Below are positions 1 through 64,000 of a stretch of 64,000 bases of DNA, one piece after another. How positions within the stretch are numbered: the stretch's first letter is position 1; each line of letters opens with the position of its first letter. Source of the stretch: a virus; IMG/VR virus record IMGVR_UViG_3300041411_000129, positions 1 through 64,000 of that record; one strand, 5' to 3'. The translations under genes and the position numbers were made by a program. The notes under the pieces were generated by a model. That model saw nothing but the letters and a program-made list of their open reading frames with translations. It made no database searches and was not told the origin of the DNA.

Positions 1-490
1 TCTTACCTACCATGACTTTAGATCCTGCGGTGAAGAAGTAGCTGCTGGACTTAACCGTCAGCTCCACCTTTGTCGCCTCAGAGTCGATTGGACCGTCCTC
101 AACATCGTTCTGAGTGAGAACCCAACCTGACCCCGCGTTGATAGCCGCAAGGGCCCCGTAGATCGTTGTAGCTGCACCGAGGTCGATGTTGGAGAGACTA
201 ACGCTCTTACCAGCAATCGAAGCCCGGTTATACCGAACTACCATTTGTCCTTGATAACCCTGACCAACAACCGAATTCAGAGTTACCTGAGTGTTAAAAC
301 GGATATCGTCCGCCGGCGTAGCCACAGGTGGTCCAATAGTCACTTGGCGAGCCAGCAGGGTGCTACTGTTTTCAAGGTTGATCTGCGCCAGAAGTCCAGC
401 ACCATCGGCAGCCAAGGGTGTCGGCGTGTTGATGGTGGTGTACATCACAAACGTATCAATAGATCGGATAGCTTGTTGGGGATTTGCCAT
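1..490 (-). CDS. YxR-domain virion-type protein, 3' part outside window
   Basis: The reading frame opens with MANPQQAIRSID and runs off the left edge of the window after about 163 codons, so the C-terminus is missing. It carries the same domain as the genes to its right: an 'NTQVTL' strand, then 'GQGYQG', then the signature 'VVRYNRASI' near residue 90, followed by a helix and 'LTQNDVEDGPI', which matches the 'LTxxDIxD' step of the paralogues. It is the last seen gene of the minus-strand block and starts two bases beyond the stop of its upstream neighbour, which fits co-transcription. Function is unknown. By context it is a virion component. The start codon is clear, but gene length and any second domain cannot be judged. 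Confidence 0.8.
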   Translation of the reverse strand, partial: MANPQQAIRSIDTFVMYTTINTPTPLAADGAGLLAQINLENSSTLLARQVTIGPPVATPADDIRFNTQVTLNSVVGQGYQGQMVVRYNRASIAGKSVSLSNIDLGAATTIYGALAAINAGSGWVLTQNDVEDGPIDSEATKVELTVKSSSYFFTAGSKVMVGK

Positions 491-492
491 GA

Positions 493-1602
493 CTACACCT
501 TAGGCTTGACTTTGACTGTCAATCCAGCCAAAAGAGGTTGAGTCCAGGCTTGCCCGGACGGGTTCTTGTCCGAGCCGAATACCTTATCTACGAATATCTG
601 GGTGCCACCATAAGTGACATTGACATCTGGTGTTTCAACACCACCTGCCGTTAGCGACACACCCACTTTACCGTACGGAGTCACTGTCCACTGAACGCCG
701 CGAGTCTTGACGTTTACAGCTTTGATATTGGCATTCAGTGGGATAGCCGAAGCATCGTAAGTGATGGCTGCTTGAGACATTGGTTCGTCGGTGAGGACGT
801 AGTTCGTACCAATTGCAAGTGACGGGTTACTGTATCCTTTCTTCAACGCATCCAATACCGTACCTGTCGCTGGGTTGACGGTTGTCCACGCAGGCGCCAC
901 TACGTTAGCGATCGGAAGTTTATCGATAACCACAGGACCCAGAGGTTGAGGTTTCTCGCCAGCTTCCCATTCGACGTAGTACATGTCCCGCCATGACCAG
1001 TAGCATGGTGTACCTTGCGGCACATTGGAAGTAAGCAGCGAACCGAGCGCCAGCCATAGTTCCTGAGTACCTGGAGTGGCTGAAACGGCTGTCGTCATGA
1101 AGCTAGGCATCGGTAGCGGCGCTAGGGCTTTCGAATCGACCCAACGGTTAACGACGCCGTTCACGAAATCTAACTGATGCTCTAGGTAGTACTGTTTATT
1201 GAGAGCGTACCCAGGTAGATCAGTTTTAGAGAACACCGTTAGAGCATTGGTGCCGCCGGCGTCGTAGGTATTCATGTAGCTTAGGACTTGAGTGTCTGGA
1301 GATACCGACGCTACAGAATATCGAATCCCGTGGAAGAGATTCGATGTAGGACCTATACTCGGGATAGCTGTCTTGACATTCCCGTGAATACGGTTACGGT
1401 TGTTACCGTAATTGGTGTTGATGATGGTCGTATAAACCATCAGCCAACCAAGCGCAGTAGTTTGCGCGGTGATGAACTGAGAACCACTGCTGGCCATGAT
1501 CTCAAACATCGTGTTTGGGATTGGTCCGCGCCCAATGCTAGCACCGCTACCACCGATAGACGTTGTCGGGACATCCCAACCAGACATTGCATGAATCTTC
1601 AT
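493..1602 (-). CDS. Lectin-like virion protein (ConA-like fold suspected)
   Basis: A 369-residue protein preceded by a good AGGAG ribosome site. The N-terminal ~220 residues read like a jelly-roll/concanavalin-A type module: alternating beta segments, 'YYLEHQLDFVNGVVNRWVDSK' (quoted in part: key residues E, D, V, W), and 'YWSWRDMYYVEWEAGE', the equivalent of the '..RDxYxxDD..' segment of the next two lectin-like genes. After 'PLGPVVIDKLPI' a C-terminal beta domain follows (about residues 230-369). The same two-part plan occurs in the proteins at 2310 and 3296, so these are three diverged paralogues. Such proteins in phages are often tail or capsid decorations that touch glycans, but that role is inference. 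No catalytic motif was recognised. Confidence 0.8.
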   Translation of the reverse strand: MKIHAMSGWDVPTTSIGGSGASIGRGPIPNTMFEIMASSGSQFITAQTTALGWLMVYTTIINTNYGNNRNRIHGNVKTAIPSIGPTSNLFHGIRYSVASVSPDTQVLSYMNTYDAGGTNALTVFSKTDLPGYALNKQYYLEHQLDFVNGVVNRWVDSKALAPLPMPSFMTTAVSATPGTQELWLALGSLLTSNVPQGTPCYWSWRDMYYVEWEAGEKPQPLGPVVIDKLPIANVVAPAWTTVNPATGTVLDALKKGYSNPSLAIGTNYVLTDEPMSQAAITYDASAIPLNANIKAVNVKTRGVQWTVTPYGKVGVSLTAGGVETPDVNVTYGGTQIFVDKVFGSDKNPSGQAWTQPLLAGLTVKVKPKV

Positions 1603-1614
1603 GATTGGGCTCCT

Positions 1615-2298
1615 TTACGGGAAGAGTAACATATCGGACTTGAATACGCTGGACAGCGTAGTTGTGAAGCCTACGTTGACAGTCGATCCAGGCGCGAAGA
1701 TATAGCTGGTAGCCGCTGCGGTAATGGTAACCTCAGTGGCACCCGACGGAATCGCATCGTTAACAATGTCAGCTGTGGTCAATACCATGCCAGTGGCAGT
1801 GTTAATAGCCGAGATCAACGCATGGGTATTAGCCGCTGCGCCGATTACGATCCCAGCGATGTTACCGGCGCTGGAAAGCTTACTCATCGGAGCTCGGTTG
1901 TAGTACCAGTACATGCTACCTGACAACAGAGACGATGGTTGAGCCGAGAGTAATGCCTTACTGTCATACCCAGCTAAATCAGTGGCAACTTCCACAGGAC
2001 CTAGCGTGAACTGAGATGCTGGTCGTACCGACTTTGACTTCTGAAGAATCAGAGTCATTAAGGACGACGCGCCATTTGCCCCGGTTGGCAGTTTAGCGAA
2101 CGGCACCATTGCGTATCCATTCAGAGTACGCAGCGCAACGGTGTTAGCCGGCTGCCCAATCGCATAACCGTTAAACGTCCGCAACGATATTGGGGCTGGA
2201 GGCTTTATCAGCCCATAAGCCTGGATGTTGGAGACTTTCGCCCCCATCGCATCCCTCGTCAGGGCGTAACCCTGAATAGTGGAAATGTTAACAGACAT
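1615..2298 (-). CDS. YxR-domain protein with four N-terminal short repeats
   Basis: A 227-residue protein with two parts. Residues about 1-68 are four degenerate 16-residue repeats with core 'xLRTxNGYAx' (variants 'ISTIQGYALT', 'VSNIQAYGLI', 'LRTFNGYAIG', 'LRTLNGYAMV'), each probably a beta hairpin. The rest is one YxR domain: 'YWYYNRAPMSKL' supplies the Y-N-R signature and 'LTTADIVNDAI' the second conserved step. No C-terminal HYN domain follows. The gene lies between two lectin-like genes in the same operon and has close spacing on both sides. The repeat head is unique in the window and might mediate oligomerisation or attachment. That is inference. Confidence 0.8.
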   Translation of the reverse strand: MSVNISTIQGYALTRDAMGAKVSNIQAYGLIKPPAPISLRTFNGYAIGQPANTVALRTLNGYAMVPFAKLPTGANGASSLMTLILQKSKSVRPASQFTLGPVEVATDLAGYDSKALLSAQPSSLLSGSMYWYYNRAPMSKLSSAGNIAGIVIGAAANTHALISAINTATGMVLTTADIVNDAIPSGATEVTITAAATSYIFAPGSTVNVGFTTTLSSVFKSDMLLFP

Positions 2299-2309
2299 GG
2301 ACTACTCCA

Positions 2310-3278
2310 TTACGCATCAGGCGTTACGATGAAATCCGTGGCGTCAATACTGGCGCTGTCCCACGATCCACCGGCTGGGTTCTTGTGGAATACACCACCG
2401 CTGCCGTTATAACTGTACGAGCCGGATGGGCCTGAGAACGTCTTACCCACAACTTCGTCGGCGCCATTCTTGATCTTACTCGTACAAGTGACTGGGCCGG
2501 CGCCGTTAGAGCTCACGCCAACCACTACCTCGAGGGCAGTTACGACCGTTCCTGCTGGGAGTGTGACCTTCAGGCTAGCGGCGAGAGGACCTTTGGTAGT
2601 AGTGTTCGATGTAGCAATCTTGTCTGTAGGTATTGAGCCAGCTTCATAGACCGCATCTACCAATGCAGTACCACCAGGTGTGGTGGTCCAATCGGCACCA
2701 GTTGCAGCGTCAATGCTGATTGGTACTACCTGCTGAGGACCCTGTGGTCCTACGGGAAGTCCTTGGGCGGCGCCTTGGTCATCACAGATGTAGAAGTCGC
2801 GATAATCGTACCGACCATTCAAACTACCCTTGGCCTCAAGACCAAGCGTCATGCTACGCCCAGTGCCGGCAGCGGTGTTGGCGATCTTGACGCCGTTGAT
2901 CCAACGCTCAACTACACCCGTGGTAACGTCGTACGAGAACTCAAGATACACGGTGTTGCCGCTGACTGGAATCAACGTATCTAAGAGAACGTAGTTCCCG
3001 CCAATATAGACGAGACCTGCACCGCCTCTGGCATTGAGAATGATTCGGCAGCGATAGCCGAACCAGATCTTATTCACAGGAGCTACCAGATACGGGTCCA
3101 ATGGAATCGAAACGCGTTCACTACCACTGGCAGTGGCGTTACTTACGATCCAACCATTGACCAAAGTATTCTGTGCCGACAAGTCAGCGCCGCGCGTCAT
3201 CCCGTGAGTGGCGTAGTTAATCCACGACGTAACGCCCTGCGGCAAATGCTCGAAGCCGATAACTGCTCTAATTGCCAT
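2310..3278 (-). CDS. Lectin-like virion protein (ConA-like fold suspected)
   Basis: A 322-residue paralogue of the proteins at 493 and 3296. The N-terminal part contains 'VYLEFSYDVTTGVVERWING', typical of laminin-G/ConA-like beta sandwiches in which a strand, a turn and a W-x-N-G strand follow each other, and then 'GRYDYRDFYICDDQG'. A short Gly/Pro/Gln linker (near residue 178, 'LPVGPQGPQQVVPI') leads to a second beta domain that ends 'SASIDATDFIVTPDA'. Sequence identity among the three paralogues is highest around the R-D-x-Y-x-x-D-D segment and the linker. It probably acts on the particle surface, with glycan binding possible. No active-site residues can be named. Confidence 0.8.
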   Translation of the reverse strand: MAIRAVIGFEHLPQGVTSWINYATHGMTRGADLSAQNTLVNGWIVSNATASGSERVSIPLDPYLVAPVNKIWFGYRCRIILNARGGAGLVYIGGNYVLLDTLIPVSGNTVYLEFSYDVTTGVVERWINGVKIANTAAGTGRSMTLGLEAKGSLNGRYDYRDFYICDDQGAAQGLPVGPQGPQQVVPISIDAATGADWTTTPGGTALVDAVYEAGSIPTDKIATSNTTTKGPLAASLKVTLPAGTVVTALEVVVGVSSNGAGPVTCTSKIKNGADEVVGKTFSGPSGSYSYNGSGGVFHKNPAGGSWDSASIDATDFIVTPDA

Positions 3279-3295
3279 GATTATAAAACCTCTTA

Positions 3296-4342
3296 TCAGA
3301 CGACCGTATCAGGCGTCAGTTTGACCGCAGTGGCGTCGAGCTTAGCCAGAGACCAATCGGCACCATCTGGTGCTTTGGTATACAGCCCAACAGGAGATAC
3401 CGACGCAGCGCCAGTTGGTGAGCTGACGAACTTAGCTGCGAGAGTTGTCCCGCCTTGCGTTAGTTCGACCTTACTTGTAGATGCTGCATCACCAAGGCTA
3501 GCTCCGGAGATATCCAGCTTTACAGCTGCGATACGAAATCCAGCAGGGATATCGTGTTTAAGACTCGTATCGAGTGGGGTCTTATCGGCGGCTGATGTGA
3601 CTGCGTTTGCGGATGGGTAAGGTGCGTTCAGCGTATCCACGATCGTACCGCCACCGGCAGCGACCCAACCAGCACCAGAGGCAGCATCGACTTGAACTGG
3701 ATAGATCCGCTGCGATCCAATTGGTCCAGTCATCCCATCCCCGGCAACATCGTCTAAGACGTATATATCGCGGATAGCGTAACGTCCACCAGCGGACGTA
3801 CCCAGTCGGAAGGTTAGGCATCCATTACCAGCCACAAATGCAGCCTTACTACCAGCTGCCATAACCGGACCAGTGTAGTTGGCAATCGCTACACCGTTAA
3901 TCAATGTCGATGTAACCCCGCTTACAAAGTCATACGTATGTTCTACGTAATACTCAGTACCGACACCAGTCAACCAAGGAGCTCCGCCAGTACCCGCCAA
4001 GAACAAATAACACGCCACGTCATTAGGTGTGGTATCTGCTGTAAGATGACAGATAGAGTGTGCGCCGGTATACGCTGCCAGAGTCTTGATACGGTAACCG
4101 ATTGTCAGCTTGTTAGGGTTGTTTGGAACAAATCCTTTCAAGGAGATTGGTACAATCTGATCGAACCCGTTAGACATCCCCGAGATCCAACCATCTTGGT
4201 CAATAGCGCAGCGGGCAATGTTAGTGCCTTGAGCAGCGCCTGGAAGACCAGACAACGTCCACCAGTCAGGAAACGCCACCGTGGCAACGGTAGGGTTGGT
4301 GGTCTTTAAGGCAAGATCTGTGCCAAAGAATGCACGAAGCAT
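3296..4342 (-). CDS. Lectin-like virion protein (ConA-like fold suspected)
   Basis: A 348-residue protein, the third of the lectin-like paralogues. The diagnostic segments are 'YYVEHTYDFVSGVTSTLING' in the first half, 'GGRYAIRDIYVLDDVAG' around residue 185, the linker 'MTGPIGSQRIYPVQVDAASG', and a C-terminal beta domain ending 'KLDATAVKLTPDTVV'. The C-terminus closely parallels that of the neighbour at 2310 ('DATDFIVTPDA'), so these two are the nearest pair. It begins four bases after the end of the next upstream gene, which fits one operon. A role as a tail or head decoration protein is inferred from fold and context only. Confidence 0.8.
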   Translation of the reverse strand: MLRAFFGTDLALKTTNPTVATVAFPDWWTLSGLPGAAQGTNIARCAIDQDGWISGMSNGFDQIVPISLKGFVPNNPNKLTIGYRIKTLAAYTGAHSICHLTADTTPNDVACYLFLAGTGGAPWLTGVGTEYYVEHTYDFVSGVTSTLINGVAIANYTGPVMAAGSKAAFVAGNGCLTFRLGTSAGGRYAIRDIYVLDDVAGDGMTGPIGSQRIYPVQVDAASGAGWVAAGGGTIVDTLNAPYPSANAVTSAADKTPLDTSLKHDIPAGFRIAAVKLDISGASLGDAASTSKVELTQGGTTLAAKFVSSPTGAASVSPVGLYTKAPDGADWSLAKLDATAVKLTPDTVV

Positions 4343-4346
4343 GATG

Positions 4347-4718
4347 TTACTCCTCGCTGTCTGTGGTTTCAGCAGGCACTTCTACAACCGGATCATTCCA
4401 GCAGAGGTAGAAGCGGCCACAAGGCGCTACAGAGCGCGCTGGGAAGCTGATGCAGAGCGCGTACTTGAATATGCTGAAGGTGGGCAGGCTGTGTTTGTTG
4501 AGACCGTTAAACAAGACCTCAGCGCCTAACAGGGAGAACTCATTCGAGTCAGGCTGAGTGTTCCACAGACTACGTTCGGCCTCAGGGCCGTATGTCGACA
4601 GAGCTGTGGTGACGAGCCGTGCATTGATGATGTCCATCTCACCAAGCTGAATCTTTGCCAGCTGGTCACCTATTCCGGTGAAGTCTGTCCGAATCAGGTA
4701 ATTTGGCCAATCATTCAT
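4347..4718 (-). CDS. Stand-alone C-terminal half of the two-domain YxR family
   Basis: This 123-residue protein matches only the second half of the two-domain paralogues. It has the 'D..G.DFTGIGDQLAKIQ' opening, the 'WNTQPDSNEFSLLGAEVLFNGLN' core (compare 'WVNTP...NLSGATVLSNGLN' in the protein at 6197) and the end 'FYLCWNDPVVEV', equivalent to 'MYLHYNDPFD'. The gene immediately upstream (4740) has only the first half, so together they equal one full-length paralogue of about 290 residues. The start is supported by a GGGGGAA ribosome site 8-10 bases upstream. It is therefore translated separately and is not simply a frameshifted remnant. It carries a short acidic tail, EVPAETTDSEE, absent from most relatives. 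Confidence 0.8.
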   Translation of the reverse strand: MNDWPNYLIRTDFTGIGDQLAKIQLGEMDIINARLVTTALSTYGPEAERSLWNTQPDSNEFSLLGAEVLFNGLNKHSLPTFSIFKYALCISFPARSVAPCGRFYLCWNDPVVEVPAETTDSEE

Positions 4719-4739
4719 TTCTGAATTCCCCCAATGTAA

Positions 4740-5234
4740 TTAAAATGCCAGCAGAGTGTTGCCGTTGAATGCCGTGGCGATGTCAGGATAACCACCGAAC
4801 TTCAACGTAGCTGACCCTGTCCAACCGAGGTGTCCTTCAACAGCTTCGATCTGAACGTTTATTTTACCGTTTACGGTAAAGCTCGGATGATCCACAAGTT
4901 CCGCTACAGTGAATGGTACACGCAGATAAGCTAGGACTATCGGAATCCAAGTTGCCACTGAAGCAGCATCTGGACAGACACAGTTGGCGAGGTTAAAGTT
5001 TTCAAGCGGCTGCAATGGGAGGCGATCGTAGAAAATGGTTGTAAACCCAATCGTCTTGGTAGATGCTGGTGCTGAGTTCACTTGAATGGCTGTGTTCTTA
5101 CCATATTGGGTGATCTCATCAGCGGTTGCGGCGCGTGGCGTACCGAAGATAAGATCGGCTGCAACGAACGACAGACCGGAAGCCACGCTGACCATTGCGA
5201 CAAGGTCAGCCGTACTAGATACGAAAATAGTCAT
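4740..5234 (-). CDS. Stand-alone N-terminal half of the two-domain YxR family
   Basis: A 164-residue protein consisting of one YxR domain: 'ADLIFGTPRAAT', then 'NTAIQV', then the signature 'TIFYDRLPLQPL' (Y69-D-R71), then 'WIPIVLAYLRVPFTVAELVDHP' and 'GHLGWTGSATLKF'. It stops right after this last strand, where two-domain relatives continue through 'VTxLPGLNYP' into the second half. That second half is encoded by the next gene (4347). The simplest reading is a gene fission in which both products remain made and may reassociate. Function is unknown and a virion role is inferred from the operon. Confidence 0.8.
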   Translation of the reverse strand: MTIFVSSTADLVAMVSVASGLSFVAADLIFGTPRAATADEITQYGKNTAIQVNSAPASTKTIGFTTIFYDRLPLQPLENFNLANCVCPDAASVATWIPIVLAYLRVPFTVAELVDHPSFTVNGKINVQIEAVEGHLGWTGSATLKFGGYPDIATAFNGNTLLAF

Positions 5235-5245
5235 GGCGGACCCTG

Positions 5246-6142
5246 TTAAGTATATTGAAGAAGGCAGCGGCCAGTGAACCAGCTATCTGGGTTGGACTGG
5301 ATAACTACGACTGAGGTGTACTTAGTCGAGTCAACCTCAGGCACTGCGGCGTTTGGAAGCGTATATCGGAACCACTGGATGTTTTGAGTACCACCCGGTG
5401 TGTTGGCGTTCCCAATGTTCCATCCGGTTTGACCGCTATTCGCATTCAGCCAATCACAGATCGTTTGAATACCGGCGTTTGCACCACCAGTTGGATTGTA
5501 GGTCGTAGGGATGGCACTCAGCGTAGTTTTGATGGCTGTTGCATCCTGACTGAGGGTCATGAACTCACCGGTCGGTTTACGACCGACTGAGAAATCATTA
5601 CCGCCAGGATATAGCCGTCCGATCAGACCACGGTTAGCGTCAGTGATAACGTCCGTAATTGGACGCTTACCCAAAGTCCAGAGAATACTGAAGGTGCCTT
5701 TGTAACACAGGCAGGCAGCAATAGGTCCACGAGTAGCCGCTGAACCAGATGCGATGTTTTGGCTAGAGGCAACATCATCGACGGTGAGACTGATGCCGTA
5801 TCTTGCAGCGACCCAAGGAACCCACTGAGCCGGGAATGCGCTAGTGGTCGTGTAATAATTGTCCAGCTTCAGCGTGATGTTTCTGAACAATGCGGTCAGA
5901 TCGATACGACGATATTTAACCGTAACCTGACCAATACCGCCAGAAGCAGCCGTTGGTTTGACTACGATACTGGTATCGTTCTTGAACGGATCAGCGCCAT
6001 CGACAGCGATGGCTGTCGGTGTGCCGAAGGTGACAGAACCCAACGGAAAAACATCTTTGAATCCGGGGTTACTCTTCTCAATCAGATCGTAGATCATCTC
6101 CGATTGAGGTTTACGGTAATCTGTAGGAACCGCAGTAGCCAT
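5246..6142 (-). CDS. Two-domain YxR-family virion protein
   Basis: The start is placed at MATAVPTDYRKP, because GGGAG lies 8-9 bases upstream; a longer in-frame extension lacks such a site. The product has 298 residues. Domain A shows 'SVTFGTPTAIAVDG', 'TSIVVKPTA' and 'VKYRRIDLTALFRNITL' (Y77-R-R79), then 'YGISLTVDDVASSQ'. Domain B shows 'LYPGGNDFSVG' and a W-N-x-G region, and ends 'GRCLLQYT', a degenerate form of the family HYN ending. It is closest to the protein at 7087, which shares 'YRRxDxxxLFRxITLxxDxY' and 'FPGGNDFxxxxxPT'. The two form an alternating pattern with 6197 and 8061 and suggest duplication of a gene pair. Confidence 0.85.
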   Translation of the reverse strand: MATAVPTDYRKPQSEMIYDLIEKSNPGFKDVFPLGSVTFGTPTAIAVDGADPFKNDTSIVVKPTAASGGIGQVTVKYRRIDLTALFRNITLKLDNYYTTTSAFPAQWVPWVAARYGISLTVDDVASSQNIASGSAATRGPIAACLCYKGTFSILWTLGKRPITDVITDANRGLIGRLYPGGNDFSVGRKPTGEFMTLSQDATAIKTTLSAIPTTYNPTGGANAGIQTICDWLNANSGQTGWNIGNANTPGGTQNIQWFRYTLPNAAVPEVDSTKYTSVVVIQSNPDSWFTGRCLLQYT

Positions 6143-6196
6143 GATTAATCTCCCAATGGAAGTAGCAGACGGATTTCGCCATCCGTCTGCATCCAC

Positions 6197-7075
6197 TTAT
6201 GCCGCGTTCGGATCGAACGGATCGTTATAGTGGAGATACATGACACCGGCTGGCGTGAGTACAGTATCCGCCAGTTTCAACTCCATTACGTACTTGTACG
6301 CTGGGTTGGTTGGCAGAGATGCGGAGTTCAGACCGTTACTGAGAACAGTAGCGCCAGACAGGTTCCACGTAGTTGCACCCGGAGTGTTAACCCAGAGAGC
6401 CTTACCGGCGGAGACGTCGATTGCCTTGAACGCAGTGACGAGCTGATCGGCTTGAGTGCTGTCAATAACACCTGGAGCCATCGCCTGCACTTGAGTAAAG
6501 TACGAGGTGAAGTCATAGCCGTACATGTACAGTTGAGCGAAAGTATCGGTATCCAGCGTAGTCGGATAGTTGAGACCAGGCAGCGCTGTAACCTGAATCA
6601 ACTCATCGATTGGAGCGGAACCTTTAGTAACAACGATACTCAGATTGCCGATCCAGCCGACACTACCCGGTTTAGCCGAAAGTACGGCCGTCATGGTGTT
6701 ATCGCCGTTATCAACCAACGGAGCATCATTCAAGTCATCGGTCGTGAACTGAATACCAGTCCAATACTGAATCATCGGGAACAACGTATACACCGTGTCA
6801 GCTGTATACGCCGAAACCTTGAAGCCTGGAATGTTGGCGTCAATCAGATCATTCAATTTCAAACGATCGTAGGTCAGGACCTTAGTGCCCTGATAAGCAC
6901 CACCATCTTTGGCTGTTACACGCAGCGCGGTGTTGTGAGCGGTGACCTGACCTTGCCAAGTACCCTCTACAACTTGCGGCACGCCGAAGACGACGTCTGC
7001 CGCTGTGAACGCCGTCGAGTTGGCAGCATTGAGCGCTGCCAAGAAATCGTCGACAGACTTTGTCATGTAAGACAT
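6197..7075 (-). CDS. Two-domain YxR-family virion protein
   Basis: The start is set at MSYMTKSVDDFL, where GAGG lies nine bases upstream; the longer frame begins with an unrelated-looking W/R-rich stretch. The 292-residue product has domain A ('ADVVFGVPQVV', 'TKVLTYDRLKLNDLI' with Y69-D-R71, 'IQFTTDDLNDAPL', 'GSVGWIGNLSI'), the linker 'VTALPGLNYPTTL', and domain B ('YMYGYDFTSYF', 'LSGATVLSNGLNS', 'MYLHYNDPFDPNAA'). It is the clearest full-length representative, used here to define both halves. Neighbours on both sides are paralogues, with gaps of 10-55 bases. Confidence 0.85.
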   Translation of the reverse strand: MSYMTKSVDDFLAALNAANSTAFTAADVVFGVPQVVEGTWQGQVTAHNTALRVTAKDGGAYQGTKVLTYDRLKLNDLIDANIPGFKVSAYTADTVYTLFPMIQYWTGIQFTTDDLNDAPLVDNGDNTMTAVLSAKPGSVGWIGNLSIVVTKGSAPIDELIQVTALPGLNYPTTLDTDTFAQLYMYGYDFTSYFTQVQAMAPGVIDSTQADQLVTAFKAIDVSAGKALWVNTPGATTWNLSGATVLSNGLNSASLPTNPAYKYVMELKLADTVLTPAGVMYLHYNDPFDPNAA

Positions 7076-7086
7076 TGGTTCTATCC

Positions 7087-8055
7087 TCAGACGTTGTAGT
7101 GGATGTAGTGGTGACCAGCGCCACAACCCAGTGCAGTATCTTCAACAGGGACGGTGAGGATCAGTACACGGTTGTAGTACTTAGAGTTAGCCAAAGGCGC
7201 AGAATCTCGACCAGCTTGAGTACTCAGGTCAACTACGCGACCAGCCCAGGTCTGGTAGACATACGCTGGAGCACCTCTACCAGCATACGCCAGGCCTTTC
7301 CCGTACAGTCGATTCAGTTCATCGATGAACCGATTACAGAAGGCGACGAGTTCGTTACTTGCACCTTCCCAACTGCCAGGGTAGTTGTTCCACTTAGTCC
7401 CGGCCAAGATGAACGCAGACCAATCGATGGCGTAAGCCATACCGCTGACAATTGTCGGATGTCCTGGAGTCACGAAGTCGTTACCACCTGGGAACATACG
7501 GGCATTGAGATCAGTCACAGTGATCATCGTACTGAGATCCTGCGGAGCACCTTTCCACTTCAGTGCGAACTGGCCGGTGTAAGCAAGGCTCGTCGACTTG
7601 GTCTGTACGGTAACGGTTCTGGTGTAGAATCCATCTTCGATCGTAGTGCCGCGAGTGATGTTCTGATCGACCACATCGTCTGTAGTCAGGTTGATGCCGT
7701 ACTTCGCATTGATGATCGGAAGCAGGGCATACACACTGAACACGATGGCGTTCTGTCCTGCGGTAGAACCTTGGTTTACCGAATACCGATCAATCTGTAG
7801 CGTGATACTGCGGAACAGGACACCCATATCGCGGCGGCGATAGTTGACTTCTTTACGACCGATGAAGTCTTGACCGGCGATTGCACTCAAGGTGATCTTG
7901 GTGTTCATCGCCGAGTTGCCTGGAACCGTGGCTGGAGCAGGGACGCCGAGCAAGACGTTGGTCTTAGTCACCGGAATCCAGTTTTCCACGCCTTGGTTTG
8001 CCAAGTTGATGAGGTCATAAACCTCATCGATAGGCGGTTTACTGAAAATAGGCAT
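7087..8055 (-). CDS. Two-domain YxR-family virion protein
   Basis: A 322-residue protein with an AAGAGG ribosome site. Domain A includes 'TNVLLGVPAPAT', 'NTKITLSAIAGQDFIGRKEV', the signature 'NYRRRDMGVLFRSITLQIDRY' (Y72-R-R74) and 'YGINLTTDDVVDQNI'. Domain B begins 'VTDLNARMFPGGNDFVTPG' and ends 'GHHYIHYNV', a complete HYN ending. It is the longest of the two-domain members because of an insertion before the C-terminus ('KGLAYAGRGAPAYVYQTW'). It is paralogous to 5246 in detail. Probable structural protein of the particle; no enzymatic motif seen. Confidence 0.85.
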   Translation of the reverse strand: MPIFSKPPIDEVYDLINLANQGVENWIPVTKTNVLLGVPAPATVPGNSAMNTKITLSAIAGQDFIGRKEVNYRRRDMGVLFRSITLQIDRYSVNQGSTAGQNAIVFSVYALLPIINAKYGINLTTDDVVDQNITRGTTIEDGFYTRTVTVQTKSTSLAYTGQFALKWKGAPQDLSTMITVTDLNARMFPGGNDFVTPGHPTIVSGMAYAIDWSAFILAGTKWNNYPGSWEGASNELVAFCNRFIDELNRLYGKGLAYAGRGAPAYVYQTWAGRVVDLSTQAGRDSAPLANSKYYNRVLILTVPVEDTALGCGAGHHYIHYNV

Positions 8056-8060
8056 CTTGA

Positions 8061-8861
8061 TTAAGCCTCTTCGAGGATGTTGTAATGAAGATACATCGGC
8101 CCGATCATCTGGTCACTGTAGAAGCCTGCCTGAACAACCACTCGGTCAAACCTAGGGTTGCTGTCAGGGACCGCCGAGGTTGGATAGTCGGTAATGTAAC
8201 CTTCATTCCAGCCTGGGATGCCGAGATATGAGCAGGCGTTTTGAAGCGCCGCCCAATCCGTGTAACGCTGACCTGGGCTAGTCGGTTTGATTGCATCACG
8301 AAGACTGGTGAAGTCAACATCCCACGTAACCATCCGAGCAGACATCTTCGAGTTCACCACATCCGGATGATTACGGACTGGCAGAATCTTGATACCAACG
8401 ATGCTATCTAAGAAGGCTTTGGAGTGAGTGAGGTTGATTACAGCCGAACCGATGAAGCCACGGCTGTCAGGCTTAGCCGTCAGCACGAGTTCTTCAGACT
8501 CTCCGTTAGCCACCGTGGGAGGCGTGAACGGTTCGAAGTCATCAACGGTAAGGAAAAGACCGAACGCGCCGTTAATCAGCTTTACAACGCTTGCAGGAGT
8601 GAATTCCTCAAGACTGCGTACATCGGCAGCCTGAATAATGTCACCCAGCACCAAACGTTTGTAATAGATGTCGACTTCATTGTAGTAACCACGCCCCGGA
8701 ACCGACTTTACAGTCAGCTTGGTGTTAGCGGTTTCTGTAGCAACGACTTCGATATCTTGCAGACTAACGTTCATCTCAGTGAACGTCTTTGGCGGCACGT
8801 TGAGGACGTTGAGTTCCTCAATGATCTTACTGGTAGCAGAAGGAACAGTCTCAACAGCCAT
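8061..8861 (-). CDS. Two-domain YxR-family virion protein
   Basis: The product has 266 residues and starts MAVETVPSATSK behind an AAGAGGTG site. Domain A: 'NTKLTVKSVPGRGYYNEVDI', signature 'YYKRLVLGDIIQAAD' (Y67-K-R69), 'LFLTVDDFEPFTPP', 'DSRGFIGSAVINL'. Domain B: 'IKILPVRNHPDVV', 'VTWDVDFTSLRDA', 'WNEGYITDYPTSA' and the end 'MYLHYNILEEA'. Only five bases separate it from the next gene, so translation is probably coupled. It resembles 8873 and 9719 in length and in the W-x-x-x-F-T/S-x-L/Y segment of domain B. Confidence 0.85.
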   Translation of the reverse strand: MAVETVPSATSKIIEELNVLNVPPKTFTEMNVSLQDIEVVATETANTKLTVKSVPGRGYYNEVDIYYKRLVLGDIIQAADVRSLEEFTPASVVKLINGAFGLFLTVDDFEPFTPPTVANGESEELVLTAKPDSRGFIGSAVINLTHSKAFLDSIVGIKILPVRNHPDVVNSKMSARMVTWDVDFTSLRDAIKPTSPGQRYTDWAALQNACSYLGIPGWNEGYITDYPTSAVPDSNPRFDRVVVQAGFYSDQMIGPMYLHYNILEEA

Positions 8862-8872
8862 GACTACACCTC

Positions 8873-9706
8873 TTAATCCACAATCGGATCGTTAAAGTGG
8901 AGAACCAATTGACCAGACCACCCCAACGACATGGTGTCATCGAGATCAACGATGATCACATGGTCGTAGTCCTGATTGGAGACAGGCTCGCCAGACGTCG
9001 GGCCAGCGTAACTAATCGTTGCCCCATCCAGAGAGAAGCGGGAAGCTCCGACCAGTTGCCACGCATCGCCAGAGGCTGCCACAAGGGCATCTTTGATGAT
9101 ACCGAGATCAGCTGTACCAACAACGACGTTAATCAGAGTGGCGTAATACGGACTCATGTCACGCCAGTAGGAGTAACCCACCGAAGCGTACGGCTTGGTA
9201 ATCTGAGGTGATGGGTAGTTCAAGCCCGGCAGTTGCGTAACGGCAATCACGTCTTCTAGAGGCTGTGCCCCAAGTGTGACGTGGAAAGTAACTTCACCGA
9301 TCCAGCCGATACTGTCAGGTTCAGCAACGAGGATCACATCGCCAGCGCCGTCCACTAAAGTCAACGCATTGGAGACGATGTCATTCGCTTCAAAGCCGAT
9401 GCCGTGGCGCTTGTTCAGCAGAGTCACGAAGTCGTCAGTTGTCTGAATGTCATACGCCTTGATGTTCGGACTGATCAGGATCGGCAGATCCGCCAGATCA
9501 AGACGCTTATAGCGGATGGTCGTACTACCGTCGTACGGGCTCAGTGGATTGAGCGCAGTGACCAGCAGCGAAGTATTGGTGCCTGATGCATCCGGCGCTA
9601 CTGGAGTAGGCGTACCGAACGTATACTCGCCCTCAACCAGCTCGACGTTGTTTAACGTCTTGATTGCGCCGAGAATCTCATCAAGCGGTCTTTTATACAA
9701 AGCCAT
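8873..9706 (-). CDS. Two-domain YxR-family virion protein
   Basis: A 277-residue protein that starts MALYKRPLDEIL after an AAGAGG site. Domain A: 'GEYTFGTPTPVAPDA', 'NTSLLVTALNPLSPYDGS', 'IRYKRLDLADLPILISP' (Y66-K-R68), 'GIGFEANDIVSNAL', 'DSIGWIGEVTFHV'. The linker 'VTQLPGLNYPSPQ' is nearly the same as in 6197. Domain B contains 'SYWRDMSPYYATL', a W-Q-L-V-G-A-S segment and the end 'LVLHFNDPIVD'. The match to 6197 across linker and C-terminus makes these two one subgroup. Confidence 0.85.
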   Translation of the reverse strand: MALYKRPLDEILGAIKTLNNVELVEGEYTFGTPTPVAPDASGTNTSLLVTALNPLSPYDGSTTIRYKRLDLADLPILISPNIKAYDIQTTDDFVTLLNKRHGIGFEANDIVSNALTLVDGAGDVILVAEPDSIGWIGEVTFHVTLGAQPLEDVIAVTQLPGLNYPSPQITKPYASVGYSYWRDMSPYYATLINVVVGTADLGIIKDALVAASGDAWQLVGASRFSLDGATISYAGPTSGEPVSNQDYDHVIIVDLDDTMSLGWSGQLVLHFNDPIVD

Positions 9707-9718
9707 ATCGAAACCTCT

Positions 9719-10516
9719 TTATGACCGGTTGAAGTGAATATACGCGTCGCCCTTGTAGCCGTTGATGTCGATACCAGTCTGGATGCAGACGTTGGTGAAA
9801 TCTTTGTTGGCTTCGGGTACGTCTTTTGTCGAATACGATTTCACTGTCTGCGTCATGAACACAGGGATGTCTGGGAAGCCCATCTCGATGAACATCTTCT
9901 GGACAGCCGGCCAGTTGGTCCAACCGTACCAAGCAACACCAAGGATGTTGGAGTAGTACGAGAAGTCCAGACCCCACGTCGCCATGTCGAGGGAAGGTTT
10001 ACCCAAGTCAAGCGGATTATGGTGAGTCAGAACATCCAGCTCTTTGTTAGCAATCGCTACAGACAGCTGAGGACGAATACGAATGAACTGGATAACGAAT
10101 GAACCTTCGTAACCCAACGAGTTAGGGCTAGCCTTGATTACCAAGTTAGCTTGCTCGTTACCACCCAACCAATCGATCGGCTCGTTGACGATGTCGATAG
10201 GGAGGAAGTTGGTGCCGAGGCGTTTGTTCAGGATTGGCAGCAGACGATGAATGTTCGTCTGACCCAAGTCGTTAATAATCGGACGCACACCACCGAAGAT
10301 CTGATCCAGGTTAATACGGCGATAACCAAACCGCGCGTAACCTTCGTAGTCCTTGTTGTCGTACATCGTAACGGTCGGGAGTTCGATGGAACCATCTGCC
10401 AACGACTTCACGTTGCCATAGTAAAGACCACCTACTTCCAACGGTACACTCAAAGCGTTCTGTTGGTTGATGAGACCGATCAGCGCTTCTTCCGACGATC
10501 CCGGTAAAAGTAACAT
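9719..10516 (-). CDS. Two-domain YxR-family virion protein
   Basis: The 265-residue product opens MLLLPGSSEEALIGLINQQN behind a CAGGAG site. Domain A is diverged, with 'GGLYYGNVKSL' in place of the usual TFGTP, 'YEGYARFGYRRINLDQIFGG' (Y65-R-R67), 'LGTNFLPIDIVNEPI' and 'NSLGYEGSFVIQF'. Domain B: 'LDMATWGLDFSYYSNIL', 'YGWTNWPAVQKMF', and the end 'DAYIHFNRS'. A strong hairpin lies between it and the single-domain gene upstream (10624), so it may begin its own transcript or be expressed at a lower level by read-through. Confidence 0.85.
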   Translation of the reverse strand: MLLLPGSSEEALIGLINQQNALSVPLEVGGLYYGNVKSLADGSIELPTVTMYDNKDYEGYARFGYRRINLDQIFGGVRPIINDLGQTNIHRLLPILNKRLGTNFLPIDIVNEPIDWLGGNEQANLVIKASPNSLGYEGSFVIQFIRIRPQLSVAIANKELDVLTHHNPLDLGKPSLDMATWGLDFSYYSNILGVAWYGWTNWPAVQKMFIEMGFPDIPVFMTQTVKSYSTKDVPEANKDFTNVCIQTGIDINGYKGDAYIHFNRS

Positions 10517-10558
10517 AAGGCATCTCCTGGAGTCGAAGCTGACTTAAACGGTAAATAA

Positions 10559-10588
10559 GAGAGGACGAGGCCGAAACCCCGCCCTCTC
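10559..10588 (-). terminator. Putative minus-strand terminator or attenuator hairpin
   Basis: On the minus strand GAGAGGGCGGGG pairs with CCTCGTCCTCTC over 12 positions (two G-U pairs) around a six-base loop, followed by TTATTTACC. It lies in the 107-base gap between two genes of the same strand, so it could end or weaken transcription after 10624. The T-run is short, hence the moderate confidence. Confidence 0.5.
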
Positions 10589-10623
10589 AGATTTATTTGT
10601 ATTAAGACAGTGGTGAAGACCTA

Positions 10624-11145
10624 TTAAACCGGAACGTAGGTCAGACCGTTCAGATCAGTCACGGTCAGGTATTCAGCCAGGTCGATCTCGTCGGAACGGA
10701 GATGGAAGGTCAAGCTGCCGATATACGCCAGCGAGTCAGCCTTCGCCACGACTTGTACGTCGTGAGTTTCGTTCGGGATACCGCCAGTGAAGGTCGGCAG
10801 GTCGCCATCAACGAAGTCTTCCACGCCGAGGTTGATGCTCAGCAGTGCGTTCAGCTGAGGGATGATGTCGGCGATCTTGGTCGACTCACCCAGGCTGAAG
10901 GTTGCGTCCTTGCCGCTTGGCACGAGGATCGCGGTGTTCAGGTGCAGACGGTTGTACTTGAAGGTCTGGGAACCGGTGAAGCCCGAGCCAGCTTTGGCGG
11001 TCAGGGTCACGGAGGTGTTCAGCAGACCAGTGCTGTTTACGGTTGGCAGACCGATGTCGACAACGCCGTAGGTAATACCTTTGTTGTTGTCGGAGTTGAT
11101 AAGGTCAAGGACTACGACCTTGCTTGCTTTAGTCATATCGCTCAT
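10624..11145 (-). CDS. Single-domain YxR-family virion protein
   Basis: A 173-residue protein made of domain A only: 'GVVDIGLPTV', 'NTSVTLTAKAGSGFTGSQT', 'FKYNRLHLNTAI' (Y64-N65-R66), 'LSINLGVEDFVDGDLP', 'DSLAYIGSLTFHL'. It ends with 'LTVTDLNGLTYVPV', exactly the linker that leads into domain B in the longer paralogues. Its codons are enriched in C- and G-ending forms compared with its neighbours, which suggests high expression. A hairpin follows its stop codon. It is probably a major virion component of this cluster; that is an inference from codon use. Confidence 0.85.
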   Translation of the reverse strand: MSDMTKASKVVVLDLINSDNNKGITYGVVDIGLPTVNSTGLLNTSVTLTAKAGSGFTGSQTFKYNRLHLNTAILVPSGKDATFSLGESTKIADIIPQLNALLSINLGVEDFVDGDLPTFTGGIPNETHDVQVVAKADSLAYIGSLTFHLRSDEIDLAEYLTVTDLNGLTYVPV

Positions 11146-11216
11146 TACAGGTACTCTTCAGTAAGTAAGGACAAGTCGGCCTTGGCCAACCACATAGAAT
11201 TCTGCATGTTCATGGA

Positions 11217-11744
11217 TCAAACGACAGGCTCGTAGGTCAAGCCAGAGAGATCAGTAACAGGCAGATAAGCGCTCAGAGGAATCAGCTCTGGCTTCACCTC
11301 AAGGATCAATGTGTCGAGATAAACCATCGAGTCAAAGGTAACCTTGAGTTCGACGTTAGCCGACAGCACGGAACTTAGATCCGGCAGGGGTTTGTCGATG
11401 ATCTTGTTTGCCGAAAGATTGATGTTCAACCTTTCATTGATAGCAGGCAAGAGATCGGACAGATTCACTTCATCCGTGATCGTGAACGCTAGTGACGTCG
11501 TATCTGGATCGACGAAGTCTACTAACCTTACTCGATTGTAATAGAAGCTTTGACTACCCTCGTAGCCTCTTCCCGCGATGGCTGTACCAACCATCAGGGT
11601 ATTACGGTTTACCCCAGCTACAGGGGTAAAAACGCTCGGAGTGCCAAACGTCACTTGGCTAGACGTCAAGGTCCGGTTCTGGTTATCTTGACGAATGAGA
11701 TCGATAACGACGTCTATCTCACTCCGTGTGTAGTCAATGGCCAT
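11217..11744 (-). CDS. Single-domain YxR-family virion protein
   Basis: A 175-residue protein with domain A only: 'SQVTFGTPSVFTPVAG', 'GRGYEGSQSFYYNRVRLVDFV' (Y69-N-R71), 'LNINLSANKIIDKPLP', 'DSMVYLDTLILEV'. It ends 'LPVTDLSGLTYEPVV', the same linker end as 10624, so it stops at the domain boundary. It is the closest relative of 10624 in architecture and the two are adjacent, which points to tandem duplication. No other domain or motif is visible. Confidence 0.85.
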   Translation of the reverse strand: MAIDYTRSEIDVVIDLIRQDNQNRTLTSSQVTFGTPSVFTPVAGVNRNTLMVGTAIAGRGYEGSQSFYYNRVRLVDFVDPDTTSLAFTITDEVNLSDLLPAINERLNINLSANKIIDKPLPDLSSVLSANVELKVTFDSMVYLDTLILEVKPELIPLSAYLPVTDLSGLTYEPVV

Positions 11745-11787
11745 ACACGAGTTCTCGTTAAGGAGTCAGGAGGTCATAGAATTTCGG

Positions 11788-12327
11788 TCAGTTAATCAAC
11801 TGATCGTAAACTCCACCATCGGTCATTGGCTCGCCCCCAGGCGCTACAAGGCCGTTCAATACGTTGTTCGGGAATTGTGACGCTAGGGTGAGGACTCCGT
11901 TGCTTGCGTTGAGTACAAGCGTTCCTAGCCACACGAATGACCTATTTGTAACGGTGATGGTAACAACACCATTCACGTTGGTGTAATCTTTGATATCGTT
12001 CAGACTTAAAACAAAGTTGTATTTAAGTCTAAGGGCAGTCACCACGCTAGCTGGCGTGATCTCCCCCAGTACTTCGACACTGACAACTGGCTCGCCAATA
12101 TCGATGAATGCTTGCTGCATGTCCAAGCGGTTGTAGTAGTAGACGTAACTACCGGTGATCTGCTTACCACGAGCCGTGGCGCCTACCTTGGTGTTCTTTC
12201 CATCGAACTCGCCAGGCACCAATCCGGTGAAAGACAAATTCGACGTACTCAGCGTTACGCCGTATCCTTCTAGGATGGCCTGATTCGCTACCTGAATCAT
12301 CTCGGCCAGCATTTCCTCACCGGTCAT
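11788..12327 (-). CDS. Single-domain YxR-family virion protein, first gene of the minus block
   Basis: The product has 179 residues: 'SNLSFTGLVPGEFDG', 'NTKVGATARGKQITGS', signature 'YVYYYNRLDMQQAFI' (Y65-N-R67), 'YNFVLSLNDIKDYT', 'RSFVWLGTLVLNA'. The end 'FPNNVLNGLVAPGGEPM' corresponds to the linker but continues about a dozen residues further. It closely resembles the end of 29763 ('FSNNILDGLWPP'), a member in a distant cluster. As the first gene of the block it must lie just behind a minus-strand promoter in the 137-base divergent spacer. Confidence 0.85.
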   Translation of the reverse strand: MTGEEMLAEMIQVANQAILEGYGVTLSTSNLSFTGLVPGEFDGKNTKVGATARGKQITGSYVYYYNRLDMQQAFIDIGEPVVSVEVLGEITPASVVTALRLKYNFVLSLNDIKDYTNVNGVVTITVTNRSFVWLGTLVLNASNGVLTLASQFPNNVLNGLVAPGGEPMTDGGVYDQLIN

Positions 12328-12387
12328 AGTCGATACCTGTGCATAAATGGATTAACTGTACATCCTATTTGGATTGGAATGAAAAAG

Positions 12388-12402
12388 ATTACAGTCATAT
12401 AT
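12388..12402 (+). promoter_or_regulatory. Candidate phage promoter motif, copy 1 (ATTACAG type)
   Basis: ATTACAGTCATATAT lies 62 bases before the first start codon of the small-gene operon, in the divergent spacer. Similar 15-mers precede the genes at 16052, 18553 and 20952. TTGGAA 18 bases before TATATT also gives a weak sigma70-like reading, so the two explanations compete. Confidence 0.35.
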
Positions 12403-12448
12403 TGTCGGAGTACACATAACAACGAGATCCATTCTGGATACGTTGAAC

Positions 12449-12461
12449 GACCGAGGAGGTC
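12449..12461 (+). promoter_or_regulatory. Shine-Dalgarno stem-loop 1
   Basis: GACC-GAGGA-GGTC forms a 4-bp stem whose five-base loop holds the ribosome-binding GAGGA. It is preceded by AACG, and the start codon follows three bases later. First of six such elements. Confidence 0.6.
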
Positions 12462-12464
12462 ACC

Positions 12465-12803
12465 ATGTCCACAGTTTTCAATGTAAAAGCAGCTTACGAG
12501 GCTGTAACCAACATCCCTGAGATGATTAAATGGTTACAGGACGTTCAAGCTGTGATGCTCGAGGAGATCGATAACTGGACCTATACCGGGTCTGGCGATT
12601 TCCGTGCCAAGATCGCTGCCCTCGATGAGTGGACAGCCAAGCACCTCTCGCAGATGGCTAACGTCAGCGAGTTGTGGATCACGCTTGATCATGATCAAGC
12701 GATGGCAAAGCTCAACGACTTCAGTGATAGGCTAGATGCCCATCGCGCAAGTATCGTTGAGTTCGGGCAGAAGGTGGAGGAACTGAAGGCCGATCTTGGC
12801 TAA
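12465..12803 (+). CDS. Small helical protein, paralogue of 12866
   Basis: A 112-residue, mostly alpha-helical, soluble protein and the first gene of the small-gene operon. It begins with 'FNVKAAYEAV..IPEMIKWL..VQ', which matches 'FNAKEAYELV..AGMIDWVLSVS' in the following gene, and shares the aromatic 'LDEWTAKHLSQM' region ('EEWDALAKEYTDWTM'). The pair therefore arose by duplication. No signal peptide, membrane segment or catalytic motif is visible. Position at the head of a strong-looking operon and small size are typical of phage accessory proteins that act on host functions, but nothing in the sequence says which. Confidence 0.75.
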   Translation: MSTVFNVKAAYEAVTNIPEMIKWLQDVQAVMLEEIDNWTYTGSGDFRAKIAALDEWTAKHLSQMANVSELWITLDHDQAMAKLNDFSDRLDAHRASIVEFGQKVEELKADLG

Positions 12804-12819
12804 GGTTTCCCACTTAACA

Positions 12820-12842
12820 ACGTCATCCATTTCGGGTGACGT
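12820..12842 (+). other. Intercistronic hairpin
   Basis: ACGTCATCC and GGGTGACGT pair over nine positions (one G-U) around ATTTC, between two small genes. There is no T-run, so it is more likely an mRNA-processing or stability element than a terminator. Confidence 0.4.
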
Positions 12843-12849
12843 CACCAAC

Positions 12850-12862
12850 GACCGTGGAGGTC
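12850..12862 (+). promoter_or_regulatory. Shine-Dalgarno stem-loop 2
   Basis: GACC-GTGGA-GGTC, preceded by AACG, with the start codon three bases downstream. The loop keeps GGA. Confidence 0.6.
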
Positions 12863-12865
12863 CAG

Positions 12866-13114
12866 ATGTCAGAGTTCAATGCGAAAGAAGCTTACGAGTT
12901 AGTTGTAGACAAAGCTGGCATGATTGATTGGGTGCTTTCAGTTAGCGATCAGCTTTCTAAAGAATCCGATCGTCGAGCTGCTGCTATCTCGATGGGGCGG
13001 CATGCTACCTTGATGTCTAACGAGGAGTGGGATGCGCTGGCTAAAGAGTACACCGATTGGACCATGCAGGAACAATCTCTGACCGCCTTCTGCTTCTCTT
13101 TGTTCAAACCCTAG
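12866..13114 (+). CDS. Small helical protein, paralogue of 12465
   Basis: The product has 82 residues. The frame is open ten codons further upstream, but the start MSEFNAKEAYEL is chosen because it follows stem-loop 2 at the same distance as in the sister genes, and because it lines up with 'MSTVFNVKAAYE' of the neighbour. It is shorter than the neighbour because it lacks about 30 C-terminal residues. It ends 'AFCFSLFKP'. No motif for function. A 20-base perfect hairpin follows its stop codon. Confidence 0.75.
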   Translation: MSEFNAKEAYELVVDKAGMIDWVLSVSDQLSKESDRRAAAISMGRHATLMSNEEWDALAKEYTDWTMQEQSLTAFCFSLFKP

Positions 13115-13122
13115 ATACAAAA

Positions 13123-13142
13123 GGCCGGCAATACTGCCGGCC
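13123..13142 (+). other. Intercistronic hairpin
   Basis: GGCCGGCA-ATAC-TGCCGGCC is a perfect 8-bp GC-rich stem, followed by TATCCC rather than T's. It may attenuate transcription or stop 3' exonucleases between the first and second pair of small genes. Confidence 0.5.
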
Positions 13143-13151
13143 TATCCCAAC

Positions 13152-13164
13152 GACTGAGGAAGTC
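13152..13164 (+). promoter_or_regulatory. Shine-Dalgarno stem-loop 3
   Basis: GACT-GAGGA-AGTC. The last stem pair is T-A here instead of C-G in copies 1 and 2, a compensatory change. AACG precedes it and the start codon follows five bases later. Confidence 0.6.
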
Positions 13165-13169
13165 CGACC

Positions 13170-13499
13170 ATGATGAACATCCCGACATTCTTGAAGCTGT
13201 GCGCAGTAGTTGCAACCATTGGCGCCGCAGCTGGTGCTACCGTAAGCTATCTGGAACGTAAAGAGAATCTCCGGAAGGCCGAAGTTATCAAACGCAACAT
13301 CTCCGATCTGGTACGTCTCTGCGATGACATCGTTGCACTGTACGGTCAGAAATCTCTGAGCGCCCAACAGTTGGCAAACCTGATGGAGATCCGTCGTCGT
13401 AACGATAGCAAGTTCGCCAACATGCGGTACGATGAGATCCTGGTGATTCAAAGCCAGATCGAAGTTATCTACAACGTTCTTAACTCCAGCCGTCCCTAA
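13170..13499 (+). CDS. Small membrane-anchored protein, paralogue of 13518
   Basis: The product has 109 residues. An N-terminal hydrophobic segment (about residues 5-24, 'FLKLCAVVATIGAAAGATVS') is followed by a helical cytosolic or periplasmic part. It pairs with the next gene: 'IATIGAAAGATVSYLERKE' versus 'LTTIAATVGGLIYYVSKKT', 'SLSAQQLANLMEIRRRNDSKFANMRYDE' (quoted for its key residues S, L, L, E, R, F, Y) versus 'ALSVKQMGELEQLRQDYKVNF'. The segment looks like a signal anchor, not a cleaved signal. Function unknown. Confidence 0.75.
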   Translation: MMNIPTFLKLCAVVATIGAAAGATVSYLERKENLRKAEVIKRNISDLVRLCDDIVALYGQKSLSAQQLANLMEIRRRNDSKFANMRYDEILVIQSQIEVIYNVLNSSRP

Positions 13500-13500
13500 C

Positions 13501-13513
13501 GTCCGAGGAGGAC
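13501..13513 (+). promoter_or_regulatory. Shine-Dalgarno stem-loop 4
   Basis: GTCC-GAGGA-GGAC. The second and third stem positions differ from the other copies and both sides change together (GACC/GGTC to GTCC/GGAC). AACG overlaps the preceding stop region and the start codon follows four bases later. Confidence 0.65.
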
Positions 13514-13517
13514 TATC

Positions 13518-13856
13518 ATGATTTCCGATGCAATCAAAATCGCAGCAGGCTTGACAACAATCGCAGCGACTGTCGGTGGGTTGATTTATTACGTCAGTAA
13601 GAAAACCGCCGAGAACGACCTCCTGCTTATCAAACAGAAGGTTGGCGCTAACATCGACTTCATCGATGCTTACGTCGCCCTGATGGGTAGCGATGCTCTG
13701 TCGGTGAAACAGATGGGTGAGTTGGAGCAGCTGCGTCAAGACTACAAGGTCAACTTCGCCACCTGTACGTACAACGAGATGGTTATCCTGTTGGCTCAAT
13801 CCAACGGCATCTACATGACCGTCCGTGACGCTGCGAAAGCGCATCAGAAGAAATGA
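13518..13856 (+). CDS. Small membrane-anchored protein, paralogue of 13170
   Basis: The product has 112 residues, with a hydrophobic N-terminal segment (about residues 6-25, 'IKIAAGLTTIAATVGGLIYY') and a Lys-rich helical tail that ends 'AAKAHQKK'. It shares order and spacing of motifs with the upstream gene ('DIVALYGQKSLSAQQL' versus 'DAYVALMGSDALSVKQM'). The stop codon overlaps the next start as ATGA, so translation is coupled. It could be a small inner-membrane protein that targets host envelope or defence functions; that is a guess from size and context. Confidence 0.75.
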   Translation: MISDAIKIAAGLTTIAATVGGLIYYVSKKTAENDLLLIKQKVGANIDFIDAYVALMGSDALSVKQMGELEQLRQDYKVNFATCTYNEMVILLAQSNGIYMTVRDAAKAHQKK

Positions 13857-14314
13857 TCGGTAAAGATCCGGTTGAACTGTTTCTTACTGAGTTAGCAGAG
13901 AGCGTTCCAAACGCTCTCGTTGTTTTTACTCAAGGTAATTGTTTCAAGCTGTACTTGATACTGCGTAGGGTTTACCCGCAAGCAAAGCCGTACTACGCGA
14001 TGTGTCCAGGACATGTTTACACGGAGATCGACGGAAGCTACTACGACATCTGGGGTAAAGTCTCCAGCATCGAATTGAAGCGAATGCAGAACTACCTGAT
14101 CTACCTCCCTGAAGAACCGCGGATATTCAAAGAAGCATTCCGCTGGCAATACCAACCCGAACTCGAAACGACTGAGGAAGTCTCATGCAAAGCATCGAAC
14201 AGCAAATCAAAGATGATGTCACTAAAGTCATTGGTGACAAGAACACTCTCGCGGCTATCGACGAAGCTATCGAAAGCACTGACTACGGCAAGAAGTTCCA
14301 CGCCAACTGGATGA
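13853..14314 (+). CDS. Conserved phage hypothetical with a C-F-K-L / H-V-Y-T / Y-Y-D-I core
   Basis: The product has 153 residues. The core 'GNCFKLYLILRRVYPQAKPYY' followed by 'GHVYTEIDGSYYDIWGKV' is a pattern I recognise from small hypothetical proteins of many tailed phages ('NCFKLWxILRxxYPxAxxYY...HVxTxIDGxYYDIxG'). Cys and His in these positions recall papain- or NlpC-like folds, but this is not established here. The last 43 residues, Ser/Lys-rich and of low complexity, are encoded in the 130 bases that overlap the next gene in another frame. That tail may be a recent extension caused by loss of a stop codon. Confidence 0.65.
   Translation: MIGKDPVELFLTELAESVPNALVVFTQGNCFKLYLILRRVYPQAKPYYAMCPGHVYTEIDGSYYDIWGKVSSIELKRMQNYLIYLPEEPRIFKEAFRWQYQPELETTEEVSCKASNSKSKMMSLKSLVTRTLSRLSTKLSKALTTARSSTPTG
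14170..14182 (+). promoter_or_regulatory. Shine-Dalgarno stem-loop 5, inside an overlapping gene
   Basis: GACT-GAGGA-AGTC, identical to copy 3, preceded by AACG, with the start codon two bases after it. It lies inside the coding sequence of 13853, so the element is kept even where another frame constrains it. Confidence 0.6.
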
Positions 14315-14712
14315 TCGCCCGCGGCTTCTACAACCTCGGCATGAACATCGACTGGACGATTGCCGTTGAGCGTGCCAACGACGTTGTCGCGAAAGATCCG
14401 GATGACCTGGGCTGCAAGATGGCATTCATCGACGCCGACGGCATCGAGACTCTCATCATCCCAGGTAAACACGGCGGCGCTGTCATGCGTGCTAATAAGA
14501 CCGTAGAACTCTACGGTAAGTACAAGTCCTGCAATCTTGACGTGTGGATGGCTCTTGATGGCATCAGCCTTACACACACCTTGCTGGACCTCATGACGCA
14601 AGGTCTTCCATTCATGGGCCTTCTGCCAATCCTCGATTCCATTATCGAGAAGAAAGCAGACCGTGATGAGATGACCCGCCTCCACGCCAAATTCAGAAGC
14701 TACCTCGCTTAA
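14185..14712 (+). CDS. Small acidic soluble protein, unknown
   Basis: A 175-residue protein starting MQSIEQQIKDDVTKV. Predicted mixed alpha/beta. Notable segments are 'DYGKKFHANWMIARGFYNLG' and 'DPDDLGCKMAFIDADGIETL', then a C-terminal helical part with 'MTQGLPFMGLLPILDSI'. No motif recognised. Its first 130 bases overlap the tail of 13853; codon use on this strand is better in this frame (many C-ending codons), so this is the main product of the overlap. Confidence 0.7.
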   Translation: MQSIEQQIKDDVTKVIGDKNTLAAIDEAIESTDYGKKFHANWMIARGFYNLGMNIDWTIAVERANDVVAKDPDDLGCKMAFIDADGIETLIIPGKHGGAVMRANKTVELYGKYKSCNLDVWMALDGISLTHTLLDLMTQGLPFMGLLPILDSIIEKKADRDEMTRLHAKFRSYLA

Positions 14713-14722
14713 GGAAACAATC

Positions 14723-15076
14723 ATGTCACTCGTATCTACAACCATCATGGGTAATGACCTGGTGCTCGGTTCTCATGACGACCCACCAGTCGGTCACCGG
14801 GTTGGTTCGGTTCCGGTGAAGTTCGATAACGGTAAGACCGAGTACATCAGCGTATTCGGTTCTATCCACATCTACACCGACTCCAGAGAGCGTGATCACT
14901 TCGAATCAGAACTGCGTAAGTTCTGCCAAGATCCTGATACCGTTCAGAAGGTTCTCGGTGTCGCAGTCCAGAGCGCCCACGCTAAACGCTTCAACCCCTC
15001 ACGCTCCCAAACCGATCGCGGCTATTATCGCGCCGGTCGTAACGGGAATGTGGAATCACACCAACGCAGCATGTAA
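14723..15076 (+). CDS. Small soluble protein, unknown
   Basis: The product has 117 residues, with start MSLVSTTIMGND after an AAGGAAAC site (no stem-loop here). It looks beta-rich in the first 60 residues ('GHRVGSVPVKFDNGKTEYIS', 'GSIHIYTDS'). A basic, Ser/Arg-rich tail ('AHAKRFNPSRSQTDRGYYRA') might bind nucleic acid. It sits ten bases after its upstream neighbour. Not recognised. Confidence 0.65.
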   Translation: MSLVSTTIMGNDLVLGSHDDPPVGHRVGSVPVKFDNGKTEYISVFGSIHIYTDSRERDHFESELRKFCQDPDTVQKVLGVAVQSAHAKRFNPSRSQTDRGYYRAGRNGNVESHQRSM

Positions 15077-15092
15077 CACCATTATACCTAAC

Positions 15093-15105
15093 GACCGCGG
15101 AGGTC
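15093..15105 (+). promoter_or_regulatory. Shine-Dalgarno stem-loop 6
   Basis: GACC-GCGGA-GGTC, preceded by AACG, with the start codon four bases later. Loop variant GCGGA keeps GGA. Confidence 0.6.
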
Positions 15106-15109
15106 ACAG

Positions 15110-15628
15110 ATGTCTACTTACAAAGCATACAAACTTGAAGGCCGTAAAGTTGTTCTCTCCGAGAATGGCGTATCGAAAGTAATCATTCCACCAGTTGGCA
15201 TTTGCTTCAGTGAAATGCGTAACACTTGGCAAGCCAACATCCTGGACGAGAACGGCGAATGGATGGCAGTGCGTTACAGCGCTAACACCCACGGTTTCAT
15301 GGAAGCACTTCAGATGGCAATGGATGTGCGGGAACTGTCCCTTAAGTTCCTCCTCAATGTTCGTATGCTCCCACGCTTGCGTAAAGCTTATGACATCAAA
15401 GAAGTAGGTGGTTTGTTCCGAGTTCGCGACCCTATCGAGAAGTGCTACAAGTTCTTCACGACTAAAGCTTTCGCTAAAGCCTTCAACGAGGCAGTCACAG
15501 CGAAGTGGGTTGATAACCATCGGTTCGATGCAGACGAAATGGTTCAGCCGTACATGCCAGAGATTCCATTGGTACGGATGGACTACCTTACAGCCATTAG
15601 CCCAGCTGCCTCACGGAGCATTCACTAA
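15110..15628 (+). CDS. Small soluble protein, unknown
   Basis: A 172-residue protein beginning MSTYKAYKLEGRKVVLS. The first 65 residues look like a small beta domain with repeated strands ('KVIIPPVGICFSEMRNTWQA', 'ENGEWMAVRYSA'). The rest is helical and Lys/Arg-rich ('RMLPRLRKAYDI', 'YKFFTTKAFAKAFNEA'), which could fit nucleic-acid binding such as AP2/integrase-type DNA-binding modules. That link is weak. The stop codon shares a base with the next start (TAATG), so the following gene is coupled. Confidence 0.7.
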   Translation: MSTYKAYKLEGRKVVLSENGVSKVIIPPVGICFSEMRNTWQANILDENGEWMAVRYSANTHGFMEALQMAMDVRELSLKFLLNVRMLPRLRKAYDIKEVGGLFRVRDPIEKCYKFFTTKAFAKAFNEAVTAKWVDNHRFDADEMVQPYMPEIPLVRMDYLTAISPAASRSIH

Positions 15629-15786
15629 TGAATAAGCCAGGGATTCCGTTGGAAGATGTAATCGACGCTTCTGTAAAGCGCCGCAAGCGTCGTAACCGCG
15701 ATAAGGCTATCCGCGCATCTTGCGCAGTATTCATCGCGCTCAACGTTGTATTCATCATCGGTTATTCGGTAAGCAAGTATGTCTGA
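15628..15786 (+). CDS. Very small membrane protein (52 aa)
   Basis: The frame reads MNKPGIPLEDVIDASV, a strongly basic stretch (KRRKRRNRDK, residues 17-26), then one hydrophobic segment (about residues 31-47, 'CAVFIALNVVFIIGY'). The basic stretch before the membrane helix predicts N-terminus in the cytoplasm. It overlaps its upstream neighbour by one base and its downstream neighbour by eight, so all three are translationally coupled. Function unknown. Tiny single-pass proteins like this in phages include holin helpers and superinfection or defence inhibitors. Confidence 0.65.
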   Translation: MNKPGIPLEDVIDASVKRRKRRNRDKAIRASCAVFIALNVVFIIGYSVSKYV

Positions 15787-15997
15787 GGTCGAACCTGAGT
15801 TTGAAGAAGAAAGGGTTGACAATCTGACTCTGTGGTTACTTGCAGCGGCACTGTCGTTCGGTCTTTCCATCTCGATGGTCTACATCGACTGGCATGATCG
15901 GACGAGCCGCTGCGTCGGCTCTAAAGAAGTGGTACGTGCTGGTATCGCACTGGACGTAAGTTCAGGGGTAGTTGTTCGAGACTGCCCAGTCGAATAA
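15779..15997 (+). CDS. Small membrane protein (72 aa)
   Basis: An acidic N-terminus (MSEVEPEFEEERVD) is followed by one membrane segment (about residues 17-36, 'LTLWLLAAALSFGLSISMVY') and a short C-terminal domain with two cysteines (in 'SRCVGSKE' and 'VRDCPVE') that could form a disulphide in the periplasm. The start overlaps the previous gene by eight bases. Candidate promoter motif copy 2 begins at the base after its stop codon. Function unknown. Confidence 0.65.
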   Translation: MSEVEPEFEEERVDNLTLWLLAAALSFGLSISMVYIDWHDRTSRCVGSKEVVRAGIALDVSSGVVVRDCPVE

Positions 15998-16012
15998 ATT
16001 ACAGACAGATAT
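15998..16012 (+). promoter_or_regulatory. Candidate phage promoter motif, copy 2
   Basis: ATTACAGACAGATAT, 39 bases before the start codon of the small gene at 16052. It agrees with copy 1 at 12 of 15 positions. Confidence 0.35.
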
Positions 16013-16051
16013 CATCCACTCGCAACAATCACCTAATGCAAGGAGTTTCAA

Positions 16052-16198
16052 ATGCGTGAAGTACTATTGATCAGCTTCGGTATTGGTCTCGGCTATTACA
16101 TTCGTCATCTGCGTGCGCAGCGCGACGATGAGGAGTTGAAGCTTAAAGGTGCTGAAGCAGCAGCAGCTCGTAAGGCGGCTGAATCGGCAACTGCCTAA
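16052..16198 (+). CDS. Very small membrane protein (48 aa)
   Basis: The frame reads MREVLLISFGIGLGYYIRHL and then a charged Ala-rich helix ending AAESATA. An N-terminal hydrophobic stretch of about 15 residues is followed by an amphipathic helix rich in Lys, Glu and Ala. The ribosome site AAGGAG is well placed. It is the last gene of the operon and is followed directly by a strong terminator. It is too short for reliable family assignment. Confidence 0.6.
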   Translation: MREVLLISFGIGLGYYIRHLRAQRDDEELKLKGAEAAAARKAAESATA

Positions 16199-16206
16199 AC
16201 GGCATA

Positions 16207-16249
16207 GAGAGCGTGGCGCAAGCCACGCTCTCATTACTTCTTTTTTTTT
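16207..16249 (+). terminator. Plus-strand terminator with 8-base spacer and T9
   Basis: GAGAGCGTGGC-GCAA-GCCACGCTCTC is a perfect 11-bp stem with a GNRA-type loop, then ATTACTTC, then nine T's and G. It ends the small-gene operon, facing the convergent helicase gene. Hairpin and spacer are nearly the same as those at 37706. Confidence 0.85.
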
Positions 16250-16262
16250 GTCGTGAAATCGA

Positions 16263-17807
16263 TCAATCGTCGAAGTCGCGCCAATCAGAACCACCTTCGC
16301 CATTGGTAGTACGCGCACCTACTTTCTTATACGAAAGATCTTCGTCAAGAAGCAGATCGTACTTGAAGCCCATCATTGGGTAATCTAAGAACTTCAATGC
16401 GTAATACTTATCCTGTTCCTGAGTTGCACCGATCTTACGATGCTTACCCCATTGGAACTCAGCCCATGCTTGACCTTGGTGAATAGTCTTCGCGGTAAAG
16501 ACCTCATAGTCAAACTCGGTGTTGAGCTTCTTGGAACCCTCGTAGTAGCCTTTATCCACCAGACGCTTGATGTAGTCGTCAGGATAGGTACGGGCCAAGT
16601 CACGAGTCGCTGGAGACAGTTGGTGAGCTGTGTACGCAAAGATGTTGTTTGGTGACGTGAACTTACGGACGCGACGGTGCGCTCCTTGAATCTCGTCACC
16701 AGCAACAGCCGCCACGATGTTGTTCTTGGTCAGCAGGTTGATGTAGTCGCAACCAGCCGAAACAATCTCGTAGCCTTCTTTGATGAATTGCTTCAAGTCG
16801 TCGATGTAGTCGTCGACGTCTGCACCACGAGTGTAGTCCAGAATCATGACGTGCCAGCCATTGGCTGTCATCTTGTCGAAAACGTACTGAGCGATCTCAC
16901 GAGAGTCGACGCCCTTAGTTACAACAGGTAGACCAAACTCGTATTGCATCAACAGCGTGTATAGCTTCTGAAGAACCAGCTCGGGTTTATCTTCCGCAGT
17001 AGCAAACACATGCAGCGGTTTCTTCGTCTCATCGAACAGCACGGGACTGTTGAAGATACAGAATGCAAACAGCTGATCCAGCAGAGTACCGGACTTGTTC
17101 ATACCCGGCAATGCGGATACGTTAGCCCATTCACCACGACGTGCGCCTTCCTGATCACCAGTCATCCGGTTAGCGGCCTTGAAGCCGTATTTGAGGATAG
17201 CTCGTGGATCAATGGCAAGCTGAGCCATCGCGTAGACTTCCGACAGGCTTTCAACATCACTGATGTCAATGCGGCGCATCGCACCACCAGCTTGACGCTT
17301 ACCAGACAATGGAAGCTCTGTCATCTTGGCGATGATCTCTTCACGGAAGCGTGCAACGTCACCGACCTTCTCACGATCAAAGCCGAGCTTACGTGCAGCG
17401 TCACGCAGGAGTTTCGTGAACTCCTCTACCCCGATAAAGTCGTACAGCTCGGCTGTTGCTTCATCGAGTTTATCCTTGGCTGCATCAGGATCGTCCACCA
17501 GAAGAATGGTGCGGGTAAATAGATCATATAGGCGATCATTATCCCCTGCGGCGATTCGGATGCGACCCATTAGGTCGTTAATGTCGTACGGATGCTCTGA
17601 TCCTTTCTTCTTCATCCAGATGACTAAGTTCCGAACTCGGGACAAAGCGTTGTGTTCCCGGTTGGAGTTTGAAGCATCATCAGTTAGATGAAGGTGATCG
17701 AGTGTACGATCGATTACATTGAGCAAAGCCTCAGGGTCATTCTTGCCCGAATGACTCGAGTAGTACATGGCACTGATGGCCTTGGCTAACAGTAGCTTAA
17801 TTTCCAT
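16263..17807 (-). CDS. DnaB-like replicative helicase
   Basis: A 514-residue protein. The first ~200 residues are helical (an N-terminal primase-interaction type domain). The C-terminal part is a RecA-type motor: 'RGEWANVSALPGMNKSGTLL' holds the P-loop near residue 236 (Lys-Ser preserved), 'VSAGCDYINLL' near 352 is Walker B (D-Y), and 'YTAHQLSPATRDLAR' near 394 is the conserved H-Q motif and its arginine that contacts neighbouring subunits. It would unwind DNA at the phage fork as a hexamer. The P-loop reads G-M-N-K-S-G, not the usual G-x-G-K-S/T. It is a lone minus-strand gene between plus-strand operons and only 38 bases from a divergent gene. Family call is fairly firm; partner primase is not in the window. 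Confidence 0.75.
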   Translation of the reverse strand: MEIKLLLAKAISAMYYSSHSGKNDPEALLNVIDRTLDHLHLTDDASNSNREHNALSRVRNLVIWMKKKGSEHPYDINDLMGRIRIAAGDNDRLYDLFTRTILLVDDPDAAKDKLDEATAELYDFIGVEEFTKLLRDAARKLGFDREKVGDVARFREEIIAKMTELPLSGKRQAGGAMRRIDISDVESLSEVYAMAQLAIDPRAILKYGFKAANRMTGDQEGARRGEWANVSALPGMNKSGTLLDQLFAFCIFNSPVLFDETKKPLHVFATAEDKPELVLQKLYTLLMQYEFGLPVVTKGVDSREIAQYVFDKMTANGWHVMILDYTRGADVDDYIDDLKQFIKEGYEIVSAGCDYINLLTKNNIVAAVAGDEIQGAHRRVRKFTSPNNIFAYTAHQLSPATRDLARTYPDDYIKRLVDKGYYEGSKKLNTEFDYEVFTAKTIHQGQAWAEFQWGKHRKIGATQEQDKYYALKFLDYPMMGFKYDLLLDEDLSYKKVGARTTNGEGGSDWRDFDD

Positions 17808-17845
17808 ACCGCCTCACCGCAGGCAAATTGAATTGGGGATATCTC

Positions 17846-18373
17846 ATGAGTAAGCCAGTCAGTATTCGCTACATCCCAAAATGGTTGAGCGGTGCTATGA
17901 CGCACTACGGGACTGACATCAAAGAATTCGAAAGCATAGTATCGAGACACGATGTGGATCTTTACAAACTGGCGAACCATCTGTTCCGAGCTCGTCTGAA
18001 CAGTATGGGTCTGGATGAGTTCGTTTTCCCAGATGCCGATGCTGGTAAAGGCTTCAGCTCTGACGATGCTGTGTTCGCACTGTTCGGTGGTAATCCACAA
18101 CAGTTGGCGATCCCGCAATTCGTCCTGGGTTACTTCGACATCTATCCTGACAAGTACGATGGTATCATCATCGTCGAGCGGGAAGGTGGTGAAGTAAAGG
18201 ATGTTATGAAAGAACTGCTGAAAGCTGTCGCCCTTTATCGGGGCGTCGATGTGGCTTACGCGTCCGTTGTCTTCAGAAGATATCTGGAGAAAGTAAATAA
18301 AGACCTTGACCCAGGCAGCAGTCATGCGGTCGAACTTACTCGTGAGTTGACGAACAACGACCAACACGAGTGA
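17846..18373 (+). CDS. Conserved-looking soluble protein upstream of the capsid gene
   Basis: The product has 175 residues. The start MSKPVSIRYIPKW follows TTGGGGA at a good distance; an upstream in-frame codon lacks a ribosome site. The protein is mixed alpha/beta and acidic. Segments include 'IVSRHDVDLYKLANHLF', 'FGGNPQQLAIPQFVLGYF' and 'YDGIIIVEREGGEVKDVM'. No family recognised. It diverges from the helicase gene with almost no spacer. It lies just before the capsid-like gene but is separated from it by a promoter candidate and structured leader. Confidence 0.65.
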   Translation: MSKPVSIRYIPKWLSGAMTHYGTDIKEFESIVSRHDVDLYKLANHLFRARLNSMGLDEFVFPDADAGKGFSSDDAVFALFGGNPQQLAIPQFVLGYFDIYPDKYDGIIIVEREGGEVKDVMKELLKAVALYRGVDVAYASVVFRRYLEKVNKDLDPGSSHAVELTRELTNNDQHE

Positions 18374-18403
18374 TAAGTGATACATGTTATGCAAATCACT
18401 GCT

Positions 18404-18418
18404 ATTACGGTGATATGT
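18404..18418 (+). promoter_or_regulatory. Candidate phage promoter motif, copy 3
   Basis: ATTACGGTGATATGT, followed by ATAAAC, lies 135 bases before the capsid-like start codon and just before the structured leader. TGATACATG at 18378 is a second, extended -10-like site. Confidence 0.35.
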
Positions 18419-18452
18419 ATAAACACACGGTTTCCATAACGCCTGCGGGACG

Positions 18453-18544
18453 TAGGATCGCTGTCTCTAGTCGACTAGTGACAGGTCGGCGTCGATCCTA
18501 AAATAGAAGCTTCTATCCTTCGGCAACACCAAATTGCAATTTGG
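18453..18544 (+). promoter_or_regulatory. Structured 5' leader of the capsid-like gene
   Basis: Three nested or successive stems can be read directly. TAGGATCG (18453) pairs with CGATCCTA (18493) and encloses CTGTC/GACAG with an inner CTAG-TCGA-CTAG. ATAGAAGCTTCTAT (18503-18516) is a perfect 14-base palindrome. CCAAATTGCAATTTGG (18529-18544) is a perfect 16-base palindrome whose last two bases are the first two of the Shine-Dalgarno GGAG. Folding of the last stem would partly hide the ribosome site. It could stabilise the message or gate translation. Confidence 0.6.
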
Positions 18545-18552
18545 AGCAATTC

Positions 18553-20739
18553 ATGAGCAAGATCGTAATTGACAAAAAATCCGGTATGCCGGATCTGGAA
18601 CACGTTTCCGCAGTGAAGATCAAAGATCACCTGCTGAACGGCACCGGCTACAGCACCGAAGCTAGCGACCTGTTGGCCGCTCTGCAAAACGGTAGCTTCG
18701 AAGCCCGCGGCACTCTGTCCCAAATCGCCGGTGAACTGGCTCCAGTGCTGCAAACCAGCATCGAGAACCAGAAAGCCGAATACGCCAACCCTGCCGGTCT
18801 GGCCGCTGCATCGTTCCTGAAAGCATTCGGTAGCAAGCCTTCCGACCTGCTGCGCCTGCAAACCTCGATGGAAGGCAAGTCGCTGACCGACGGCACCCGT
18901 TACGCTCACGCTGACGGCTCCGAATACGACAGCGTCTACTCCACCGAATCGTACGACAACCAGTCGCTGATCGACCACCTGTCGATTTCGATCGGTCTGA
19001 ACTACAAGATCGCTCGCCAGGGTCCGGCGATGGAAATGATCTACCGCACTGTGCCTCTGTCCCCAGAGCAAGGCGGTATCGACATCCAGATCCCGAACCT
19101 GTACGTCGAAAACACCCTGCAACACGCCCTGGACGGTTCCGAGTCGGACTTCGGCCTGCGCCGTGTAATGGACTCCGCGATCGACTTCACCGTTCTGAAC
19201 GACAACAGCACTCAGCTGATCCCTGGCTATAACGCCACTTCCGCTGCGAACTTCGTCGCCACTTCGGTTATCACCCCGTTCGAATACGTCAACGGTCGCC
19301 GTACCGTTACCACCTCCGGCCTGGCCGTTGGTAAGACCATCAACCTGCTCGGCATCGGCCAGATCGATTCCGTACAGCGCGTTGGTCAGGCTGACTACAC
19401 TGAAGCCCTGGACCGCAACATCGGTATCGAATCCGTGTTCCTGAGCCTCGGCGCAGACACCATTCGTTTCGACACCAAGGGTCTGCCTTACAGTCGCTTC
19501 GTGAAGACTCCAGAGCAAGGCGGTCGCGCCATGGCGCTGAACTTCCCGCTGACCACCCTGGAAATCAACAAAGACACCTTGACCTACAACGATGCCGCTC
19601 CTGCTGGCGCCGTGTTCGGTACTATCGCCAGTGGCGATTACAAGGTTCGTCTGAAGACCATCATCAACGGTCAAGCTGACGTTGAGCGCGGCACTGTGAA
19701 CATCAACGCCGGTTCGCTGGAAGTGATGTACATCAAGAACGCCGCTGGCGACAAGATCGACCTGGCTGCTGGCGTCGGCAAGACCATCGTTGATGGCCTA
19801 GCTGCACTGGCTACTTCCGCCTGGTGGCCTGATGCTCGCCTGACCAACACCAACCACCGTCACCTGGGCCTGATGCTCAACGTACGTAACGTGACCGAAC
19901 GTCTGCTGACCCGTCAGCGCGCGCCGTTCTTCGTACCGTACCCACTGAGCGAAAACCGCGACCAGACCGTAATGGACTGGCTGACCTTCGCCGTTGGTTC
20001 CTACATCAACAACGAAGCGGTGGGCACCCTGATCGGTTACCACGAGCGCCTGATGCGTCTGACTGGCGGCCTGCGTGGCGAGCTGACCGGTGGTGACTTC
20101 GAAATCAACGCACTGCCTATCGAAGGTATTGGCCGCTGGTTGGTCAACCCTTACGTTCAGGAACTGGACGTTGACTTGATGGAAACCGCTCAGTCGCAGG
20201 AAACTGTGGCAAACGTGGAAAACGGTATCGAAGTGCTGGTCAACACCCTGCGCTCCGTGTCGTTCGACATCCTGCAACGCACCAACTACGAAAACGCCTG
20301 CCGTTACATGGACGGTGGCGAGATCACTTCGAAGTGGCGCATTGCCCTGGTTACCAGCAAGAAGATCGAGCGCTTCATGACGATCCAAGGCGACAGCCGC
20401 ACCCTGGGTGCCGGCCTGAGCTACCAGCTGGAAGCCGATGTCGACCAGCGTCTGTCGGACGTGATGTACCTCACCATCGTTCGCGATGGCGAAGGCGTGG
20501 ACGCTCTGTCCGCCGGTGCAATGCTGTTGACTCCGACCCTCGTGTCGACCATCAGCGTTACCCGTAACAACCGTCCTGGTAACGAAGCTGTTGTACAGCC
20601 TCGCTTCCAGCACTACAACTTCCTGCCGATCATCGTCAAGCTGAACATCAAAGGCGTCGACGAGCTGCTGGAAAGCACCCTGCCTTTTCGTATCAAAGGC
20701 GACATTAATACCACTGATGTTAGCAGCCCCGCTCCGTAA
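18553..20739 (+). CDS. Probable major capsid protein
   Basis: A 728-residue protein. The start MSKIVIDKKSGM is chosen because GGAG lies six bases before it; a TTG four codons earlier lies inside that hairpin. Codon use is far more biased than in any neighbour (nearly all CTG, GGC, AAC, GAC, CGC), the mark of the most abundant product. Length fits the ~730-750 residue capsid proteins of phiKZ-like jumbo phages, but I cannot align it. Sequence features include a helical N-terminal ~130 residues (possible scaffold or delta domain), then beta-rich segments such as 'GIDIQIPNLYVENTLQHAL' and 'HRHLGLMLNVRNVTERLL'. It has its own leader and a string of hairpins after the stop codon. An alternative is another major virion protein such as the sheath. 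Confidence 0.65.
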   Translation: MSKIVIDKKSGMPDLEHVSAVKIKDHLLNGTGYSTEASDLLAALQNGSFEARGTLSQIAGELAPVLQTSIENQKAEYANPAGLAAASFLKAFGSKPSDLLRLQTSMEGKSLTDGTRYAHADGSEYDSVYSTESYDNQSLIDHLSISIGLNYKIARQGPAMEMIYRTVPLSPEQGGIDIQIPNLYVENTLQHALDGSESDFGLRRVMDSAIDFTVLNDNSTQLIPGYNATSAANFVATSVITPFEYVNGRRTVTTSGLAVGKTINLLGIGQIDSVQRVGQADYTEALDRNIGIESVFLSLGADTIRFDTKGLPYSRFVKTPEQGGRAMALNFPLTTLEINKDTLTYNDAAPAGAVFGTIASGDYKVRLKTIINGQADVERGTVNINAGSLEVMYIKNAAGDKIDLAAGVGKTIVDGLAALATSAWWPDARLTNTNHRHLGLMLNVRNVTERLLTRQRAPFFVPYPLSENRDQTVMDWLTFAVGSYINNEAVGTLIGYHERLMRLTGGLRGELTGGDFEINALPIEGIGRWLVNPYVQELDVDLMETAQSQETVANVENGIEVLVNTLRSVSFDILQRTNYENACRYMDGGEITSKWRIALVTSKKIERFMTIQGDSRTLGAGLSYQLEADVDQRLSDVMYLTIVRDGEGVDALSAGAMLLTPTLVSTISVTRNNRPGNEAVVQPRFQHYNFLPIIVKLNIKGVDELLESTLPFRIKGDINTTDVSSPAP

Positions 20740-20793
20740 CTTGGAGCTACCTCCGGAAGTAGTTCCGGAGCTGCCTAATCCTTAGTGGGATTA
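20731..20793 (+). other. Three tandem hairpins across and after the capsid-like stop codon
   Basis: GCTCC-gtaactt-GGAGC (20731-20747) contains the stop codon in its loop. CTCCGGAA-gtag-TTCCGGAG (20751-20770) is a perfect 8-bp stem. TAATCC-ttagtg-GGATTA (20776-20793) is a 6-bp stem. The terminator hairpin follows. Such a chain could protect an abundant mRNA from 3' exonucleases. Confidence 0.6.
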
Positions 20794-20802
20794 ATGGGTG
20801 AA

Positions 20803-20834
20803 CATAAAGCCGGGACTTCGGTCCCGGCTTTATG
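20803..20834 (+). terminator. Terminator hairpin of the capsid-like gene (CATAAAG type)
   Basis: CATAAAGCCGGGAC-TTCG-GTCCCGGCTTTATG is a perfect 14-bp stem with the extra-stable UUCG loop. Symmetric CATAAAG/CTTTATG ends give A's before and T's after the GC core on either strand. Confidence 0.8.
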
Positions 20835-20862
20835 CCGTCTACGGCAATTCACGTATAAAGAA

Positions 20863-20877
20863 ATTACAGACATACAT
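20863..20877 (+). promoter_or_regulatory. Candidate phage promoter motif, copy 4
   Basis: ATTACAGACATACAT lies 74 bases before the gene at 20952 and directly after the capsid terminator, where a new transcript must start if the operon is to be expressed apart from the capsid gene. Confidence 0.4.
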
Positions 20878-20951
20878 TACTAAAATAGGCGTAGTAGGAA
20901 AAGAGTAAAACCATTGGGGACCGTAGTTATATACACAGGGGCAATAAGGTT

Positions 20952-22067
20952 ATGGATAGTTCGGGACGTCGTTTTGTTCCGTTCGATAAGTTCACCTCTC
21001 GTGCAGAGTTGAGCGATCCCGATTTGAAGGGTCGTGAGAACGCAGCGTTTACAATGCGCTACGTTAATGCGTCAAGTCGGACTATAAGCGTCAAAACCAG
21101 AATGGGCGTGCATTCGATTCTCAAACCGAAGCAGTACACTCAGGGCGGTGAGTACATTGACGTCTTTCTCGAATGGACTATGACTAAGGAATCTTACAAA
21201 TCGACCTATGTTGATTTCTTAGACCGGCATCGAAATCCGCAAGGGTTAGCAGCAGAAATCATCAATGCCTTTGAAGCGAGATTGAATTCTTGGTCTCATC
21301 AGGGCCGGTTGACTACTCTCACGATTCATGTGGAGATTCAACTGAATGATGTTGTTAATGCCGGGGGTACTGTGTACTTGGAAGAGTTGGATCTATTGAT
21401 CTCGCTCGAACCAGAAGTTGAGAAGTTTGAGGAGCATCCGTTCAGTAACTTTAATCGGTTGCAGTATGGATTAGCCGCTGACCTACCTCACTTGGGTAAA
21501 GATACTCTGCTGTTCTCGATCAAAGCCGTAGACAATAGTTCTCTTAGAAATAGACATGATCGGTTTATGCTGTTAGGCAACACCGTTCACCATATTCCAA
21601 TTGAACGCGATTTAAGGTTACGTGACGGTGTACATGTCACAACTCGGCGACCAGCCGCAGTGAAGAACGTCATTGGGTCTGGTGCAACCATCCACACTGA
21701 ACATCTGTCGTTTGAAGATGCAGATGCTCGGTTCAACTTAGCTGACAGTATTGAGAAAGCCCAAGCTGGTGTTAGTTGGCAAGAAATGCGTAAAGAAGAA
21801 ATAGCCCGCAGAGCGCACGAACAGAAAATGAAAGAGTTCGATCGAGCTGGGGAGAAAGCTGACACAGACCACACGTATACGCGAGAGAAGACAGAGTCCG
21901 AAAGGGCATTCGCTCGCGAGCGTGAGGAATGGCTTCGCTGGAAACATCGCGAAGACGATGTTAAAGAGAAGACTAAAAACTTGGGCGACTGGATTCGTTT
22001 GGTCGGTGGGATAATCACATCGTCGCTAACTGTGTTAACGATGGTGGCTAAAATGAAACCTTCATAG
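20952..22067 (+). CDS. Virion-type protein with C-terminal coiled coil and membrane-like end
   Basis: The product has 371 residues. The first ~260 are mixed beta/alpha with no recognised family. Residues about 275-335 form a long charged helix ('MRKEEIARRAHEQKMKEFDR', then 'EREEWLRWKHREDDVKEKTK') likely to be a coiled coil. The last 25 residues are hydrophobic ('WIRLVGGIITSSLTVLTMVA'), possibly membrane-inserting or packed in a bundle. This plan is seen in tail-tip or ejected proteins, but the assignment is inference. It heads an operon with 22084 and 23761 (gaps of 16 and 24 bases). Codon use is much less biased than in the capsid-like gene, so the product is probably less abundant. Confidence 0.75.
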   Translation: MDSSGRRFVPFDKFTSRAELSDPDLKGRENAAFTMRYVNASSRTISVKTRMGVHSILKPKQYTQGGEYIDVFLEWTMTKESYKSTYVDFLDRHRNPQGLAAEIINAFEARLNSWSHQGRLTTLTIHVEIQLNDVVNAGGTVYLEELDLLISLEPEVEKFEEHPFSNFNRLQYGLAADLPHLGKDTLLFSIKAVDNSSLRNRHDRFMLLGNTVHHIPIERDLRLRDGVHVTTRRPAAVKNVIGSGATIHTEHLSFEDADARFNLADSIEKAQAGVSWQEMRKEEIARRAHEQKMKEFDRAGEKADTDHTYTREKTESERAFAREREEWLRWKHREDDVKEKTKNLGDWIRLVGGIITSSLTVLTMVAKMKPS

Positions 22068-22083
22068 ATGGGTAGGGGATGGA

Positions 22084-23736
22084 ATGCATACTTGGTTATT
22101 TGACGACTTGCAGAAGAGGATGCCTGTTTTCAATCAGGACATTCTGGATGGACTCGCCTATCGTGGCTTGGACGATGCTAAGGGACTCGTAGATCAGACT
22201 ATTGCGTGTGCTGAAAACAGTTATCCAGATGACTTCGAGTACAACGGATCTTACATCTGTAGTCCTCAGGAAGCGTACAGCGTTATGTCATCTTCGCTGA
22301 CACGGTCCGATCGTTCCACCCCCTCCATCGACTTAGCGCAAAGCGATGTCTACATGGTGAAGTATCAGTTCTCCTGTAATGGCGTTCAGCTATATCCGCG
22401 CTATTTCTGCTTGCCTGCTCCAAGGCGCGGTGGGTTGCTCACCATTACAGGTAAACAGTTCGCCATCGGCGATGTACTAACAGACCCTGGCCTATCGATA
22501 GGCCAGGACTTTGTGTTCATCCGTATGTCACGCGCTCCGGTTACATTCAAGCGCCTGATCTACACCGTTTTGAAAGATGGAGAAGATTACTCCGAGTACA
22601 TTGCTTATTCTTGGCTGCACCACCGGTCCGCCAACAATAACAAGAAGTCGGAAAGTGATACCATCACGCTTGGTAAGGTGATGTCTACTCTGCCGCATTA
22701 TCTCTTCTGCCGTTATGGCTTGAAAGAGACGTTCGCTCGGTTTGCGTATTGCGATGTTGCAATCGTTACCGAAGAGTTCTTGGCCGAGAACCCCGTTGAC
22801 CCTGAAAAGTATACCGTAGTCAGATCAGCCAAGTCCCGGCCGGCTGCATTGAAGCTGCGTGTGCATTACCCCGATATCGCTACAAACCTCTGCCTGATCA
22901 TTCCTAAAGCTGCTACCAATCAGCTGACCATGGCGTTTGCCTTGGCGTTCTTCTATCTGGTCGATCTGTTCCCTCAGGATCTGCTGGTTGAAGACTTGCT
23001 CGGCGATGACATCTGGAAGCGCTGGATGGGTTACGTTCTCTTTGGCGACCAGATGTCTGTTGGTAAGCTGGTTGAGAACGTGGTGAGTCACCTCATCAGC
23101 CTGGATGATTACGTGGACATCGAAGTACGCAAGACTCTGCTGGATGAAGAGAACTTGGATGTTGAAAACCTCTACGAGTTCTTTGCTTACATTCTCGTTC
23201 AGATCGATCACCTGATTGATTCGAAAGCGGAATCCATTGGCTCCATGTATGGTAAACGCTTGGTGACTGCGCAGTATGTACTGCGTGACATCTACGAGCA
23301 GATCTTCCGGTGTCTCTTCGAGATCACGAATAACCGGAAGCGTAAGCACACAGCGGATGACTACAACAAGATCTTGGGTAAGTTCTTTATGCCCACGATC
23401 ATCTTCAACCTGCGCAAGACTAGCAGCAAACCGTTTATGTCCAGCGTGTCTACCCCTGGCGACAACATGTTCTTCCGAATCACCTCTCGCTTGGTAATGC
23501 AGGCGCAAACGAGTGCTGGGCGTAAATCCCAGAACTTGAACGTGAACGATCCACAATCGTGGCTCGACGGTTCGATTGCTGAAGGGGGTAACCACCTTAT
23601 CCTTCCGAAGCACTCCCCACTGGGTCGTAATACGATCAACCCGACAGTGGAACTGGACGAGAAGAATACGATTGTGCGGAAAGAACACATGAAGCCAATC
23701 GTTGCACATATCGACGCGGCTATCGGCCGAAACTAA
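22084..23736 (+). CDS. Large unknown protein, faint RNA-polymerase-beta-like C-terminal motif
   Basis: A 550-residue protein starting MHTWLFDDLQKRM after a GGGGATGG site. It is mostly globular with helical regions ('LTMAFALAFFYLVDLF', 'KLVENVVSHLISLDDYVDIE'). Near residues 495-525 'WLDGSIAEGGNHLILPKHSP' followed by 'LGRNTINPTVELD' resembles a sequence found in some jumbo-phage proteins annotated as virion or polymerase-like, and loosely the 'PIETPEGPNIGLI' loop of RNA polymerase beta. I hold that resemblance as weak. In this operon a structural or replication-associated role is equally possible. Confidence 0.7.
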   Translation: MHTWLFDDLQKRMPVFNQDILDGLAYRGLDDAKGLVDQTIACAENSYPDDFEYNGSYICSPQEAYSVMSSSLTRSDRSTPSIDLAQSDVYMVKYQFSCNGVQLYPRYFCLPAPRRGGLLTITGKQFAIGDVLTDPGLSIGQDFVFIRMSRAPVTFKRLIYTVLKDGEDYSEYIAYSWLHHRSANNNKKSESDTITLGKVMSTLPHYLFCRYGLKETFARFAYCDVAIVTEEFLAENPVDPEKYTVVRSAKSRPAALKLRVHYPDIATNLCLIIPKAATNQLTMAFALAFFYLVDLFPQDLLVEDLLGDDIWKRWMGYVLFGDQMSVGKLVENVVSHLISLDDYVDIEVRKTLLDEENLDVENLYEFFAYILVQIDHLIDSKAESIGSMYGKRLVTAQYVLRDIYEQIFRCLFEITNNRKRKHTADDYNKILGKFFMPTIIFNLRKTSSKPFMSSVSTPGDNMFFRITSRLVMQAQTSAGRKSQNLNVNDPQSWLDGSIAEGGNHLILPKHSPLGRNTINPTVELDEKNTIVRKEHMKPIVAHIDAAIGRN

Positions 23737-23760
23737 TTTAACTCAAGAATAGGAAGATGT

Positions 23761-25713
23761 ATGGCAAGCGACTCTCGTGAAGCGGAACGGATCTGGGACC
23801 TCGTCTTTGACGAGACCATCCGTTACATCGAGGCGAAAGCTGATGGCGTCGATGTTCGGGATGATTTCATTCTGGATCTTCGTCGCAGTTATGCTGAAAA
23901 CCTCGGCAAGCATCGTTATAACAACAGCAACATGGACAAGCTGGTCAAACTGACCTTTGCGAATCTTCGTAACATCGAAGACGAACTGGGTCAGCGCGGC
24001 GATCGCGAGAAGGACATCATCCGTCTTGGCGTTGAAGCGATGGTGGATGGTCACTTCGCTGAATCCGTTTTCGCCGATCCAAAGCTTGTTCGTGAATTGC
24101 CGCGTGATGCTGAGCGCGGTATGGAAGATGCAATGCGTCTGGCTGCTAAGCTGGCCGGCGCTGGACGCCGTCGTGGTGGTCGTGACGATCGTGATGACGA
24201 TCGTGATGATCGCCGTGGCGGTGGTGCTCGTTGGAGTACCCGTGATGATCGTGATGATCGGGACCGTGACCGCGGTGGCCGTGATCGTGATCGACGTGAT
24301 ACTCGCCGTAGTGGTCCTCGTGACAGCCGTTCGGTTAACGATGGTGCTGATCACTGGGACGTTCTCTCTGACATCGGTGTTGCTACTGATGAACGAGATG
24401 ATCGCGATGATCGTCGGGATGAACCACGTCGCGAAGAACCACGCCGTGAGCGTGAGCCCGAACGTCGTGAACCTGAATACGAACATCCAGAAGAACCACT
24501 GCCGCATCTGGAAGCTCGCAACACTCACGTAGATGGTCCTGACCATACGCGTGCAAACCCGTACGAAGATTACTGGCTGAATGATGAGCATTGGCGTGTC
24601 GCTCACTTGTCCGGCTGGAAACTTACTGGCGATGGTGAACAACTGATCACCGCCGTCCCAACCCTTTACGACGTCAACCAATACATCAAGTATTACGTCA
24701 TGGATAGCAGCGGCGAAGTCCGCGAGGAGTTAGTTGAAGTGGATAACGAAAACAAGCAATTGGCACACAGCCTGCGTGAAGATACCCAATCGATCGATGC
24801 TCCTAAAGCAGCACCTACCGGCGGTATCTCGCTGAAGGCGTTGAAAGAAGGCGTTACCGATATCAGCCTGGAGCTGGACAAGCCTGGTCTGAAGCTGGGT
24901 GACCTGATCAAGCAGATCCCTACTGACCAGTTGACCTTCTCCAACGCTCTCGCTGCCGACAGCATTATCAGTGCCGTATTCCAAGGGCGTGTTCGCCTGA
25001 ACTCGGAAGATGCACCGGTGCGTGTTGACGTGCAATTCCTGCGTACCCCTATCGCAGTGCAAGACAATGCTCAACTGGATCTGGTTGCCAAAGTCGGCGC
25101 TGCCAATACACTGACCCAGGCTGCTGAGCTGCTGGAAGAACTGAAGCCACAATTCGAGAAGCCGGTATTCGAGCTTCTGAACAAACGCTTCACCGAAAAC
25201 CTGCTGCGCTCCGCGAAATACCAGTTCCAATTCGACAAGGTTACCAAGCTGGACTTCAGCCGCCACTACGGCCGCTTCCTGGATGCGTACGGCACCAAGC
25301 GTGGCGCTGCCGAAGCAGCACAGTTCGCTCAGCGTGTCGGTCACGTAACCACCCTGTCCACCGCTTACGTCTCCGCTGAAGAAATCGCCGACATCGCCGG
25401 TGATCTGATCACCGACGTGAAGAATCCGAAGGCTCTGGTCTTCTTGGATGTTCTGGCAGTAGCGAGCTTCGCTGCAACCATCGACGAACTGGGCATCGGC
25501 CTGGCTCTGACCATGGACGAAACCGGTCTGGCTGTTACTCAGTCTTCCAACCGTGAACTCTTCACCACCCTGCGTGGTCTGTACTCGGCCCTCGAGCAGC
25601 AAACCCCGCCGGGCCTGAAGCCTCGCCTCTTGCTGTCCACCTCTGACAACCGCCTGATTGAAGTACTGCCTTACGCTTGCCGCCTGGAATCTTTCATCCT
25701 GGCTGCTGTGTAA
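23761..25713 (+). CDS. Virion-type protein with a long Arg/Asp-rich disordered segment
   Basis: The product has 650 residues in three parts. Residues 1-132 are a helical domain ('DETIRYIEAKADGVDVRDDF', 'RDAERGMEDAMRLAAKLAG'). Residues about 133-244 are a low-complexity stretch of RD, RDD, RRD and REEP repeats with almost no hydrophobic residues. Residues 245-650 form a large folded domain whose codons shift to C/G-ending forms. Mixed-charge RD repeats of this kind bind RNA or drive condensation in other proteins; here it could help packaging or scaffold assembly, which is inference. A spaced hairpin with T9 follows it. Confidence 0.8.
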   Translation: MASDSREAERIWDLVFDETIRYIEAKADGVDVRDDFILDLRRSYAENLGKHRYNNSNMDKLVKLTFANLRNIEDELGQRGDREKDIIRLGVEAMVDGHFAESVFADPKLVRELPRDAERGMEDAMRLAAKLAGAGRRRGGRDDRDDDRDDRRGGGARWSTRDDRDDRDRDRGGRDRDRRDTRRSGPRDSRSVNDGADHWDVLSDIGVATDERDDRDDRRDEPRREEPRREREPERREPEYEHPEEPLPHLEARNTHVDGPDHTRANPYEDYWLNDEHWRVAHLSGWKLTGDGEQLITAVPTLYDVNQYIKYYVMDSSGEVREELVEVDNENKQLAHSLREDTQSIDAPKAAPTGGISLKALKEGVTDISLELDKPGLKLGDLIKQIPTDQLTFSNALAADSIISAVFQGRVRLNSEDAPVRVDVQFLRTPIAVQDNAQLDLVAKVGAANTLTQAAELLEELKPQFEKPVFELLNKRFTENLLRSAKYQFQFDKVTKLDFSRHYGRFLDAYGTKRGAAEAAQFAQRVGHVTTLSTAYVSAEEIADIAGDLITDVKNPKALVFLDVLAVASFAATIDELGIGLALTMDETGLAVTQSSNRELFTTLRGLYSALEQQTPPGLKPRLLLSTSDNRLIEVLPYACRLESFILAAV

Positions 25714-25825
25714 GCTTTACCATCAGGTTCCTGCTACGCCAAGCACAGAGGTGGTCAGTAATGTGGCCGCACCCATCAACTTAACCGTAATACTGTAGGA
25801 CGAATCCGTGGGCCCGTAATGGGCC

Positions 25826-25860
25826 CTCGGTGCATTATCCGAGAGGTAGTGTTTTTTTTT
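25826..25860 (+). terminator. Plus-strand terminator with 8-base spacer and T9
   Basis: CTCGG-tgcattat-CCGAG, then AGGTAGTG, then nine T's and G. The upstream GGGCCC-gtaat-GGGCCC stem, flanked by CCG/CGG, competes for the same bases, so two alternative folds exist. It separates 23761 from the next gene. Confidence 0.55.
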
Positions 25861-25884
25861 GCCTGAAAACAACAGGGGATGACG

Positions 25885-26523
25885 ATGACTTCTATCATCG
25901 AACGCTTGGCATTTGCTAATCCTGAAGAAGAAGCTTCTTTTGAAGCCTCCGGGATGGAGTACGAAAACGAGATTTACATCTCGGGTTATGATCTTCAGCA
26001 GATCGTCACCACAGCGACGTATCACGAGGGTCAAGAGCAATGGGGGATCTTTGTACCAAAGTCTGATCAGAACGCCTCCAGCGGCTCTATACGCGTTCGT
26101 ATGACCGAACACGAAGACAGCTCAGTGGTTTATGAACAAACCACCAAGACTGACGCTAAAGAGAAGGGTAAGCTTGAGAACGAGCGTCCTTCTGATGAAG
26201 TAATGTTCGGCCAGTTTAAACTGATGGCTGATCAGGGTCTCATCAAGATGCGCTATGTCATCGAAGCTACCACCCGTGATGGCGTTCCCTTCAAGTTTGA
26301 AGTGGACATCTTCCGTAACGGTAAGGGTGAGGTAGTTCCATGGGCGAAGATCGACGCTGAACTTCCGGATGGTTATGAACTGACCCCTGAAGAGATCCCA
26401 TTCACTCACGATGAACTCATCATCCTGACCCCTGCCATGAAAGTGGACCGTCAGGCTGAAGTGAACAAGAAGGTCGCTAAGTTGTACGAGACCTACTTCC
26501 GCAGTCCTAACGTACACGTATGA
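25885..26523 (+). CDS. CYTH-like (triphosphate tunnel) domain protein, tentative
   Basis: The start is placed at the second ATG (MTSIIERLAFAN), since AGGGG lies six bases upstream of it and abuts the first. The product has about 212 residues and is very acidic. 'YENEIYISGYDLQQIV' recalls the E-x-E-x-K/strand start of CYTH proteins, 'GSIRVRMTEHEDSSVVYEQT' followed by 'TKT' matches the I-R-V-R ... Y-x-x-T-x-K strands, and 'KFEVDIFRNGKGEVVPWAKI' with 'DAELPDGYEL' fits the later E-x-E and A-x-v-E-L strands. Known CYTH enzymes bind triphosphates and metal in an eight-strand barrel. Whether catalytic residues are complete cannot be judged. The neighbours give no clue to its substrate. Confidence 0.6.
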   Translation: MTSIIERLAFANPEEEASFEASGMEYENEIYISGYDLQQIVTTATYHEGQEQWGIFVPKSDQNASSGSIRVRMTEHEDSSVVYEQTTKTDAKEKGKLENERPSDEVMFGQFKLMADQGLIKMRYVIEATTRDGVPFKFEVDIFRNGKGEVVPWAKIDAELPDGYELTPEEIPFTHDELIILTPAMKVDRQAEVNKKVAKLYETYFRSPNVHV

Positions 26524-26531
26524 GGTGCTGC

Positions 26532-26681
26532 ATGTACGCTAACAAACTAGCGCTGGCTATTCATGCTGCGTTGTTTCCTACTGAATACAGTGAACAGCAG
26601 CGGCGTGAGGACGAAGCGTGGGCTCGGCGGCTCTATCAGATCAAACATCCGAATGCGATGCCGATATACTTCGTTACTTGA
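26532..26681 (+). CDS. Very small protein (49 aa)
   Basis: The frame MYANKLALAIHAALFPTEYS continues through 'QRREDEAWARRLYQIKHPNA' and ends MPIYFVT. A GAGGTG ribosome site overlaps the previous stop codon, so translation is coupled to the CYTH-like gene. It is amphipathic and basic in the middle, with no membrane segment. A terminator follows 14 bases after the stop. Not recognised, but spacing and ribosome site make it a credible gene. Confidence 0.55.
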   Translation: MYANKLALAIHAALFPTEYSEQQRREDEAWARRLYQIKHPNAMPIYFVT

Positions 26682-26695
26682 TGGCATAAGCCGAC

Positions 26696-26743
26696 ATAAA
26701 GACCGTGGGTAAACCCACGGTCTTTATGCTCTTTCTTTTTTTT
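26696..26743 (+). terminator. Plus-strand terminator with 8-base spacer and T8
   Basis: ATAAAGACCGTGGG-TAAA-CCCACGGTCTTTAT is a perfect 14-bp stem, then GCTCTTTC, eight T's and G. It separates the plus-strand block from the convergent minus-strand block. Confidence 0.85.
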
Positions 26744-26768
26744 GTGTAACCACCCTAGCAGTGAGTTA

Positions 26769-27209
26769 TCACATCGAACTAAGCACTTTGATCAGCTCGA
26801 TGATTTCTGGGATGTTCAATCCATTCTTGGCAGCAACCAATGTGGTGACAAACAGAATACCGAGACCAACCAATTTTTGAAGCTCACTCGGCGACCATGG
26901 AGCTGTTGGCGCTTGAGCTGTCGCAGGGGTTTGGAGAGGGGTAGGAGTCGGATTCTGACCACCGGCAGCCACGCCGAGACTCGAGGTCAGAATCATATCC
27001 TGCGTAGCCACGTCCAGGGTTGCGAGTGCATCCTGGATCTCCTTAGCTTCTGCGGTGCTTGGGTCCAACTGACGATCACTTGGAAGGAAGCCGTTGACCA
27101 ATGTGATCAACGTAGGCTCCCAGGTGAAGCCCACCGCCGGGTTCTTTGCCATAAGCGAGATAGCATCTCTTACGTTCATGGGAACCACCAGATGTCGTGT
27201 GAAGTGCAT
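26769..27209 (-). CDS. Small protein with Pro/Thr/Gln linker and C-terminal membrane segment
   Basis: The product has 146 residues if the first ATG is used; a second ATG ten codons in (MNVRDAISLM) has a better GGTGG site, so the start is uncertain. Residues about 15-90 are helical. A low-complexity Pro/Thr/Ala/Gln linker follows ('GGQNPTPTPLQTPATAQAPT'), then one hydrophobic helix ('LVGLGILFVTTLVAAKNGL') and a short tail. This is a tail-anchored arrangement. It is the last gene of the block downstream of the resolvase. A lysis or membrane role is possible but unproved. Confidence 0.65.
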   Translation of the reverse strand: MHFTRHLVVPMNVRDAISLMAKNPAVGFTWEPTLITLVNGFLPSDRQLDPSTAEAKEIQDALATLDVATQDMILTSSLGVAAGGQNPTPTPLQTPATAQAPTAPWSPSELQKLVGLGILFVTTLVAAKNGLNIPEIIELIKVLSSM

Positions 27210-27249
27210 GACGGCCTAAGGCCATCATTAATCTACATTAACTCCCTGT

Positions 27250-27843
27250 TTATGTAAATGCTTTAGCGGCGTCAAGCGCAAGGAATCTGCACACAGTGAT
27301 GCCGTCAACAGAGTGTTCGTCAAGATCCTTGATTGAGATGCCCTCCCCCTCAACGATGTTCACATCATCCATAATAAATTGACGAATTAATTCTTTATCG
27401 GTTTTATATTGCCCTTCCGGACACACCGCTTTCTTTGCCTTACCGGGAGAAACTTCGACGAATTGTAATGTCCGTCTATGTTTATAGCAAGTGTCGTCCA
27501 AATACTTCATGGCCGTTACAAGCGTCCGGTAGGTACTGATGTTTAGATGAGAAAACGGAGCCTCACATCCTACGATGTCTGGGTCGTACTCATCCAGTAT
27601 TTCTGCAAGGCGGTCATTTACAACAAGCAACCGAGCGTCAAGGTTGCCTCTGTTCGATGCAACCCCCGCGTACTTGTTATAAGCTGATTTATCAGCAGTA
27701 ACAGTTTCAGCAAAGATTACAGTCGATATACCTGTACGAAGATCGTGGTCTACAATCGTAAACCCGACCGTATTGGTGCCGTTGTCGATACCGAGGATTC
27801 GATATATCCAATGGCCGCTGAATCCTGGCTTAAGTTCGAACAT
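27250..27843 (-). CDS. RuvC-like Holliday junction resolvase
   Basis: The product has 197 residues, slightly longer than bacterial RuvC (~170). The RNase H-fold active site can be traced: D20 in 'RILGIDNGTNTVGF', E94 in 'DIVGCEAPFSHL', and H177/D180 in 'DLDEHSVDGITV', which correspond to the D, E, and D/H-x-x-D metal ligands of RuvC. The spacing, with a helix 'TYRTLVTAMKYLDDTCY' between, is that of the family. It would cut branched DNA intermediates before packaging. Unusually it lies among structural genes on the minus strand, 35 bases after a virion-type gene, so it is probably a late gene. Confidence 0.85.
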   Translation of the reverse strand: MFELKPGFSGHWIYRILGIDNGTNTVGFTIVDHDLRTGISTVIFAETVTADKSAYNKYAGVASNRGNLDARLLVVNDRLAEILDEYDPDIVGCEAPFSHLNISTYRTLVTAMKYLDDTCYKHRRTLQFVEVSPGKAKKAVCPEGQYKTDKELIRQFIMDDVNIVEGEGISIKDLDEHSVDGITVCRFLALDAAKAFT

Positions 27844-27878
27844 GACTGGTAGGCGCTACCGAAGTAGCGCCACTCCTT

Positions 27879-28763
27879 TTAAGCGCCGGTGCCGATCGTT
27901 TCAAGGGTAGGGATCGACTGAGTGCCGAGCATCGGGATTTGGTTACCGACGTCGAATTGCAGAGTCAATTCCTGTTCGTTGTAGTACAACGCCTTGTGGT
28001 CAGCAGCGAACGCGTAGATTTGAGTACCGATCGCTTCGTTGAACTGGGTAGTACCCGAAGTGGTCTGTACGGTAACGGTGCGGTCAGCGGCTGTGCAGAG
28101 TGCGAACTCCGACATGATCGCATATTCCTCGTCACCACCATACAAGATCTTGGACACGTTGACGTACTCTTGCACGTCAGTGGTGGACAAGACGACAGGC
28201 AGCAAGGCAGATACTGCCAGCTTCACGTCAGTGGTGGTAGCGGCGCCGGTAGATGGCAGCTGGATCGGTTCTGGGTACAGGTTCGAGGTGTTAGGCACGA
28301 ACACGACTTCAGTAACGATACCATCTTCGGTAGTGATCTTCTTCATCACTACAGTCACATCATCCGTGGAGACGTGAATACGCAGACCGAAGTAAGCGTA
28401 GTAGTTGACGCCGTCAACCAACATCTCTACACGCAGAGCGTACTTGTCGCGGATGGACTTTGGAAAGTCGTCATCCACAGGACGCATTGCCATCGGCATT
28501 GGGTTGTAGAGCGAAGCGTTGTCGGCGTAGTGGTCCAGGATCGAAGTCTTGGCAATGCCGTTGTTACCGATCGACGCGGTGTGACCTTTGTTACCGGCCA
28601 TGAGGATGCAGAGCTTCACACGCTCAGTGGCGGTAGGACGCGCGTTCTCCTGAACTTCAAGACGCTCGTTCATGGTGGACTTGGCATCGATCACCGGATT
28701 TTGTCCGAGGAGTAACGAAACCAGAAGCTTAGCGCCGTAGACTGTGGCTTGTACCGTATTCAT
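27879..28763 (-). CDS. Abundant virion-type protein, unknown
   Basis: A 294-residue protein beginning MNTVQATVYGAKLL. It is rich in Thr/Val beta segments ('DRTVTVQTTSGTTQFNEAIG', 'DDVTVVMKKITTEDGIVTEV') and its codons are C/G-biased compared with its neighbours, which suggests high expression. It lacks the YxR signature that marks the three genes transcribed before it, yet its C-terminal sentence 'KALYYNEQELTLQFDVGNQI' has the flavour of a beta sandwich. Candidate roles are tail tube or head completion protein. None is shown by the sequence. Confidence 0.75.
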   Translation of the reverse strand: MNTVQATVYGAKLLVSLLLGQNPVIDAKSTMNERLEVQENARPTATERVKLCILMAGNKGHTASIGNNGIAKTSILDHYADNASLYNPMPMAMRPVDDDFPKSIRDKYALRVEMLVDGVNYYAYFGLRIHVSTDDVTVVMKKITTEDGIVTEVVFVPNTSNLYPEPIQLPSTGAATTTDVKLAVSALLPVVLSTTDVQEYVNVSKILYGGDEEYAIMSEFALCTAADRTVTVQTTSGTTQFNEAIGTQIYAFAADHKALYYNEQELTLQFDVGNQIPMLGTQSIPTLETIGTGA

Positions 28764-28772
28764 AGCTGTCCC

Positions 28773-29747
28773 TTAACGTGAGAAGAGTGGTGGTGTGGAT
28801 GCGTGGTTAAACGGCAGGTTTCCGGGAACCTTGCTGTCCGAGTACCGGTACGCAATCTTGAGGACACCAGTGATGTTGTTACACCATTTGCTCAGATCGA
28901 GACAGAACACGTAATTGTACGCTGGATCATTCACGGTGTGCGCAGTGCTCACGAAGCCGTTGTAGATGACTTCTGAGCCGTGGACGTTGAAAGGCAGTTC
29001 CTGATCAGGCACTGACACCCATTCGTCGCCAGTGAGACGACGGAGCAGCTGTGGTAGATTTACGAGGTCTGTCCACACGTAGCCAGTCGGAATCGTGTAC
29101 AGATACGACTCAGTTGCCCGACGATCATCGTGGGGCATGAAGGCGTCCGATAACTTCAGTTCACCATCTTCCAGAATCAAATCAACTGGAGGTAAGTCTT
29201 GGTTGCTGTCGCTATAGAACTGACGGATGTCCAACAGCGAATCGATAGTCGCACCGAGCAGCGTCAGAGACTGACGCGTGATCACTTTGAAGCTACCTGT
29301 GAAGATCAAGTGATCGCCAGAGATAATGATCAGGTAATCTGTGTTCTGAAGAGCTGGCAACAGTCCCTCACCGATAGGTTCCTGAGAAACCAGTTCGATG
29401 GTGATTAACGCAGGCTCCAACAACAGACCGTACTGTTCGTGCAGTGCAGTGATGATCGCAGCATCTGTAAGTTCAGGAACGTGAACCGCACAAGGCTCAC
29501 CGTTCAAGATTTGACCGATGTCTACCCGGCGATACATCAGGCGCTGAACTTCTTCACTCCAACCGTTGGTCGAGGCGAACTTGATATCAACCGACGTCAG
29601 TCCTTCCTCACCTTCATTAACTGGAAGACCGAACAGTAACTGCTCAGGTTTCAGCAACCGGTTGTTTGTAGCGTTGATGTAGTCGACCAACAGCTCCTTA
29701 GAGGGCTTGCTGTATCGAGCTATCCTTGGTTTCTTGAGTGTGTACAT
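28773..29747 (-). CDS. Two-domain YxR-family virion protein
   Basis: The product has 324 residues. Domain A: 'EQLLFGLPVNEGEEGLTSVD', signature 'RLMYRRVDIGQILNGEP' (Y-R-R near residue 72), 'YGLLLEPALITIELV', 'LIFTGSFKVITR'. Domain B: 'LPFNVHGSEVIYNGFVS' parallels the 'LSGATVLSNGLN' segment, then 'AYNYVFCLDLSKWCNNITGV' and the end 'LKIAYRYSDSKVPGNLPF', where the HYN motif has become YRYSD. It extends about 20 residues past the usual end. It belongs to the second YxR cluster, 16 kb from the first, with 29763 and 30291. Confidence 0.8.
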   Translation of the reverse strand: MYTLKKPRIARYSKPSKELLVDYINATNNRLLKPEQLLFGLPVNEGEEGLTSVDIKFASTNGWSEEVQRLMYRRVDIGQILNGEPCAVHVPELTDAAIITALHEQYGLLLEPALITIELVSQEPIGEGLLPALQNTDYLIIISGDHLIFTGSFKVITRQSLTLLGATIDSLLDIRQFYSDSNQDLPPVDLILEDGELKLSDAFMPHDDRRATESYLYTIPTGYVWTDLVNLPQLLRRLTGDEWVSVPDQELPFNVHGSEVIYNGFVSTAHTVNDPAYNYVFCLDLSKWCNNITGVLKIAYRYSDSKVPGNLPFNHASTPPLFSR

Positions 29748-29762
29748 TTATCACCTCAGGCC

Positions 29763-30272
29763 CTATAAAGCAGGTGGCCACAATCCGTCAAGTATATTGT
29801 TCGAGAAAGCGTCGGAGAGGAGGATCGAAGTCCCAGGTTCTCCCAGCGTTACTGTCGTTTCACCAACCCATCTCAACGAATTCGGTTTGGCCTTGAGGAT
29901 GAAGCTGCTACCCGTCACGAGTGCGTTCTCAAAGTCCATGTCCGTAATCACCAAGCCTGAAGCCAACGCGATGTTGTTCATCACGCCCTTTACCGTAATG
30001 GGCGGCGTTAGATCCAGACTCATACCACCGAAGACGTCCGCTACATGCAATCTATTGTAGCGGTACGTCATCTGACCTGTATGCTGTCTATAGATGTTTT
30101 CATCTCTAGACTCATGCGTGGTGATCACCACGTTGGTCACAGCACCTTCAACAATCATCGGAGGACCGATGGATGCGAACTCTGCTCTCAAGTGGAGATT
30201 GAAATGGTTATTGGCCATGATCAGTAACGCCACGGCAGGATCGAACTTCAATAACCGTAGCGTGTCAGTCAT
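29763..30272 (-). CDS. Single-domain YxR-family virion protein
   Basis: The product has 169 residues and carries domain A only, with 'MTYRYNRLHVADVFGGM' (Y-N-R), 'GLVITDMDFENAL' and 'NSLRWVGETTVTL'. The end 'ILLSDAFSNNILDGLWPPAL' is the linker sequence, so the protein stops at the same boundary as 10624 and 11217. The nearest relative by its C-terminus is 11788. It is flanked by two-domain members on both sides. Confidence 0.85.
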   Translation of the reverse strand: MTDTLRLLKFDPAVALLIMANNHFNLHLRAEFASIGPPMIVEGAVTNVVITTHESRDENIYRQHTGQMTYRYNRLHVADVFGGMSLDLTPPITVKGVMNNIALASGLVITDMDFENALVTGSSFILKAKPNSLRWVGETTVTLGEPGTSILLSDAFSNNILDGLWPPAL

Positions 30273-30290
30273 GGGATTATCCGTTAGGTC

Positions 30291-31250
30291 TTAAGGTGTC
30301 CGAGTGTATTCAACCAAGATGGCGCCACAGTAAGCCAACGAGTTGTTAGCAAACGTCACTGGGAAGGAAGCCTTAGCCCCTACCGCAATAGTAGGCATCG
30401 CAGTTGGTTTAATATCAGTCGCTGCAATCACACATCCCATTTGCGCTGAAAGTAACGCAGCGAGTTGTGTCATGTTAGCGTAGCCTGGTCCACCGAACTT
30501 AACAGGGCGTCTGAAGGTCAATGGCCACGATCTGCGACCGTAGTAGACCGTTAGTGCCCCGATGTATGGAACGCCGTTGAACGTCAACAGGAGCGCTGTG
30601 TTGTCACCGGCATCCTGAGGTCCATTCTCAGATACCTGAGAGATGGTAAACATGTTCGATTGGATCGGCTCTGCCAACGAGGCAGCATTCATCAAGTTCA
30701 GGTGGGTAGCAATCTGATTCTTGATGTTAAGGCTAATGAATGCATCGGTGTGAGACAACGTCAGCGTATTAACCAGAATGCGGCCAGCGATCTCAAGACC
30801 CAGACGGGCAATCACGCAATCAATTTCACCTACCCACCGATACGAGTCGGCGGCTGAGATTACTGCGACTGTACCTAACTGATCGTAGCTGTCTTCAACG
30901 AAGTCAGTTTCACCGATTGGAATCCTGTACGGCCAGAAGAGATTACCCATCAAGTCTTTTGGAGTCGATGGTATCTCAGCCGCTACAGATAGATTCACCC
31001 CAGACAAGAAAGCTGGCAGGCTAAGCCGTTGGTATTCGAATGTGAACGTACCCACTCGATCCCACAGACTAACCGGAGCCTTACTCTTGTCGATCGACAC
31101 CTTAACGCTGGTATTGACACCGCCAAGCGATACAGGTGCTTCTATCTTCAGATGTGTGGCTTTGAGGGGAGCTTTTAACTTCTCCCCAATTTGAGCCCTC
31201 AACGCATCGAGTGGATGCATCTTCAAGAGTGTTTCTGGTGCAATGCTCAT
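30291..31250 (-). CDS. YxR-family virion protein with two domain-A-like units
   Basis: The product has 319 residues. The first unit has 'NTSVKVSIDKSKAPVSLWDR' and 'FEYQRLSLPAFLSGVNL' (Y-Q-R), then 'DSYRWVGEIDCVI'. The second unit is not the usual HYN domain. It again contains 'NTALLLTFNGVPYIGALTVY' with 'YYGRRSWPLTFRRPVKFGGP' (Y-x-R-R), then 'MGCVIAATDIKPTAMPTI' and 'NSLAYCGAILVEYTRTP'. This member therefore looks like a tandem A-A arrangement, different from the A-B plan of its relatives. Confidence 0.8.
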   Translation of the reverse strand: MSIAPETLLKMHPLDALRAQIGEKLKAPLKATHLKIEAPVSLGGVNTSVKVSIDKSKAPVSLWDRVGTFTFEYQRLSLPAFLSGVNLSVAAEIPSTPKDLMGNLFWPYRIPIGETDFVEDSYDQLGTVAVISAADSYRWVGEIDCVIARLGLEIAGRILVNTLTLSHTDAFISLNIKNQIATHLNLMNAASLAEPIQSNMFTISQVSENGPQDAGDNTALLLTFNGVPYIGALTVYYGRRSWPLTFRRPVKFGGPGYANMTQLAALLSAQMGCVIAATDIKPTAMPTIAVGAKASFPVTFANNSLAYCGAILVEYTRTP

Positions 31251-31260
31251 GAGTGCATCC

Positions 31261-33489
31261 TTAGATACCCAGGAAGTTCTTTCTACGCGCTTCGGTCAGG
31301 AGTTCATATCCGACGAGACTATCGTCGATGATCAGACTACCCAGCGGTTGGTCAGGGATCGGAAGATACCCAACAACATCCGTCTGAACAATCTCGCTGA
31401 TGTCAGTCTGAGGACTTTCAATCAACGTCATTCTTGGAAGCGGCATGTCGATCTGTTGTTTCAGCTCGATGCTACCTACAAGCTTGATACCAACGTCAGC
31501 AGGGACCTTAGCCATTACCCGTAGGTCTCTGGCGGTCATGTTGACTTTCGGATACGGCATCAACTGCTGCATGTACATCTTGCCGTTTTCATGAAGATTC
31601 ATGATAGTAGGCAGAGGGTTCTCTACGTCGTAGTAACTGTCGGACCATTCTTTAGGAACGGAAAGCTTTGGGAACTTACCATCAACAATCTTAATAGGAC
31701 TGTCGTTGATCTGACCGATGTATTGAACCGTGTACGAAGACAGCGCTGTCATGACGCGAAGCATCGCAGAGTGGACTTCACGCACCCGCGTTGCGTTAGA
31801 AAGATTACTACCTGTAGCTGTGTTGAAGATCTGGTCAGCCATCATGGAGAATTCGAGATCCCCCATTCCGGTAATGTCGATGCCGACACTATTCAACCAG
31901 TTGTCGTAGTTCATCTCACCCGCAAGGTCAATGCGGATGTCCATGTAGCAATGGTCGATGATCGTGTGCAGCTCACCTTCGGCTTTGTAGTCGCCGTTGT
32001 AGTTCCGCATGTCACGATGATGCAACATCAAAGCTTGAATTTCTTTACAGGTGTCGCGGAATGCTTCGATGCTGACGTACGTACCGATCTGCACCTGAGT
32101 ATCCAGAATGTAGTCGATGTAGTATTCAGGCACCTTCTTACGCGTTGTCATGCTCATCAACCTTTCCTTGGTAGGCAAAGGGATACGACGAACACGACGA
32201 GCGTTCACGATCGGAACATGAGAAAGCTTCTGACCGATAGAACGGTTGTAGGCGTAGAGGTAGAAAATAAAGGCATTCTTAACCGAGAGACGGTAGAGAT
32301 CACCGTTTGCAGGGTTAGTGAACACGACCACTGAATTAAAGCGTTTGTAATGCGCCAAGTAAATCCAATGGTTGAGCAACACCTCTGTCAGCGTGAATGG
32401 CTCAGCATCAGTCCGGTCAACCACGTTCGATTCGAGTACCTTGGTCTTAAGCCGGTTGCCCTTGAACTTGTTCATCTCAGCGAAGACATCTTCTACGACG
32501 TCGTCCTGAATAACGATGTTGTCACGAGCGAGCGGAGTCTCGAGTTCAAGAAGTTCCTGAGGACTCTTAACACTGCTACCCATCGCAGGCTCAATGCCGT
32601 TAATGGTCTTACGAACGAATACAACCAGTGGCTTCAGATCAATCGTCAGCCTTTCGTAGTCGTGCTCAAGATCGTAGCCTGCCAACGAGAAGCCGCGGTC
32701 AGTCAGATACTTCTGAGTAATCAGATCGAACGTCTCGCCACGACCGAGGTTCAAGTTCAAGTAACGGATGTTCCGGTACGTAAACAGTTTCTGCTTCAGC
32801 GTCATGAGATCGAACTCATCACCTACAGCTTGGTTAAAGCTGCTGATGTATTGACGCAGGTGGTAACTGTGGGCCTGATCCGTTTTGCAGACAGCCTTAC
32901 GACTGTTCAATACCACTTGAGTCAGGCGGGTATAAAGGATACCTAAGAACGCTGGATAGTAGAACGGCTCGAACAATGCGTAGTCCGAGTTATCCCACCG
33001 TTTAAAGCAATGGGTGATGTAACGCTGGATATCAGGAATCAACTGTTGCTCTGAGGCCTCCACCAGAGACGCGTCATACTTGAGGATAGTATGGTCAGCG
33101 GCTTGGATAGCTGTCCCTATGTCAATCGGGTTAACGATCCCGTTGATCAGCATTTGTTGATCCGGGTAAGCCGCTACCAATTCCTGATAGTAGCTGCTCC
33201 CGTAGGTGTATTCCTTTCTCGTTGCAGCGTGGATCTTTAAGTTGGCTTGTGTGAAGTCAATGATCGTGTTGTCATCGAGGGAGGTTACTTGCATCATCAC
33301 GTTACTGGAATGATACAAACCCGCGTTGTTCCTGTAGTACTTCCAGGTGTACGGATCATTGAGATCGACAGCTATCCCCGCTTTAAGTAACCGCCGGTTC
33401 ATCATGTCGGCAGTGTAGCTACTTTTAATCACGAGTGTCGCGACAAGCTTTATAATGCTTTTGATGTAAAGCCTGTAGTAGGCATTCAT
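31261..33489 (-). CDS. Large virion-type protein (742 aa), unknown
   Basis: This is the first gene of the minus block, 32 bases from the divergent portal-like gene. The N-terminus is hydrophobic and basic (MNAYYRLYIKSIIKLVATLV), then a large globular mixed protein. It contains several aromatic-rich helical segments ('HCFKRWDNSDYALFEPFYYP', 'HQWIYLAHYKRF'-like stretches) and a C-terminal third with beta character ('VPADVGIKLVGSIELKQQID'). No ATPase, protease or polymerase motif was found. Size and position next to the portal suggest a head or neck virion protein, which is inference. A start 29 codons later has no ribosome site, so the first ATG (GGGGTAAG upstream) is kept. Confidence 0.75.
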   Translation of the reverse strand: MNAYYRLYIKSIIKLVATLVIKSSYTADMMNRRLLKAGIAVDLNDPYTWKYYRNNAGLYHSSNVMMQVTSLDDNTIIDFTQANLKIHAATRKEYTYGSSYYQELVAAYPDQQMLINGIVNPIDIGTAIQAADHTILKYDASLVEASEQQLIPDIQRYITHCFKRWDNSDYALFEPFYYPAFLGILYTRLTQVVLNSRKAVCKTDQAHSYHLRQYISSFNQAVGDEFDLMTLKQKLFTYRNIRYLNLNLGRGETFDLITQKYLTDRGFSLAGYDLEHDYERLTIDLKPLVVFVRKTINGIEPAMGSSVKSPQELLELETPLARDNIVIQDDVVEDVFAEMNKFKGNRLKTKVLESNVVDRTDAEPFTLTEVLLNHWIYLAHYKRFNSVVVFTNPANGDLYRLSVKNAFIFYLYAYNRSIGQKLSHVPIVNARRVRRIPLPTKERLMSMTTRKKVPEYYIDYILDTQVQIGTYVSIEAFRDTCKEIQALMLHHRDMRNYNGDYKAEGELHTIIDHCYMDIRIDLAGEMNYDNWLNSVGIDITGMGDLEFSMMADQIFNTATGSNLSNATRVREVHSAMLRVMTALSSYTVQYIGQINDSPIKIVDGKFPKLSVPKEWSDSYYDVENPLPTIMNLHENGKMYMQQLMPYPKVNMTARDLRVMAKVPADVGIKLVGSIELKQQIDMPLPRMTLIESPQTDISEIVQTDVVGYLPIPDQPLGSLIIDDSLVGYELLTEARRKNFLGI

Positions 33490-33521
33490 GACTTACCCCG
33501 ATCTTAGTAGGAGAGGATTAA

Positions 33522-36380
33522 ATGGCAGCAGATGACGAACGCGCGCAGAAGAAAGTCTCGCAGTTCAGGAATTTAAGTAAGGCTGATGAACGCGTTCTTG
33601 GTCGTCTGGTCACTGACCGTACCGATCCGAACCGCGGTAAACTCAAGGATGTCGATCTCAGTGCCGTGGGGGCCGTAACACGCCGCACACTTCGTGACGC
33701 CACTGACATTCGTAACATCTTCCAAGTTCAGCCGGACTTGAACATTGCTCGAGAAATCCTGGTCAGCGCTGTGGTATCGCCAGGCGATCTATCGTCGACC
33801 ACATTGATCTTCAGTAGCAAGATCGACGGCAAAGAAACGGCGCTCACAGCCCAGATGGTGGATGTCATCGAGAAATTCTTCATTACTGAGAAGAACCTCG
33901 ACAAGAAGATCACCGGCTGGATTGATGATGCATTGGTTTGGTCGGGCGCACACCCAATCATGATTATCCCCGAGGCTTCTATCGATCGGATGATCAACGG
34001 CGCTCAATCGGCCAGTATGGAGTCCGTGGCTAGCTTTGACGGCGAATGGATGAATGGCTGGTATAAGCCAAAAGGCATCCTCGGTCTGGCTCTACCGACA
34101 GCAAAGGGCATCGACTACGTCAGCTTGGAGTCAAGCCAACGGAGGATAAACACCACGGATATGGCGGATTATCATACCATCAAGATGATGGGTGATACTA
34201 AAGAAACAAAGGGTAAGAAGATCTCTCTCCCTATCCGCGTTACCGACAACTTGGCAGCATTCCGTATGCCGGCCGTGATGGAAGCCAAACGCACCAAGAT
34301 GCGCGAATCGGTTTACGGTAACCCTTCGATGGAATCCCGTCGCCGCCGTCGGGCTCAGCGTGAAGCTGATGCTTCTCAGAATGCTAATGGTGAAGGCACA
34401 GGTGTTGGCAAGAAAGCTGCTCAATCTCCGGGCGCAGTTCACAGCCAGTTCTTCAAACCCCCACAGGGAATGAAGCGTAGCCGCCTTGAGGTCGTGCCTA
34501 CTCGTAAGCAGGTTGGTGGCGAAGCCATCGGTCACCCTCTTGAGTATCACCTCGCTATCGAAGCTGTGATGCCTATCTGTGTTCCGGGTGACCCAACCAA
34601 CATCGTTGGGTATTTGGTAGCTCAGGATCAGAATGGATTCCCGCTATCATTCTCACGGCGGGTGGATTATTACAGCGACATTCGTCGCGGTGCAATGGGT
34701 GGTGATCAGGTTGGCTCCAGTAGCCAAGTCTCTGGTGAGTTGCTCAACATGGCAAACGAAACCCTCAACGGGGGTATCTCGAATGCCAGTGATGCATTGA
34801 TCGACCGTTTGGTTCAGTTGCACGGTGAGGTGGTTGAACACGACATCATCGCTCGGATCTCTTCTGGTCTGCTCGGTGGTGAAGTTGAAATCGCTCGTAG
34901 CGAGCACATCGACAAGTTGATGTTTGCACGTACCATGAAGAACCAGCAAACCATCCTGCTGTACGTTCCTGCTGAGCTCATGATCTACATGTGCTTCGAT
35001 GTGAACGAGTATGGTGTTGGTAAATCGATCCTTGACGACGCTAAGGCGTTGGCAGCAATGCGTGCAACTCTGCTCGTAGCCAACATCATCGGCGCTGTGA
35101 AGAACGCGATTCCTGGTAAAGACATCAACATCACGTTGGACGCTAAGGACGGTGACCCGGTTGGTACGGTTACATTCCTGTCGAACGAAGCGATGGCGCT
35201 GTCGTATCACCAGTTCCCAACTGGTATCATCAGTGTTCAAGGTTTGGCTGAACAACTTCAGATGTCGGGTTACTCGGTTAACGTAACGGGCCACCCTGCT
35301 TATCCTGAAGTATCGACCACCATTACCCCGCGTGAAAGCAACTACGTGCCTGTTGACACCGACCTGCTGAACTCGCTGCGTAGTGACCTGCATCGGGTGT
35401 TCTCTCTGACGCCTGAGATGGTCGATGGCGTGAATGAGCCTGACTTTGCTACGACGGTGGTGGCTAACCACTTGATGCTCCTGAAACGCGTCATGGTGCT
35501 TCAGAACATCGCTAACCCACAGATCACTGACTACGTACGTGTGTTCACGTATAACTCGGGGATTCTGCTGGAACAGCTGATGGACATCATTGATAACAAC
35601 GAGAAGCTCATCCCTGATGAGTACAAGGAAGATCCTGAGGCTTTCCTCGAGGCTTTCCTGAACTCACTCGTCGTTAACCTGCCAGCGCCTAGCACTGACA
35701 ACCTGACCAAACAGATCGAGTTGTACACCAAGTATTCGGAAGCTCTGGATCTCCTCCTACCAGCCTACGTTACCGAAGAGTACTTCCACGGTTACACCAG
35801 CGACACGGTCAAAGAAGCAATCCCAACAGTCATCGCATCGCTCAAGGGTATCGAGCTGCGTCGTTGGATGCGTGAACGTGGGTTCTTCCGTGAGTTGGAT
35901 ATCTTCGTCAACACTGAAGATGGCAGCCCACTGATGAACCTCAACGAAGAAATGAAGCAGCACGTTGCAGCGTTGAACGCTGGTCTGGGTGATTACATCA
36001 AGATCGTGGCTGAAGATGCTTATAAGCATCGTAAGGATCAGGAACGTCTGAAGAAGCTTGACCAGAAAGTGAAAGACGCCATGGCGGAACTTGGTCAGGA
36101 TGAACCAGAGCCAGAACCTGACTTCGATGCAGAAGCTCCAGTGCCGGACATTACCGATCCTGATGCAGAAGAACCAGCAGCTGAAGATGAGCTGTCTCTG
36201 GACGAACCTGCACCGGAAGAGGAAGCTCCGGCTGAAGAAGAGAAGCCTGAAGATGCTGAAGAAACTCCTGAAGAGGAGAAACCAGTGGAAGAAGAGGCTC
36301 CTGTAGAAGAACCTGTTGAAGATGAACCAACTGATGGTAAGCCTGCGGCCCCTGAAGATGAGTTCAAGCTTGACTTGTAA
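33522..36380 (+). CDS. Probable portal protein
   Basis: A 952-residue protein with AGGAGAGG before the start. The opening 'DIRNIFQVQPDLNIAREILV' followed by 'SAVVSPGDLSSTTLIF' and 'EKFFITEKNLDKKITGWIDD' matches the layout of large portal proteins of jumbo and T4-like phages: N-terminal wing with alternating helices, a central 'MKNQQTILLYVPAELMIYMC' and 'KALAAMRATLLVANIIGAVK' (stem/crown region) and 'YNSGILLEQLMDIIDNNEKL'. Residues about 860-945 are an acidic Glu/Pro/Asp tail, perhaps disordered and possibly cleaved or charge-masking during assembly. It would form the dodecameric DNA gate at one capsid vertex. Confidence is limited because the call rests on pattern memory. Confidence 0.55.
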   Translation: MAADDERAQKKVSQFRNLSKADERVLGRLVTDRTDPNRGKLKDVDLSAVGAVTRRTLRDATDIRNIFQVQPDLNIAREILVSAVVSPGDLSSTTLIFSSKIDGKETALTAQMVDVIEKFFITEKNLDKKITGWIDDALVWSGAHPIMIIPEASIDRMINGAQSASMESVASFDGEWMNGWYKPKGILGLALPTAKGIDYVSLESSQRRINTTDMADYHTIKMMGDTKETKGKKISLPIRVTDNLAAFRMPAVMEAKRTKMRESVYGNPSMESRRRRRAQREADASQNANGEGTGVGKKAAQSPGAVHSQFFKPPQGMKRSRLEVVPTRKQVGGEAIGHPLEYHLAIEAVMPICVPGDPTNIVGYLVAQDQNGFPLSFSRRVDYYSDIRRGAMGGDQVGSSSQVSGELLNMANETLNGGISNASDALIDRLVQLHGEVVEHDIIARISSGLLGGEVEIARSEHIDKLMFARTMKNQQTILLYVPAELMIYMCFDVNEYGVGKSILDDAKALAAMRATLLVANIIGAVKNAIPGKDINITLDAKDGDPVGTVTFLSNEAMALSYHQFPTGIISVQGLAEQLQMSGYSVNVTGHPAYPEVSTTITPRESNYVPVDTDLLNSLRSDLHRVFSLTPEMVDGVNEPDFATTVVANHLMLLKRVMVLQNIANPQITDYVRVFTYNSGILLEQLMDIIDNNEKLIPDEYKEDPEAFLEAFLNSLVVNLPAPSTDNLTKQIELYTKYSEALDLLLPAYVTEEYFHGYTSDTVKEAIPTVIASLKGIELRRWMRERGFFRELDIFVNTEDGSPLMNLNEEMKQHVAALNAGLGDYIKIVAEDAYKHRKDQERLKKLDQKVKDAMAELGQDEPEPEPDFDAEAPVPDITDPDAEEPAAEDELSLDEPAPEEEAPAEEEKPEDAEETPEEEKPVEEEAPVEEPVEDEPTDGKPAAPEDEFKLDL

Positions 36381-36389
36381 GTGATTGGG

Positions 36390-36418
36390 GTGGACAGGAT
36401 CTTAATGGTCCTGTCCAC
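36390..36418 (+). other. Hairpin after the portal-like gene
   Basis: GTGGACAGGA-tcttaatgg-TCCTGTCCAC is a perfect 10-bp stem followed by TTCGCTTTATG. The T's are scattered, so termination is possible but weak. Confidence 0.5.
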
Positions 36419-36420
36419 TT

Positions 36421-36684
36421 CGCTTTATGCTGCGTGTTAATTATTCACTATCACACTTGCTTTTATGTTAAAGAGCTTTCTTCCTTATTCTAGAGGAGAC
36501 GTAGTAACCTAGACTAGAAGTCTAGGGGACGAAGTCGACGATGGACTAACGTGAAGGAGTCGTAGACGACTGAACCTCTCTAGTTCTTTACTAGGGAAGG
36601 GGAGGGGGCTTTTTGCTGTATAGTCAAATTTACTTGGGTGATACATTACAAATCCGATAAGCAATCCCCCGAGGAAACAACATC
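36421..36684 (+). other. Non-coding stretch with several stems; possible structured RNA
   Basis: There is no good frame in the 304 bases between the portal-like gene and the next start. After an AT-rich 60 bases, the part from about 36482 to 36605 is purine-rich and repeats GACG/GTCG words. It holds CCTAGACT-AGA-AGTCTAGG (36508-36526), AGTCG-taga-CGACT (36558-36571, with the central T-A also able to pair) and CTAG-ttcttta-CTAG. It is followed by GGGGAGGGGGCTTTTT. This may be a small RNA or a regulatory leader. The final 45 bases carry an extended -10-like site and the ribosome site of the next gene. Confidence 0.4.
36639..36647 (+). promoter_or_regulatory. Extended -10-like site before 36685
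   Basis: TG-A-TACATT lies 38 bases before the start codon. ATTACAAATCCGATA, which begins inside it at 36645, is also a poor match to the 15-base motif seen elsewhere. Confidence 0.3.
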
Positions 36685-37311
36685 ATGATCAGTGGCACGA
36701 TGAGATTCGCCGTAGGCTGCGTAGTTGCTGCTGGTGGCCTCTTGGTGACTTACAAAGCAGGTATGGACCTGTACGAGAAGCATCAGCAGAACAAAGAGAT
36801 CCGCGCCTACAAAGAGGCGCTCAGAATCCACAACAGCTATTACGAGGAAGAATACAAACTACCATTAGCAGACTACATGGAACGGCTGGCTGTACCGTTT
36901 CGGTACGTCCATCGCTTTCCGTACGTTAAATGCACAAAGCCCGAGAAGTACGAAATCCTGATGTGTCCTTTCGGGGTACTCATCAATCATGACGTAGCGC
37001 TGATGCTAGCGTGCGCTATGGCGCGTAAGCAGTTCCAGTACGACTACCCTAAGGTTCTTGGCGGGGGTCCTCTGGTGTGGTCTGTAGCGCAGACGCGTTA
37101 TGTCACGCAAGACAATCTGGAAAGCGGAATGAGAGACCTGTTCCACGCCGAGTATACGGCTGAGCAGTATCTCGAACAATGCTTGCACTTCCGCAAGCAG
37201 ATGAAAGAACACAAGGGAGAACCAATCGTTCTCTTCGTCCAGAAACAATCCAAAATCATTCGCCACTTACTCAATGATGATTCATTCGAACCCGGCGAAG
37301 ACATGCTCTAA
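36685..37311 (+). CDS. Membrane-anchored protein, unknown
   Basis: The product has 208 residues and starts MISGTMRFAVGCVVAAGGLL. One N-terminal hydrophobic segment (about residues 6-23) acts as signal anchor. The rest is a soluble domain with 'YKEALRIHNSYYEEEYKLPL', 'RYVHRFPYVKCTKPEKYEIL' and 'FLHFRKQMKEHKGEPIVLFV'-like parts (actual residues LHFRKQMKEHKGEP). The ribosome site GAGGAAAC is present. It is paired with 37324 (12-base gap) and both end at a strong terminator. Not recognised. Confidence 0.7.
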   Translation: MISGTMRFAVGCVVAAGGLLVTYKAGMDLYEKHQQNKEIRAYKEALRIHNSYYEEEYKLPLADYMERLAVPFRYVHRFPYVKCTKPEKYEILMCPFGVLINHDVALMLACAMARKQFQYDYPKVLGGGPLVWSVAQTRYVTQDNLESGMRDLFHAEYTAEQYLEQCLHFRKQMKEHKGEPIVLFVQKQSKIIRHLLNDDSFEPGEDML

Positions 37312-37323
37312 AGGAGAGTAGCA

Positions 37324-37698
37324 ATGCCTGAAGTTAAAGCAACACTCAGTCCAGAAGTGGAACGTTTCCACAATAACCTCGAGTTCACCCTCGAATGCAT
37401 CACCACTCCTGAAACAGTAAAGAAGATCCTCGACGATCTGGCTGCGAAGGGCTACCATCTGGAACTGTGGCAGAAGATGGCGCATCCTCCCAGGCTTCCC
37501 GGTAACTTTGACTTCAACGAAACCTACGAACCTGAGCGAGGCGCTCCGGATGCAGACGAAGGCATCTACGCTAACCTGGGTTATTACATCGCACGATACA
37601 CCGGTCTGAGCGTCCGTGCTGATCAGGTGGCATACCTGATGGGTCAGATGCGTGAAGAGCTTCAGTACGAGTTCTTCTACCGTCCAGTAACCGCCTAA
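37324..37698 (+). CDS. Small acidic soluble protein, unknown
   Basis: The product has 124 residues, with AAAGGAGAG before the start. It is helical at both ends ('VERFHNNLEFTLECITTPET', 'ADQVAYLMGQMREELQYEFF') with a middle acidic loop ('NETYEPERGAPDADEGIYAN'). No signal or membrane segment. The last gene before the terminator at 37706. Function unknown. Confidence 0.7.
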   Translation: MPEVKATLSPEVERFHNNLEFTLECITTPETVKKILDDLAAKGYHLELWQKMAHPPRLPGNFDFNETYEPERGAPDADEGIYANLGYYIARYTGLSVRADQVAYLMGQMREELQYEFFYRPVTA

Positions 37699-37705
37699 CG
37701 GCATA

Positions 37706-37747
37706 CAGAGCGTGGGGCAACCCACGCTCTGCTTACTTCTTTTTTTT
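37706..37747 (+). terminator. Plus-strand terminator with 8-base spacer and T8
   Basis: CAGAGCGTGGG-GCAA-CCCACGCTCTG, then CTTACTTC, eight T's and G. Stem core, loop and spacer are nearly identical to those at 16207, 21 kb away. Confidence 0.85.
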
Positions 37748-37753
37748 GTCTGA

Positions 37754-38434
37754 TTACGCCGCTTTGACGTACTTCGACTGTGCGCCTTTGGCCATCTTGT
37801 TGTTGACCTTGTGCAGACACTCTTGACGCAGGATGATACCGTCGTTGTTCACGTCCAGACCTTTGTTAGGAACGAACTGAGCATCGCCGGTTTTCCACAT
37901 GACGTACGAGTCTGGCTTACCAACAGCTACTGGCCAGATGATCGCCATGTACAGATCGCCGAGATTAGAAATCTTCTTGGCGTACGGCTTGAAGTGCAGG
38001 TAGACGTATTCCAACTGCTCGACCTGAGACATCTTCGCCAAAGCTTCGACGGTAGTGCCCAGACCGATAGCAGTAGCCTTCATGAACTGGATGAGACCAG
38101 TCGCCGAAGATACAGGACTACGGGTACTGGCCTTGAACTCCTCACCGGTTTCCCACGCCATGCAAGACATGAAGTCCTGAATCATGACAGGCGGGAGGTT
38201 GAGACGTTTGATGATCTCAGCCAGCTTGGTGAGTTCGGCTTGAGTGAACTTCGTACCCCAGAGGATCTTGTTCACACCGAATGGACGCGAGGCATCGACG
38301 GTACTTGCCTTCAGTGCGTCAAGCGCACCTTGAGACCTGTTACCCCAGATACCATCAGCGATTCCACATGGGAACCCAGCGGCATTCAGATAGCCCTGGG
38401 TCTCCATGATTACTTCTTTCAGAGTTTGTGCCAC
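37754..38434 (-). CDS. Endolysin: peptidoglycan-binding plus lytic transglycosylase/lysozyme domain
   Basis: The product has 226 residues. The N-terminal ~45 residues ('QGYLNAAGFPCGIADGIWGN' then 'RSQGALDAL') fit a PG_binding_1 module (L..G...DGxxGxxTxxAL). The C-terminal part is a goose-lysozyme/SLT-like domain: 'FMSCMAWETGEEF' gives the catalytic glutamate (E95), followed by 'SSATGLIQFMKATAIGLGTT', the G-L-I-Q-F motif, as in phiKZ gp144-type endolysins. It would cleave the glycan chain of peptidoglycan at lysis. There is no signal peptide, so it needs a holin or an equivalent. It is the last gene of the long minus-strand block that carries the fibre genes. Order (binding domain first) is typical of Gram-negative modular endolysins. 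Confidence 0.85.
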   Translation of the reverse strand: MAQTLKEVIMETQGYLNAAGFPCGIADGIWGNRSQGALDALKASTVDASRPFGVNKILWGTKFTQAELTKLAEIIKRLNLPPVMIQDFMSCMAWETGEEFKASTRSPVSSATGLIQFMKATAIGLGTTVEALAKMSQVEQLEYVYLHFKPYAKKISNLGDLYMAIIWPVAVGKPDSYVMWKTGDAQFVPNKGLDVNNDGIILRQECLHKVNNKMAKGAQSKYVKAA

Positions 38435-38445
38435 GAGGCTTCTCC

Positions 38446-39069
38446 TTAAATGGTTTTGAGATGAGACAATGCAACTTGCACTGCGTCAAACTCACCAGTC
38501 GGAAGGATGACAAGGTCAACATGCTGTTGGACCGTATCGCGGGTGTAATCGATACCGAGGTTCTGAGACGTGAGGCTCAGAGGCTGGCCAGCGACTGCGT
38601 TGAACGCCATGGTCAATTCCACAGCGTCCAATCCAGCCCACTTGGCCATGGTTTCGACGAACACCTTGCTTTGAGCCAAGATGTTTGCTTTCTCAACAGT
38701 ACCGAGCATCTCAGCCCCTGCTTCCGCGTAATGCGTGTAGTAGGAGTTAACTGCCCAGTATTCTGCCATGATCGGCGTCGCTACAAGTCCGCGGGTAAAC
38801 GTGTCGAACCACTTAGTACCGTTGGGAGCATCCAGAAGCGTCCCAGCTGCGTACTGCGCGGCGGTTTCTGGCTTACTCGAGTAAGTCATCACCTGATACT
38901 CCAACACGCCTACAGAAGCTCTAGGGCCGTTACAGACCCAGCGTGCTGCGTGGATGCGAGCGTATTGAGCCAGCCCAGGCGCTCGGTACAGAAACAGCCC
39001 ACGATCCAGCCCGGCGTACGGGTTAGTCGATTGGACATTGGTAGGAAGTTCTGGTACTGGCTGTGTCAT
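38446..39069 (-). CDS. Virion-type protein between endolysin and fibre genes
   Basis: The product has 207 residues, starting MTQPVPELPTNVQS. It contains 'GLFLYRAPGLAQYARIHAAR' and a central helical region ('PIMAEYWAVNSYYTHYAEAG', 'VFVETMAKWAGLDAVELTMA'), with a beta-like end ('QQHVDLVILPTGEFDAVQVA'). It shows no tail-fibre C-terminal signature, so it is not a member of the fibre family downstream. Spacing of 11 and 23 bases ties it to its neighbours. Unknown. Confidence 0.65.
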   Translation of the reverse strand: MTQPVPELPTNVQSTNPYAGLDRGLFLYRAPGLAQYARIHAARWVCNGPRASVGVLEYQVMTYSSKPETAAQYAAGTLLDAPNGTKWFDTFTRGLVATPIMAEYWAVNSYYTHYAEAGAEMLGTVEKANILAQSKVFVETMAKWAGLDAVELTMAFNAVAGQPLSLTSQNLGIDYTRDTVQQHVDLVILPTGEFDAVQVALSHLKTI

Positions 39070-39092
39070 CTAATCGTTTCCTTAAAGGATCA

Positions 39093-39830
39093 TTATAGAG
39101 GGTTCCACGACGATGGAAGCTTGACGAGGTTGTCGTAGTCGCCGAGTGTGGCAGGAATTGCAGAACCAATCGGGCTATGGCTGACGCGGAATGTGTCAAT
39201 CCGCAGACAGTTAGCAAACGACATCGAAACGATACCAGCAGGACCAGTGGTGATCCTGCCGATGTACATTACCGATACCGATTCAGGTGGAGAGTCAGCC
39301 CGACACTGATAAGTAACGATACCGAACGTCGAACGAACGTAAACGTAAAACGTCTTGTTCGCTGGCGCTGGATCGATAGCCAGTAGGTTGATTGACGTCG
39401 GTTGAAGAACGTAGGGTGTTCCGGACAAGATCGTGTTCATCACACGGTTGCACGATGCCACCCATCCGTTAAACGTCCACGACGCATTCACCTGCGGATC
39501 AGTCAACTCATCCACCCAACCGTAACTGGAGACAGGGACGATCGAGATCGGAACCTTCTGCCCCAATTTGTTGTTGATGGTGTTAGCTGTATACGAGCCG
39601 ATGGTATCCATAGACTCGTTGTGCGGATTGTTTCTTAACGCCTTGTGTGCCGCCAGCGCATCGCGCGCCGGCTTCAACAGACCTAACCAATCAAACGTAC
39701 CGATCAGATCAGCGTCATCCGCTTCAAGAGCCAATGCGCGCTTACGAGCGAGCAGACGTTTAATCTGCTCATCGTAGTGTCTGAAGTACTTACTGACCAG
39801 GAGATACCCGGCCGTAATAGGACCTGCCAT
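39093..39830 (-). CDS. Short tail-fibre protein with shared C-terminal domain
   Basis: The start is set at MAGPITAGYLLVSK because AAAGGAGGTC lies six to seven bases upstream; an eight-codon upstream extension has none. The product has 245 residues: a helical basic N-terminus ('YDEQIKRLLARKRALALE'), the fibre hinge 'HKALRNNPHNESMDTIG' (an N-P-H motif typical of phage fibre repeats), then the C-terminal domain common to six genes here: 'NKTFYVYVRSTFGIVTYQCR', 'MYIGRITTGPAGIVSMSF', 'TFRVSHSPIGSAIPAT'. It is the last gene of fibre module 1. Confidence 0.8.
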   Translation of the reverse strand: MAGPITAGYLLVSKYFRHYDEQIKRLLARKRALALEADDADLIGTFDWLGLLKPARDALAAHKALRNNPHNESMDTIGSYTANTINNKLGQKVPISIVPVSSYGWVDELTDPQVNASWTFNGWVASCNRVMNTILSGTPYVLQPTSINLLAIDPAPANKTFYVYVRSTFGIVTYQCRADSPPESVSVMYIGRITTGPAGIVSMSFANCLRIDTFRVSHSPIGSAIPATLGDYDNLVKLPSSWNPL

Positions 39831-39841
39831 GGTGACCTCCT

Positions 39842-40522
39842 TTAAGTCGTCCAACCACTGTTGATGTTGGAAGGCGCAGCCTGAGTACCAGTAGATGCAG
39901 GGATAGCCAGACCACGAGGAACTTGAGTTACAGCAGCCTGACCTAGTCGAACAATCTGAACCATCGCCGGCGTATAAACACCACCAGCATAGTTCACAGC
40001 GCCGAAGATGATCTTGTTCAAGCTCTCAGTCACGTTGGTTGTAACTGCAACCGAAGCTACGCGGTTAGGCGCAAGTCCAGTGACGTTAACCACCACGTAC
40101 TGCCTGGCGGCTGTACTCAAGGTGAGGTTAGCAGCCGCTACGTTGACCTTACGACCTTGGAAGATCATGGTAAAGGCAGGGACGTTCAACATCCCTGCGC
40201 CTACCGTTACTGCTACCAAAGGAACCTTACTTACAGGTACTGCATCCTTTGGATAGTAGTTGACCTTCTGAAGATCGAACTGAGTCTTCGACATGCCGCC
40301 CAACAGAGCGAGAGTATCGCCGTGGGCGTTGACCGTGTCTTCGTGAGTCTTGACTTCCCCACGGATGATGGCAACAAGATCCGCAAGCGAATACCCATTG
40401 ATACGATCCGAGTTGTACGCACGAACGGCGAACTGAGCGGCTCGGTCGATGAGGCGCTTTACTTCCTCCTTCCACAACCCGAACTTGGTCTCTAAGTTCT
40501 GCCGGATCTCTTCTTCCGTCAT
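39842..40522 (-). CDS. Short tail-fibre protein, diverged C-terminal domain
   Basis: The product has 226 residues. The N-terminus is a charged coiled-coil-like helix ('EEIRQNLETKFGLWKEEVKR'), then 'HEDTVNAHGDTLALLGGMSK', a phage-fibre-like H-x-x-T repeat, then a beta domain ending 'VPRGLAIPASTGTQAAPSN' and 'INSGWTT'. The G-x-A-I-P-x-S/T and final W are the only strong traces of the shared C-terminal domain, so this member has diverged most. It lies three bases from the end of the 978-residue fibre gene. Probably an accessory fibre or chaperone of the module. Confidence 0.75.
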   Translation of the reverse strand: MTEEEIRQNLETKFGLWKEEVKRLIDRAAQFAVRAYNSDRINGYSLADLVAIIRGEVKTHEDTVNAHGDTLALLGGMSKTQFDLQKVNYYPKDAVPVSKVPLVAVTVGAGMLNVPAFTMIFQGRKVNVAAANLTLSTAARQYVVVNVTGLAPNRVASVAVTTNVTESLNKIIFGAVNYAGGVYTPAMVQIVRLGQAAVTQVPRGLAIPASTGTQAAPSNINSGWTT

Positions 40523-40524
40523 GT

Positions 40525-43461
40525 TTATCTCCAGTTCAGGCGGCCAGGTGTGTTAGGCGTACCGGACGTGAGTGGGATACCAGAACCTTGCGATGCACGA
40601 GCAAGAACCATTCCACCGATAGCCACCCGCTTCGCAGTGATAACTGCGTTGAGACCAGCGTTCGTAGTGGTGAAGTAACCTAGGTACAGAGAAGCCTCGG
40701 CAACCGGAGTCGCTGTAGAGCCATCAACGATCTTGTACGACAACACACCAGCGATCTTCACGATCCAGACGTGATACGTCTTGTTGATGTCCACCCCAGG
40801 CGTTAGCTCGTAGGTAGTCTGTCCAATCGACTGATAGACGCCATCCAACATAGCCGGCGCATCATCAGAGAAGTAAACAGTCCACGCACTCACCGTTTTC
40901 TGGGATACGATCACGATTGAGTTGTTGATGTTCGCAATCTGTGCATCGTAATACTGGTTGAGTCCCTGAGACGGCGGCGCGGATGTAGCCACCAATGTCC
41001 CAATCATCTTCGTACCGCAGTCAATCTGACCACGAATAAATTCGGATGATTTCGTGAAGTACAATCCACGGTTAGGGAAGTTCAAGAATCCGCAAGGTGC
41101 GACATGAACGTAGTTCCAGAAGGGATCACCGATGAACGACCAAACACCACCAGTCCATGTGGCGAGAATCATCAGCTGCTCACGGTCACCTGAAACCAGG
41201 TTAACTACCGGTGGCGTCAGGCCGAGTGTATAGCCGTTACTGGTTGGACGAATTACAGTTTGACCAGCCTCAGCCCAATAATCCAAGGAAATGGAATTAC
41301 TAGCCCCGTAGACACTATTCACTTGCGCAAATGTACCCGTCTGAAGACTGGCGGCGGTAACGTTTTGACGACTACCTGCGATGTCCACGCTATAAAGGAA
41401 CATGCGTGTGACACGATCGCTACCGATATACAGCCCGCTGACGAATGGTGGTAAGCCACCGTATAGCTGAGGTACGATCAACTCGAATAGCAGGTTCTCA
41501 GCGGTGTTCGGTCCGTAGTACAGACCGATACCTCGCGCAGCCAGATTGTTGATGATCTGCTGTTTGAGACTGTTCATCACCGCTGGCGATGTTTGCACAG
41601 TACCTGAGCTATTCATGTTGGTATCGATGTTGTACGCCCGAACCAACGGCCCATCTCGGCTGGTAAAACGCGCCTGACTAACGAAGAAGCCACCTGGACC
41701 CGATTCATTAAGCAACTGGATGGCATTACCTTCAGCAATACCCAGAGTGTTCAACTGATATCGGTTCTTCGTAGGAGAGAATCCGCGATAGGCGTATGCG
41801 GCAGTAACTGACGAGTATTGGTAGTCTGGGTTACCTTCCAATACAGATCTAACTCCCCAGCGACCGTATTGGTTAGCTGAATTCCGCGCGTTGTTCACGC
41901 AACTGACCACGTAATCGCCGATGTTGGAGTGAGCTGCAAATGACTCAGTCAAACCGCTACCATACCGACCAGTGAGGTTAGTGCCGAGGGTTTTAGGTCC
42001 CCAGAGTGTGCGAGCATCAAAGATGGTGAACGGGTCAGCGTTCTGAGGATAATCGATACGGTACAGAGTCCGCGATGTGTAATACGTGGATGTCTGGTGA
42101 GTCCACATCTGGTTGAACTTCGTGGTATATATCGATGCTGCCGATTGACCACCCAGCGTAGACAAGAAAATACCAGACGTAGCCAGCGGGGCAGCGGGGC
42201 TATCGTTGAACGTGAACACGGCGCCATTGTAGTTGATCACAGCCTTTTGGTTGTAATAACGAGCAACGTCAATAACCTTGTTGTCAGGGATCAGGAAGTT
42301 GAAAACGTAGTTCCGACCAATCTCTGAGGTCGCGCCATCCACAGCGTAGAACTGCTGATAGAACTGCTGGAAAACGTTGACACGCCCGTCTTCCCGAACC
42401 ATTACCTGTCTACCACAACTCGCGTTAACGAGTGAGTGCATCCCAGCTGGGCTACCAGTCATGACGAACGGAGTTTGACCGCTATCGAACAACTGGATGT
42501 CATCGCTACCAATAACACCGCCCGATCCACGGTTAATGGTCCAACCAGTCACACGTTCGAATCCACCCAACGTACCTGAGATCAGATTAGCGACAGGGCA
42601 CCGCCAAACTCGATAACCGATCTTATTTTCAGCGAAGAGATCGATCAGGAAGTAAGCCCAACCGCCTTTGATGTAACCCATAGGCACGCCGAACTGGGCA
42701 GGACCGGCGCCGGTATGTTCCATGTAGCCCCGAAGAACTACGTTGAAGAGATAACCTTCAGGAATGAAGAAGCCGGTATGTTTCGTGTGGTCCATCGTGT
42801 TATTTGTAAGCGACACGAAGTATCCGTTACGAGCTCCATCAGACTTGTTACACATCACGCCGATGATGAGATCTTGGCTACCATGAAGGATCGCCATTGC
42901 TCTCAAGCTGGCTGGGAAATAGGCCGGCTCATATCGGGTGTTGGACATGATGATCTTGGTGAGGTCCGTCTCTGTCTGCGCGTTGCGGATGTAGCCGTAG
43001 TAAACCCCTTTGGAGTCACCGTCAGTACCTGTCCGCAACATCATCAGAGTGCCGTTGTCCTCCATCATCATCGCCACGGTACTCCAAGGAGTCAGGTTAG
43101 AACCCGACTCAAAGGAACCAGTGATGTTCGGCGGAAGGAATTCACGGTCACCGTAGAAAGACATTGGAACGCCAGAGTCCGCATCCAAGATGAGGTCGAG
43201 GCTGGCGTCGAATTCTTCCTTGTTGTAACTGCCAAGACTGTTCGGAACATCCTTGTGGATATTCTGACCTTTCTTGTCGGTGTGTGCAGTTACTTCAGCA
43301 AGCAATTGTGCCTGAACTTGGGCAGCTGTTTTGTTTTCCAGCTTGTCGGCGTAATCAGCATGCTGGGTACGATCAGCTGGCCGTGCCAGCGCAGCCATGA
43401 GTTCAGTTTTGAATTCCCTGAACCCAGCAGCAACAGCAGCAAGGGCTGTAGTCTTCGACAT
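40525..43461 (-). CDS. Large tail-fibre protein, module 1
   Basis: A 978-residue protein. The first 100 residues are helical ('FREFKTELMAALARPADRTQ') with 'EVTAHTDKKGQNIHKDVPNS' as the fibre hinge. A long beta-rich shaft follows, with 'GSFESGSNLTPWSTVAMMME' and 'GTLMMLRTGTDGDSKGVYYG', which aligns to 'GTFESGTTTFNPKTAAMMFE' and 'GTLVYLRNATNGSVRGVFYA' in the 967-residue gene at 45650. The end has the shared domain ('DINKTYHVWIVKIAGVLSYK', 'GIPLTSGTPNTPGRLNW'). It is very probably a receptor-binding fibre of the tail. The C-terminal R-V-A-I-G-G segment is diverged from the other copies, which fits variation at the host-contact end. Confidence 0.85.
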   Translation of the reverse strand: MSKTTALAAVAAGFREFKTELMAALARPADRTQHADYADKLENKTAAQVQAQLLAEVTAHTDKKGQNIHKDVPNSLGSYNKEEFDASLDLILDADSGVPMSFYGDREFLPPNITGSFESGSNLTPWSTVAMMMEDNGTLMMLRTGTDGDSKGVYYGYIRNAQTETDLTKIIMSNTRYEPAYFPASLRAMAILHGSQDLIIGVMCNKSDGARNGYFVSLTNNTMDHTKHTGFFIPEGYLFNVVLRGYMEHTGAGPAQFGVPMGYIKGGWAYFLIDLFAENKIGYRVWRCPVANLISGTLGGFERVTGWTINRGSGGVIGSDDIQLFDSGQTPFVMTGSPAGMHSLVNASCGRQVMVREDGRVNVFQQFYQQFYAVDGATSEIGRNYVFNFLIPDNKVIDVARYYNQKAVINYNGAVFTFNDSPAAPLATSGIFLSTLGGQSAASIYTTKFNQMWTHQTSTYYTSRTLYRIDYPQNADPFTIFDARTLWGPKTLGTNLTGRYGSGLTESFAAHSNIGDYVVSCVNNARNSANQYGRWGVRSVLEGNPDYQYSSVTAAYAYRGFSPTKNRYQLNTLGIAEGNAIQLLNESGPGGFFVSQARFTSRDGPLVRAYNIDTNMNSSGTVQTSPAVMNSLKQQIINNLAARGIGLYYGPNTAENLLFELIVPQLYGGLPPFVSGLYIGSDRVTRMFLYSVDIAGSRQNVTAASLQTGTFAQVNSVYGASNSISLDYWAEAGQTVIRPTSNGYTLGLTPPVVNLVSGDREQLMILATWTGGVWSFIGDPFWNYVHVAPCGFLNFPNRGLYFTKSSEFIRGQIDCGTKMIGTLVATSAPPSQGLNQYYDAQIANINNSIVIVSQKTVSAWTVYFSDDAPAMLDGVYQSIGQTTYELTPGVDINKTYHVWIVKIAGVLSYKIVDGSTATPVAEASLYLGYFTTTNAGLNAVITAKRVAIGGMVLARASQGSGIPLTSGTPNTPGRLNWR

Positions 43462-43488
43462 CGTAGAAACTCCTGGATGCGCTTTGGT

Positions 43489-44130
43489 TTAAAGTAACGC
43501 CAGTTCGCCAGCGGCTGTTTCGAAGCAGAGAGCGAGCTTCATGCAGAAGTCATCGATCGAATCGAACTTCTTGCCGACCTGAGTCAGAAGCAGTTGACGA
43601 GATGCCAGATCACCATCGCGGATAGCCGCGGCGATATCAGCATTGGACTCGACAACGTACTTCATGCCATACAGGTCGTAGGCGCTATGCAAGTGCGGTG
43701 CAGGAACGAACTGGGAAGGAACCCCGATAAGGTCACCCCACGCCACTGGGCGGTTATCGTTCTGCAACGCTTCGATGGCTTGTTTGAGTGCATACGTAGA
43801 GAATGAAAATTCACCACCTACGTACTGGCACGTCAGAAGGATGTTGGTACTGACATCTGGATTAACGATCTGCACTGCCGAGTAGACAGCTTGGCCGGCG
43901 GCGTTAGACGCTTCCCGGTAGTAGTGAACCAGGTTGTAGTCATCGACTGCATCCAGCTCACGACCGTTAGCCGCATCCTTGATGATGACGTTACCGCCGA
44001 AGAATGGACCGTAGTCAGCAACGAAGATCCGACCTTTCACCGATCCAATCGAGTGCGCCTCATCGATCACTTTGTTATCAGGACTTGTCCCGAAAAGGTC
44101 GAGAGGATATTTGAAGATAGTGTTAGCCAT
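43489..44130 (-). CDS. Tail-fibre connector protein, module 1
   Basis: The product has 213 residues and starts MANTIFKYPLDLFGTSPDN. 'NKVIDEAHSI' with 'FVADYGPFFGGNVIIKDA' matches 'NKVINEKRTL' with 'ILPWAGPFFRDTMVLKHT' in the protein at 48570; both continue with G-R-x-L and D-Y/W. This is the N-terminal pattern of proteins that join fibres to the baseplate in jumbo phages. The middle has 'GVPSQFVPAPHLHSAYDLYG' (P-x-x-H-x-H/D, a further parallel to 'PPTEHNHPADDLTGM'). The C-terminus is shorter than in the sister. No clear ribosome site near the start (GGGG lies about 15 bases upstream). Confidence 0.75.
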   Translation of the reverse strand: MANTIFKYPLDLFGTSPDNKVIDEAHSIGSVKGRIFVADYGPFFGGNVIIKDAANGRELDAVDDYNLVHYYREASNAAGQAVYSAVQIVNPDVSTNILLTCQYVGGEFSFSTYALKQAIEALQNDNRPVAWGDLIGVPSQFVPAPHLHSAYDLYGMKYVVESNADIAAAIRDGDLASRQLLLTQVGKKFDSIDDFCMKLALCFETAAGELALL

Positions 44131-44196
44131 TTCAGCATAACCCCGAAAGAAGAGGATTGGAGATTACTAGCCGTCTGAGTACAAAGGATTTGCGAC

Positions 44197-44916
44197 TTAC
44201 GAAATCCACGCAGGATTAAGTTGAGCCAACAAGTCAGGCGTGCTGGTAGTAACAGGGATTGCAGAACCTACAGGCGTTGCAGAGACACGGTACGTATCGA
44301 TGCGAGTAACCCGTTGGATAGCGAAGGAAGAGATCCCTGCGGCGCCAGTGACGACCTTACCGATGTACATCCTACCGCTTGTCTCGGCAAATGCATCTGG
44401 CGACACCAGATACTTGATTACAGACCCATCGAACCGCAGATAAACGAAGAACGTTTTGTTCGCCGCATTCGGTACGAGTGCGTTGAGGTCGATGTTGATA
44501 ATCGGAGCTGGTAAATCGTACCCAGCCATCATCGATGGAACTTGAGCCGTGAAGGACAGAACCCATCCAGAAAACGAGATGGGTAGAGCCGATCCAGCGA
44601 AATCACCATACCGGCTGATAGGCAGCGATCCACGAGGGATAGCGATACCCAACACTACATTAACCGTTGCGTTATCCACGCCATCAAGACTATCAGCGGT
44701 GATTCCGTGCGGGTTATTCCTATCAGCAGCGTGCGTTGTACCAATAGCTTTGCCGGCGTCAATGAGTGTGGTTGCTGTATCCGTTCCGATTAGTTTGGAG
44801 TTGTCGGCCAAACCAGCGGTATCCGGCTTCCTACTTAATGCCGCTAAGACTTTTACACGAAGCGCATCAAACGCGTCGTGCATTATCTGAATTAGCTGGG
44901 AATTATCTTCAGCCAT
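44197..44916 (-). CDS. Short tail-fibre protein, module 2
   Basis: The product has 239 residues with GGAG before the start. Helical N-terminus ('IQIMHDAFDALRVKVLAALS'), the hinge 'HAADRNNPHGITADSLDGVD', then the shared C-terminal domain in full: 'NKTFFVYLRFDGSVIKYLVS', 'SGRMYIGKVVTGAAGISSFA', 'RIDTYRVSATPVGSAIPVT', ending W-I-S. It is closest to 44929 and 39093. Short fibre proteins with the same end as the long ones could form mixed trimers or act as alternative tips. That is inference. Confidence 0.8.
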   Translation of the reverse strand: MAEDNSQLIQIMHDAFDALRVKVLAALSRKPDTAGLADNSKLIGTDTATTLIDAGKAIGTTHAADRNNPHGITADSLDGVDNATVNVVLGIAIPRGSLPISRYGDFAGSALPISFSGWVLSFTAQVPSMMAGYDLPAPIINIDLNALVPNAANKTFFVYLRFDGSVIKYLVSPDAFAETSGRMYIGKVVTGAAGISSFAIQRVTRIDTYRVSATPVGSAIPVTTSTPDLLAQLNPAWIS

Positions 44917-44928
44917 GAGTTACTCCGA

Positions 44929-45645
44929 TTAACTTAACCAATCGTTACCGATGTGGTCGTTAAAGACCGGCAGGTCAGCAGTGCTAGGAATCGCCCCACC
45001 AACAGCATCTTTGGAGATACGGTAATGATCAAGCTTAGTCACTGCGGTCAGGTTAACTGCTGTAAACGTGTTAGCGTTGGTCGTTACAGTACCAATGAAG
45101 AAGCGAGTCCACGTTTCAATTAGCGTTGTTTCAGACACCGTGTACTGGGCAACGCCGCCGACAATTTCGACGTACACCTTGTACGTCTTGTTAGCAGGGT
45201 CACCGAACAGCGCTACGAAGTCGAGCGATTGCGCAGGGAGGCTGTAATACGTACCCCACATGAGCAAAGGGTTCTCTGTCAGGAAGTTCAGAACGAACTG
45301 AACGTAACCAGTCAAGACGATAGTCCCACCGAGATCACCAAACTGAGAGACGGGAAGAATACCTTGAACCAATTTCTCAGCCGCTGTTGCATTCACAGCC
45401 GCAGGTGTTGGTGCATCCAGAATAACTGGGGTTAACCCATGTGGATTGTTCGTCAACAGAGCGTGAGCTGAGATAGACGAATCGATTTGAGTTTTCATAC
45501 TCGACGGAATCACCCCATTGAGCGCGGTACTGTCGTCAGCAGTACCGGCCGTTGGAGCTTTCCGGGTCAAGATGCGAGTGATTTGGTTAGTGAACGATGT
45601 CACCTTCGTCTTCAGCTCTTCAATCTTTTCCAGAAGCGTTGACAT
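44929..45645 (-). CDS. Short tail-fibre protein, module 2
   Basis: The product has 238 residues. N-terminal helix 'LLEKIEELKTKVTSFTNQIT', hinge 'HALLTNNPHGLTPVILDAPT', then the shared domain: 'NKTYKVYVEIVGGVAQYTVS', 'TRFFIGTVTTNANTFTAVNL', 'KLDHYRISKDAVGGAIPST', ending W-L-S. The gaps to neighbouring genes are 4 and 12 bases. The hinge and C-terminal domain align along their whole length to 44197, which makes them recent tandem duplicates compared with 39093. Confidence 0.8.
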   Translation of the reverse strand: MSTLLEKIEELKTKVTSFTNQITRILTRKAPTAGTADDSTALNGVIPSSMKTQIDSSISAHALLTNNPHGLTPVILDAPTPAAVNATAAEKLVQGILPVSQFGDLGGTIVLTGYVQFVLNFLTENPLLMWGTYYSLPAQSLDFVALFGDPANKTYKVYVEIVGGVAQYTVSETTLIETWTRFFIGTVTTNANTFTAVNLTAVTKLDHYRISKDAVGGAIPSTADLPVFNDHIGNDWLS

Positions 45646-45649
45646 TTGA

Positions 45650-48553
45650 TCAGCTCCATTCCAAGGTGTCTGGGGATGAAGGCAAGCCGTTACTCACAGG
45701 AATCGACGAACCCTTCGCTTCAGTGTTGAGGCGGAAGGTGCCAATGCGAGTGACTTTATCTGTAACGATCGAAGTGATCTTCACGTCGTTCGTAGTGATA
45801 GTACCTAGGTACATCGTACCGATACCCTCTGGAGAAGGACCAGCTTCAATCGCGTACGAACAGCTATCACCTGACTGCTTCAGATAAATGTAGAACGTCT
45901 TATTCTTCAAGGTTCCTTCCGCAGTAAACAGAAGGGACAAGTCGATGCTTTGCACCGGCATCACGAAGTACTTCCCACCAATCACAACAGGCACAGGTTC
46001 AGAGAAGTAAACGATCCATCCTTGCGCCACTTCTTGGGAAGCGAGAACTGTACGCTGCTCAATAGGTGGTACTGTCGCCTTAACCCAAGTATCGAATTCA
46101 GCTTCAGTTTTAGCGATTGGTAGGAATACCAATTTAGTCGCATCGTCAGAGATACCTGATTCAGCCAACGTAGACCAGCTATAACCAAACCCTAAGTCAG
46201 GTGAAGCGACGAAGTTGCGGGTGTTGGTATAATGGTTGAAGAGAACGTTGTTGAACACGTTAGCGCTGACAAACAACCCGGTTGACTTCTTGTACTTGAA
46301 CGCAACGCTGGACAGAGCGGCAGAGCCTGGTACGTTTACGTTCCAGACGTTCGATGCACCAATGAGGAAAGCATCAGCCACTTCGTAGATGCAGCAGGCG
46401 CCAGCGTTATTCGAGTTAACCGAAGAATATCCGATACTCGCAGCAGTGTTTGTGTACAATATCCCAGGAGCGAGTATCACGCCAATGCTGGCAATTGCAA
46501 TCACGTTACCTGCACCATCAGTAGACAGGTTAACCTGGGCTACAGTGATACCGTGCTTCTTGTCAGTTGTCATGAAACTACACATGACGAACGGTGGACA
46601 TGCGGTGGCAGTCGGGATTACCAGATCGACTTTGATCGTATCGACGCTATAGCCAAGACCTGTCAGTTGTGAACTGAGCATGCCTTCGAGCGAGGTCATC
46701 AAAGCAGCGCTGATGGCGACCGTAGGACCTACCGCCAACTCTGGACTGATACTAGACGCACCCGTCAGCTTAACGCCGCTGATGAACCGCTTACCAGATA
46801 CGGTAATGATCCCACCCGATGAGACCTCCTGCACCAAACAAACATAGTTCGATTCAGTCAACCCGTCGTCAGCTACATATTTCCGAACAGTCGACGGTTT
46901 ATAGCCAGTCATATCTGACAGATATAGCGACGAGTAATTGTAGGTCGGAGATCCTTCCAATTGGGTATATGCTACACCACGTTTCCAATTACCGGCCGCG
47001 TCAACACCATCTGACCACAGAAGTAGTTTAGTTGGAGAAACGAGAACAGGGGTTACCAAGTTACCGCCGATTGGCGAACCGTATTGAGCCCGGTTAGTCA
47101 CAGCAGCAACGATAGTGGTTTCTGCAACCAGACACTTAAGCGCATTGAACTTATTCGTCCAACCAGTGACTTTACCGTAACTAATGCCGACGCCGTCTAC
47201 GGTGTTCTGATTTGAGATCCGCGCCACGTTACCGGAGTCATCGAACGCGTATTGCGATTGCTGAGCGCCTGGTGAAGACATGGCATCGAGAGTCTGACCA
47301 TCAAATACCGGACCGCTGTAGATATCAGCTGTAACCGTTGTAGATGTAGCGGTGTTCTGAACGTCGAACCCAGGGTCGAGCTGAGCCACCTTCGTTACTG
47401 GATTGTACGTCCAGCTAAACGTCATTGTCTTATACGCCGCGCCAGTCACGACGTAACGAGACTGAGACCAGACCTTAGTGCGAATAGTTCCATCAGGACC
47501 CACAGCCGATGCAAGCGCTGGAACACCGTAGTACATCGCGTTGACCGAGCTGAATGTACCGCTATTGAGAACCATCGGCTTGTCAGCAGGGACAGTACTC
47601 ATGAGTTTATCGCAGAACCGCATCGTACTCCTGTTAGAGTACAGTACGTTTCCGAAACCAGTTGTGGTGATATCGGTCACTGGAGTCACATCCAGTTCGC
47701 CACCGTTTGCTGCAACTACGTCAGCCAGAGGAACCGTAGAGACGTCGACTTCCCATGGATTAGCGCCGGAGCTAACGTTCGTTAGTCCGTAGTAGATGAC
47801 GAGATCCCCAGCGACAAAACACTCACCAGTACCACCACCCATCGCCGCGAACGTGGCTTGAGTTACGATACCGCCCGTATGCTTACTGTCGTCCATGGTG
47901 CCGTTGGTCAACGCTAGGAAATAATCACCTGCAACACCATCGGCATCTTGAAGCTGACCGAAAACAACAGTGCTCGAGCACGAGAATACGGTCTGTGCAG
48001 TCATCCCAACTGGAAAGAAGGAAGGATGATACCGTTTGTTTGTCTTCGTCGGTTGTTGGTTTGGTTTACTGGTAGCCCCTGCAACGTAAGCGTAGAACAC
48101 ACCGCGTACAGAACCGTTGGTTGCGTTACGCAGATAAACTAGCGTGCCGTCATCTTCGAACATCATCGCAGCGGTTTTTGGGTTGAATGTGGTTGTACCA
48201 GATTCGAACGTACCCAAGATACCTGTCGGCAGATAGTTGTTACTACCGAACCGAGAGATGGGGCAGATGCCAGATGGAAGCAGCGGTGCTTGAACAGCAG
48301 TCCACTGATCCTTACTGAGGATACCTACCGACGCCGCGCTATCGTTGTGAGCAGCTTTACCGGTCAACCCAACGTGCGAGTCCACTGCACCGCGAATGAA
48401 CGCGGTGAGTGCCGTTAACGCCATCCCGCCAACCTTGAGAGTATTGTCGGCCAGTACAGCGAACTTACGTTTGTTTTTGACGATATCGGCCGTCAGGCTG
48501 TACAGTCGATTCATCGCCGCTTTGTTCTCGGCGATCTTCTCGCTTAAACTCAT
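45650..48553 (-). CDS. Large tail-fibre protein, module 2
   Basis: A 967-residue paralogue of 40525. Its N-terminus is helical ('AENKAAMNRLYSLTADIVKN') with the hinge 'DSHVGLTGKAAHNDSAASVG'. The shaft has the shared 'GTFESGTTTFNPKTAAMMFE' segment and then a long beta region. The end carries the full C-terminal domain: 'NKTFYIYLKQSGDSCSYAIE', 'GIGTMYLGTITTNDVKITSI', 'RIGTFRLNTEAKGSSIPVS', and final W-S. Two large fibres with different shafts suggest two receptor specificities. Position mirrors 40525 in module 1. Confidence 0.85.
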   Translation of the reverse strand: MSLSEKIAENKAAMNRLYSLTADIVKNKRKFAVLADNTLKVGGMALTALTAFIRGAVDSHVGLTGKAAHNDSAASVGILSKDQWTAVQAPLLPSGICPISRFGSNNYLPTGILGTFESGTTTFNPKTAAMMFEDDGTLVYLRNATNGSVRGVFYAYVAGATSKPNQQPTKTNKRYHPSFFPVGMTAQTVFSCSSTVVFGQLQDADGVAGDYFLALTNGTMDDSKHTGGIVTQATFAAMGGGTGECFVAGDLVIYYGLTNVSSGANPWEVDVSTVPLADVVAANGGELDVTPVTDITTTGFGNVLYSNRSTMRFCDKLMSTVPADKPMVLNSGTFSSVNAMYYGVPALASAVGPDGTIRTKVWSQSRYVVTGAAYKTMTFSWTYNPVTKVAQLDPGFDVQNTATSTTVTADIYSGPVFDGQTLDAMSSPGAQQSQYAFDDSGNVARISNQNTVDGVGISYGKVTGWTNKFNALKCLVAETTIVAAVTNRAQYGSPIGGNLVTPVLVSPTKLLLWSDGVDAAGNWKRGVAYTQLEGSPTYNYSSLYLSDMTGYKPSTVRKYVADDGLTESNYVCLVQEVSSGGIITVSGKRFISGVKLTGASSISPELAVGPTVAISAALMTSLEGMLSSQLTGLGYSVDTIKVDLVIPTATACPPFVMCSFMTTDKKHGITVAQVNLSTDGAGNVIAIASIGVILAPGILYTNTAASIGYSSVNSNNAGACCIYEVADAFLIGASNVWNVNVPGSAALSSVAFKYKKSTGLFVSANVFNNVLFNHYTNTRNFVASPDLGFGYSWSTLAESGISDDATKLVFLPIAKTEAEFDTWVKATVPPIEQRTVLASQEVAQGWIVYFSEPVPVVIGGKYFVMPVQSIDLSLLFTAEGTLKNKTFYIYLKQSGDSCSYAIEAGPSPEGIGTMYLGTITTNDVKITSIVTDKVTRIGTFRLNTEAKGSSIPVSNGLPSSPDTLEWS

Positions 48554-48569
48554 GGGATGGCATCCTTGG

Positions 48570-49295
48570 TTAAATGTTGGACAGTTGATCGGCTGCGGTG
48601 TTGTAAGAGTCAGTCATCGAAACAACCAAGTTCTCAACGTCATCGGCAGATACACCGAAGCCCAATGCTTCAAGACGTGCGTCGATCTCGTCTGCTGTGT
48701 AGAACTCAGACATAAGGATCGGCGGATTCTGCAACCAATCGTTAGTACGTTCACGAATCGCAGATGCGATATCGTAGTTCGACGCGATCAGTTCAGCCAT
48801 ACCGGTCAAGTCATCTGCCGGGTGGTTGTGCTCGGTCGGTGGATAGACTTCTGGTTTATCACTAACTTCATCGAAGGTGACAAAGCGTGGGTCGGCAATC
48901 TTGTTCGACATGATCTCGAGGATCTTGTTCTCAGGAAGAGTCCAGTTACCACCAAGGGTCTGGTAGGTCTGAACGAGCTCGCCGGAGAGAGTCAAGTCGA
49001 AAAGCAGGATACTGGCGTAGACGCCGCCGAGCTTATTCTGCAACTCGTAACTCGCAGCATTAAAGCGGTGACCAGGCGCCCAGTCCGTCCCACGGATCAG
49101 AGTCCGACCAGTAGGAGTATGTTTGAGAACCATGGTGTCACGGAAGAACGGACCAGCCCACGGAAGGATGAAGTGGAACTCCAATTCTTCTTGCGGAGGC
49201 TGTAGTGTGCGCTTCTCGTTGATGACCTTGTTCGTTAGAGCAGCGCCCGTTTCATCCAATGGGTAAAGATATTGCGTGACGTCATCGGTAGCCAT
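48570..49295 (-). CDS. Tail-fibre connector protein, module 2
   Basis: The product has 241 residues and is the first gene of the minus block. It shares with 43489 the N-terminal 'YPLDETGAALTNKVINEKRT', 'LPWAGPFFRDTMVLKHTPTG' and 'RGTDWAPGHRFNAASYELQN' regions. The middle has 'PPTEHNHPADDLTGMAELIA', and the C-terminus is a helical extension ('IDARLEALGFGVSADDVENL') missing from the sister. It probably links the module 2 fibres to the baseplate. The divergent gene at 49376 begins 80 bases away, so a minus promoter must lie in that gap. Confidence 0.75.
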   Translation of the reverse strand: MATDDVTQYLYPLDETGAALTNKVINEKRTLQPPQEELEFHFILPWAGPFFRDTMVLKHTPTGRTLIRGTDWAPGHRFNAASYELQNKLGGVYASILLFDLTLSGELVQTYQTLGGNWTLPENKILEIMSNKIADPRFVTFDEVSDKPEVYPPTEHNHPADDLTGMAELIASNYDIASAIRERTNDWLQNPPILMSEFYTADEIDARLEALGFGVSADDVENLVVSMTDSYNTAADQLSNI

Positions 49296-49375
49296 TTACT
49301 GGTCCCCATTAAAATATGAGCCTCAACGGTTTATCGAGGTAATGAACATATGATTTTTTACTTGAGGTGTTTTAT

Positions 49376-50638
49376 ATGTATACCTGCGTAAAAGCACTCA
49401 TTCGCCAACGAGGCGATAATCAGAGATTGACTGAAGCGCAGGTAGGCGATGCGGCAGTTCGTACTCTGATGGCTGAGAACAGTACGGTCTATTTGATCCT
49501 GACACATCCGACCATTAATCATCAGGTCGGCTTGGATCTGGATACGATTGAAGATGTCATCTACCGTATTGCTGATGGCATTACTGTGGATCAGTGGCTT
49601 CAGTCGAGAGGCGATGAAACGCTGCCAACGTCGGACACCTTGATGAAGGTAGAAGCTGCTTCGTGCGGTTACAATGACCTCTTTGCGGCTGGCTACAAGA
49701 TCCAACTCCAACACCCAACTGCGGGTGAAGGCACGCAGCTGCCTGATAGCGAACTTACAGACATTCTGGTAACGAAGTCTGACTTCGATTACAAGATGTT
49801 GTTTGACTACGGCCTTGCCACGGTCAATGGTCTTCTCCACATCACTGATTACTCGACTCGTGGTTGGAAGATCAAAGAAGGTGGCCGTTCGACTCAGTTT
49901 GCCAAGCGTCACGATCTGGGTCTGATCAGCTTCAAGAACGTCGGTAAGTTGACATGTATTCCGATCAAACCTGAGATGGTCCTGCCTTATGGTGGCCTTC
50001 CGATGAAGAACGGTTTCATCATCAACACACCTGGCGTTGATCTGACCAACAAAGTCGTCATGCTGTCTGTCGGCGGTTACCTCCACTTTGCCAATGAATG
50101 TTACACCGTCATTGGCGATCGTTCGATTAAGTTCGACTGGTGGAAATACCCGCTGGAACACCGCTACTACAATTCCAACAAACTCATCAACATGAAAGCG
50201 TTCCTCGATACGATGGTACGCAACGAAGACCATGGCGATGCGCTGGACTTGAATCAAGCGAACAGCGACGCGTCCATCACGGCGTACATGTCTTTACCGC
50301 AGTCGTTCATCATCCTGCTGGATGCCAAGAACTTCTACTACGAGCGACATGCTCTAGAACGCACCGGTCTGCCTGGTCGCTACTACAGCTACGAACTGCC
50401 GAAGTTCCCAATGCAGCTCGAGAACGGTTTGCTTCCGGCTTACGTGGCAATGCCTGAGTCGGGTATGTATTCTCTCGCAATCTACGAGAACCTGATTCGT
50501 AGCTTCCAGCATGACACGAAGAAGCCTGCCGACGACATGTACTTCAACGGCGCTCGGAAATCTTCCAACCTCGGCCATTACGCTTCTGCGTATCTGCTCG
50601 AGATGGGGACTGAGTTCTTGGCTAACCCTCCCGTTTAG
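49376..50638 (+). CDS. Virion-type protein (420 aa), unknown
   Basis: The start MYTCVKALIRQRGDN has GAGG eight bases upstream; a GTG three codons earlier lies inside that region. The protein has a helical N-terminus and then a beta-rich part ('GYKIQLQHPTAGEGTQLPDS', 'NGFIINTPGVDLTNKVVMLS', 'VGGYLHFANECYTVIGDRSI'), and ends with aromatic-rich helices ('LLDAKNFYYERHALERTGL', 'YSYELPKFPMQLENGLLPA'). It does not have the metallophosphatase motifs that an SbcD partner of the gene at 52159 would need. Likely a baseplate or head protein by context. Confidence 0.7.
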   Translation: MYTCVKALIRQRGDNQRLTEAQVGDAAVRTLMAENSTVYLILTHPTINHQVGLDLDTIEDVIYRIADGITVDQWLQSRGDETLPTSDTLMKVEAASCGYNDLFAAGYKIQLQHPTAGEGTQLPDSELTDILVTKSDFDYKMLFDYGLATVNGLLHITDYSTRGWKIKEGGRSTQFAKRHDLGLISFKNVGKLTCIPIKPEMVLPYGGLPMKNGFIINTPGVDLTNKVVMLSVGGYLHFANECYTVIGDRSIKFDWWKYPLEHRYYNSNKLINMKAFLDTMVRNEDHGDALDLNQANSDASITAYMSLPQSFIILLDAKNFYYERHALERTGLPGRYYSYELPKFPMQLENGLLPAYVAMPESGMYSLAIYENLIRSFQHDTKKPADDMYFNGARKSSNLGHYASAYLLEMGTEFLANPPV

Positions 50639-50646
50639 GAATCTCT

Positions 50647-50958
50647 ATGTTCAGAGAAAACTTAGTAGGGCTCGAAGAACTCATTCGTTTAGGTAAAGGC
50701 GCCGTCTTCGTTCCATTCAATGTCGGTGGTCCAACCCAAGGCGAACTTCGAATCATCCTCAGTATCAATGAGACTACCTTACGGCACGTTTCATTGATTC
50801 CTAAATGGAAGCTGGAGGGCGGTAAACTCGTCATGGAACGTAGATACTGTGAGATCAATTTGATCAAAAAGAACCTCGAGCACTACAAGTTCATTCTGAT
50901 CGAAGATTTAGACTCACTATTGAAGGACGTGGCTGACACTAACGCCTGTCTCAACTAG
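50647..50958 (+). CDS. Small soluble protein, unknown
   Basis: The product has 103 residues, MFRENLVGLEELIRLGKGAV, beta-rich in the middle ('VFVPFNVGGPTQGELRIILS', 'TTLRHVSLIPKWKLEGGKLV') and helical at its end ('NLEHYKFILIEDLDSLLKDV'). It follows 49376 after eight bases and a GGAATC site, so it is probably co-translated. A terminator follows at once. Not recognised. Confidence 0.65.
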   Translation: MFRENLVGLEELIRLGKGAVFVPFNVGGPTQGELRIILSINETTLRHVSLIPKWKLEGGKLVMERRYCEINLIKKNLEHYKFILIEDLDSLLKDVADTNACLN

Positions 50959-50964
50959 ATGTGA

Positions 50965-50997
50965 CATAAGAGCCGGGGCTTCCCCCGGCTCTCTATG
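50965..50997. terminator. Hairpin between convergent genes
   Basis: CATAAGAGCCGGGG-CTTC-CCCCGGCTCTCTATG: a 10-bp GC-rich stem with CATA/TATG ends, between the convergent stop codons of 50958 and 51001. It can serve both strands. Confidence 0.7.
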
Positions 50998-51000
50998 CTG

Positions 51001-51270
51001 TCAAGTTGGTAATGTCATCCACGGATTACCGTTTGCTTCGTGAGTACATGAGGCTTTGTTACCAGTACGGACAACAGGAACACCATCGATCGTCATCCAT
51101 GCGGAACCTTCAACCATCTTAGGTCCTGCGTGAGAGCCCGTACCGTGACCTGTAACGTCATCCCCTAGCAAGGATATCGGTTTACCGAGAACTGTCCATG
51201 TAGGCTTCCCTGGGCCGCTAATAACCCCACCTGCTTGCGATTCGCCTACGAGTGAAATAGGTAGCATCAA
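51001..51270 (-). CDS. PAAR-motif spike-tip protein
   Basis: An 89-residue protein, the usual size for a phage PAAR protein. It has the beta-prism pattern of repeated Gly turns ('GKPTWTVLGKPISLLGDDVT', 'GHGTGSHAGPKMVEGSAWMT') and the metal-binding end 'GNKASCTHEANGNPWM', with His and Cys ligands. In contractile systems such a protein sharpens the tip of the central spike that pierces the outer membrane. The start codon overlaps the stop of the spike gene just upstream (ATGA type), which is the expected pairing. No ribosome site is needed because translation is coupled. Confidence 0.85.
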   Translation of the reverse strand: MMLPISLVGESQAGGVISGPGKPTWTVLGKPISLLGDDVTGHGTGSHAGPKMVEGSAWMTIDGVPVVRTGNKASCTHEANGNPWMTLPT

Positions 51271-52085
51271 GTAGTACCTGCGAATTTAGGTGTTTTGAGG
51301 GTAGTGCCACCGGCGTTCATTGTAAGAACGGAACCACCACCATCAATCACGGATTGTACACCGGCTTTCATTTTAATGTTCTTACCAGCATTAACGATGA
51401 AATCACGTTCAGCTTTAGCGTTGATGTCCTGAGGTGCATATGCCTTGATGTCCATCTGATCAAGCTTAACGAAAGTTCCCTTAGCGTTCTGCAAGTGGAT
51501 CAGGTTCAAAGCGCTAGCGAGGAACATGAAGTTACCGATGTCGTCCTTAACAGTGAACGTACCTTCGGCGAAGTCAAAGAACATCTCGTACAGATAAGGC
51601 TCGCCATTCGCCTGACAGCTACGGAACGAGAACATCTTACTGTGGGAAGAGAGTTCGAACCAGTACATGTTGTCAAGACCGAGAGTTGTAGAACCTTCGT
51701 CTTGAGTGGCACTGATACCGAAGATGATCGTCTCAAGCTTTCTGAGGTTGTCATCCAGACCCATGGTCCGCCAATAGTACTTATCGTGGTCCGCTGTTTG
51801 CAGGATCTCCACACGCTCGCCACGACGTACATCCGGTGCAGTCAACCGGTTGGAGCCAGAAGGGAGCCAAGTCGCTGTGATGCTGTTGGAGGAGATCATA
51901 CCGCCACTCACGGCGTTACCATCGATGTCTTTGGTCTGATAAGTCTCAGCTGTCTCGTTCCCGGTCAATTCACCATCACGCATCGGCAGCCATTCAATAG
52001 GGACCACATCAACGGTCTTGCTACCCAGCTCTTTGTTCGTATCGATACGACCAATACCGACCGTCCTGAAAACGGATACCTCCAT
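51267..52085 (-). CDS. Baseplate central spike protein (gp5/VgrG-like)
   Basis: A 272-residue protein. The N-terminal ~160 residues are a beta domain with 'GRIDTNKELGSKTVDVVPIE' and 'PDVRRGERVEILQTADHDKY' followed by 'YWRTMG', consistent with an OB-fold as in gp5/VgrG spikes. The C-terminal ~90 residues are a repeated beta pattern ('LNLIHLQNAKGTFVKLDQMD', 'NAKAERDFIVNAGKNIKMKA', 'VIDGGGSVLTMNAGGTTLKT'), a triple-stranded beta-helix needle. It ends at the PAAR gene it would carry. There is no lysozyme domain between, unlike T4 gp5. The role as membrane-piercing spike of the tail is well supported by the neighbour and repeats. Confidence 0.8.
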   Translation of the reverse strand: MEVSVFRTVGIGRIDTNKELGSKTVDVVPIEWLPMRDGELTGNETAETYQTKDIDGNAVSGGMISSNSITATWLPSGSNRLTAPDVRRGERVEILQTADHDKYYWRTMGLDDNLRKLETIIFGISATQDEGSTTLGLDNMYWFELSSHSKMFSFRSCQANGEPYLYEMFFDFAEGTFTVKDDIGNFMFLASALNLIHLQNAKGTFVKLDQMDIKAYAPQDINAKAERDFIVNAGKNIKMKAGVQSVIDGGGSVLTMNAGGTTLKTPKFAGTT

Positions 52086-52125
52086 GCTGAGATCCTCTTA
52101 AATCAAATTTAACTAAACGTCTTAA

Positions 52126-52134
52126 TGATACAAT
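52126..52134 (+). promoter_or_regulatory. Extended -10-like promoter site before the SbcC-like gene
   Basis: TG-A-TACAAT lies 24 bases before the start codon in the 73-base divergent gap. TTTAAC 15 bases further upstream is a poor -35. Confidence 0.4.
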
Positions 52135-52158
52135 AGCACTACTCACGGAGCATCCGCG

Positions 52159-54591
52159 ATGCAGTTCCTGTACATCGAATTAGTAAACTGCAACCGTACC
52201 GCACTCAACGGAAAGAAGTCCGTAAAGATCACACCTGAAACTAAAACTCAGATGATCTTGGGTACTAACGGTAGCGGTAAGTCAAGTCTTATCAGCATTG
52301 GCTTCTCACCACTCCCTCCTGATCCTGATGATTTCGATAAGGACGGGTACTGGTGCTCGAAGTTTATCCACAAAGGTCACACGTACAAATGCGAGGCATG
52401 GTACGGGGATAAGAATTCTTATTCATTCATAGTAGACGGTGGTGAGAACCTTAACAAAGGCAGAACCATCACTGCTCAACTCGAGTTGGTCAAGATTCAT
52501 ATCGGCTACACTCGCGACCTGCATGCGCTTCTGACGGGTGAGGTTAAGTTCACCACAATGAACGCTCTCCAGCGTCAGCAGTGGATCAGCCGCTTCGCTA
52601 CAGCTGACTTCACGTACGCCTTCGCCAAGTATAAAGAATGGCGCGGGATGTTGAGCAAGGCGAATAACATCGTTGACTGGGTGAGCGATCACTTGGTTGA
52701 GGCTAAGTCCCGTTTGATGGACCCTGCCGACGTCGCTGAGATGCGCAAGAAGGCTGATGAGCTACACGAGACTCTTGACACGTTGATGCGTGAACCTAAG
52801 TCCGGTATTGGCGCTATGAATGAGTTCGAGCTTCAAGACCTCATCCGTAGAACCGATCAAGAGATCTGCAACCTGTTGATGGAAGAGTATCCTGAGATTG
52901 CCAACATGCGCAGTCAAGCGGATATGGATTTCACACTGGCTGAGGTCGACATGATCTTCAACCAGTACACCGGTGAGATGAAGGTTCACGGCGAGCGTTT
53001 GTCTGAGCTGGAAACTCTGAAAGTTAAAGCTCAGCAGATGTTGAAGGTAGATCCTAACATCTTGCAGGCCGAGATCGAACAGCTTCGCAAAGACCTCAAC
53101 TCTTTGCCAGCTTTGGTTACCGGTATTCACGAGAGCTTGCTGATTCCAGCCGCTGATGCGATTACCGATCTTCGGATGGGTACAGCTGGACTTCCTCCTG
53201 AGCGTAAGACTCTGGGTGATGTGATGGCCATCTCCGAAGTCATCATGTTTAAGCGCATGAAGGCTAACCAGTTCGGCGGTGCGATAGATGACATCCAACG
53301 TCAGATCGAACACATCCACAAATGTGAATCGGTTATCTGCCCAAGCTGCACTCATTCGTTTAAGCCGGGTGTTGAACCAGGTACGCTTGAGGAGTTGGAG
53401 ACACGCCTGAATAAAGGCGAGGCACTGACTAAGGGTCTTGACGTTGAGTTGGAAGAGTTGTCGGGCAAACTTGAAGAAGTCCAAGAGGTCGCCAATTCTT
53501 ACGAACATATGGAAGATCTCAGGAAGAAGTATCAGGGTCGTTATCCGGGCTTGTTCTCGTACCTCGATCAGAAGGGCTGGACTTCGATCGGTCGTGGTCT
53601 CTCAGCGGCGTATGCTGCGTATGAGCGTGATGTTCACAACTCAGGTCTTCGTAAGAAAGCGCAGGAACGTCTTGACATCGTAATGGATGCCATCAGTCGG
53701 TTCAACCAAGAAGGCGGTGAGATGTCCGCAGTCATGGAGAACTACTACAAGGCTAAGGCCGCGTACGAAGCTGCATTCGCTAACGTGAGTATGGCTCGTG
53801 ATGACAAAGCGAACGTGATGCGCCTGAGTAAGGCGATGCAGGACTACGAACGCCGGTACAATCACGCTGAAGAGCTGTACGAGACACTTCGCGTTGAACT
53901 GATTCGTTACTGCAACAACCAAGGCGATCTTCTGATTGAAGATCTCATCAAGAAGACCAAGACGTCTATCGGTATTCATGAGAACGCTTTGGCTGAACAG
54001 GATGCTCACGAGACTCTGGTAAAGGATCTCGAGAATCAACTTGTAGCAGCGGCTACTCAGCAAGCAGCGATGAAGAAGCTCGTGGACGCCATGTGTCCTA
54101 AGAAAGGTCTGCTGGCGGAACAGATCACTCACCAGATGCTCACGGTGATCAACGTCGTCAACAAGATCATTCAGCGAGTGTGGGAATACCCGCTCACCGT
54201 TTCACCGAGTAATGTCGATGAAGAGAAGGGGATTGATTACAAGTTCCCGCTCAGAGTCGATAAGGTTCCTCGCAGCGACGTTAGTAAAGGTAATGGTTCG
54301 TCCAAGGATATTGTCGATCAGGCTTTCAGGCTGGCAGGTTACGCTTGCATGAACTTGACCGACTACCCACTATACTTGGATGAGTTGGGTTCTTCCTTCG
54401 ATGAAACCCACCAGTACAAGTTGCTTCCGTTGATTAAGGAATTGGCTGACGATCCACGGTTCTCCCAGATTCTGATTATTAGCCATGCTTTGATCGGTCA
54501 GACGGCGTTCCCTAGTTCGCAGACGATTATCCTCGATGACCGTAACATCAACTACCCTCACACTTACAACGAACATGTGGAGTTTGCCTAA
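52159..54591 (+). CDS. SbcC/Rad50/gp46-like recombination ATPase
   Basis: An 810-residue SMC-like protein. 'MILGTNGSGKSSLISIG' holds the P-loop (residues 35-43). Two long coiled coils flank a zinc hook 'CPSC' at residues 394-397. A degenerate ABC signature ('SKGNGSSKDIVDQAFRLAG') lies near 710, Walker B 'PLYLDELGSSFDE' near 740, and 'ILIISHALIG' supplies the switch histidine. With a nuclease partner (SbcD/gp47) it would trim DNA ends for recombination-dependent replication. No such partner is in the window. Its signature motif is weaker than the usual LSGGE. It is longer than T4 gp46 (560 residues) because of the coiled coils. Confidence 0.9.
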   Translation: MQFLYIELVNCNRTALNGKKSVKITPETKTQMILGTNGSGKSSLISIGFSPLPPDPDDFDKDGYWCSKFIHKGHTYKCEAWYGDKNSYSFIVDGGENLNKGRTITAQLELVKIHIGYTRDLHALLTGEVKFTTMNALQRQQWISRFATADFTYAFAKYKEWRGMLSKANNIVDWVSDHLVEAKSRLMDPADVAEMRKKADELHETLDTLMREPKSGIGAMNEFELQDLIRRTDQEICNLLMEEYPEIANMRSQADMDFTLAEVDMIFNQYTGEMKVHGERLSELETLKVKAQQMLKVDPNILQAEIEQLRKDLNSLPALVTGIHESLLIPAADAITDLRMGTAGLPPERKTLGDVMAISEVIMFKRMKANQFGGAIDDIQRQIEHIHKCESVICPSCTHSFKPGVEPGTLEELETRLNKGEALTKGLDVELEELSGKLEEVQEVANSYEHMEDLRKKYQGRYPGLFSYLDQKGWTSIGRGLSAAYAAYERDVHNSGLRKKAQERLDIVMDAISRFNQEGGEMSAVMENYYKAKAAYEAAFANVSMARDDKANVMRLSKAMQDYERRYNHAEELYETLRVELIRYCNNQGDLLIEDLIKKTKTSIGIHENALAEQDAHETLVKDLENQLVAAATQQAAMKKLVDAMCPKKGLLAEQITHQMLTVINVVNKIIQRVWEYPLTVSPSNVDEEKGIDYKFPLRVDKVPRSDVSKGNGSSKDIVDQAFRLAGYACMNLTDYPLYLDELGSSFDETHQYKLLPLIKELADDPRFSQILIISHALIGQTAFPSSQTIILDDRNINYPHTYNEHVEFA

Positions 54592-54776
54592 TGGTACTCG
54601 GTATCTTCTTTCTGATCGTCTTCCTTATCATCGCTTCGATCATCTGGCGTATGGAGCGTGGGCAGAAGTTCCTGCACAAATTGTGTGCGTCGGTGGGATG
54701 TAGTTTTGTCATCACCGCGCTCATTGTGTTTGGTGCAGCAAAAGAACTGGCGTCACTGAAGTTCCTCTTCAGTTGA
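54591..54776 (+). CDS. Small two-pass membrane protein (61 aa), holin-like size
   Basis: Two hydrophobic segments can be seen: residues about 2-19 ('VLGIFFLIVFLIIASIIW') and 34-51 ('VGCSFVITALIVFGAAKE'), with basic 'RMERGQKFLHKLCAS' between. Both ends would be on the periplasmic side if the basic loop stays in the cytoplasm. The start overlaps the stop of the SbcC-like gene by one base. Size and topology fit a class II holin, but the neighbours are not lysis genes, so the label remains open. Confidence 0.65.
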   Translation: MVLGIFFLIVFLIIASIIWRMERGQKFLHKLCASVGCSFVITALIVFGAAKELASLKFLFS

Positions 54777-54797
54777 CCCAACACGGAGGAATTAATC

Positions 54798-55043
54798 ATG
54801 GACAACAATCCAGAAGGTTACGTCGGCGAAGCGTTGGTAACGGGTTTCGGTATTAACGAAATCCATATTCGTCTCAGTTACGGTAGGATGCGCTTGCGGA
54901 TTCCTTACAAGACTGAAGAAGCGTTGTGGGAGAAGTATCAAGTGGATGATGTAGTTCACGTCTATCTTACCGCCGGTGATGGATGTGCAGAACTCCGCTT
55001 GAAGACCCCACCGCCTCCGGCTGCATTTCCTTCAGAGATGTAA
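54798..55043 (+). CDS. Small soluble beta-rich protein, unknown
   Basis: The product has 81 residues, MDNNPEGYVGEALVTGFGIN, with a good CGGAGGA ribosome site. The first 65 residues alternate beta strands ('EIHIRLSYGRMRLRIPYKTE', 'DDVVHVYLTAGDGCAELRLK'), possibly a small OB or SH3-like barrel, and the end is Pro-rich ('TPPPPAAFPSEM'). It is followed five bases later by a terminator. Function unknown; OB-like proteins next to recombination genes may bind single-stranded DNA, which is only a suggestion. Confidence 0.65.
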   Translation: MDNNPEGYVGEALVTGFGINEIHIRLSYGRMRLRIPYKTEEALWEKYQVDDVVHVYLTAGDGCAELRLKTPPPPAAFPSEM

Positions 55044-55047
55044 ACAG

Positions 55048-55078
55048 CATAAAGCCCGGCCTTGAGCCGGGCTTTATG
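55048..55078. terminator. Bidirectional terminator hairpin (CATAAAG type)
   Basis: CATAAAGCCCGGC-CTTGA-GCCGGGCTTTATG, a perfect 13-bp stem between convergent genes. The flanking A/T ends serve both strands. Confidence 0.8.
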
Positions 55079-55085
55079 TTTGTCA

Positions 55086-55730
55086 TCAGCCGCCTGGAGC
55101 AGAACCTTCCAGTTCTGCAATGCGATCGTTGAGCTTCTCGATGGTTTCGATAAATGTTGCTTGGGCCGTTTTATAAGCCTCTATCTGAGCCAGCAATACG
55201 AGGTTCTCAGCGTAAGGGGTGGTACGGATAGTGATGGCAGCAGAACGTGCCGCGGCGTCAGCTACAGCTTGTTCCTGAGTCACCGCATCGGTAGTTGGGA
55301 TCGTGGCAACCGACACCGTGCTCTCAACGCCGATATAATCCGACACCGCTTGCTTTACAGATTGCGTCAAACGAGTGAGATCGTAGCTATCCGGCAAGAT
55401 GCCGAGATCAACAGTCGCTACCATCCAACTGTGAGGAACAACGCCCATGTTCGGATACGACTCGATATACGTATCCGGAACGTAGATTGCTTTCTCACTG
55501 TCAGACATCAGTGTGATGATTGCAGCGCCTGCGGCGACGTCAGCCTGATAGTCAGCCTCAACTAAGCTAACAGGCGTGTACACCAGTGCTAGAGGATCTA
55601 CACCGCGAGTGATGAGGTCCTCGAAAGAACGCTCACCGGTAACGCGGTAGACAACCGTTGCTTTGGCATTGAAGGGTGCCCGTAAAACGAACAGACCCCT
55701 CGAACCCAATGGCGGAGTGATTCTAGCCAT
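55086..55730 (-). CDS. Virion-type protein with C-terminal coiled coil
   Basis: The product has 214 residues, starting MARITPPLGSRGLFVLRAPF. The first ~150 residues are mixed beta/alpha ('ATVVYRVTGERSFEDLITRG', 'TIPTTDAVTQEQAVADAAAR'), the last ~50 form a heptad-like helix ('AQIEAYKTAQATFIETIEKL', 'NDRIAELEGSAPGG'). It resembles small jumbo-phage baseplate or neck proteins that trimerise through a C-terminal coil. I cannot name a family. Eleven bases separate it from the upstream gene. Confidence 0.7.
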   Translation of the reverse strand: MARITPPLGSRGLFVLRAPFNAKATVVYRVTGERSFEDLITRGVDPLALVYTPVSLVEADYQADVAAGAAIITLMSDSEKAIYVPDTYIESYPNMGVVPHSWMVATVDLGILPDSYDLTRLTQSVKQAVSDYIGVESTVSVATIPTTDAVTQEQAVADAAARSAAITIRTTPYAENLVLLAQIEAYKTAQATFIETIEKLNDRIAELEGSAPGG

Positions 55731-55741
55731 ACGTCAATACC

Positions 55742-57073
55742 TCATGGAGTGACTGGAATAGTCGCTTGAGCGATATCGACGCTGTACTTGGTAACTACCA
55801 GATACAGGAACTTGTTGAAGCTCTTGGCGATGTAAACCACGTCATCGCGAATCAGACGGTTGAAGCCGGTAGGAACGCCAGAGTCACGCGTCATCTCTTC
55901 AGCGTGCATCAGCATCTCAGCGAGTATCAGGCAGAACTGGCGAGTTTCCTCTTTCATCTGCATGAAATCTACGTGAGTAGTCGGCACGTTGATGTAGTCA
56001 GGGTAACGCTCGATGAACTGATCGATACCGTCACGGTTCTCAGGTCCACCAACAACAGCCAGCATTACGGAACGGAACTGCGAAGGGACGATGTTCAACA
56101 CCTTATCGATGTGAGCATCGGTGTACTTAACACCCTTACAGGTCTTGTGGCAGATTTGCATCGACTGCTGTACGCCAGCGATGCCGGCCCAGATGCCGGT
56201 TTGACGAACTTCCTGTGGTACAGCCCAGTTCATGTAGAGCGGAGTCGCGATGAACTCAGTCGACGTAAAAAGGTCAGGGAAGATCGTTGCCCAATCGTCA
56301 CGATCATGTTCGCTGTTATCGAGGATATAATCCCGGATAGCTTCTTTGACGGCATCGAGGTTGTCGCCAGCCGGACCGTAGATCACAGTCACCCAGTTGG
56401 TGTCGATGGTCTTGGTCTTGTCGGTTGGGTCAGTCCAGGCAAACACATCGTTTCGCATTACTGTTTCAGGGAAGACGCCCTTAGCGATGTTCATGCGGTT
56501 AAAGATGTCGGACTGCTGGATCGCCTGAACCATTTCCAGTACGGTGTCGTAGTCGTCGAAGAACGAATCGAGTGCCACGACCGGAGGAACCGGCAGGATG
56601 GTGAACTCGTCGTACTGGTTGTAGAACGAATCATCAGCGAACCAAATCCGCCAGCTTGTAGTAGCCGACTGATTCAATGGTGCGATGTTGATGTATTCAG
56701 GGCAGAAGTAGTTATCGAATGCCGTTTGGATGCCGGAGTCGATCAGATCGAACTGAGTACCGAAGTGCTGAATGAAGGCTTGAGTGAAGCTATCCTTCTC
56801 TTCAGTGAAGGTCCCAAGCTTGGCCTGAGTGTAGATCCAGTTGATCGCAGTCAAGCACGAGAAGGCGATCTCATCCGACACTACGGTCGGTACATCGTTG
56901 ACTTTGTAAGAGAACCCTACGAGGGTCTCGGCACCAAAGTCGGAGAAGGAATGCCACGTCTTTTCACGGGCAGCTGTTTTGGATCTGTCAGCCAGCTCGC
57001 CAATCGGTGAGACCACGCCAAGCGTGTTGTCCACCAACGATCCGATCTGGGCAAACGCCTTGAAAATATTCAC
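55742..57073 (-). CDS. Virion-type protein (443 aa), unknown
   Basis: A 443-residue acidic, mainly helical protein, beginning MNIFKAFAQIGSLVDNTLGV. The N-terminal amphipathic stretch could contact membrane or partner. Segments such as 'WTDPTDKTKTIDTNWVTVIY', 'DGIDQFIERYPDYINVPTTH' and 'QFCLILAEMLMHAEEMTRDS' are evenly folded and have no catalytic motif. It is the first gene of a two-gene minus block that diverges from the spanin-like genes across 113 bases. Probable structural protein. Confidence 0.7.
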   Translation of the reverse strand: MNIFKAFAQIGSLVDNTLGVVSPIGELADRSKTAAREKTWHSFSDFGAETLVGFSYKVNDVPTVVSDEIAFSCLTAINWIYTQAKLGTFTEEKDSFTQAFIQHFGTQFDLIDSGIQTAFDNYFCPEYINIAPLNQSATTSWRIWFADDSFYNQYDEFTILPVPPVVALDSFFDDYDTVLEMVQAIQQSDIFNRMNIAKGVFPETVMRNDVFAWTDPTDKTKTIDTNWVTVIYGPAGDNLDAVKEAIRDYILDNSEHDRDDWATIFPDLFTSTEFIATPLYMNWAVPQEVRQTGIWAGIAGVQQSMQICHKTCKGVKYTDAHIDKVLNIVPSQFRSVMLAVVGGPENRDGIDQFIERYPDYINVPTTHVDFMQMKEETRQFCLILAEMLMHAEEMTRDSGVPTGFNRLIRDDVVYIAKSFNKFLYLVVTKYSVDIAQATIPVTP

Positions 57074-57186
57074 TGTTAATACCTCGGTTTGCGAGCGGCG
57101 AAAGGTATGACCGTAAGTGATGTAAAAACTTACACCATGTAGCCTGGAACTATATTATTTTTCAAGAACTTTAGGGGACTATCGTA

Positions 57187-57609
57187 GTGGCACTCTCGAC
57201 CCTGCTACTTTTACTAAAGTCCTTATTTCCTTTTCTGAAAGAAATTCTTCTGCGAGATAAGACTTTAAAAGCATTCGTCGGCGATAACAAGACGGCTACC
57301 TTCTTGTTGTCTATCTTAGTCCTGGTGTTCATCCTGTTCCTCGCCGTCGTCGATGTCTTATCCGTAAAGAATAAAGAACTCGAAGCGATGAAAGAGTCGG
57401 GTGCTTTCACCACACCACATCTGGAAGATGCGAATAAACGTATCAAGGAGCTTGAAGATCAACTTAAACTCTGCCGACCGGTGCAACCTGATGTTAGTCA
57501 GGGGAATCACCATCCAACCACCAACGTAGCGAGCGAAGGCAAGAAAGGTAAGTCCCTAAAGGACTACGCCTCGTCGCGTCTGAAGAGTCTCGATGATAAC
57601 GGTAAATAA
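57187..57609 (+). CDS. Probable inner-membrane spanin (i-spanin)
   Basis: The product has 140 residues and uses a GTG start (AGGGGA about ten bases upstream). It has a hydrophobic N-terminus (ALSTLLLLLKSLFPFLKEIL), a membrane helix at about residues 37-59 ('ATFLLSILVLVFILFLAVVD'), then a charged coiled-coil helix ('EDANKRIKELEDQLKLC') and a basic Ser/Lys tail. The next gene encodes a small lipoprotein, the arrangement of Rz/Rz1 spanin pairs that fuse the two membranes at lysis. Spanin i-partners usually have only one membrane helix at the N-terminus, so this one is slightly unusual. Confidence 0.55.
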   Translation: MALSTLLLLLKSLFPFLKEILLRDKTLKAFVGDNKTATFLLSILVLVFILFLAVVDVLSVKNKELEAMKESGAFTTPHLEDANKRIKELEDQLKLCRPVQPDVSQGNHHPTTNVASEGKKGKSLKDYASSRLKSLDDNGK

Positions 57610-57611
57610 CC

Positions 57612-57992
57612 ATGTTGAACTTACGTCTAAATATGCGTCTGATGTTGCAACTTCCATTGCTTCTCTTGGGATCATGCACGCCGGTGATTCCAAGTACATC
57701 GATCGTCATTTATACGGTTGAGAGCCCTGCGCCTCAAGTGCAGCACAAGAAATCTCAGCCGGTGCAAAAGAAGCAAGCGCGTAAAGTCACCGATAATGCT
57801 GAGAAGTGCGAACGCATGGAGCTGGCTGTTATCGAGACATACAAGATCCCTGACCTACCGGATCTCACTAATCTCTCTCCAGACGACGACCCAGCCGTAG
57901 TGGACGCGCTGTATGAACACATCAAGCTGTTGCGAAGTGAGCTCAAGCGTGTGATGGCAGATTACAAATGTACGGTAAGTGGTACTCCGTGA
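57612..57992 (+). CDS. Small lipoprotein, probable outer-membrane spanin (o-spanin)
   Basis: The product has 126 residues. The N-terminus is a lipoprotein signal: 'LRLMLQLPLLLLGSC' with lipobox L-G-S-C, so the cysteine at residue 22 would be lipid-modified. It continues with a Lys/Gln/Pro linker ('QHKKSQPVQKKQARK') and a C-terminal helix ('VVDALYEHIKLLRSELKRVM'). It lies two bases after the i-spanin-like gene. With that partner it would bridge the outer membrane to the inner membrane. Two further cysteines (CERMEL, KCTV) could form a disulphide. The second in-frame ATG (MRLMLQ) could also serve as start. Confidence 0.6.
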   Translation: MLNLRLNMRLMLQLPLLLLGSCTPVIPSTSIVIYTVESPAPQVQHKKSQPVQKKQARKVTDNAEKCERMELAVIETYKIPDLPDLTNLSPDDDPAVVDALYEHIKLLRSELKRVMADYKCTVSGTP

Positions 57993-58056
57993 GTGGTTGA
58001 TTCAAAAGATACAAAACTGACCAATACTCTAGGCGTACCTCTTAAGGAATTCAAGA

Positions 58057-59544
58057 ATGGCTGATACACCAGTAGCAACTGGAGCGGTCCTTTATACGGA
58101 CGGCGGTTTCTTAGCCGATAAACGTATCGGCGGATGGGGTGTTCACGGTTACACTTTCATCGATGAAGCTCCAAAGAAAGGCACGGGTAACCCGAAAGCC
58201 GTGCCTTCTGATAAAGGCTATCTCGGTGACAACATCGTGGGCAACAAGGTCACTCCGATCGAGTACATCGATCTGATTGGTGGCCGCAGGGATTACGGGA
58301 GCAACAACGAGGTCGAACTCGAAGCAATGTATCGTGCATTGCTGTGGCTTCAAGAAAACCCTGAGATCATCAAAGCGGTATTGCTCAGCGATTCGATGTT
58401 CGTGGTGAAGGGTACTGACTTCCTACCGGCATGGGCAGAGGGCGGTAAGTGGCTCAATAAGAAGGGCGGTCCAATTAAGTACCGCCCTCTGTGGGAAAAG
58501 TACAAAGAGGTCTGGGATGACCTGAGGTCGAAGATCTCCATTGAGATGAACCACGTCAAGGCTCACAATGGGGAAATGGGCAACACCATCGCTGACTCCC
58601 ACGCCGGGAGAGGTTTGGTGTTAGGAACGAAGAAGGACGATACGATCATCCGCGATCGTAAAGTCGCTCAAGGGTATTGGGGTAATAAGAACGTCATCCC
58701 GCGTATTCTCCAAGCCCCTCGTTGGTATTTCGCAACAAACGATCTCGAGTACAAACGAGCAGACGGCACAACTGTCTACTACGTTGGTTCGCACGGCACG
58801 AAAGATAAGGAAGACGAACTGTACGGCAAACCGTACGCTGACAACTTCCTTGGCGTGGTACGGGTCAAAGAGCCCGATCCAGTAATGGAAACCTTGCGTC
58901 TCACAGCTATCGCAAAAGATGCCAAGCAGTACGGCGCTATTGTGATTGCGCACTTGGATGCAATCTTCTCTCCCAAGACGTACAAAGAGCTTTCTGACTA
59001 CAACACCACCTTCCTGTATCCGTCCAAGAAAGGCGTCGACTTGCTCGATTCCAAGGACGTTCCAGTACTGGTGGAGATGCGGCCAGCAGGCTTAGGTTTC
59101 AGGGGTGTGCAGTCTTGGGACGGCATGAGTAGGGTTCTAGATGGAGTCCTTGAAGGTGATGATTACTACGTCCTCACCGACATTACGGACTTACTCTATG
59201 AGGAGAAGGGCGATAAGAAAGTCGTCCGGAAACTCAAGCCGAGTATTTCCCAAATTGTCAAATACCTCGATGTAGGGGTGACATTCAACTTGGAGAAAGC
59301 TAAGGATGAACCCAAACCGTTCATCGGTAAAGTGCGTTTGGTCTTGGGTGGCGATATACTGACACGGAACCAGTTGGCGGCTCTGGCAGAGGACGTTAAG
59401 TCCGTTAAAGTAGTGTGCTGGAGGGAATCTGATAACGTAGGACGTTACGCTACCATGGTAGAGCTGTTGTCTGGTGATGTCGGCATTTGGGCACGGACAG
59501 CATCAAACATCTACTATCACACGATCAAGCAGAAGACTAACTGA
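58057..59544 (+). CDS. RNase H-like protein with a unique C-terminal extension
   Basis: A 495-residue protein. The first ~190 residues are an RNase HI domain with all four catalytic residues: D15 in 'VLYTDGGFLADKRIGGWGV', E87 in 'SNNEVELEAMYRALLWL', D112 in 'VLLSDSMFVVKG', and D180 in 'GNTIADSHAGRGL', with H170 in 'HVKAHNGEM'. RNase HI is normally ~155 residues. Residues about 190-495 form an extra domain with no recognised match ('GYWGNKNVIPRILQAPRWYF', 'FLYPSKKGVDLLDSKDVPVL', 'VVCWRESDNVGRYATMVELL'). It would remove RNA from RNA:DNA hybrids or act in primer removal. The extension may confer a new activity or binding partner. Confidence 0.85.
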   Translation: MADTPVATGAVLYTDGGFLADKRIGGWGVHGYTFIDEAPKKGTGNPKAVPSDKGYLGDNIVGNKVTPIEYIDLIGGRRDYGSNNEVELEAMYRALLWLQENPEIIKAVLLSDSMFVVKGTDFLPAWAEGGKWLNKKGGPIKYRPLWEKYKEVWDDLRSKISIEMNHVKAHNGEMGNTIADSHAGRGLVLGTKKDDTIIRDRKVAQGYWGNKNVIPRILQAPRWYFATNDLEYKRADGTTVYYVGSHGTKDKEDELYGKPYADNFLGVVRVKEPDPVMETLRLTAIAKDAKQYGAIVIAHLDAIFSPKTYKELSDYNTTFLYPSKKGVDLLDSKDVPVLVEMRPAGLGFRGVQSWDGMSRVLDGVLEGDDYYVLTDITDLLYEEKGDKKVVRKLKPSISQIVKYLDVGVTFNLEKAKDEPKPFIGKVRLVLGGDILTRNQLAALAEDVKSVKVVCWRESDNVGRYATMVELLSGDVGIWARTASNIYYHTIKQKTN

Positions 59545-59561
59545 TCGTAGAGGTCTCACTA

Positions 59562-59978
59562 ATGAACGTCGACAGACTGGCATCGGGTAATTATCCGGTA
59601 GTTGTACAACATCATCCAGTCAATGATGGTGAACTAAGTCCGAAGCACAGCATAAAACGATTTATCTTCGTTACATCGCTGTGGTGCTGGATGAATCATA
59701 TCGACAAACCCACCGCTTGTGCGATGGAGGAGTTAAATGATCGGTTCAAGTTAGTTATGAGGTCGAAAGCGTTATTGTTCCCTGCGGCCATGAGCAAGAT
59801 GGTCTGGGGTAAGATCGACCTCGCGACCATTCATACTCGCTACAGACAACGGAAGATTCGGATCGAAGATGCAGTTACCGAGCTGATGCGTTGCGCGCCC
59901 TCTTGGGTACGCTACGACAGTGACGAGTTGCTCCTTCGGGACGTTGAGGCGATCTTCCGTAGCGTCAAAACGGTGTGA
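59562..59978 (+). CDS. Small basic soluble protein, unknown
   Basis: The product has 138 residues, MNVDRLASGNYPVVVQHHPV, with a GTAGAGGTC ribosome site. It is mostly helical after residue 40 ('MNHIDKPTACAMEELNDRFK', 'MVWGKIDLATIHTRYRQRKI') and rich in Arg and Lys. No membrane segment. It follows RNase H after 17 bases and ends at a bidirectional terminator. Possibly nucleic-acid binding; not recognised. Confidence 0.65.
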   Translation: MNVDRLASGNYPVVVQHHPVNDGELSPKHSIKRFIFVTSLWCWMNHIDKPTACAMEELNDRFKLVMRSKALLFPAAMSKMVWGKIDLATIHTRYRQRKIRIEDAVTELMRCAPSWVRYDSDELLLRDVEAIFRSVKTV

Positions 59979-59983
59979 GCAGC

Positions 59984-60019
59984 ATACACTCCCCAGCAGA
60001 CAACTGCTGGGGAGTGTAT
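59984..60019. terminator. Bidirectional terminator hairpin
   Basis: ATACACTCCCCAGCAG-ACAA-CTGCTGGGGAGTGTAT is a perfect 16-bp stem between the convergent genes 59562 and 60026. The longest perfect stem seen in this window. Confidence 0.8.
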
Positions 60020-60025
60020 ATGCCC

Positions 60026-60886
60026 TTATGACTTCAATGCGACGACAATATCGTCACGAGCATTCGTCATGGCGCTGGTGAACTGTTCGGTCATATCGAC
60101 CAATACAGCACCTGCGGTAACGGTAATGCCGACCTTGTAGAACAGGTCAGAAAGCTGGGAGGTGACGAGACCAGACATCTCATCGCCATCTTTACCGTCC
60201 AGCTCTTTACGCAGTTCCGTAACCAGAACAACCAGACGGTTGATCAGCTTCTGGATATTGACGAAGTCTACCGCACCGACGTCAGCATTCAGTTTGTTGA
60301 TCAGGATGAACGCTTCTTCGATATCAGCATTACGCTCGACTACTTTGCCGAGTGTAGTCTGGTTACGACCGCCGTTCTGGAAGAAGCCTTTGATCTTGTC
60401 AAAGTCTTCCTGAGGAATCAATGCGAGGTTCTTCGCCAGATCCCTGATACCCGATTGTGCCTTGAGGCGATCAGGTTCATTGAGAGCGACCGCCAGCTTG
60501 GTGTTGACCGCCTTGAGAGTGATCTCAGTGGTTTCAACAGCTGGGAGGATGGTCTCGATCAGGAAGCGCAGGAAAGGCACCCACTGACCGCTGAAGCCCG
60601 GTGGAACGGCAACGTAGATACCGCGGGTCTTCTGGTAGTCTTTACCAACCAGAACTTCCTTCAGTTCTTCGGTGTCGATCTTCTGCTTGACGTAGTTGCC
60701 AAGCTTCAGGCCGTTGCAGTACGTGGTGAAGTTTTCGATGTAGCTCTTGAAGGTGGTCGCAAGACCGGACAGGAAGGCCAGAGCTTTCGACTCAGTGGAC
60801 AGCATGCTGCCTTCTTCGATCAAGCTTGGAAGGGTGCTAGCAGATTCCGACGTATAGTCAGCCAGCGTCTTGTTAACTTTCGACAT
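60026..60886 (-). CDS. Alpha-helical protein (286 aa), possible internal head or virion protein
   Basis: An almost wholly helical protein, MSKVNKTLADYTSESASTLP, with repeated heptad-like stretches ('IRDLAKNLALIPQEDFDKIK', 'INRLVVLVTELRKELDGKDG', 'LSDLFYKVGITVTAGAVLVD'). Codons are biased to C/G-ending forms, so it is probably made in quantity. It forms a single-gene minus transcript between two plus-strand blocks. High expression and helical character would fit an internal head or scaffold-like protein; that is inference. Confidence 0.7.
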   Translation of the reverse strand: MSKVNKTLADYTSESASTLPSLIEEGSMLSTESKALAFLSGLATTFKSYIENFTTYCNGLKLGNYVKQKIDTEELKEVLVGKDYQKTRGIYVAVPPGFSGQWVPFLRFLIETILPAVETTEITLKAVNTKLAVALNEPDRLKAQSGIRDLAKNLALIPQEDFDKIKGFFQNGGRNQTTLGKVVERNADIEEAFILINKLNADVGAVDFVNIQKLINRLVVLVTELRKELDGKDGDEMSGLVTSQLSDLFYKVGITVTAGAVLVDMTEQFTSAMTNARDDIVVALKS

Positions 60887-60989
60887 GAGCAGATGCTCCC
60901 TCAGAGTGCAAAATTAGGTAAACCCATAGCAGAGTCTATTTATTTACGCAACGTGTGTATGTTGTGTGAAATTATCAACGGAGCAGGAC

Positions 60990-62486
60990 ATGTCTTACGC
61001 ATCTCTCTGGAAACCCGCGCCAGCGTTCTACCCAATGCCAAACACCGGCACTGTCCTTGACATCTCGTCGGGTAGCTGGGTAAAGGGACACAAAGGACAA
61101 ATGATCTTGAACGGCGGCTTCGCCCTGTTCTGGTCTATTGCTGCATTGCCAAACATGGGTAAGTCCACCATCGCAGCCGGTTGCTGCGGTGCGGTACTGC
61201 GCGCTTTCCCTGATGCTGCACTTCACGTACATGATACTGAAACCACCATGGTGGCCGAACGTGTCGAACGTCTTACCCGTTTGGGTATGGGTGCTCCATC
61301 GAAGTACAACCGTGTTCCTGAATGTCTGATGTCTGAAGGCCGGATGTTCTTCACCAACTCCGTTGACTACGATGGTACTCAATGGTTCGAGCTGGTCAAG
61401 AAATTCGCCAAGCAGCGCTTCAAAGAAGAGAAGCGTATTCAGCTTGAGATCCTGAACCCTCAGGACGGTAAGCCGTACGAGTACTTCAACCCGGTCATCG
61501 AATTCTGCGACTCCTTCTCTGGCCTGAAAGCCGAGAACGCCGTAGCGATGTTGGCTGAGAACGAAGTCGGCACCAAAGACATGAACATGTTGGCGATGCG
61601 TGTCAACAGTGGTAAGAGTCAGATCGTCGATCAGATCAACGACCTTGCTGCGCGTCATGCGATCTACTTCCTCGGCACGGCGCACGTCGGTGCATCGTAC
61701 CAACTTGACCCACGCTCCCCTACTATCAAGACGTTGAAGTGGCTGAAGGGCGATATCAAGCTCAAGCGTGTGCCTGAGAACTTCTCGTTCCAGACCGGCA
61801 ACTGCTACATCATCACTCACTTCTCGCCGATGTTGAACGGCAGTGGTAAGGATGCGATGCCAGAGTACCCGTACGAGCCGGGTGACGAGGATAAGCAGAC
61901 CGACCTGATCGAGATCAAGGTTACCAACCAGCGTGGCAAGTTCGGCATCTCAGGCGTTCCTATCCCTCTGGTTATTTCTCAGAAGGACGGCTTCCTGCCA
62001 TACATGTCTAACTTCGTCTTCCTGAAAGAAGAAGGCGGTAAGTTTGGTTTCGAAGGTAACGACCGCAACTACGCGCTGTCGCTCTGCCCTGACATCAAAC
62101 TGCAACGGACCAACGTTCGTCAGAAGTTCCGCGAGAACCCACGCCTGCAACACGCGGCTTACATTCTCGTAACCCTGTACTGGATGTTCACGTACTGGAC
62201 TGAGTTCGATGACGGCCTACGCTGCACTCCGGCGCAGTTGTATGAAGAAATCAAGGCCATGGGGTACGATTGGGATGCGCTGCTGGATTCTCGCTATTGG
62301 TTCATGCCAATCGAAGCCGGTAAGGACATTCCGTTCACATCCGCTATGGACCTCCTTCGTATCCGGGCCGGTCGGTATCACCCTTACTGGTATCCAAAAT
62401 CACGTAAAGAAATGGGACTCCCAGAGCCAGTTGACATTGCCGTAGTCGCTGAGTGTGTGGTTCCAAAGGAATCAACAGGAAAATAA
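60990..62486 (+). CDS. RecA-like recombinase/ATPase
   Basis: The start MSYASLWKPAPAFYPMP is chosen because ACGGAGCAGG lies just upstream. A 498-residue protein, larger than RecA (~350). 'FWSIAALPNMGKSTIAAGCC' contains the P-loop (N-M-G-K-S-T) near residue 53. 'HVHDTETTMVAERVERLTRL' matches the E-containing segment after beta-strand 2 of RecA/RadA motors. 'VIEFCDSFSGLKAENA' near 170 is Walker B. 'IYFLGTAHVGASYQLDPRSP' follows the sensor strand. Unlike typical recombinases the first Gly of G-x-x-G-K-T is Pro-Asn. It would drive strand exchange in recombination-dependent replication. The long C-terminal half has no recognised match. Confidence 0.75.
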   Translation: MSYASLWKPAPAFYPMPNTGTVLDISSGSWVKGHKGQMILNGGFALFWSIAALPNMGKSTIAAGCCGAVLRAFPDAALHVHDTETTMVAERVERLTRLGMGAPSKYNRVPECLMSEGRMFFTNSVDYDGTQWFELVKKFAKQRFKEEKRIQLEILNPQDGKPYEYFNPVIEFCDSFSGLKAENAVAMLAENEVGTKDMNMLAMRVNSGKSQIVDQINDLAARHAIYFLGTAHVGASYQLDPRSPTIKTLKWLKGDIKLKRVPENFSFQTGNCYIITHFSPMLNGSGKDAMPEYPYEPGDEDKQTDLIEIKVTNQRGKFGISGVPIPLVISQKDGFLPYMSNFVFLKEEGGKFGFEGNDRNYALSLCPDIKLQRTNVRQKFRENPRLQHAAYILVTLYWMFTYWTEFDDGLRCTPAQLYEEIKAMGYDWDALLDSRYWFMPIEAGKDIPFTSAMDLLRIRAGRYHPYWYPKSRKEMGLPEPVDIAVVAECVVPKESTGK

Positions 62487-62490
62487 CATC

Positions 62491-62772
62491 ATGGCCAATT
62501 CACTGGTTACGAAGGTCAGCGACCTGCTGTCTAATCAGAACGCGAAACTCGCGGCTAACTTTAATGCCACGTTCCATGTGAACGCGGAGACAGAAGAAGA
62601 CGAACTCCGGGCACTCAACAAATACTTCCGTCACGAGTTGAGCAAGATCCGGATCTCTACACTGGACGAGTGTGAGTGTCTGCGAAACGATATCGCGCCA
62701 GTGTATTGGCTGAAGTATTTCGAGACTCACGTCCTGCCGACTCTGGTGCGTTTCAATCTTCCCGAGGGCTAA
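62491..62772 (+). CDS. Small acidic protein, unknown
   Basis: The product has 93 residues. The start MANSLVTKVSDLLSNQ follows AGGAAAATAACATC, while a longer frame overlaps the RecA-like gene. It is helical ('EEDELRALNKYFRHELSKIR', 'DIAPVYWLKYFETHVLPTLV') and acidic, with two neighbouring cysteines (C-E-C). It lies four bases after the RecA-like gene and may be a partner of it. Not recognised. Confidence 0.65.
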   Translation: MANSLVTKVSDLLSNQNAKLAANFNATFHVNAETEEDELRALNKYFRHELSKIRISTLDECECLRNDIAPVYWLKYFETHVLPTLVRFNLPEG

Positions 62773-62778
62773 TTCCAC

Positions 62779-63516
62779 ATGAACGCTAAACGTAAGAAAG
62801 TCACGGAAAAGATGTTGGAGCGAATCGCGTCCATCATTCCCGGCGACGATACGAACGTGAAGATCTTCAGGGAAAAACTCGAGGCAATGAATGATGACGA
62901 GTTTGAATCTTACTTGCGTAAGCTCAAGCCCGTCAAAACTCAGGAAGACATCGCTAACCGCGAGTGGATTCCATTCTACGTTCCTAACCTCTCAGGTAAG
63001 CGGGTAAGTATTGCCCGCAACTACCAGATTGCGAAAGGCATGGGACGTAGCTTGGATCACCGTCTGGTAATGACTGACCCTTCAACGGGTTTGCAGTACG
63101 TCACTCCGCACGCATATCCGGTTCTCGATCTTCCAGTGCGTCGACAGGCTCAGACGGTCGCTAAGAAGCGATCTATCCCTGAGCATAACCAACGTATCGA
63201 CGACCTGACCGAACAGCCTACAAGCGAGTCTAAGGGCAGCCGTATCTCCTCTCCTGAGGGTGTGGCGCTCTTGTCTCGTGGTCTTGACAACACGATGCTT
63301 GAATTCGTGAAGATCCGTGGTGGTGACACCGCAGGTTATCGCGAGTACAAACGTCTGCTTATCGAGACGGGTGAGGTCAGCTACGCACAGTTGGATGGGT
63401 TGGGTATCGCTAAATCTACCAAGACTGCATCGATTATCTTTAATTGCATGCACATTGGTAACAACCTCGATCCAAGTACTAAGGTGCCTGCCGATGCCAT
63501 GCCCGACACGCTCTGA
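62779..63516 (+). CDS. Soluble basic protein (245 aa), unknown
   Basis: The product starts MNAKRKKVTEKMLERIASII and follows its neighbour after six bases. The N-terminal 60 residues are charged helices. The middle contains 'PNLSGKRVSIARNYQIAKG', the Arg/Lys-rich 'VRRQAQTVAKKRSIPEHNQR', and the third part 'EGVALLSRGLDNTMLEFVKI' with 'GGDTAGYREYKRLL'. It is a candidate nucleic-acid binding protein of the recombination operon. The family is not recognised and the function cannot be given. Confidence 0.65.
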   Translation: MNAKRKKVTEKMLERIASIIPGDDTNVKIFREKLEAMNDDEFESYLRKLKPVKTQEDIANREWIPFYVPNLSGKRVSIARNYQIAKGMGRSLDHRLVMTDPSTGLQYVTPHAYPVLDLPVRRQAQTVAKKRSIPEHNQRIDDLTEQPTSESKGSRISSPEGVALLSRGLDNTMLEFVKIRGGDTAGYREYKRLLIETGEVSYAQLDGLGIAKSTKTASIIFNCMHIGNNLDPSTKVPADAMPDTL

Positions 63517-63517
63517 A

Positions 63518-63985
63518 ATGATGAAGCTGATTACCGATATCGTGTTCAGGTATTGCAGTACGCCTGAACGCATCGGTTCGATGCTGACTCTCGCCACTGC
63601 TTCGAAGCTACAGATCAACTTCCGGACTTCCCTGCACTCTAAAACAGGCTGCTTGAAGCTTTGGGATTTCATCGAGGTCCAAACGGACGTCAGTGATCCT
63701 GAGTTCATGGAAGTTCTGATGAACATGGTTGGCGAGTTTATGTTCCTTGCCGAGGTGGATGACACCGCCTTCAACACTGAAATCGCCGGTCCTCTGGCCA
63801 GAACTCTGGCGTGGGTGAAAGACGCTGCCGGTACGCCTGACTCACTACGTGAGATGGCTGCCAATGTCGAGACGTATCGTGAGATGCTCAACTTCAACAA
63901 GTGGGCGGCTTTCGTCTACCTGATGTCGATGACCGATCTGATGCGCGTATTGACAGCGTTAAAGAACGAAGCTGCTAAAGGTTAA
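63518..63985 (+). CDS. Helical protein (155 aa), unknown
   Basis: Reading starts at the ATG two bases after the previous stop (TGAAATG), with MMKLITDIVFRYC; a second ATG follows directly. No clear ribosome site is present, so translation is presumably coupled. The protein is helical ('FMEVLMNMVGEFMFLAEVDD', 'LREMAANVETYREMLNFNKW', 'FVYLMSMTDLMRVLTALKNE') and acidic. It is the last complete gene of the window. Nothing more can be said about its function. The frame is open further upstream but overlaps its neighbour, so that part is treated as not coding. Confidence 0.65.
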   Translation: MMKLITDIVFRYCSTPERIGSMLTLATASKLQINFRTSLHSKTGCLKLWDFIEVQTDVSDPEFMEVLMNMVGEFMFLAEVDDTAFNTEIAGPLARTLAWVKDAAGTPDSLREMAANVETYREMLNFNKWAAFVYLMSMTDLMRVLTALKNEAAKG

Positions 63986-64000
63986 CTCCGAGGTTCTCAA

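Follow-up and report, generated by a model that had tools for sequence, protein, structure and literature searches.

Why does a virus give so many of the genes at one locus to copies of a single domain, and what would those copies do on the particle? The question is raised by the window analysed here, the first 64 kb (64,000 nucleotides) of a 253,921-bp virus record (IMGVR_UViG_3300041411_000129), in which a sequence-only reading had counted at least fifteen genes sharing a domain, A, commonly continued by a second, B. When the ends of the record were compared, its terminal 127 bases (253795-253921) were identical to its initial 127, and the gene truncated at window position 2 continues over the join to give a 180-aa protein whose C-terminus is nearly as in its relative. 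The record, listed as linear, thus represents a circular genome and the array runs over the join. The major capsid protein (gene 18541-20739), homologues of the portal and of RNA polymerase and many further genes place this uncultured virus, known here from sequence alone, among the phiKZ-type jumbo phages.

All fifteen genes (2, 1615, 4740, 5246, 6197, 7087, 8061, 8873, 9719, 10624, 11217, 11788, 28773, 29763 and 30291, named by their lower coordinate) were found to match the Pfam family DUF7941 (PF25613). A search of the whole genome gave 20 matches in three places, from 183.2 to 29.8 bits with a best E of 6e-55, all exceeding the curated cut-off of 27 bits, and a separately built family HMM used in a six-frame search recovered the same gene set. 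The genome total is 20 A domains in 18 genes plus one B-only gene; three of the A genes lie outside the window. The features are as follows.

2..490, minus strand: A-only DUF7941 gene, cut by the window edge; 180 aa over the circular junction
493..1602, minus strand: second repeated family (PHROG 2448, weak)
1615..2298, minus strand: four 17-aa repeats, then A
2310..3278, minus strand: second repeated family (PHROG 2448)
3296..4342, minus strand: second repeated family (recognised by its motifs, given below)
4347..4718, minus strand: B half of the split pair, 123 aa; FLC9 gp317 orthologue; PHROG 1037 positions 183-285
4740..5234, minus strand: A half of the conserved split pair; FLC9 gp318 orthologue
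5246..6142, minus strand: A+B, 298-299 aa; FLC9 gp319 orthologue
6197..7075, minus strand: A+B, 292 aa; FLC9 gp320 orthologue (46%); best SPN3US match gp143 (34%)
7087..8055, minus strand: A+B; FLC9 gp321 orthologue
8061..8861, minus strand: A+B; FLC9 gp322 orthologue
8873..9706, minus strand: A+B; orthologue of FLC9 gp323, where a laminin-G lectin domain is added
9719..10516, minus strand: A+B; FLC9 gp324 orthologue; best SPN3US match gp144
10624..11145, minus strand: A-only, 173 aa; FLC9 gp325 orthologue
11217..11744, minus strand: A-only, 175 aa; nearest paralogue 10624
11788..12327, minus strand: A-only, 179 aa; counterpart in the relative L070 94% identical, dN/dS 0.09
28773..29747, minus strand: A+B, second cluster; orthologue of DT01 PA10_00032; phiKZ gp126-gp127 locus
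29763..30272, minus strand: A-only, second cluster; groups with phiKZ gp127 and DT01 PA10_00033
30291..31250, minus strand: A-A, second cluster; collinear with DT01 PA10_00034
31261..33489, minus strand: phiKZ gp128 homologue (32%, E 1e-99)
49367..50638, plus strand: phiKZ gp130 homologue (E 3e-42)
55742..57073, minus strand: phiKZ gp157 homologue (E 4e-70)
L023:13289-13813, outside the window, over the circular junction: A
L023:13856-14842, outside the window, over the circular junction: A-A
L023:14885-15541, outside the window, over the circular junction: repeats and A

The architectures described in the sequence-only reading were largely recovered. The lone A genes 10624, 11217 and 29763, said to stop at the end of A, end at profile position 167-168 of 280, and 11788 ends at 173; the pair said to be split consists of A alone (4740) and B alone (4347, profile positions 182-279); profile positions agree with the A-A architecture claimed for 30291; and the four short repeats reported for 1615 are 17-aa repeats preceding A, from residues 5, 22, 39 and 56. 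Eight genes had been said to run on past A, and seven of these continue into B (5246, 6197, 7087, 8061, 8873, 9719 and 28773); the eighth, which does not, was presumably the A-A gene 30291. The start of gene 6197 is probably the ATG at 7075, the open frame in the close relative L070 being of equal length (292 aa) with an aligned start, and that of 5246 is probably the ATG at 6142, where L070 has an open frame of about 299 aa with an aligned start. A frameshift or assembly error behind the 4740/4347 split is ruled out because the split is kept in L070 and in phage FLC9 (gp318/gp317). By these comparisons, separate A and B halves are conserved genes. Repeats of 17 aa of the type 'LRTLNGYAM' precede A in 1615-2298 and L023:14885-15541, and in FLC9 gp310 (L021:31078-34308) a longer stretch of similar repeats apparently comes before A, which is followed by two laminin-G domains.

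Five paralogues of a second family (motifs GFR, YVE..D, V(D/N)G, RD.Y..D and LGP) alternate with the A genes at 493-1602, 2310-3278, 3296-4342, L023:15553-16626 and L023:16632-17732. FLC9 gp311-313, gp315 and gp316 are relatives of this family, two of them joined to laminin-G. A lectin (Concanavalin A-like) identity for the five interleaved genes was unsupported: hhalign to the FLC9 laminin-G domains gave a probability of only 14%, and no Pfam match, Laminin_G or ConA-like included, was obtained for any of 15 second-family members. The family of phiKZ gp131 (baseplate/fibre) is also split at 40525-49295, where two long bodies (40525 and 45650) occur together with lone N-terminal parts (43489 and 48570) and lone C-terminal pieces (44197 and 44929), a pattern like that of the DUF7941 halves.

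An HMM search over phages found DUF7941 in 16 of 16 phiKZ-type jumbo phages with 2 to 20 matches each (FLC6 2, phiKZ 3, SPN3US 17, LucasX 19, pEa_SNUABM_54 20), and the count in this genome reaches the upper end of that range without exceeding it. The expanded family is not new, as a 20-member family has been published for SPN3US and both Pfam and PHROGs hold it. The SPN3US 'paralog family B' (Thomas 2016, Ali 2017) has 20 virion members, SPN3US_0138-0154, 0083, 0160 and 0237 (given as gp83, gp138-154, gp160/161 and gp237), and has been described as potentially the largest family of paralogues known from a phage. DUF7941 was confirmed in 14 of the 20 (0083, 0138-0145, 0148, 0151, 0154, 0160 and 0237), 11 of the 17 genes 0138-0154 having a match, and pairwise hits from window genes were also obtained. 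The match was absent from 0146, 0147, 0149, 0150, 0152 and 0153 (6 of 20), which look, by sequence, like fibronectin-III (FnIII) proteins. In the literature searched, no paper dealt with the function of DUF7941 or with the PDB 9xq* entries.

Others have shown that DUF7941 homologues are present in purified SPN3US virions (PMC5105663, PMC5694885, PMC10052503), and that SPN3US family members accompany tailless heads in two different mutants, the second being tube-null (PMC5105663, PMC10052503). The exception to head association is gp237, later reassigned to the tail. Copy numbers of gp141 and gp160 were estimated at >300 per capsid each, and gp143, the best SPN3US match of 6197, was of middle abundance.

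The age of the duplications can be judged from gene order. The close relative L070 repeats the array gene for gene with 64-94% identity per gene, and purifying selection was seen in every compared pair (omega 0.06 to 0.39). In the Burkholderia phage FLC9, gp325 to gp317 are nine consecutive reciprocal best matches of 10624, 9719, 8873, 8061, 7087, 6197, 5246, 4740 and 4347, with the order kept. In a tree of A domains, orthologues cluster according to gene position; support is strong for 6197, 8873, 8061 and 9719 and weaker for 10624, 7087 and 5246, and the tree did not resolve 4740 with FLC9 gp318. The collinear best matches and the position-wise groups indicate that a common ancestor already had the array and the split A/B pair. 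A lineage-specific burst of duplication was thus not borne out, most of the array being older than the split from FLC9. Recent tandem amplification is rejected for most of the array as orthologues are nearer than paralogues, and is possible for 10624/11217 and the A genes at 249.3-250.8 kb. The genes of the second cluster are collinear with PA10_00032-00034 of Pseudomonas phage pPa_SNUABM_DT01 (DT01), and their locus is that of phiKZ gp126-gp127, next to gp128. Judged by these comparisons, the duplications in the family are ancient, and each member would have a fixed gene position of long standing.

Structure prediction of 6197, proposed with the sequence-only reading, gave a confident two-part AB model (AlphaFold2 with a 99-row alignment, pLDDT 88; a single-sequence run gave pLDDT 34). 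Among solved structures the model had one significant match, phiKZ gp127 (PDB 9xqd chain 0; Foldseek E 4.7e-05, prob 1.00, TM 0.62 by target length), and gp127 in 9xqd was likewise the sole significant match of the sequence profile in the PDB (E 1.7e-27). By sequence it was reached with the profile only, phmmer of 6197 against the PDB giving no match. A plain Ig-like fold for A was dropped, gp127 being the only significant PDB match. Entry 9xqd is described as 'outer peripheral region in the phage phiKZ baseplate complex' and holds one gp127 chain, of which only ~150 residues are modelled, with six of gp157 and two of gp130. Homologues of both partners are encoded in the window, as is that of gp128, which in phiKZ sits in PDB 9xqs with the wedge protein gp87 and the sheath. 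Notes in the phiKZ record such as 'structural head protein' were excluded as evidence of location because the same labels are put on the tail sheath. The claim of one fold, multiplied, in virion proteins is supported by the confident AB model and by homologues in SPN3US virions and the phiKZ baseplate. Another phiKZ protein, gp143 (L073:15694-16227), looks like the third DUF7941 protein of that phage; its gene adjoins those of the endolysin gp144 and the fibre proteins gp145 and gp146.

In long proteins A comes first. Of 50 distinct A-domain proteins of at least 345 aa, 47 have A at the N-terminus or close to it, and what follows it varies. SPN3US_0155 (L024:29418-31595) is A-A-Gp38, in which DUF7941 modules precede a tail-fibre adhesin of the T-even type; FLC9 gp323, gp308 and gp310 carry laminin-G lectin domains after A; LucasX has a GTA TIM-barrel with Calx-beta repeats and also an alpha/beta-hydrolase; 2050HW and KpLz-2_45 have hydrolase or tail-fibre families; and in an 870-aa Goslar protein (L093:970-3582) A-B is fused to non-contractile tail-sheath domains (NCTSP_N, TIM barrel). 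Goslar, which has this NCTSP fusion, is a contractile-tailed jumbo phage. A 483-aa Goslar protein (L094:635-2086) was judged, by reading its sequence, to have A followed by a PKD-like-looking stretch and a BspA-like surface repeat. The SPN3US_0155 gene ends the SPN3US array and adjoins an endolysin gene. A recognisable adhesin domain was absent from most of the family members in the window. A constant N-terminal domain with a variable C-terminal part is the usual design of virion docking modules, as in phage fibres. As A is kept at the N-terminus while the C-terminal parts vary, it is therefore read as a docking module.

On balance, and with moderate confidence, we favour the reading that the array and cluster genes encode DUF7941 virion proteins in which A docks its carrier on the particle surface, the members being parts of a surface apparatus. 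Domain A would fix the carrier protein in place, and B or another C-terminal domain would point outward or join neighbours and carry putative receptor-binding or enzymatic parts. The A-only, B-only, AB and A-A proteins would each be a single piece of one multi-protein apparatus, and family members would probably act as sockets holding adhesins on the particle. Since SPN3US members are on heads and phiKZ gp127 belongs to the baseplate, the members need not all share a single location, and head and baseplate may both be true, for different members. The products of 28773-31250 most likely lie at the outer baseplate rim, together with the homologues of gp157 and gp130. By analogy with SPN3US, those of the large array (from 12327 back across position 1, 12.3 kb of it in the window) would most likely be head- or neck-anchored appendages or decoration.

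That the array proteins are instead head-internal ejection proteins, which would be packaged along with the DNA and enter the host by injection, is unlikely overall, although for the abundant head members this is a live rival. The head association in both tailless SPN3US mutants and the >300 copies of two members would suit it, and in a table the SPN3US authors place gp141, gp143 and gp160 under 'Head ejection?'. However, the question mark is their own, their list of eight proteins cleaved by the prohead protease does not include family B, phiKZ gp127 sits on the baseplate, and fusions to Gp38, laminin-G, Calx-beta and TIM-barrel domains suit the outside of the particle. We regard as quite unlikely the proposal that all DUF7941 proteins, those of the array too, belong to the baseplate rim only and that the SPN3US head assignment misleads. 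In FLC9 the array comes immediately after homologues of phiKZ gp98, gp99 and gp101, and gp101 is in PDB 9xph with gp164 and gp174 and gp99 in 9xps with sheath and tube, all of which, like gp127 in 9xqd, would fit a baseplate site; yet the tube-null mutant gave the head assignment again, >300 copies per capsid exceeds what a six-fold baseplate rim normally holds, and the gp101 homologue of the present genome is at 169.6 kb, distant from the array. It is improbable that, as the sequence-only reading had proposed, many slightly different copies fill non-equivalent positions as adaptors between differing symmetries, for although the diverged paralogues in fixed gene order and the single gp127 chain beside six gp157 and two gp130 would be consistent with this, copies number 2 to 20 among phages of the same capsid and tail plan, SPN3US abundance runs from low to >300 copies and the C-terminal fusions are diverse.

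Returning to the docking reading, a tentative extension is possible, namely that DUF7941 serves nucleus-forming jumbo phages as a general plug-and-socket system, in which A docks on head and baseplate alike, each gene position stands for one particular socket and diversification proceeds through changes in what follows A. If so, one surface-display system would include both the SPN3US 'head' family and the baseplate-rim protein of phiKZ. Jumbo phages spend many genes on this family, and linking SPN3US family B, the phiKZ baseplate-rim chain and the adhesin, lectin and enzyme fusions yields a testable docking hypothesis for an unexplained expansion. The link also exposes a concrete conflict, head versus baseplate, and positional orthology allows fifteen genes of an uncultured phage to be named.

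Both the family and its expansion in related phages were already known; what is added is the link between SPN3US, phiKZ and the fusions, and the halves as conserved genes. All A genes here match Pfam DUF7941 or PHROG 1037 and 2935, a family that PHROGs places in 'head and packaging', and seven match A+B over the full length. The Pfam profile describes A+B, whereas in this phage A and B also occur separately, and A is doubled or placed after short repeats. The closest major capsid protein (37%) is that of DT01, which has 6 DUF7941 matches against 20 here and whose second cluster is collinear with that of this phage. In phiKZ, gp126, gp127 and gp143 belong to DUF7941, but these are its only three matches and it has no array. 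FLC9 gp317-gp325 have the A/B architecture of 4347-10624, split pair included, although identity is only 28-46% and gp323 is fused to laminin-G. SPN3US paralog family B is homologous to the present family, comparable in number and likewise clustered, but no lone A/B pair like 4740/4347 was seen in its array.

Follow-up and report, generated by a model that had tools for sequence, protein, structure and literature searches.

Start-associated sequences (SAS) are elements of 13 bases at the ribosome binding sites of cluster K mycobacteriophages (PMC3203893), and a similar repeat has been described in cluster EF Microbacterium phages (PMC7302621). They lie 3-9 nt before mostly ATG starts, in 11-19 copies per genome, in one orientation and only at non-structural genes, and were termed non-palindromic in the 2011 paper, though their outer parts are symmetric (PMC3203893). 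An extended element 5' of SAS, ESAS, bears putative promoters (PMC11373665). Repeats of the SAS type have been reported since 2011 without an assigned function or structural proof, the latter because their copies barely vary. In phage T4, RegA and RegB exert post-transcriptional control at the Shine-Dalgarno (SD) sequences of many early genes, and lambda boxB, whose stem is conserved and which serves antitermination and is not itself an SD element, is bound by the arginine-rich N peptide.

The window, i.e. the whole stretch of 64,000 nucleotides that was analysed, belongs to a phiKZ-like jumbo phage of 254 kb (record of 253,921 bases). No DNA-level relative of the locus was found among named phages, and Rfam gave no matches above the gathering score within the 64-kb window. 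A preliminary description of this DNA had pointed to six mini-hairpins displaying the SD in a five-base loop, and all six were located, from 12449 to 15105. They are given below with the genes that they lead and a promoter-like motif (G numbers denote genomes, G000 being the window phage).

12384..12405, + strand: promoter-like motif AAAGATTACAGTCATATATTGT, 65 nt 5' of the first hairpin
12449..12461, + strand: SD hairpin GACC-GAGGA-GGTC before gene 12465, identical in G022
12465..12803, + strand: hairpin-led gene, 112 aa, without family match
12850..12862, + strand: SD hairpin GACC-GTGGA-GGTC before gene 12866
12866..13114, + strand: hairpin-led gene, 82 aa
13152..13164, + strand: SD hairpin GACT-GAGGA-AGTC before gene 13170, kept in the G002 orthologue
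13170..13499, + strand: hairpin-led gene, 109 aa, with a hydrophobic N-terminus, paralogue of 13518
13501..13513, + strand: SD hairpin GTCC-GAGGA-GGAC before gene 13518, GACC/GGTC in the G002/G005 orthologue (compensatory double change)
13518..13856, + strand: hairpin-led gene, 112 aa, with a hydrophobic N-terminus
14170..14182, + strand: SD hairpin GACT-GAGGA-AGTC before gene 14185, within ORF 13853-14314, kept in G002/G005
14185..14712, + strand: hairpin-led gene, 175 aa
15093..15105, + strand: SD hairpin GACC-GCGGA-GGTC before gene 15110, ACCC/GGGT in the G023 orthologue (two compensated pairs)
15110..15628, + strand: hairpin-led gene, 172 aa, the most widely conserved of the hairpin-led set

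As had also been noticed, the hairpin at 14170 is intact inside another gene, ORF 13853-14314, which matches phrog_4814 at 1e-20, and the genes at 13853, 14723, 15628 and 15779 have no hairpin.

The element in this phage consists of A(A/T)C followed by a 4-bp stem (GACC, GTCC, GACT, GCCC and others) that closes the loop GNGGA; the hairpin measures 13 nt, the most frequent spacer is 3 nt and the start codon is mostly ATG. The pattern AACGNNNGNGGANNNC is present 6 times in the window against 0.67 expected (at least 6 in 0 of 100 shuffles), and in the full 253,921-base record 14 times in forward orientation and 0 in reverse. With a stem scan of the whole genome the count rose from these 14 pattern matches to 21 copies, so that the set of 6 grew to a genome-wide one in front of small accessory genes, in agreement with the regulon of small genes that had been suggested. 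All 21 are on the + strand and directly upstream of ORFs, with gaps of 2-9 nt to the start codon. The loop is GNGGA in 20 of them and a hexaloop in the remaining one, and pairing is complete in the 20 copies with a five-base loop, with a covariation score of 0.45 versus 0.13 for shuffled sequences, not equalled in any of 500 shuffles. The SD core AGGAGG crosses from loop to 3' arm; the GACT/AGTC copies, which read GGAA in place of GGAG, are the exception. The SD is therefore usually half displayed: the claim of a loop-presented SD holds for the GGA, but the SD as a whole is in most cases divided between loop and arm.

RNA pairing before these starts is under selection, while the letters of the stem are free to change. 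Orthologous leaders were picked by protein homology, which makes their comparison independent of choosing copies for their pairing. Among 15 leader pairs of the window phage and G002, 10 had the same stem, 5 were compensated and none was broken, and against the more distant G023 all 4 were compensated and none broken. Relatives thus keep the pairing through compensatory changes, as expected for the selected RNA structure that had been proposed. In 63 distinct copies, which were chosen for pairing, 8 stem types were present, with 3 of the 4 pairs variable, 100% pairing and a covariation of 0.41 versus 0.12 in shuffled sequences; at stem position 2, each of the four Watson-Crick pair types is represented. 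A search of 2.9 million viral contigs gave 27 and 26 stretches with the compensated forms GACC/GGTC and GTCC/GGAC, and 0 and 6 with the half-changed variants. The numbers of predicted genes with an SD hairpin were 22 in G000, 20 in G002, 17 in G001 and 27 in G023, versus 6.2, 5.0, 4.3 and 7.5, respectively, after shuffling, i.e. shuffled leaders yield about one third as many. Neither of the two outcomes that, according to the preliminary description, would have marked the structure as chance was thus observed. These four genomes have 246 genes on the minus strand, and only 1 of them has the hairpin, whose 5'-3' polarity is fixed and which is 2-9 nt ahead of starts, in favour of a role in translation over one in DNA. 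Some orthologues have a plain SD where the hairpin would be. When 66-nt leaders were folded, the mini-hairpin was the minimum in 4 of 6, and competition with longer structures is possible.

The hairpins sit in the initiation regions of promoter-proximal accessory genes: in four genomes, copies of the promoter-like motif are found 41-69 nt ahead of the first hairpin in many clusters. The genes are small and accessory, none of them has a homologue in the Pseudomonas phage DT01, and, given also their location just 3' of a common promoter-like motif, they are probably early genes. Late genes have no hairpin.

DT01, a cultured distant relative that infects P. aeruginosa, shows the same architecture, likewise at promoter-linked genes, but its loops and stems are different. 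A strict covariance model missed this phage, and the variant form was found with a looser scan guided by the DT01 promoter-like motif, which gave about a dozen sites with heterogeneous loops, including TAAGGA, TTAGGA and CTGGA. The architecture is absent from phiKZ and FLC9. What is kept across clades is the pairing, the GGA that ends the loop on its 3' side and, in nearly all copies, the following G, and nothing else, as would suit an element that faces the ribosome. A bacterial origin was discarded, as 257 Gb of bacterial genomes contained 43 single matches, about what chance would give by estimate, and none in multiple copies.

The reading that we favour, while stopping somewhat short of calling it probable, is that of a cis-acting metastable hairpin whose GGA gives the ribosome a toehold and which melts on docking. 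The hairpin would keep the SD locally folded in a defined way and away from other structures; the 3' end of 16S rRNA would nucleate at the GGA on the 3' side of the loop, the anti-SD would next invade the 3' arm and melt the stem, whereupon the start codon, 2-9 nt further downstream, would come to lie in the P site. Small genes with frequent gain, loss or relocation would in this way obtain a compact start site that does not depend on its context, and a protein might additionally clamp the same metastable hairpin. The computed energies are consistent with this sequence of events, the stem (about -2 to -7 kcal/mol) being always weaker than the SD:anti-SD pairing (about -7 to -13). Also, the loop contains AGGA in 8 of 8 copies with a GACT stem, which weakens the SD in the arm, versus 33 of 55 others (p=0.04). 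The absence of hairpins on late genes counts against a cis-acting booster, which should serve those genes too. In the window clade the loop is GNGGA or GTAGGA, its first base is G in 70 of 84 start-linked 4-bp NNGGA hairpins, and 61 of 66 copies have an A 3 nt 5' of the stem. This geometry is stricter than an SD toehold requires, and a dedicated binding protein could be involved; for the G at the first loop base, a G.A contact across the loop would be another explanation.

Such a protein is central to a second reading, the main rival of the first, which we consider rather unlikely, namely that the hairpin is an operator for a phage-encoded RNA-binding protein that switches translation of the early gene set off or on, in the way that MS2 coat protein and T4 RegA act on their initiation regions. 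The hairpin alone would be too weak to stop ribosomes and would be clamped, or opened, once bound. The strict window-clade geometry (4 bp, GNGGA or GTAGGA loop, A(A/T)C flank), the many dispersed copies, all on one gene class, and the match of GNGGA to the GNR(N)A pentaloop formula, as in lambda boxB, would fit an operator. However, the architecture is preserved in DT01 with different, heterogeneous loops, which argues against a sequence-specific phage protein, and the freedom at stem position 2 indicates that no particular sequence is recognised at this place of the stem. No RNA-binding family was recognised among 36 clade-restricted and 20 hairpin-led proteins, most of them unclassified; the only domains found in the 36 were Arc-like, GNAT, AAA, ribonucleotide reductase and ones of unknown function. 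Searches of the phage for RegA and RegB gave no match, and neither did the control sequences.

It is improbable that the hairpins serve host CsrA/RsmA, whether the phage uses this protein to repress its early genes or soaks it up with its numerous copies. These proteins bind GGA in hairpin loops and in sites that overlap the ribosome binding site, and every copy has GGA in the loop of an SD-overlapping hairpin. RsmN binds a five-base-loop hairpin exposing GGA at ~0.5 uM (PMC3791407), and the DT01 host P. aeruginosa possesses RsmA and RsmN. Yet no copy in the window phage matches the CsrA consensus ANGGAN: at the A position, two bases ahead of GGA, the five-base loops have G and the hexaloop has T, and GGA ends the loop. 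SAS, which are similar hairpins, are found in phages of mycobacteria, hosts that are not known to possess CsrA. A phage-encoded CsrA was discarded after a family scan of the phage gave no match.

Still less probable is a role in mRNA processing or protection, with the hairpin as the site of an endoribonuclease that removes early SDs late in infection, or as a shield against one. T4 RegB cuts GGAG in the SDs of early genes, so that GGAG in early-gene SDs would be a target of this type, and the promoter linkage suggests an early class; against it, the GACT copies have GGAA instead of GGAG, and RegB itself was unmatched, as was the control in that search. Finally, chance or conservation at the sequence level alone, as inherited copies of one ribosome binding site or as the palindromic target of a DNA-binding protein, is scarcely credible, since, although several hairpin-led genes are paralogues and GACC/GGTC accounts for more than half of the copies, the compensatory double changes and absence of broken stems in orthologous leaders refute it, the shuffle controls equally exclude chance or plain SD conservation, and the linkage to strand and start codon rules out a DNA operator.

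Taken beyond this clade, the metastable toehold leads to a wider proposal, possible but doubtful, that unrelated phages have repeatedly evolved SD-toehold mini-hairpins that mark an early accessory regulon, SAS being a sequence-frozen version. If true, this would be a general class of translation initiation signal, not recognised before, beyond one phage group. Stem letters that vary while pairing is kept offer a structural handle on phage start-site repeats, and the availability of DT01 in culture makes helping, gating or regulator binding at the loop SD directly testable. A cis-acting element would also be useful in practice, as a compact ribosome binding site that is robust to its context.

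Among known systems the closest kind is SAS. Both are elements of about 13 bases at the ribosome binding site, close to the start, in one orientation and at non-structural or accessory genes, and in SAS the SD core likewise lies between complementary outer arms (GGG-ATAGGAG-CCC). ESAS accompanies about half of the SAS, and the promoter-like motif found here, placed in a similar way in many clusters and different in sequence, may be its analogue. SAS differ in sequence, host phylum and phage lineage, and their consensus, GGGATAGGAGCCC or GGGAAAGGACCCC, is not matched by the window hairpins. Whereas window-clade stems vary with pairing kept, those of SAS hardly differ between copies in TM4 and Pixie, and therefore no covariation is visible in them. 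The CsrA/RsmA hairpins of hcnA and RsmZ (PMC3791407) are likewise short and carry GGA in the loop, overlapping the SD in some mRNAs, but with an ANGGAN loop instead of GNGGA with the GGA abutting the 3' arm. Because RsmA/CsrA sites and SAS repeats share this geometry, the hairpins cannot be regarded as the reverse of known SD elements, as had been put forward. The resemblance to lambda boxB is in the GNR(N)A pentaloop formula, to which GNGGA conforms in 20 of 21 copies. The T4 RegA/RegB sites are similarly found in early-gene SDs of a large phage, but, unlike those of the window phage, do not form uniform mini-hairpins.

The six mini-hairpins that a preliminary description had reported in the window, covarying and displaying the Shine-Dalgarno (SD) sequence in a five-base loop, were found at exactly the positions it gave. 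Across the whole genome (G000) there are 21 such hairpins, all on the + strand and 2-9 nt upstream of a start codon; the loop reads GNGGA in 20 of them and GTAGGA in the copy at 103628. Their stems are GACC/GGTC, GTCC/GGAC, GACT/AGTC, GCCC/GGGC and GGCT/AGTC, the last with one G-U pair; 20 copies are 100% paired, with a covariation score of 0.45 vs. 0.13 when shuffled. Local folding of longer leaders gave a mixed outcome for the mini-hairpin. The window covers the first 64 kb of an uncultivated phage record of 253,921 bases. Proteins of this phage match families of the phiKZ type, namely those of the major head protein, the replicative helicase and virion structural proteins. Its nearest named relative is the cultured Pseudomonas phage pPa_SNUABM_DT01 (DT01), with 34.5% identity in one structural protein and 38% in the major head protein. 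The close relatives compared are uncultivated IMG/VR contigs, with gene starts from a simple purpose-written caller; their major head proteins are 98-100% (G016, G022), 97% (G002, G005), 75% (G019, G004), 65% (G001) and 61% (G023) identical to that of the window phage.

While the copies in our 63-copy covariation table were picked for pairing, orthologous leaders were picked by protein homology only, which makes their comparison an unbiased test. Of the leaders compared between G000 and G002, ten have an unchanged stem, five a compensated one and none a half-changed one; with G023, 4/4 were compensated, again with none half-changed. For example, GTCC/GGAC at 13501 corresponds to GACC/GGTC, GCCC/GGGC at 193267 to GGCC/GGCC and ACCC/GGGT, and GACC/GGTC at 88724 to TCCC/GGGA. 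Several orthologues without the hairpin carry a plain SD, such as the ~42-aa family members in G001 and G000. A few entries listed as lacking the hairpin reflect start codons misassigned by the script or probable paralogues. Window gene 16052 (48 aa) has a plain AAGGAG SD and its relatives from G019, G004 and G023 have the hairpin, so this gene is a natural switch between both forms. Across all viral contigs, the two compensated variants turned up in 27 and 26 stretches, the half-changed ones in 0 and 6. Single-copy GTCC-GNGGA-GGAC hairpins also precede genes, some apparently structural, of unrelated phages (contigs L186-L207), the compensated form of this type being much commoner than half-changed ones.

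The genes that follow a hairpin are short (median 119-170 aa vs. 165-181 for all genes), and many encode a hydrophobic N-terminus. Family searches with their proteins gave no convincing match; of 20 tested, 16 had a homologue only in the near relative G002 or in no compared genome, and none had one in DT01. Among + strand genes, the hairpin is strongly associated with the presence of a promoter-like motif no more than 1.6 kb upstream:

Window 12384-12405, + strand: ATTACAGTCAYACATTGT, heading a hairpin gene cluster
Record 88656, 103582, 179444, 192816, 232876, 233600, 244051: further copies of ATTACAGTCAYACATTGT

Odds ratios were 14 in G023, 63 in G002 and 7 in G001; for G000 the value is partly circular, since that genome supplied the seed of the motif. 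Strong matches lie on the + strand only, and in four related genomes the motif stands at the head of clusters of hairpin genes. Since phage-specific AT-rich motifs mark early operons in jumbo phages carrying RNA polymerases (PMC7598289), we infer that the hairpin-led genes are probably an early class. Just downstream of a promoter-like motif at 181855, record 181918-182310 encodes what is probably a ribbon-helix-helix protein of the Arc type, which might regulate the same promoter class; Pfam Arc was matched at 1.4e-22 by one of the 36 proteins scanned, and this product fits by sequence. Around 15 apparently paralogous proteins with similar N-termini (..IxxLINxxN..) are encoded at window 493-12327 (minus strand) and record 249288-253861, an array conserved in the window clade and not found in DT01.

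DT01 has its own, distinct promoter-like motif, seeded independently of hairpins, in about 17 copies; after many of them comes an SD hairpin that differs in form from those of the window clade:

DT01 (MW735835) 42274, 103716, 121313, 251844, 255569: examples of TTTTTCARCRATACATGATA

SD hairpins precede seven of the 14 genes whose start lies 20-130 nt downstream of it (binomial p 5e-10; Fisher p 3e-7 over the 1.6-kb neighbourhood), and annotated start codons agreed in all eight checked. Stems and loops differ (GTTC-TTAGGA-GAAC, ATGC-TAAGGA-GCAT, CATC-CTGGA-GATG, AGTC-GTCGGA-GACT); both clades share the pairing, GGA at the loop 3' side and, nearly always, G as the next arm base. The whole-genome excess in DT01 is modest (17 vs. 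8.8 shuffled, shuffle maximum 17) and absent in phiKZ (10 vs. 11.8) and Burkholderia phage FLC9 (7 vs. 7.5). L098 (IMGVR_UViG_3300008120_002880, 19 kb), a GC-rich, apparently unrelated phage contig, repeats AAC-GACC-AAGGA-GGTC-AACATG before gene after gene on both strands, so that the architecture is shared but the stem is almost invariant. Several SD hairpins with differing compensated stems are also present in further small, apparently unrelated phage contigs: TGCC/GGCA, GACC/GGTC and AGCC/GGCT in L033, L035, L038 and L043, and GACC/GGTC with GGTC/GACC in L026.

The computed folding of the hairpins (-1.9 to -6.6 kcal/mol) is weaker than SD:anti-SD pairing over the same stretch (-6.7 to -13), and therefore the ribosome should be able to open them. 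In hairpins with U-A at stem position 4, a pair that leaves a shorter SD in the arm, the loop reads AGGA in 8/8 cases vs. 33/55 otherwise (p=0.04), which suggests that SD strength itself is selected. We therefore lean, tentatively, towards a hairpin that faces the ribosome: GGA in the loop would be offered as a toehold, docking would melt the stem, and insulation may be the benefit. As an internal control, the first loop base of start-linked 4-bp NNGGA hairpins is G in 22/27 cases in G000, 19/25 in G023, 20/22 in G002 and 9/10 in G001, but in just 1/11 in DT01, and this G is no requirement of the SD itself. That the hairpin is an operator bound by a phage protein is a less probable reading than the ribosome-facing one.

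A site for host CsrA/RsmA is improbable: GGA in a loop is common to both, but the hairpin element departs from the CsrA consensus. Cleavage sites for an RNase are less probable still. Among known kinds, the closest architecture is that of the start-associated sequences (SAS) of cluster K mycobacteriophages (PMC3203893), which match the element in length, position, copy number, orientation and gene class, and also have an upstream element with putative promoters (PMC11373665), to which the promoter-like motif upstream of the hairpin clusters may be comparable. Their sequence is different, and in TM4 and Pixie there is hardly any variation among the copies, which places SAS structure beyond covariation testing. 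The hairpin element appears to work like SAS, while by sequence it is no member of them.
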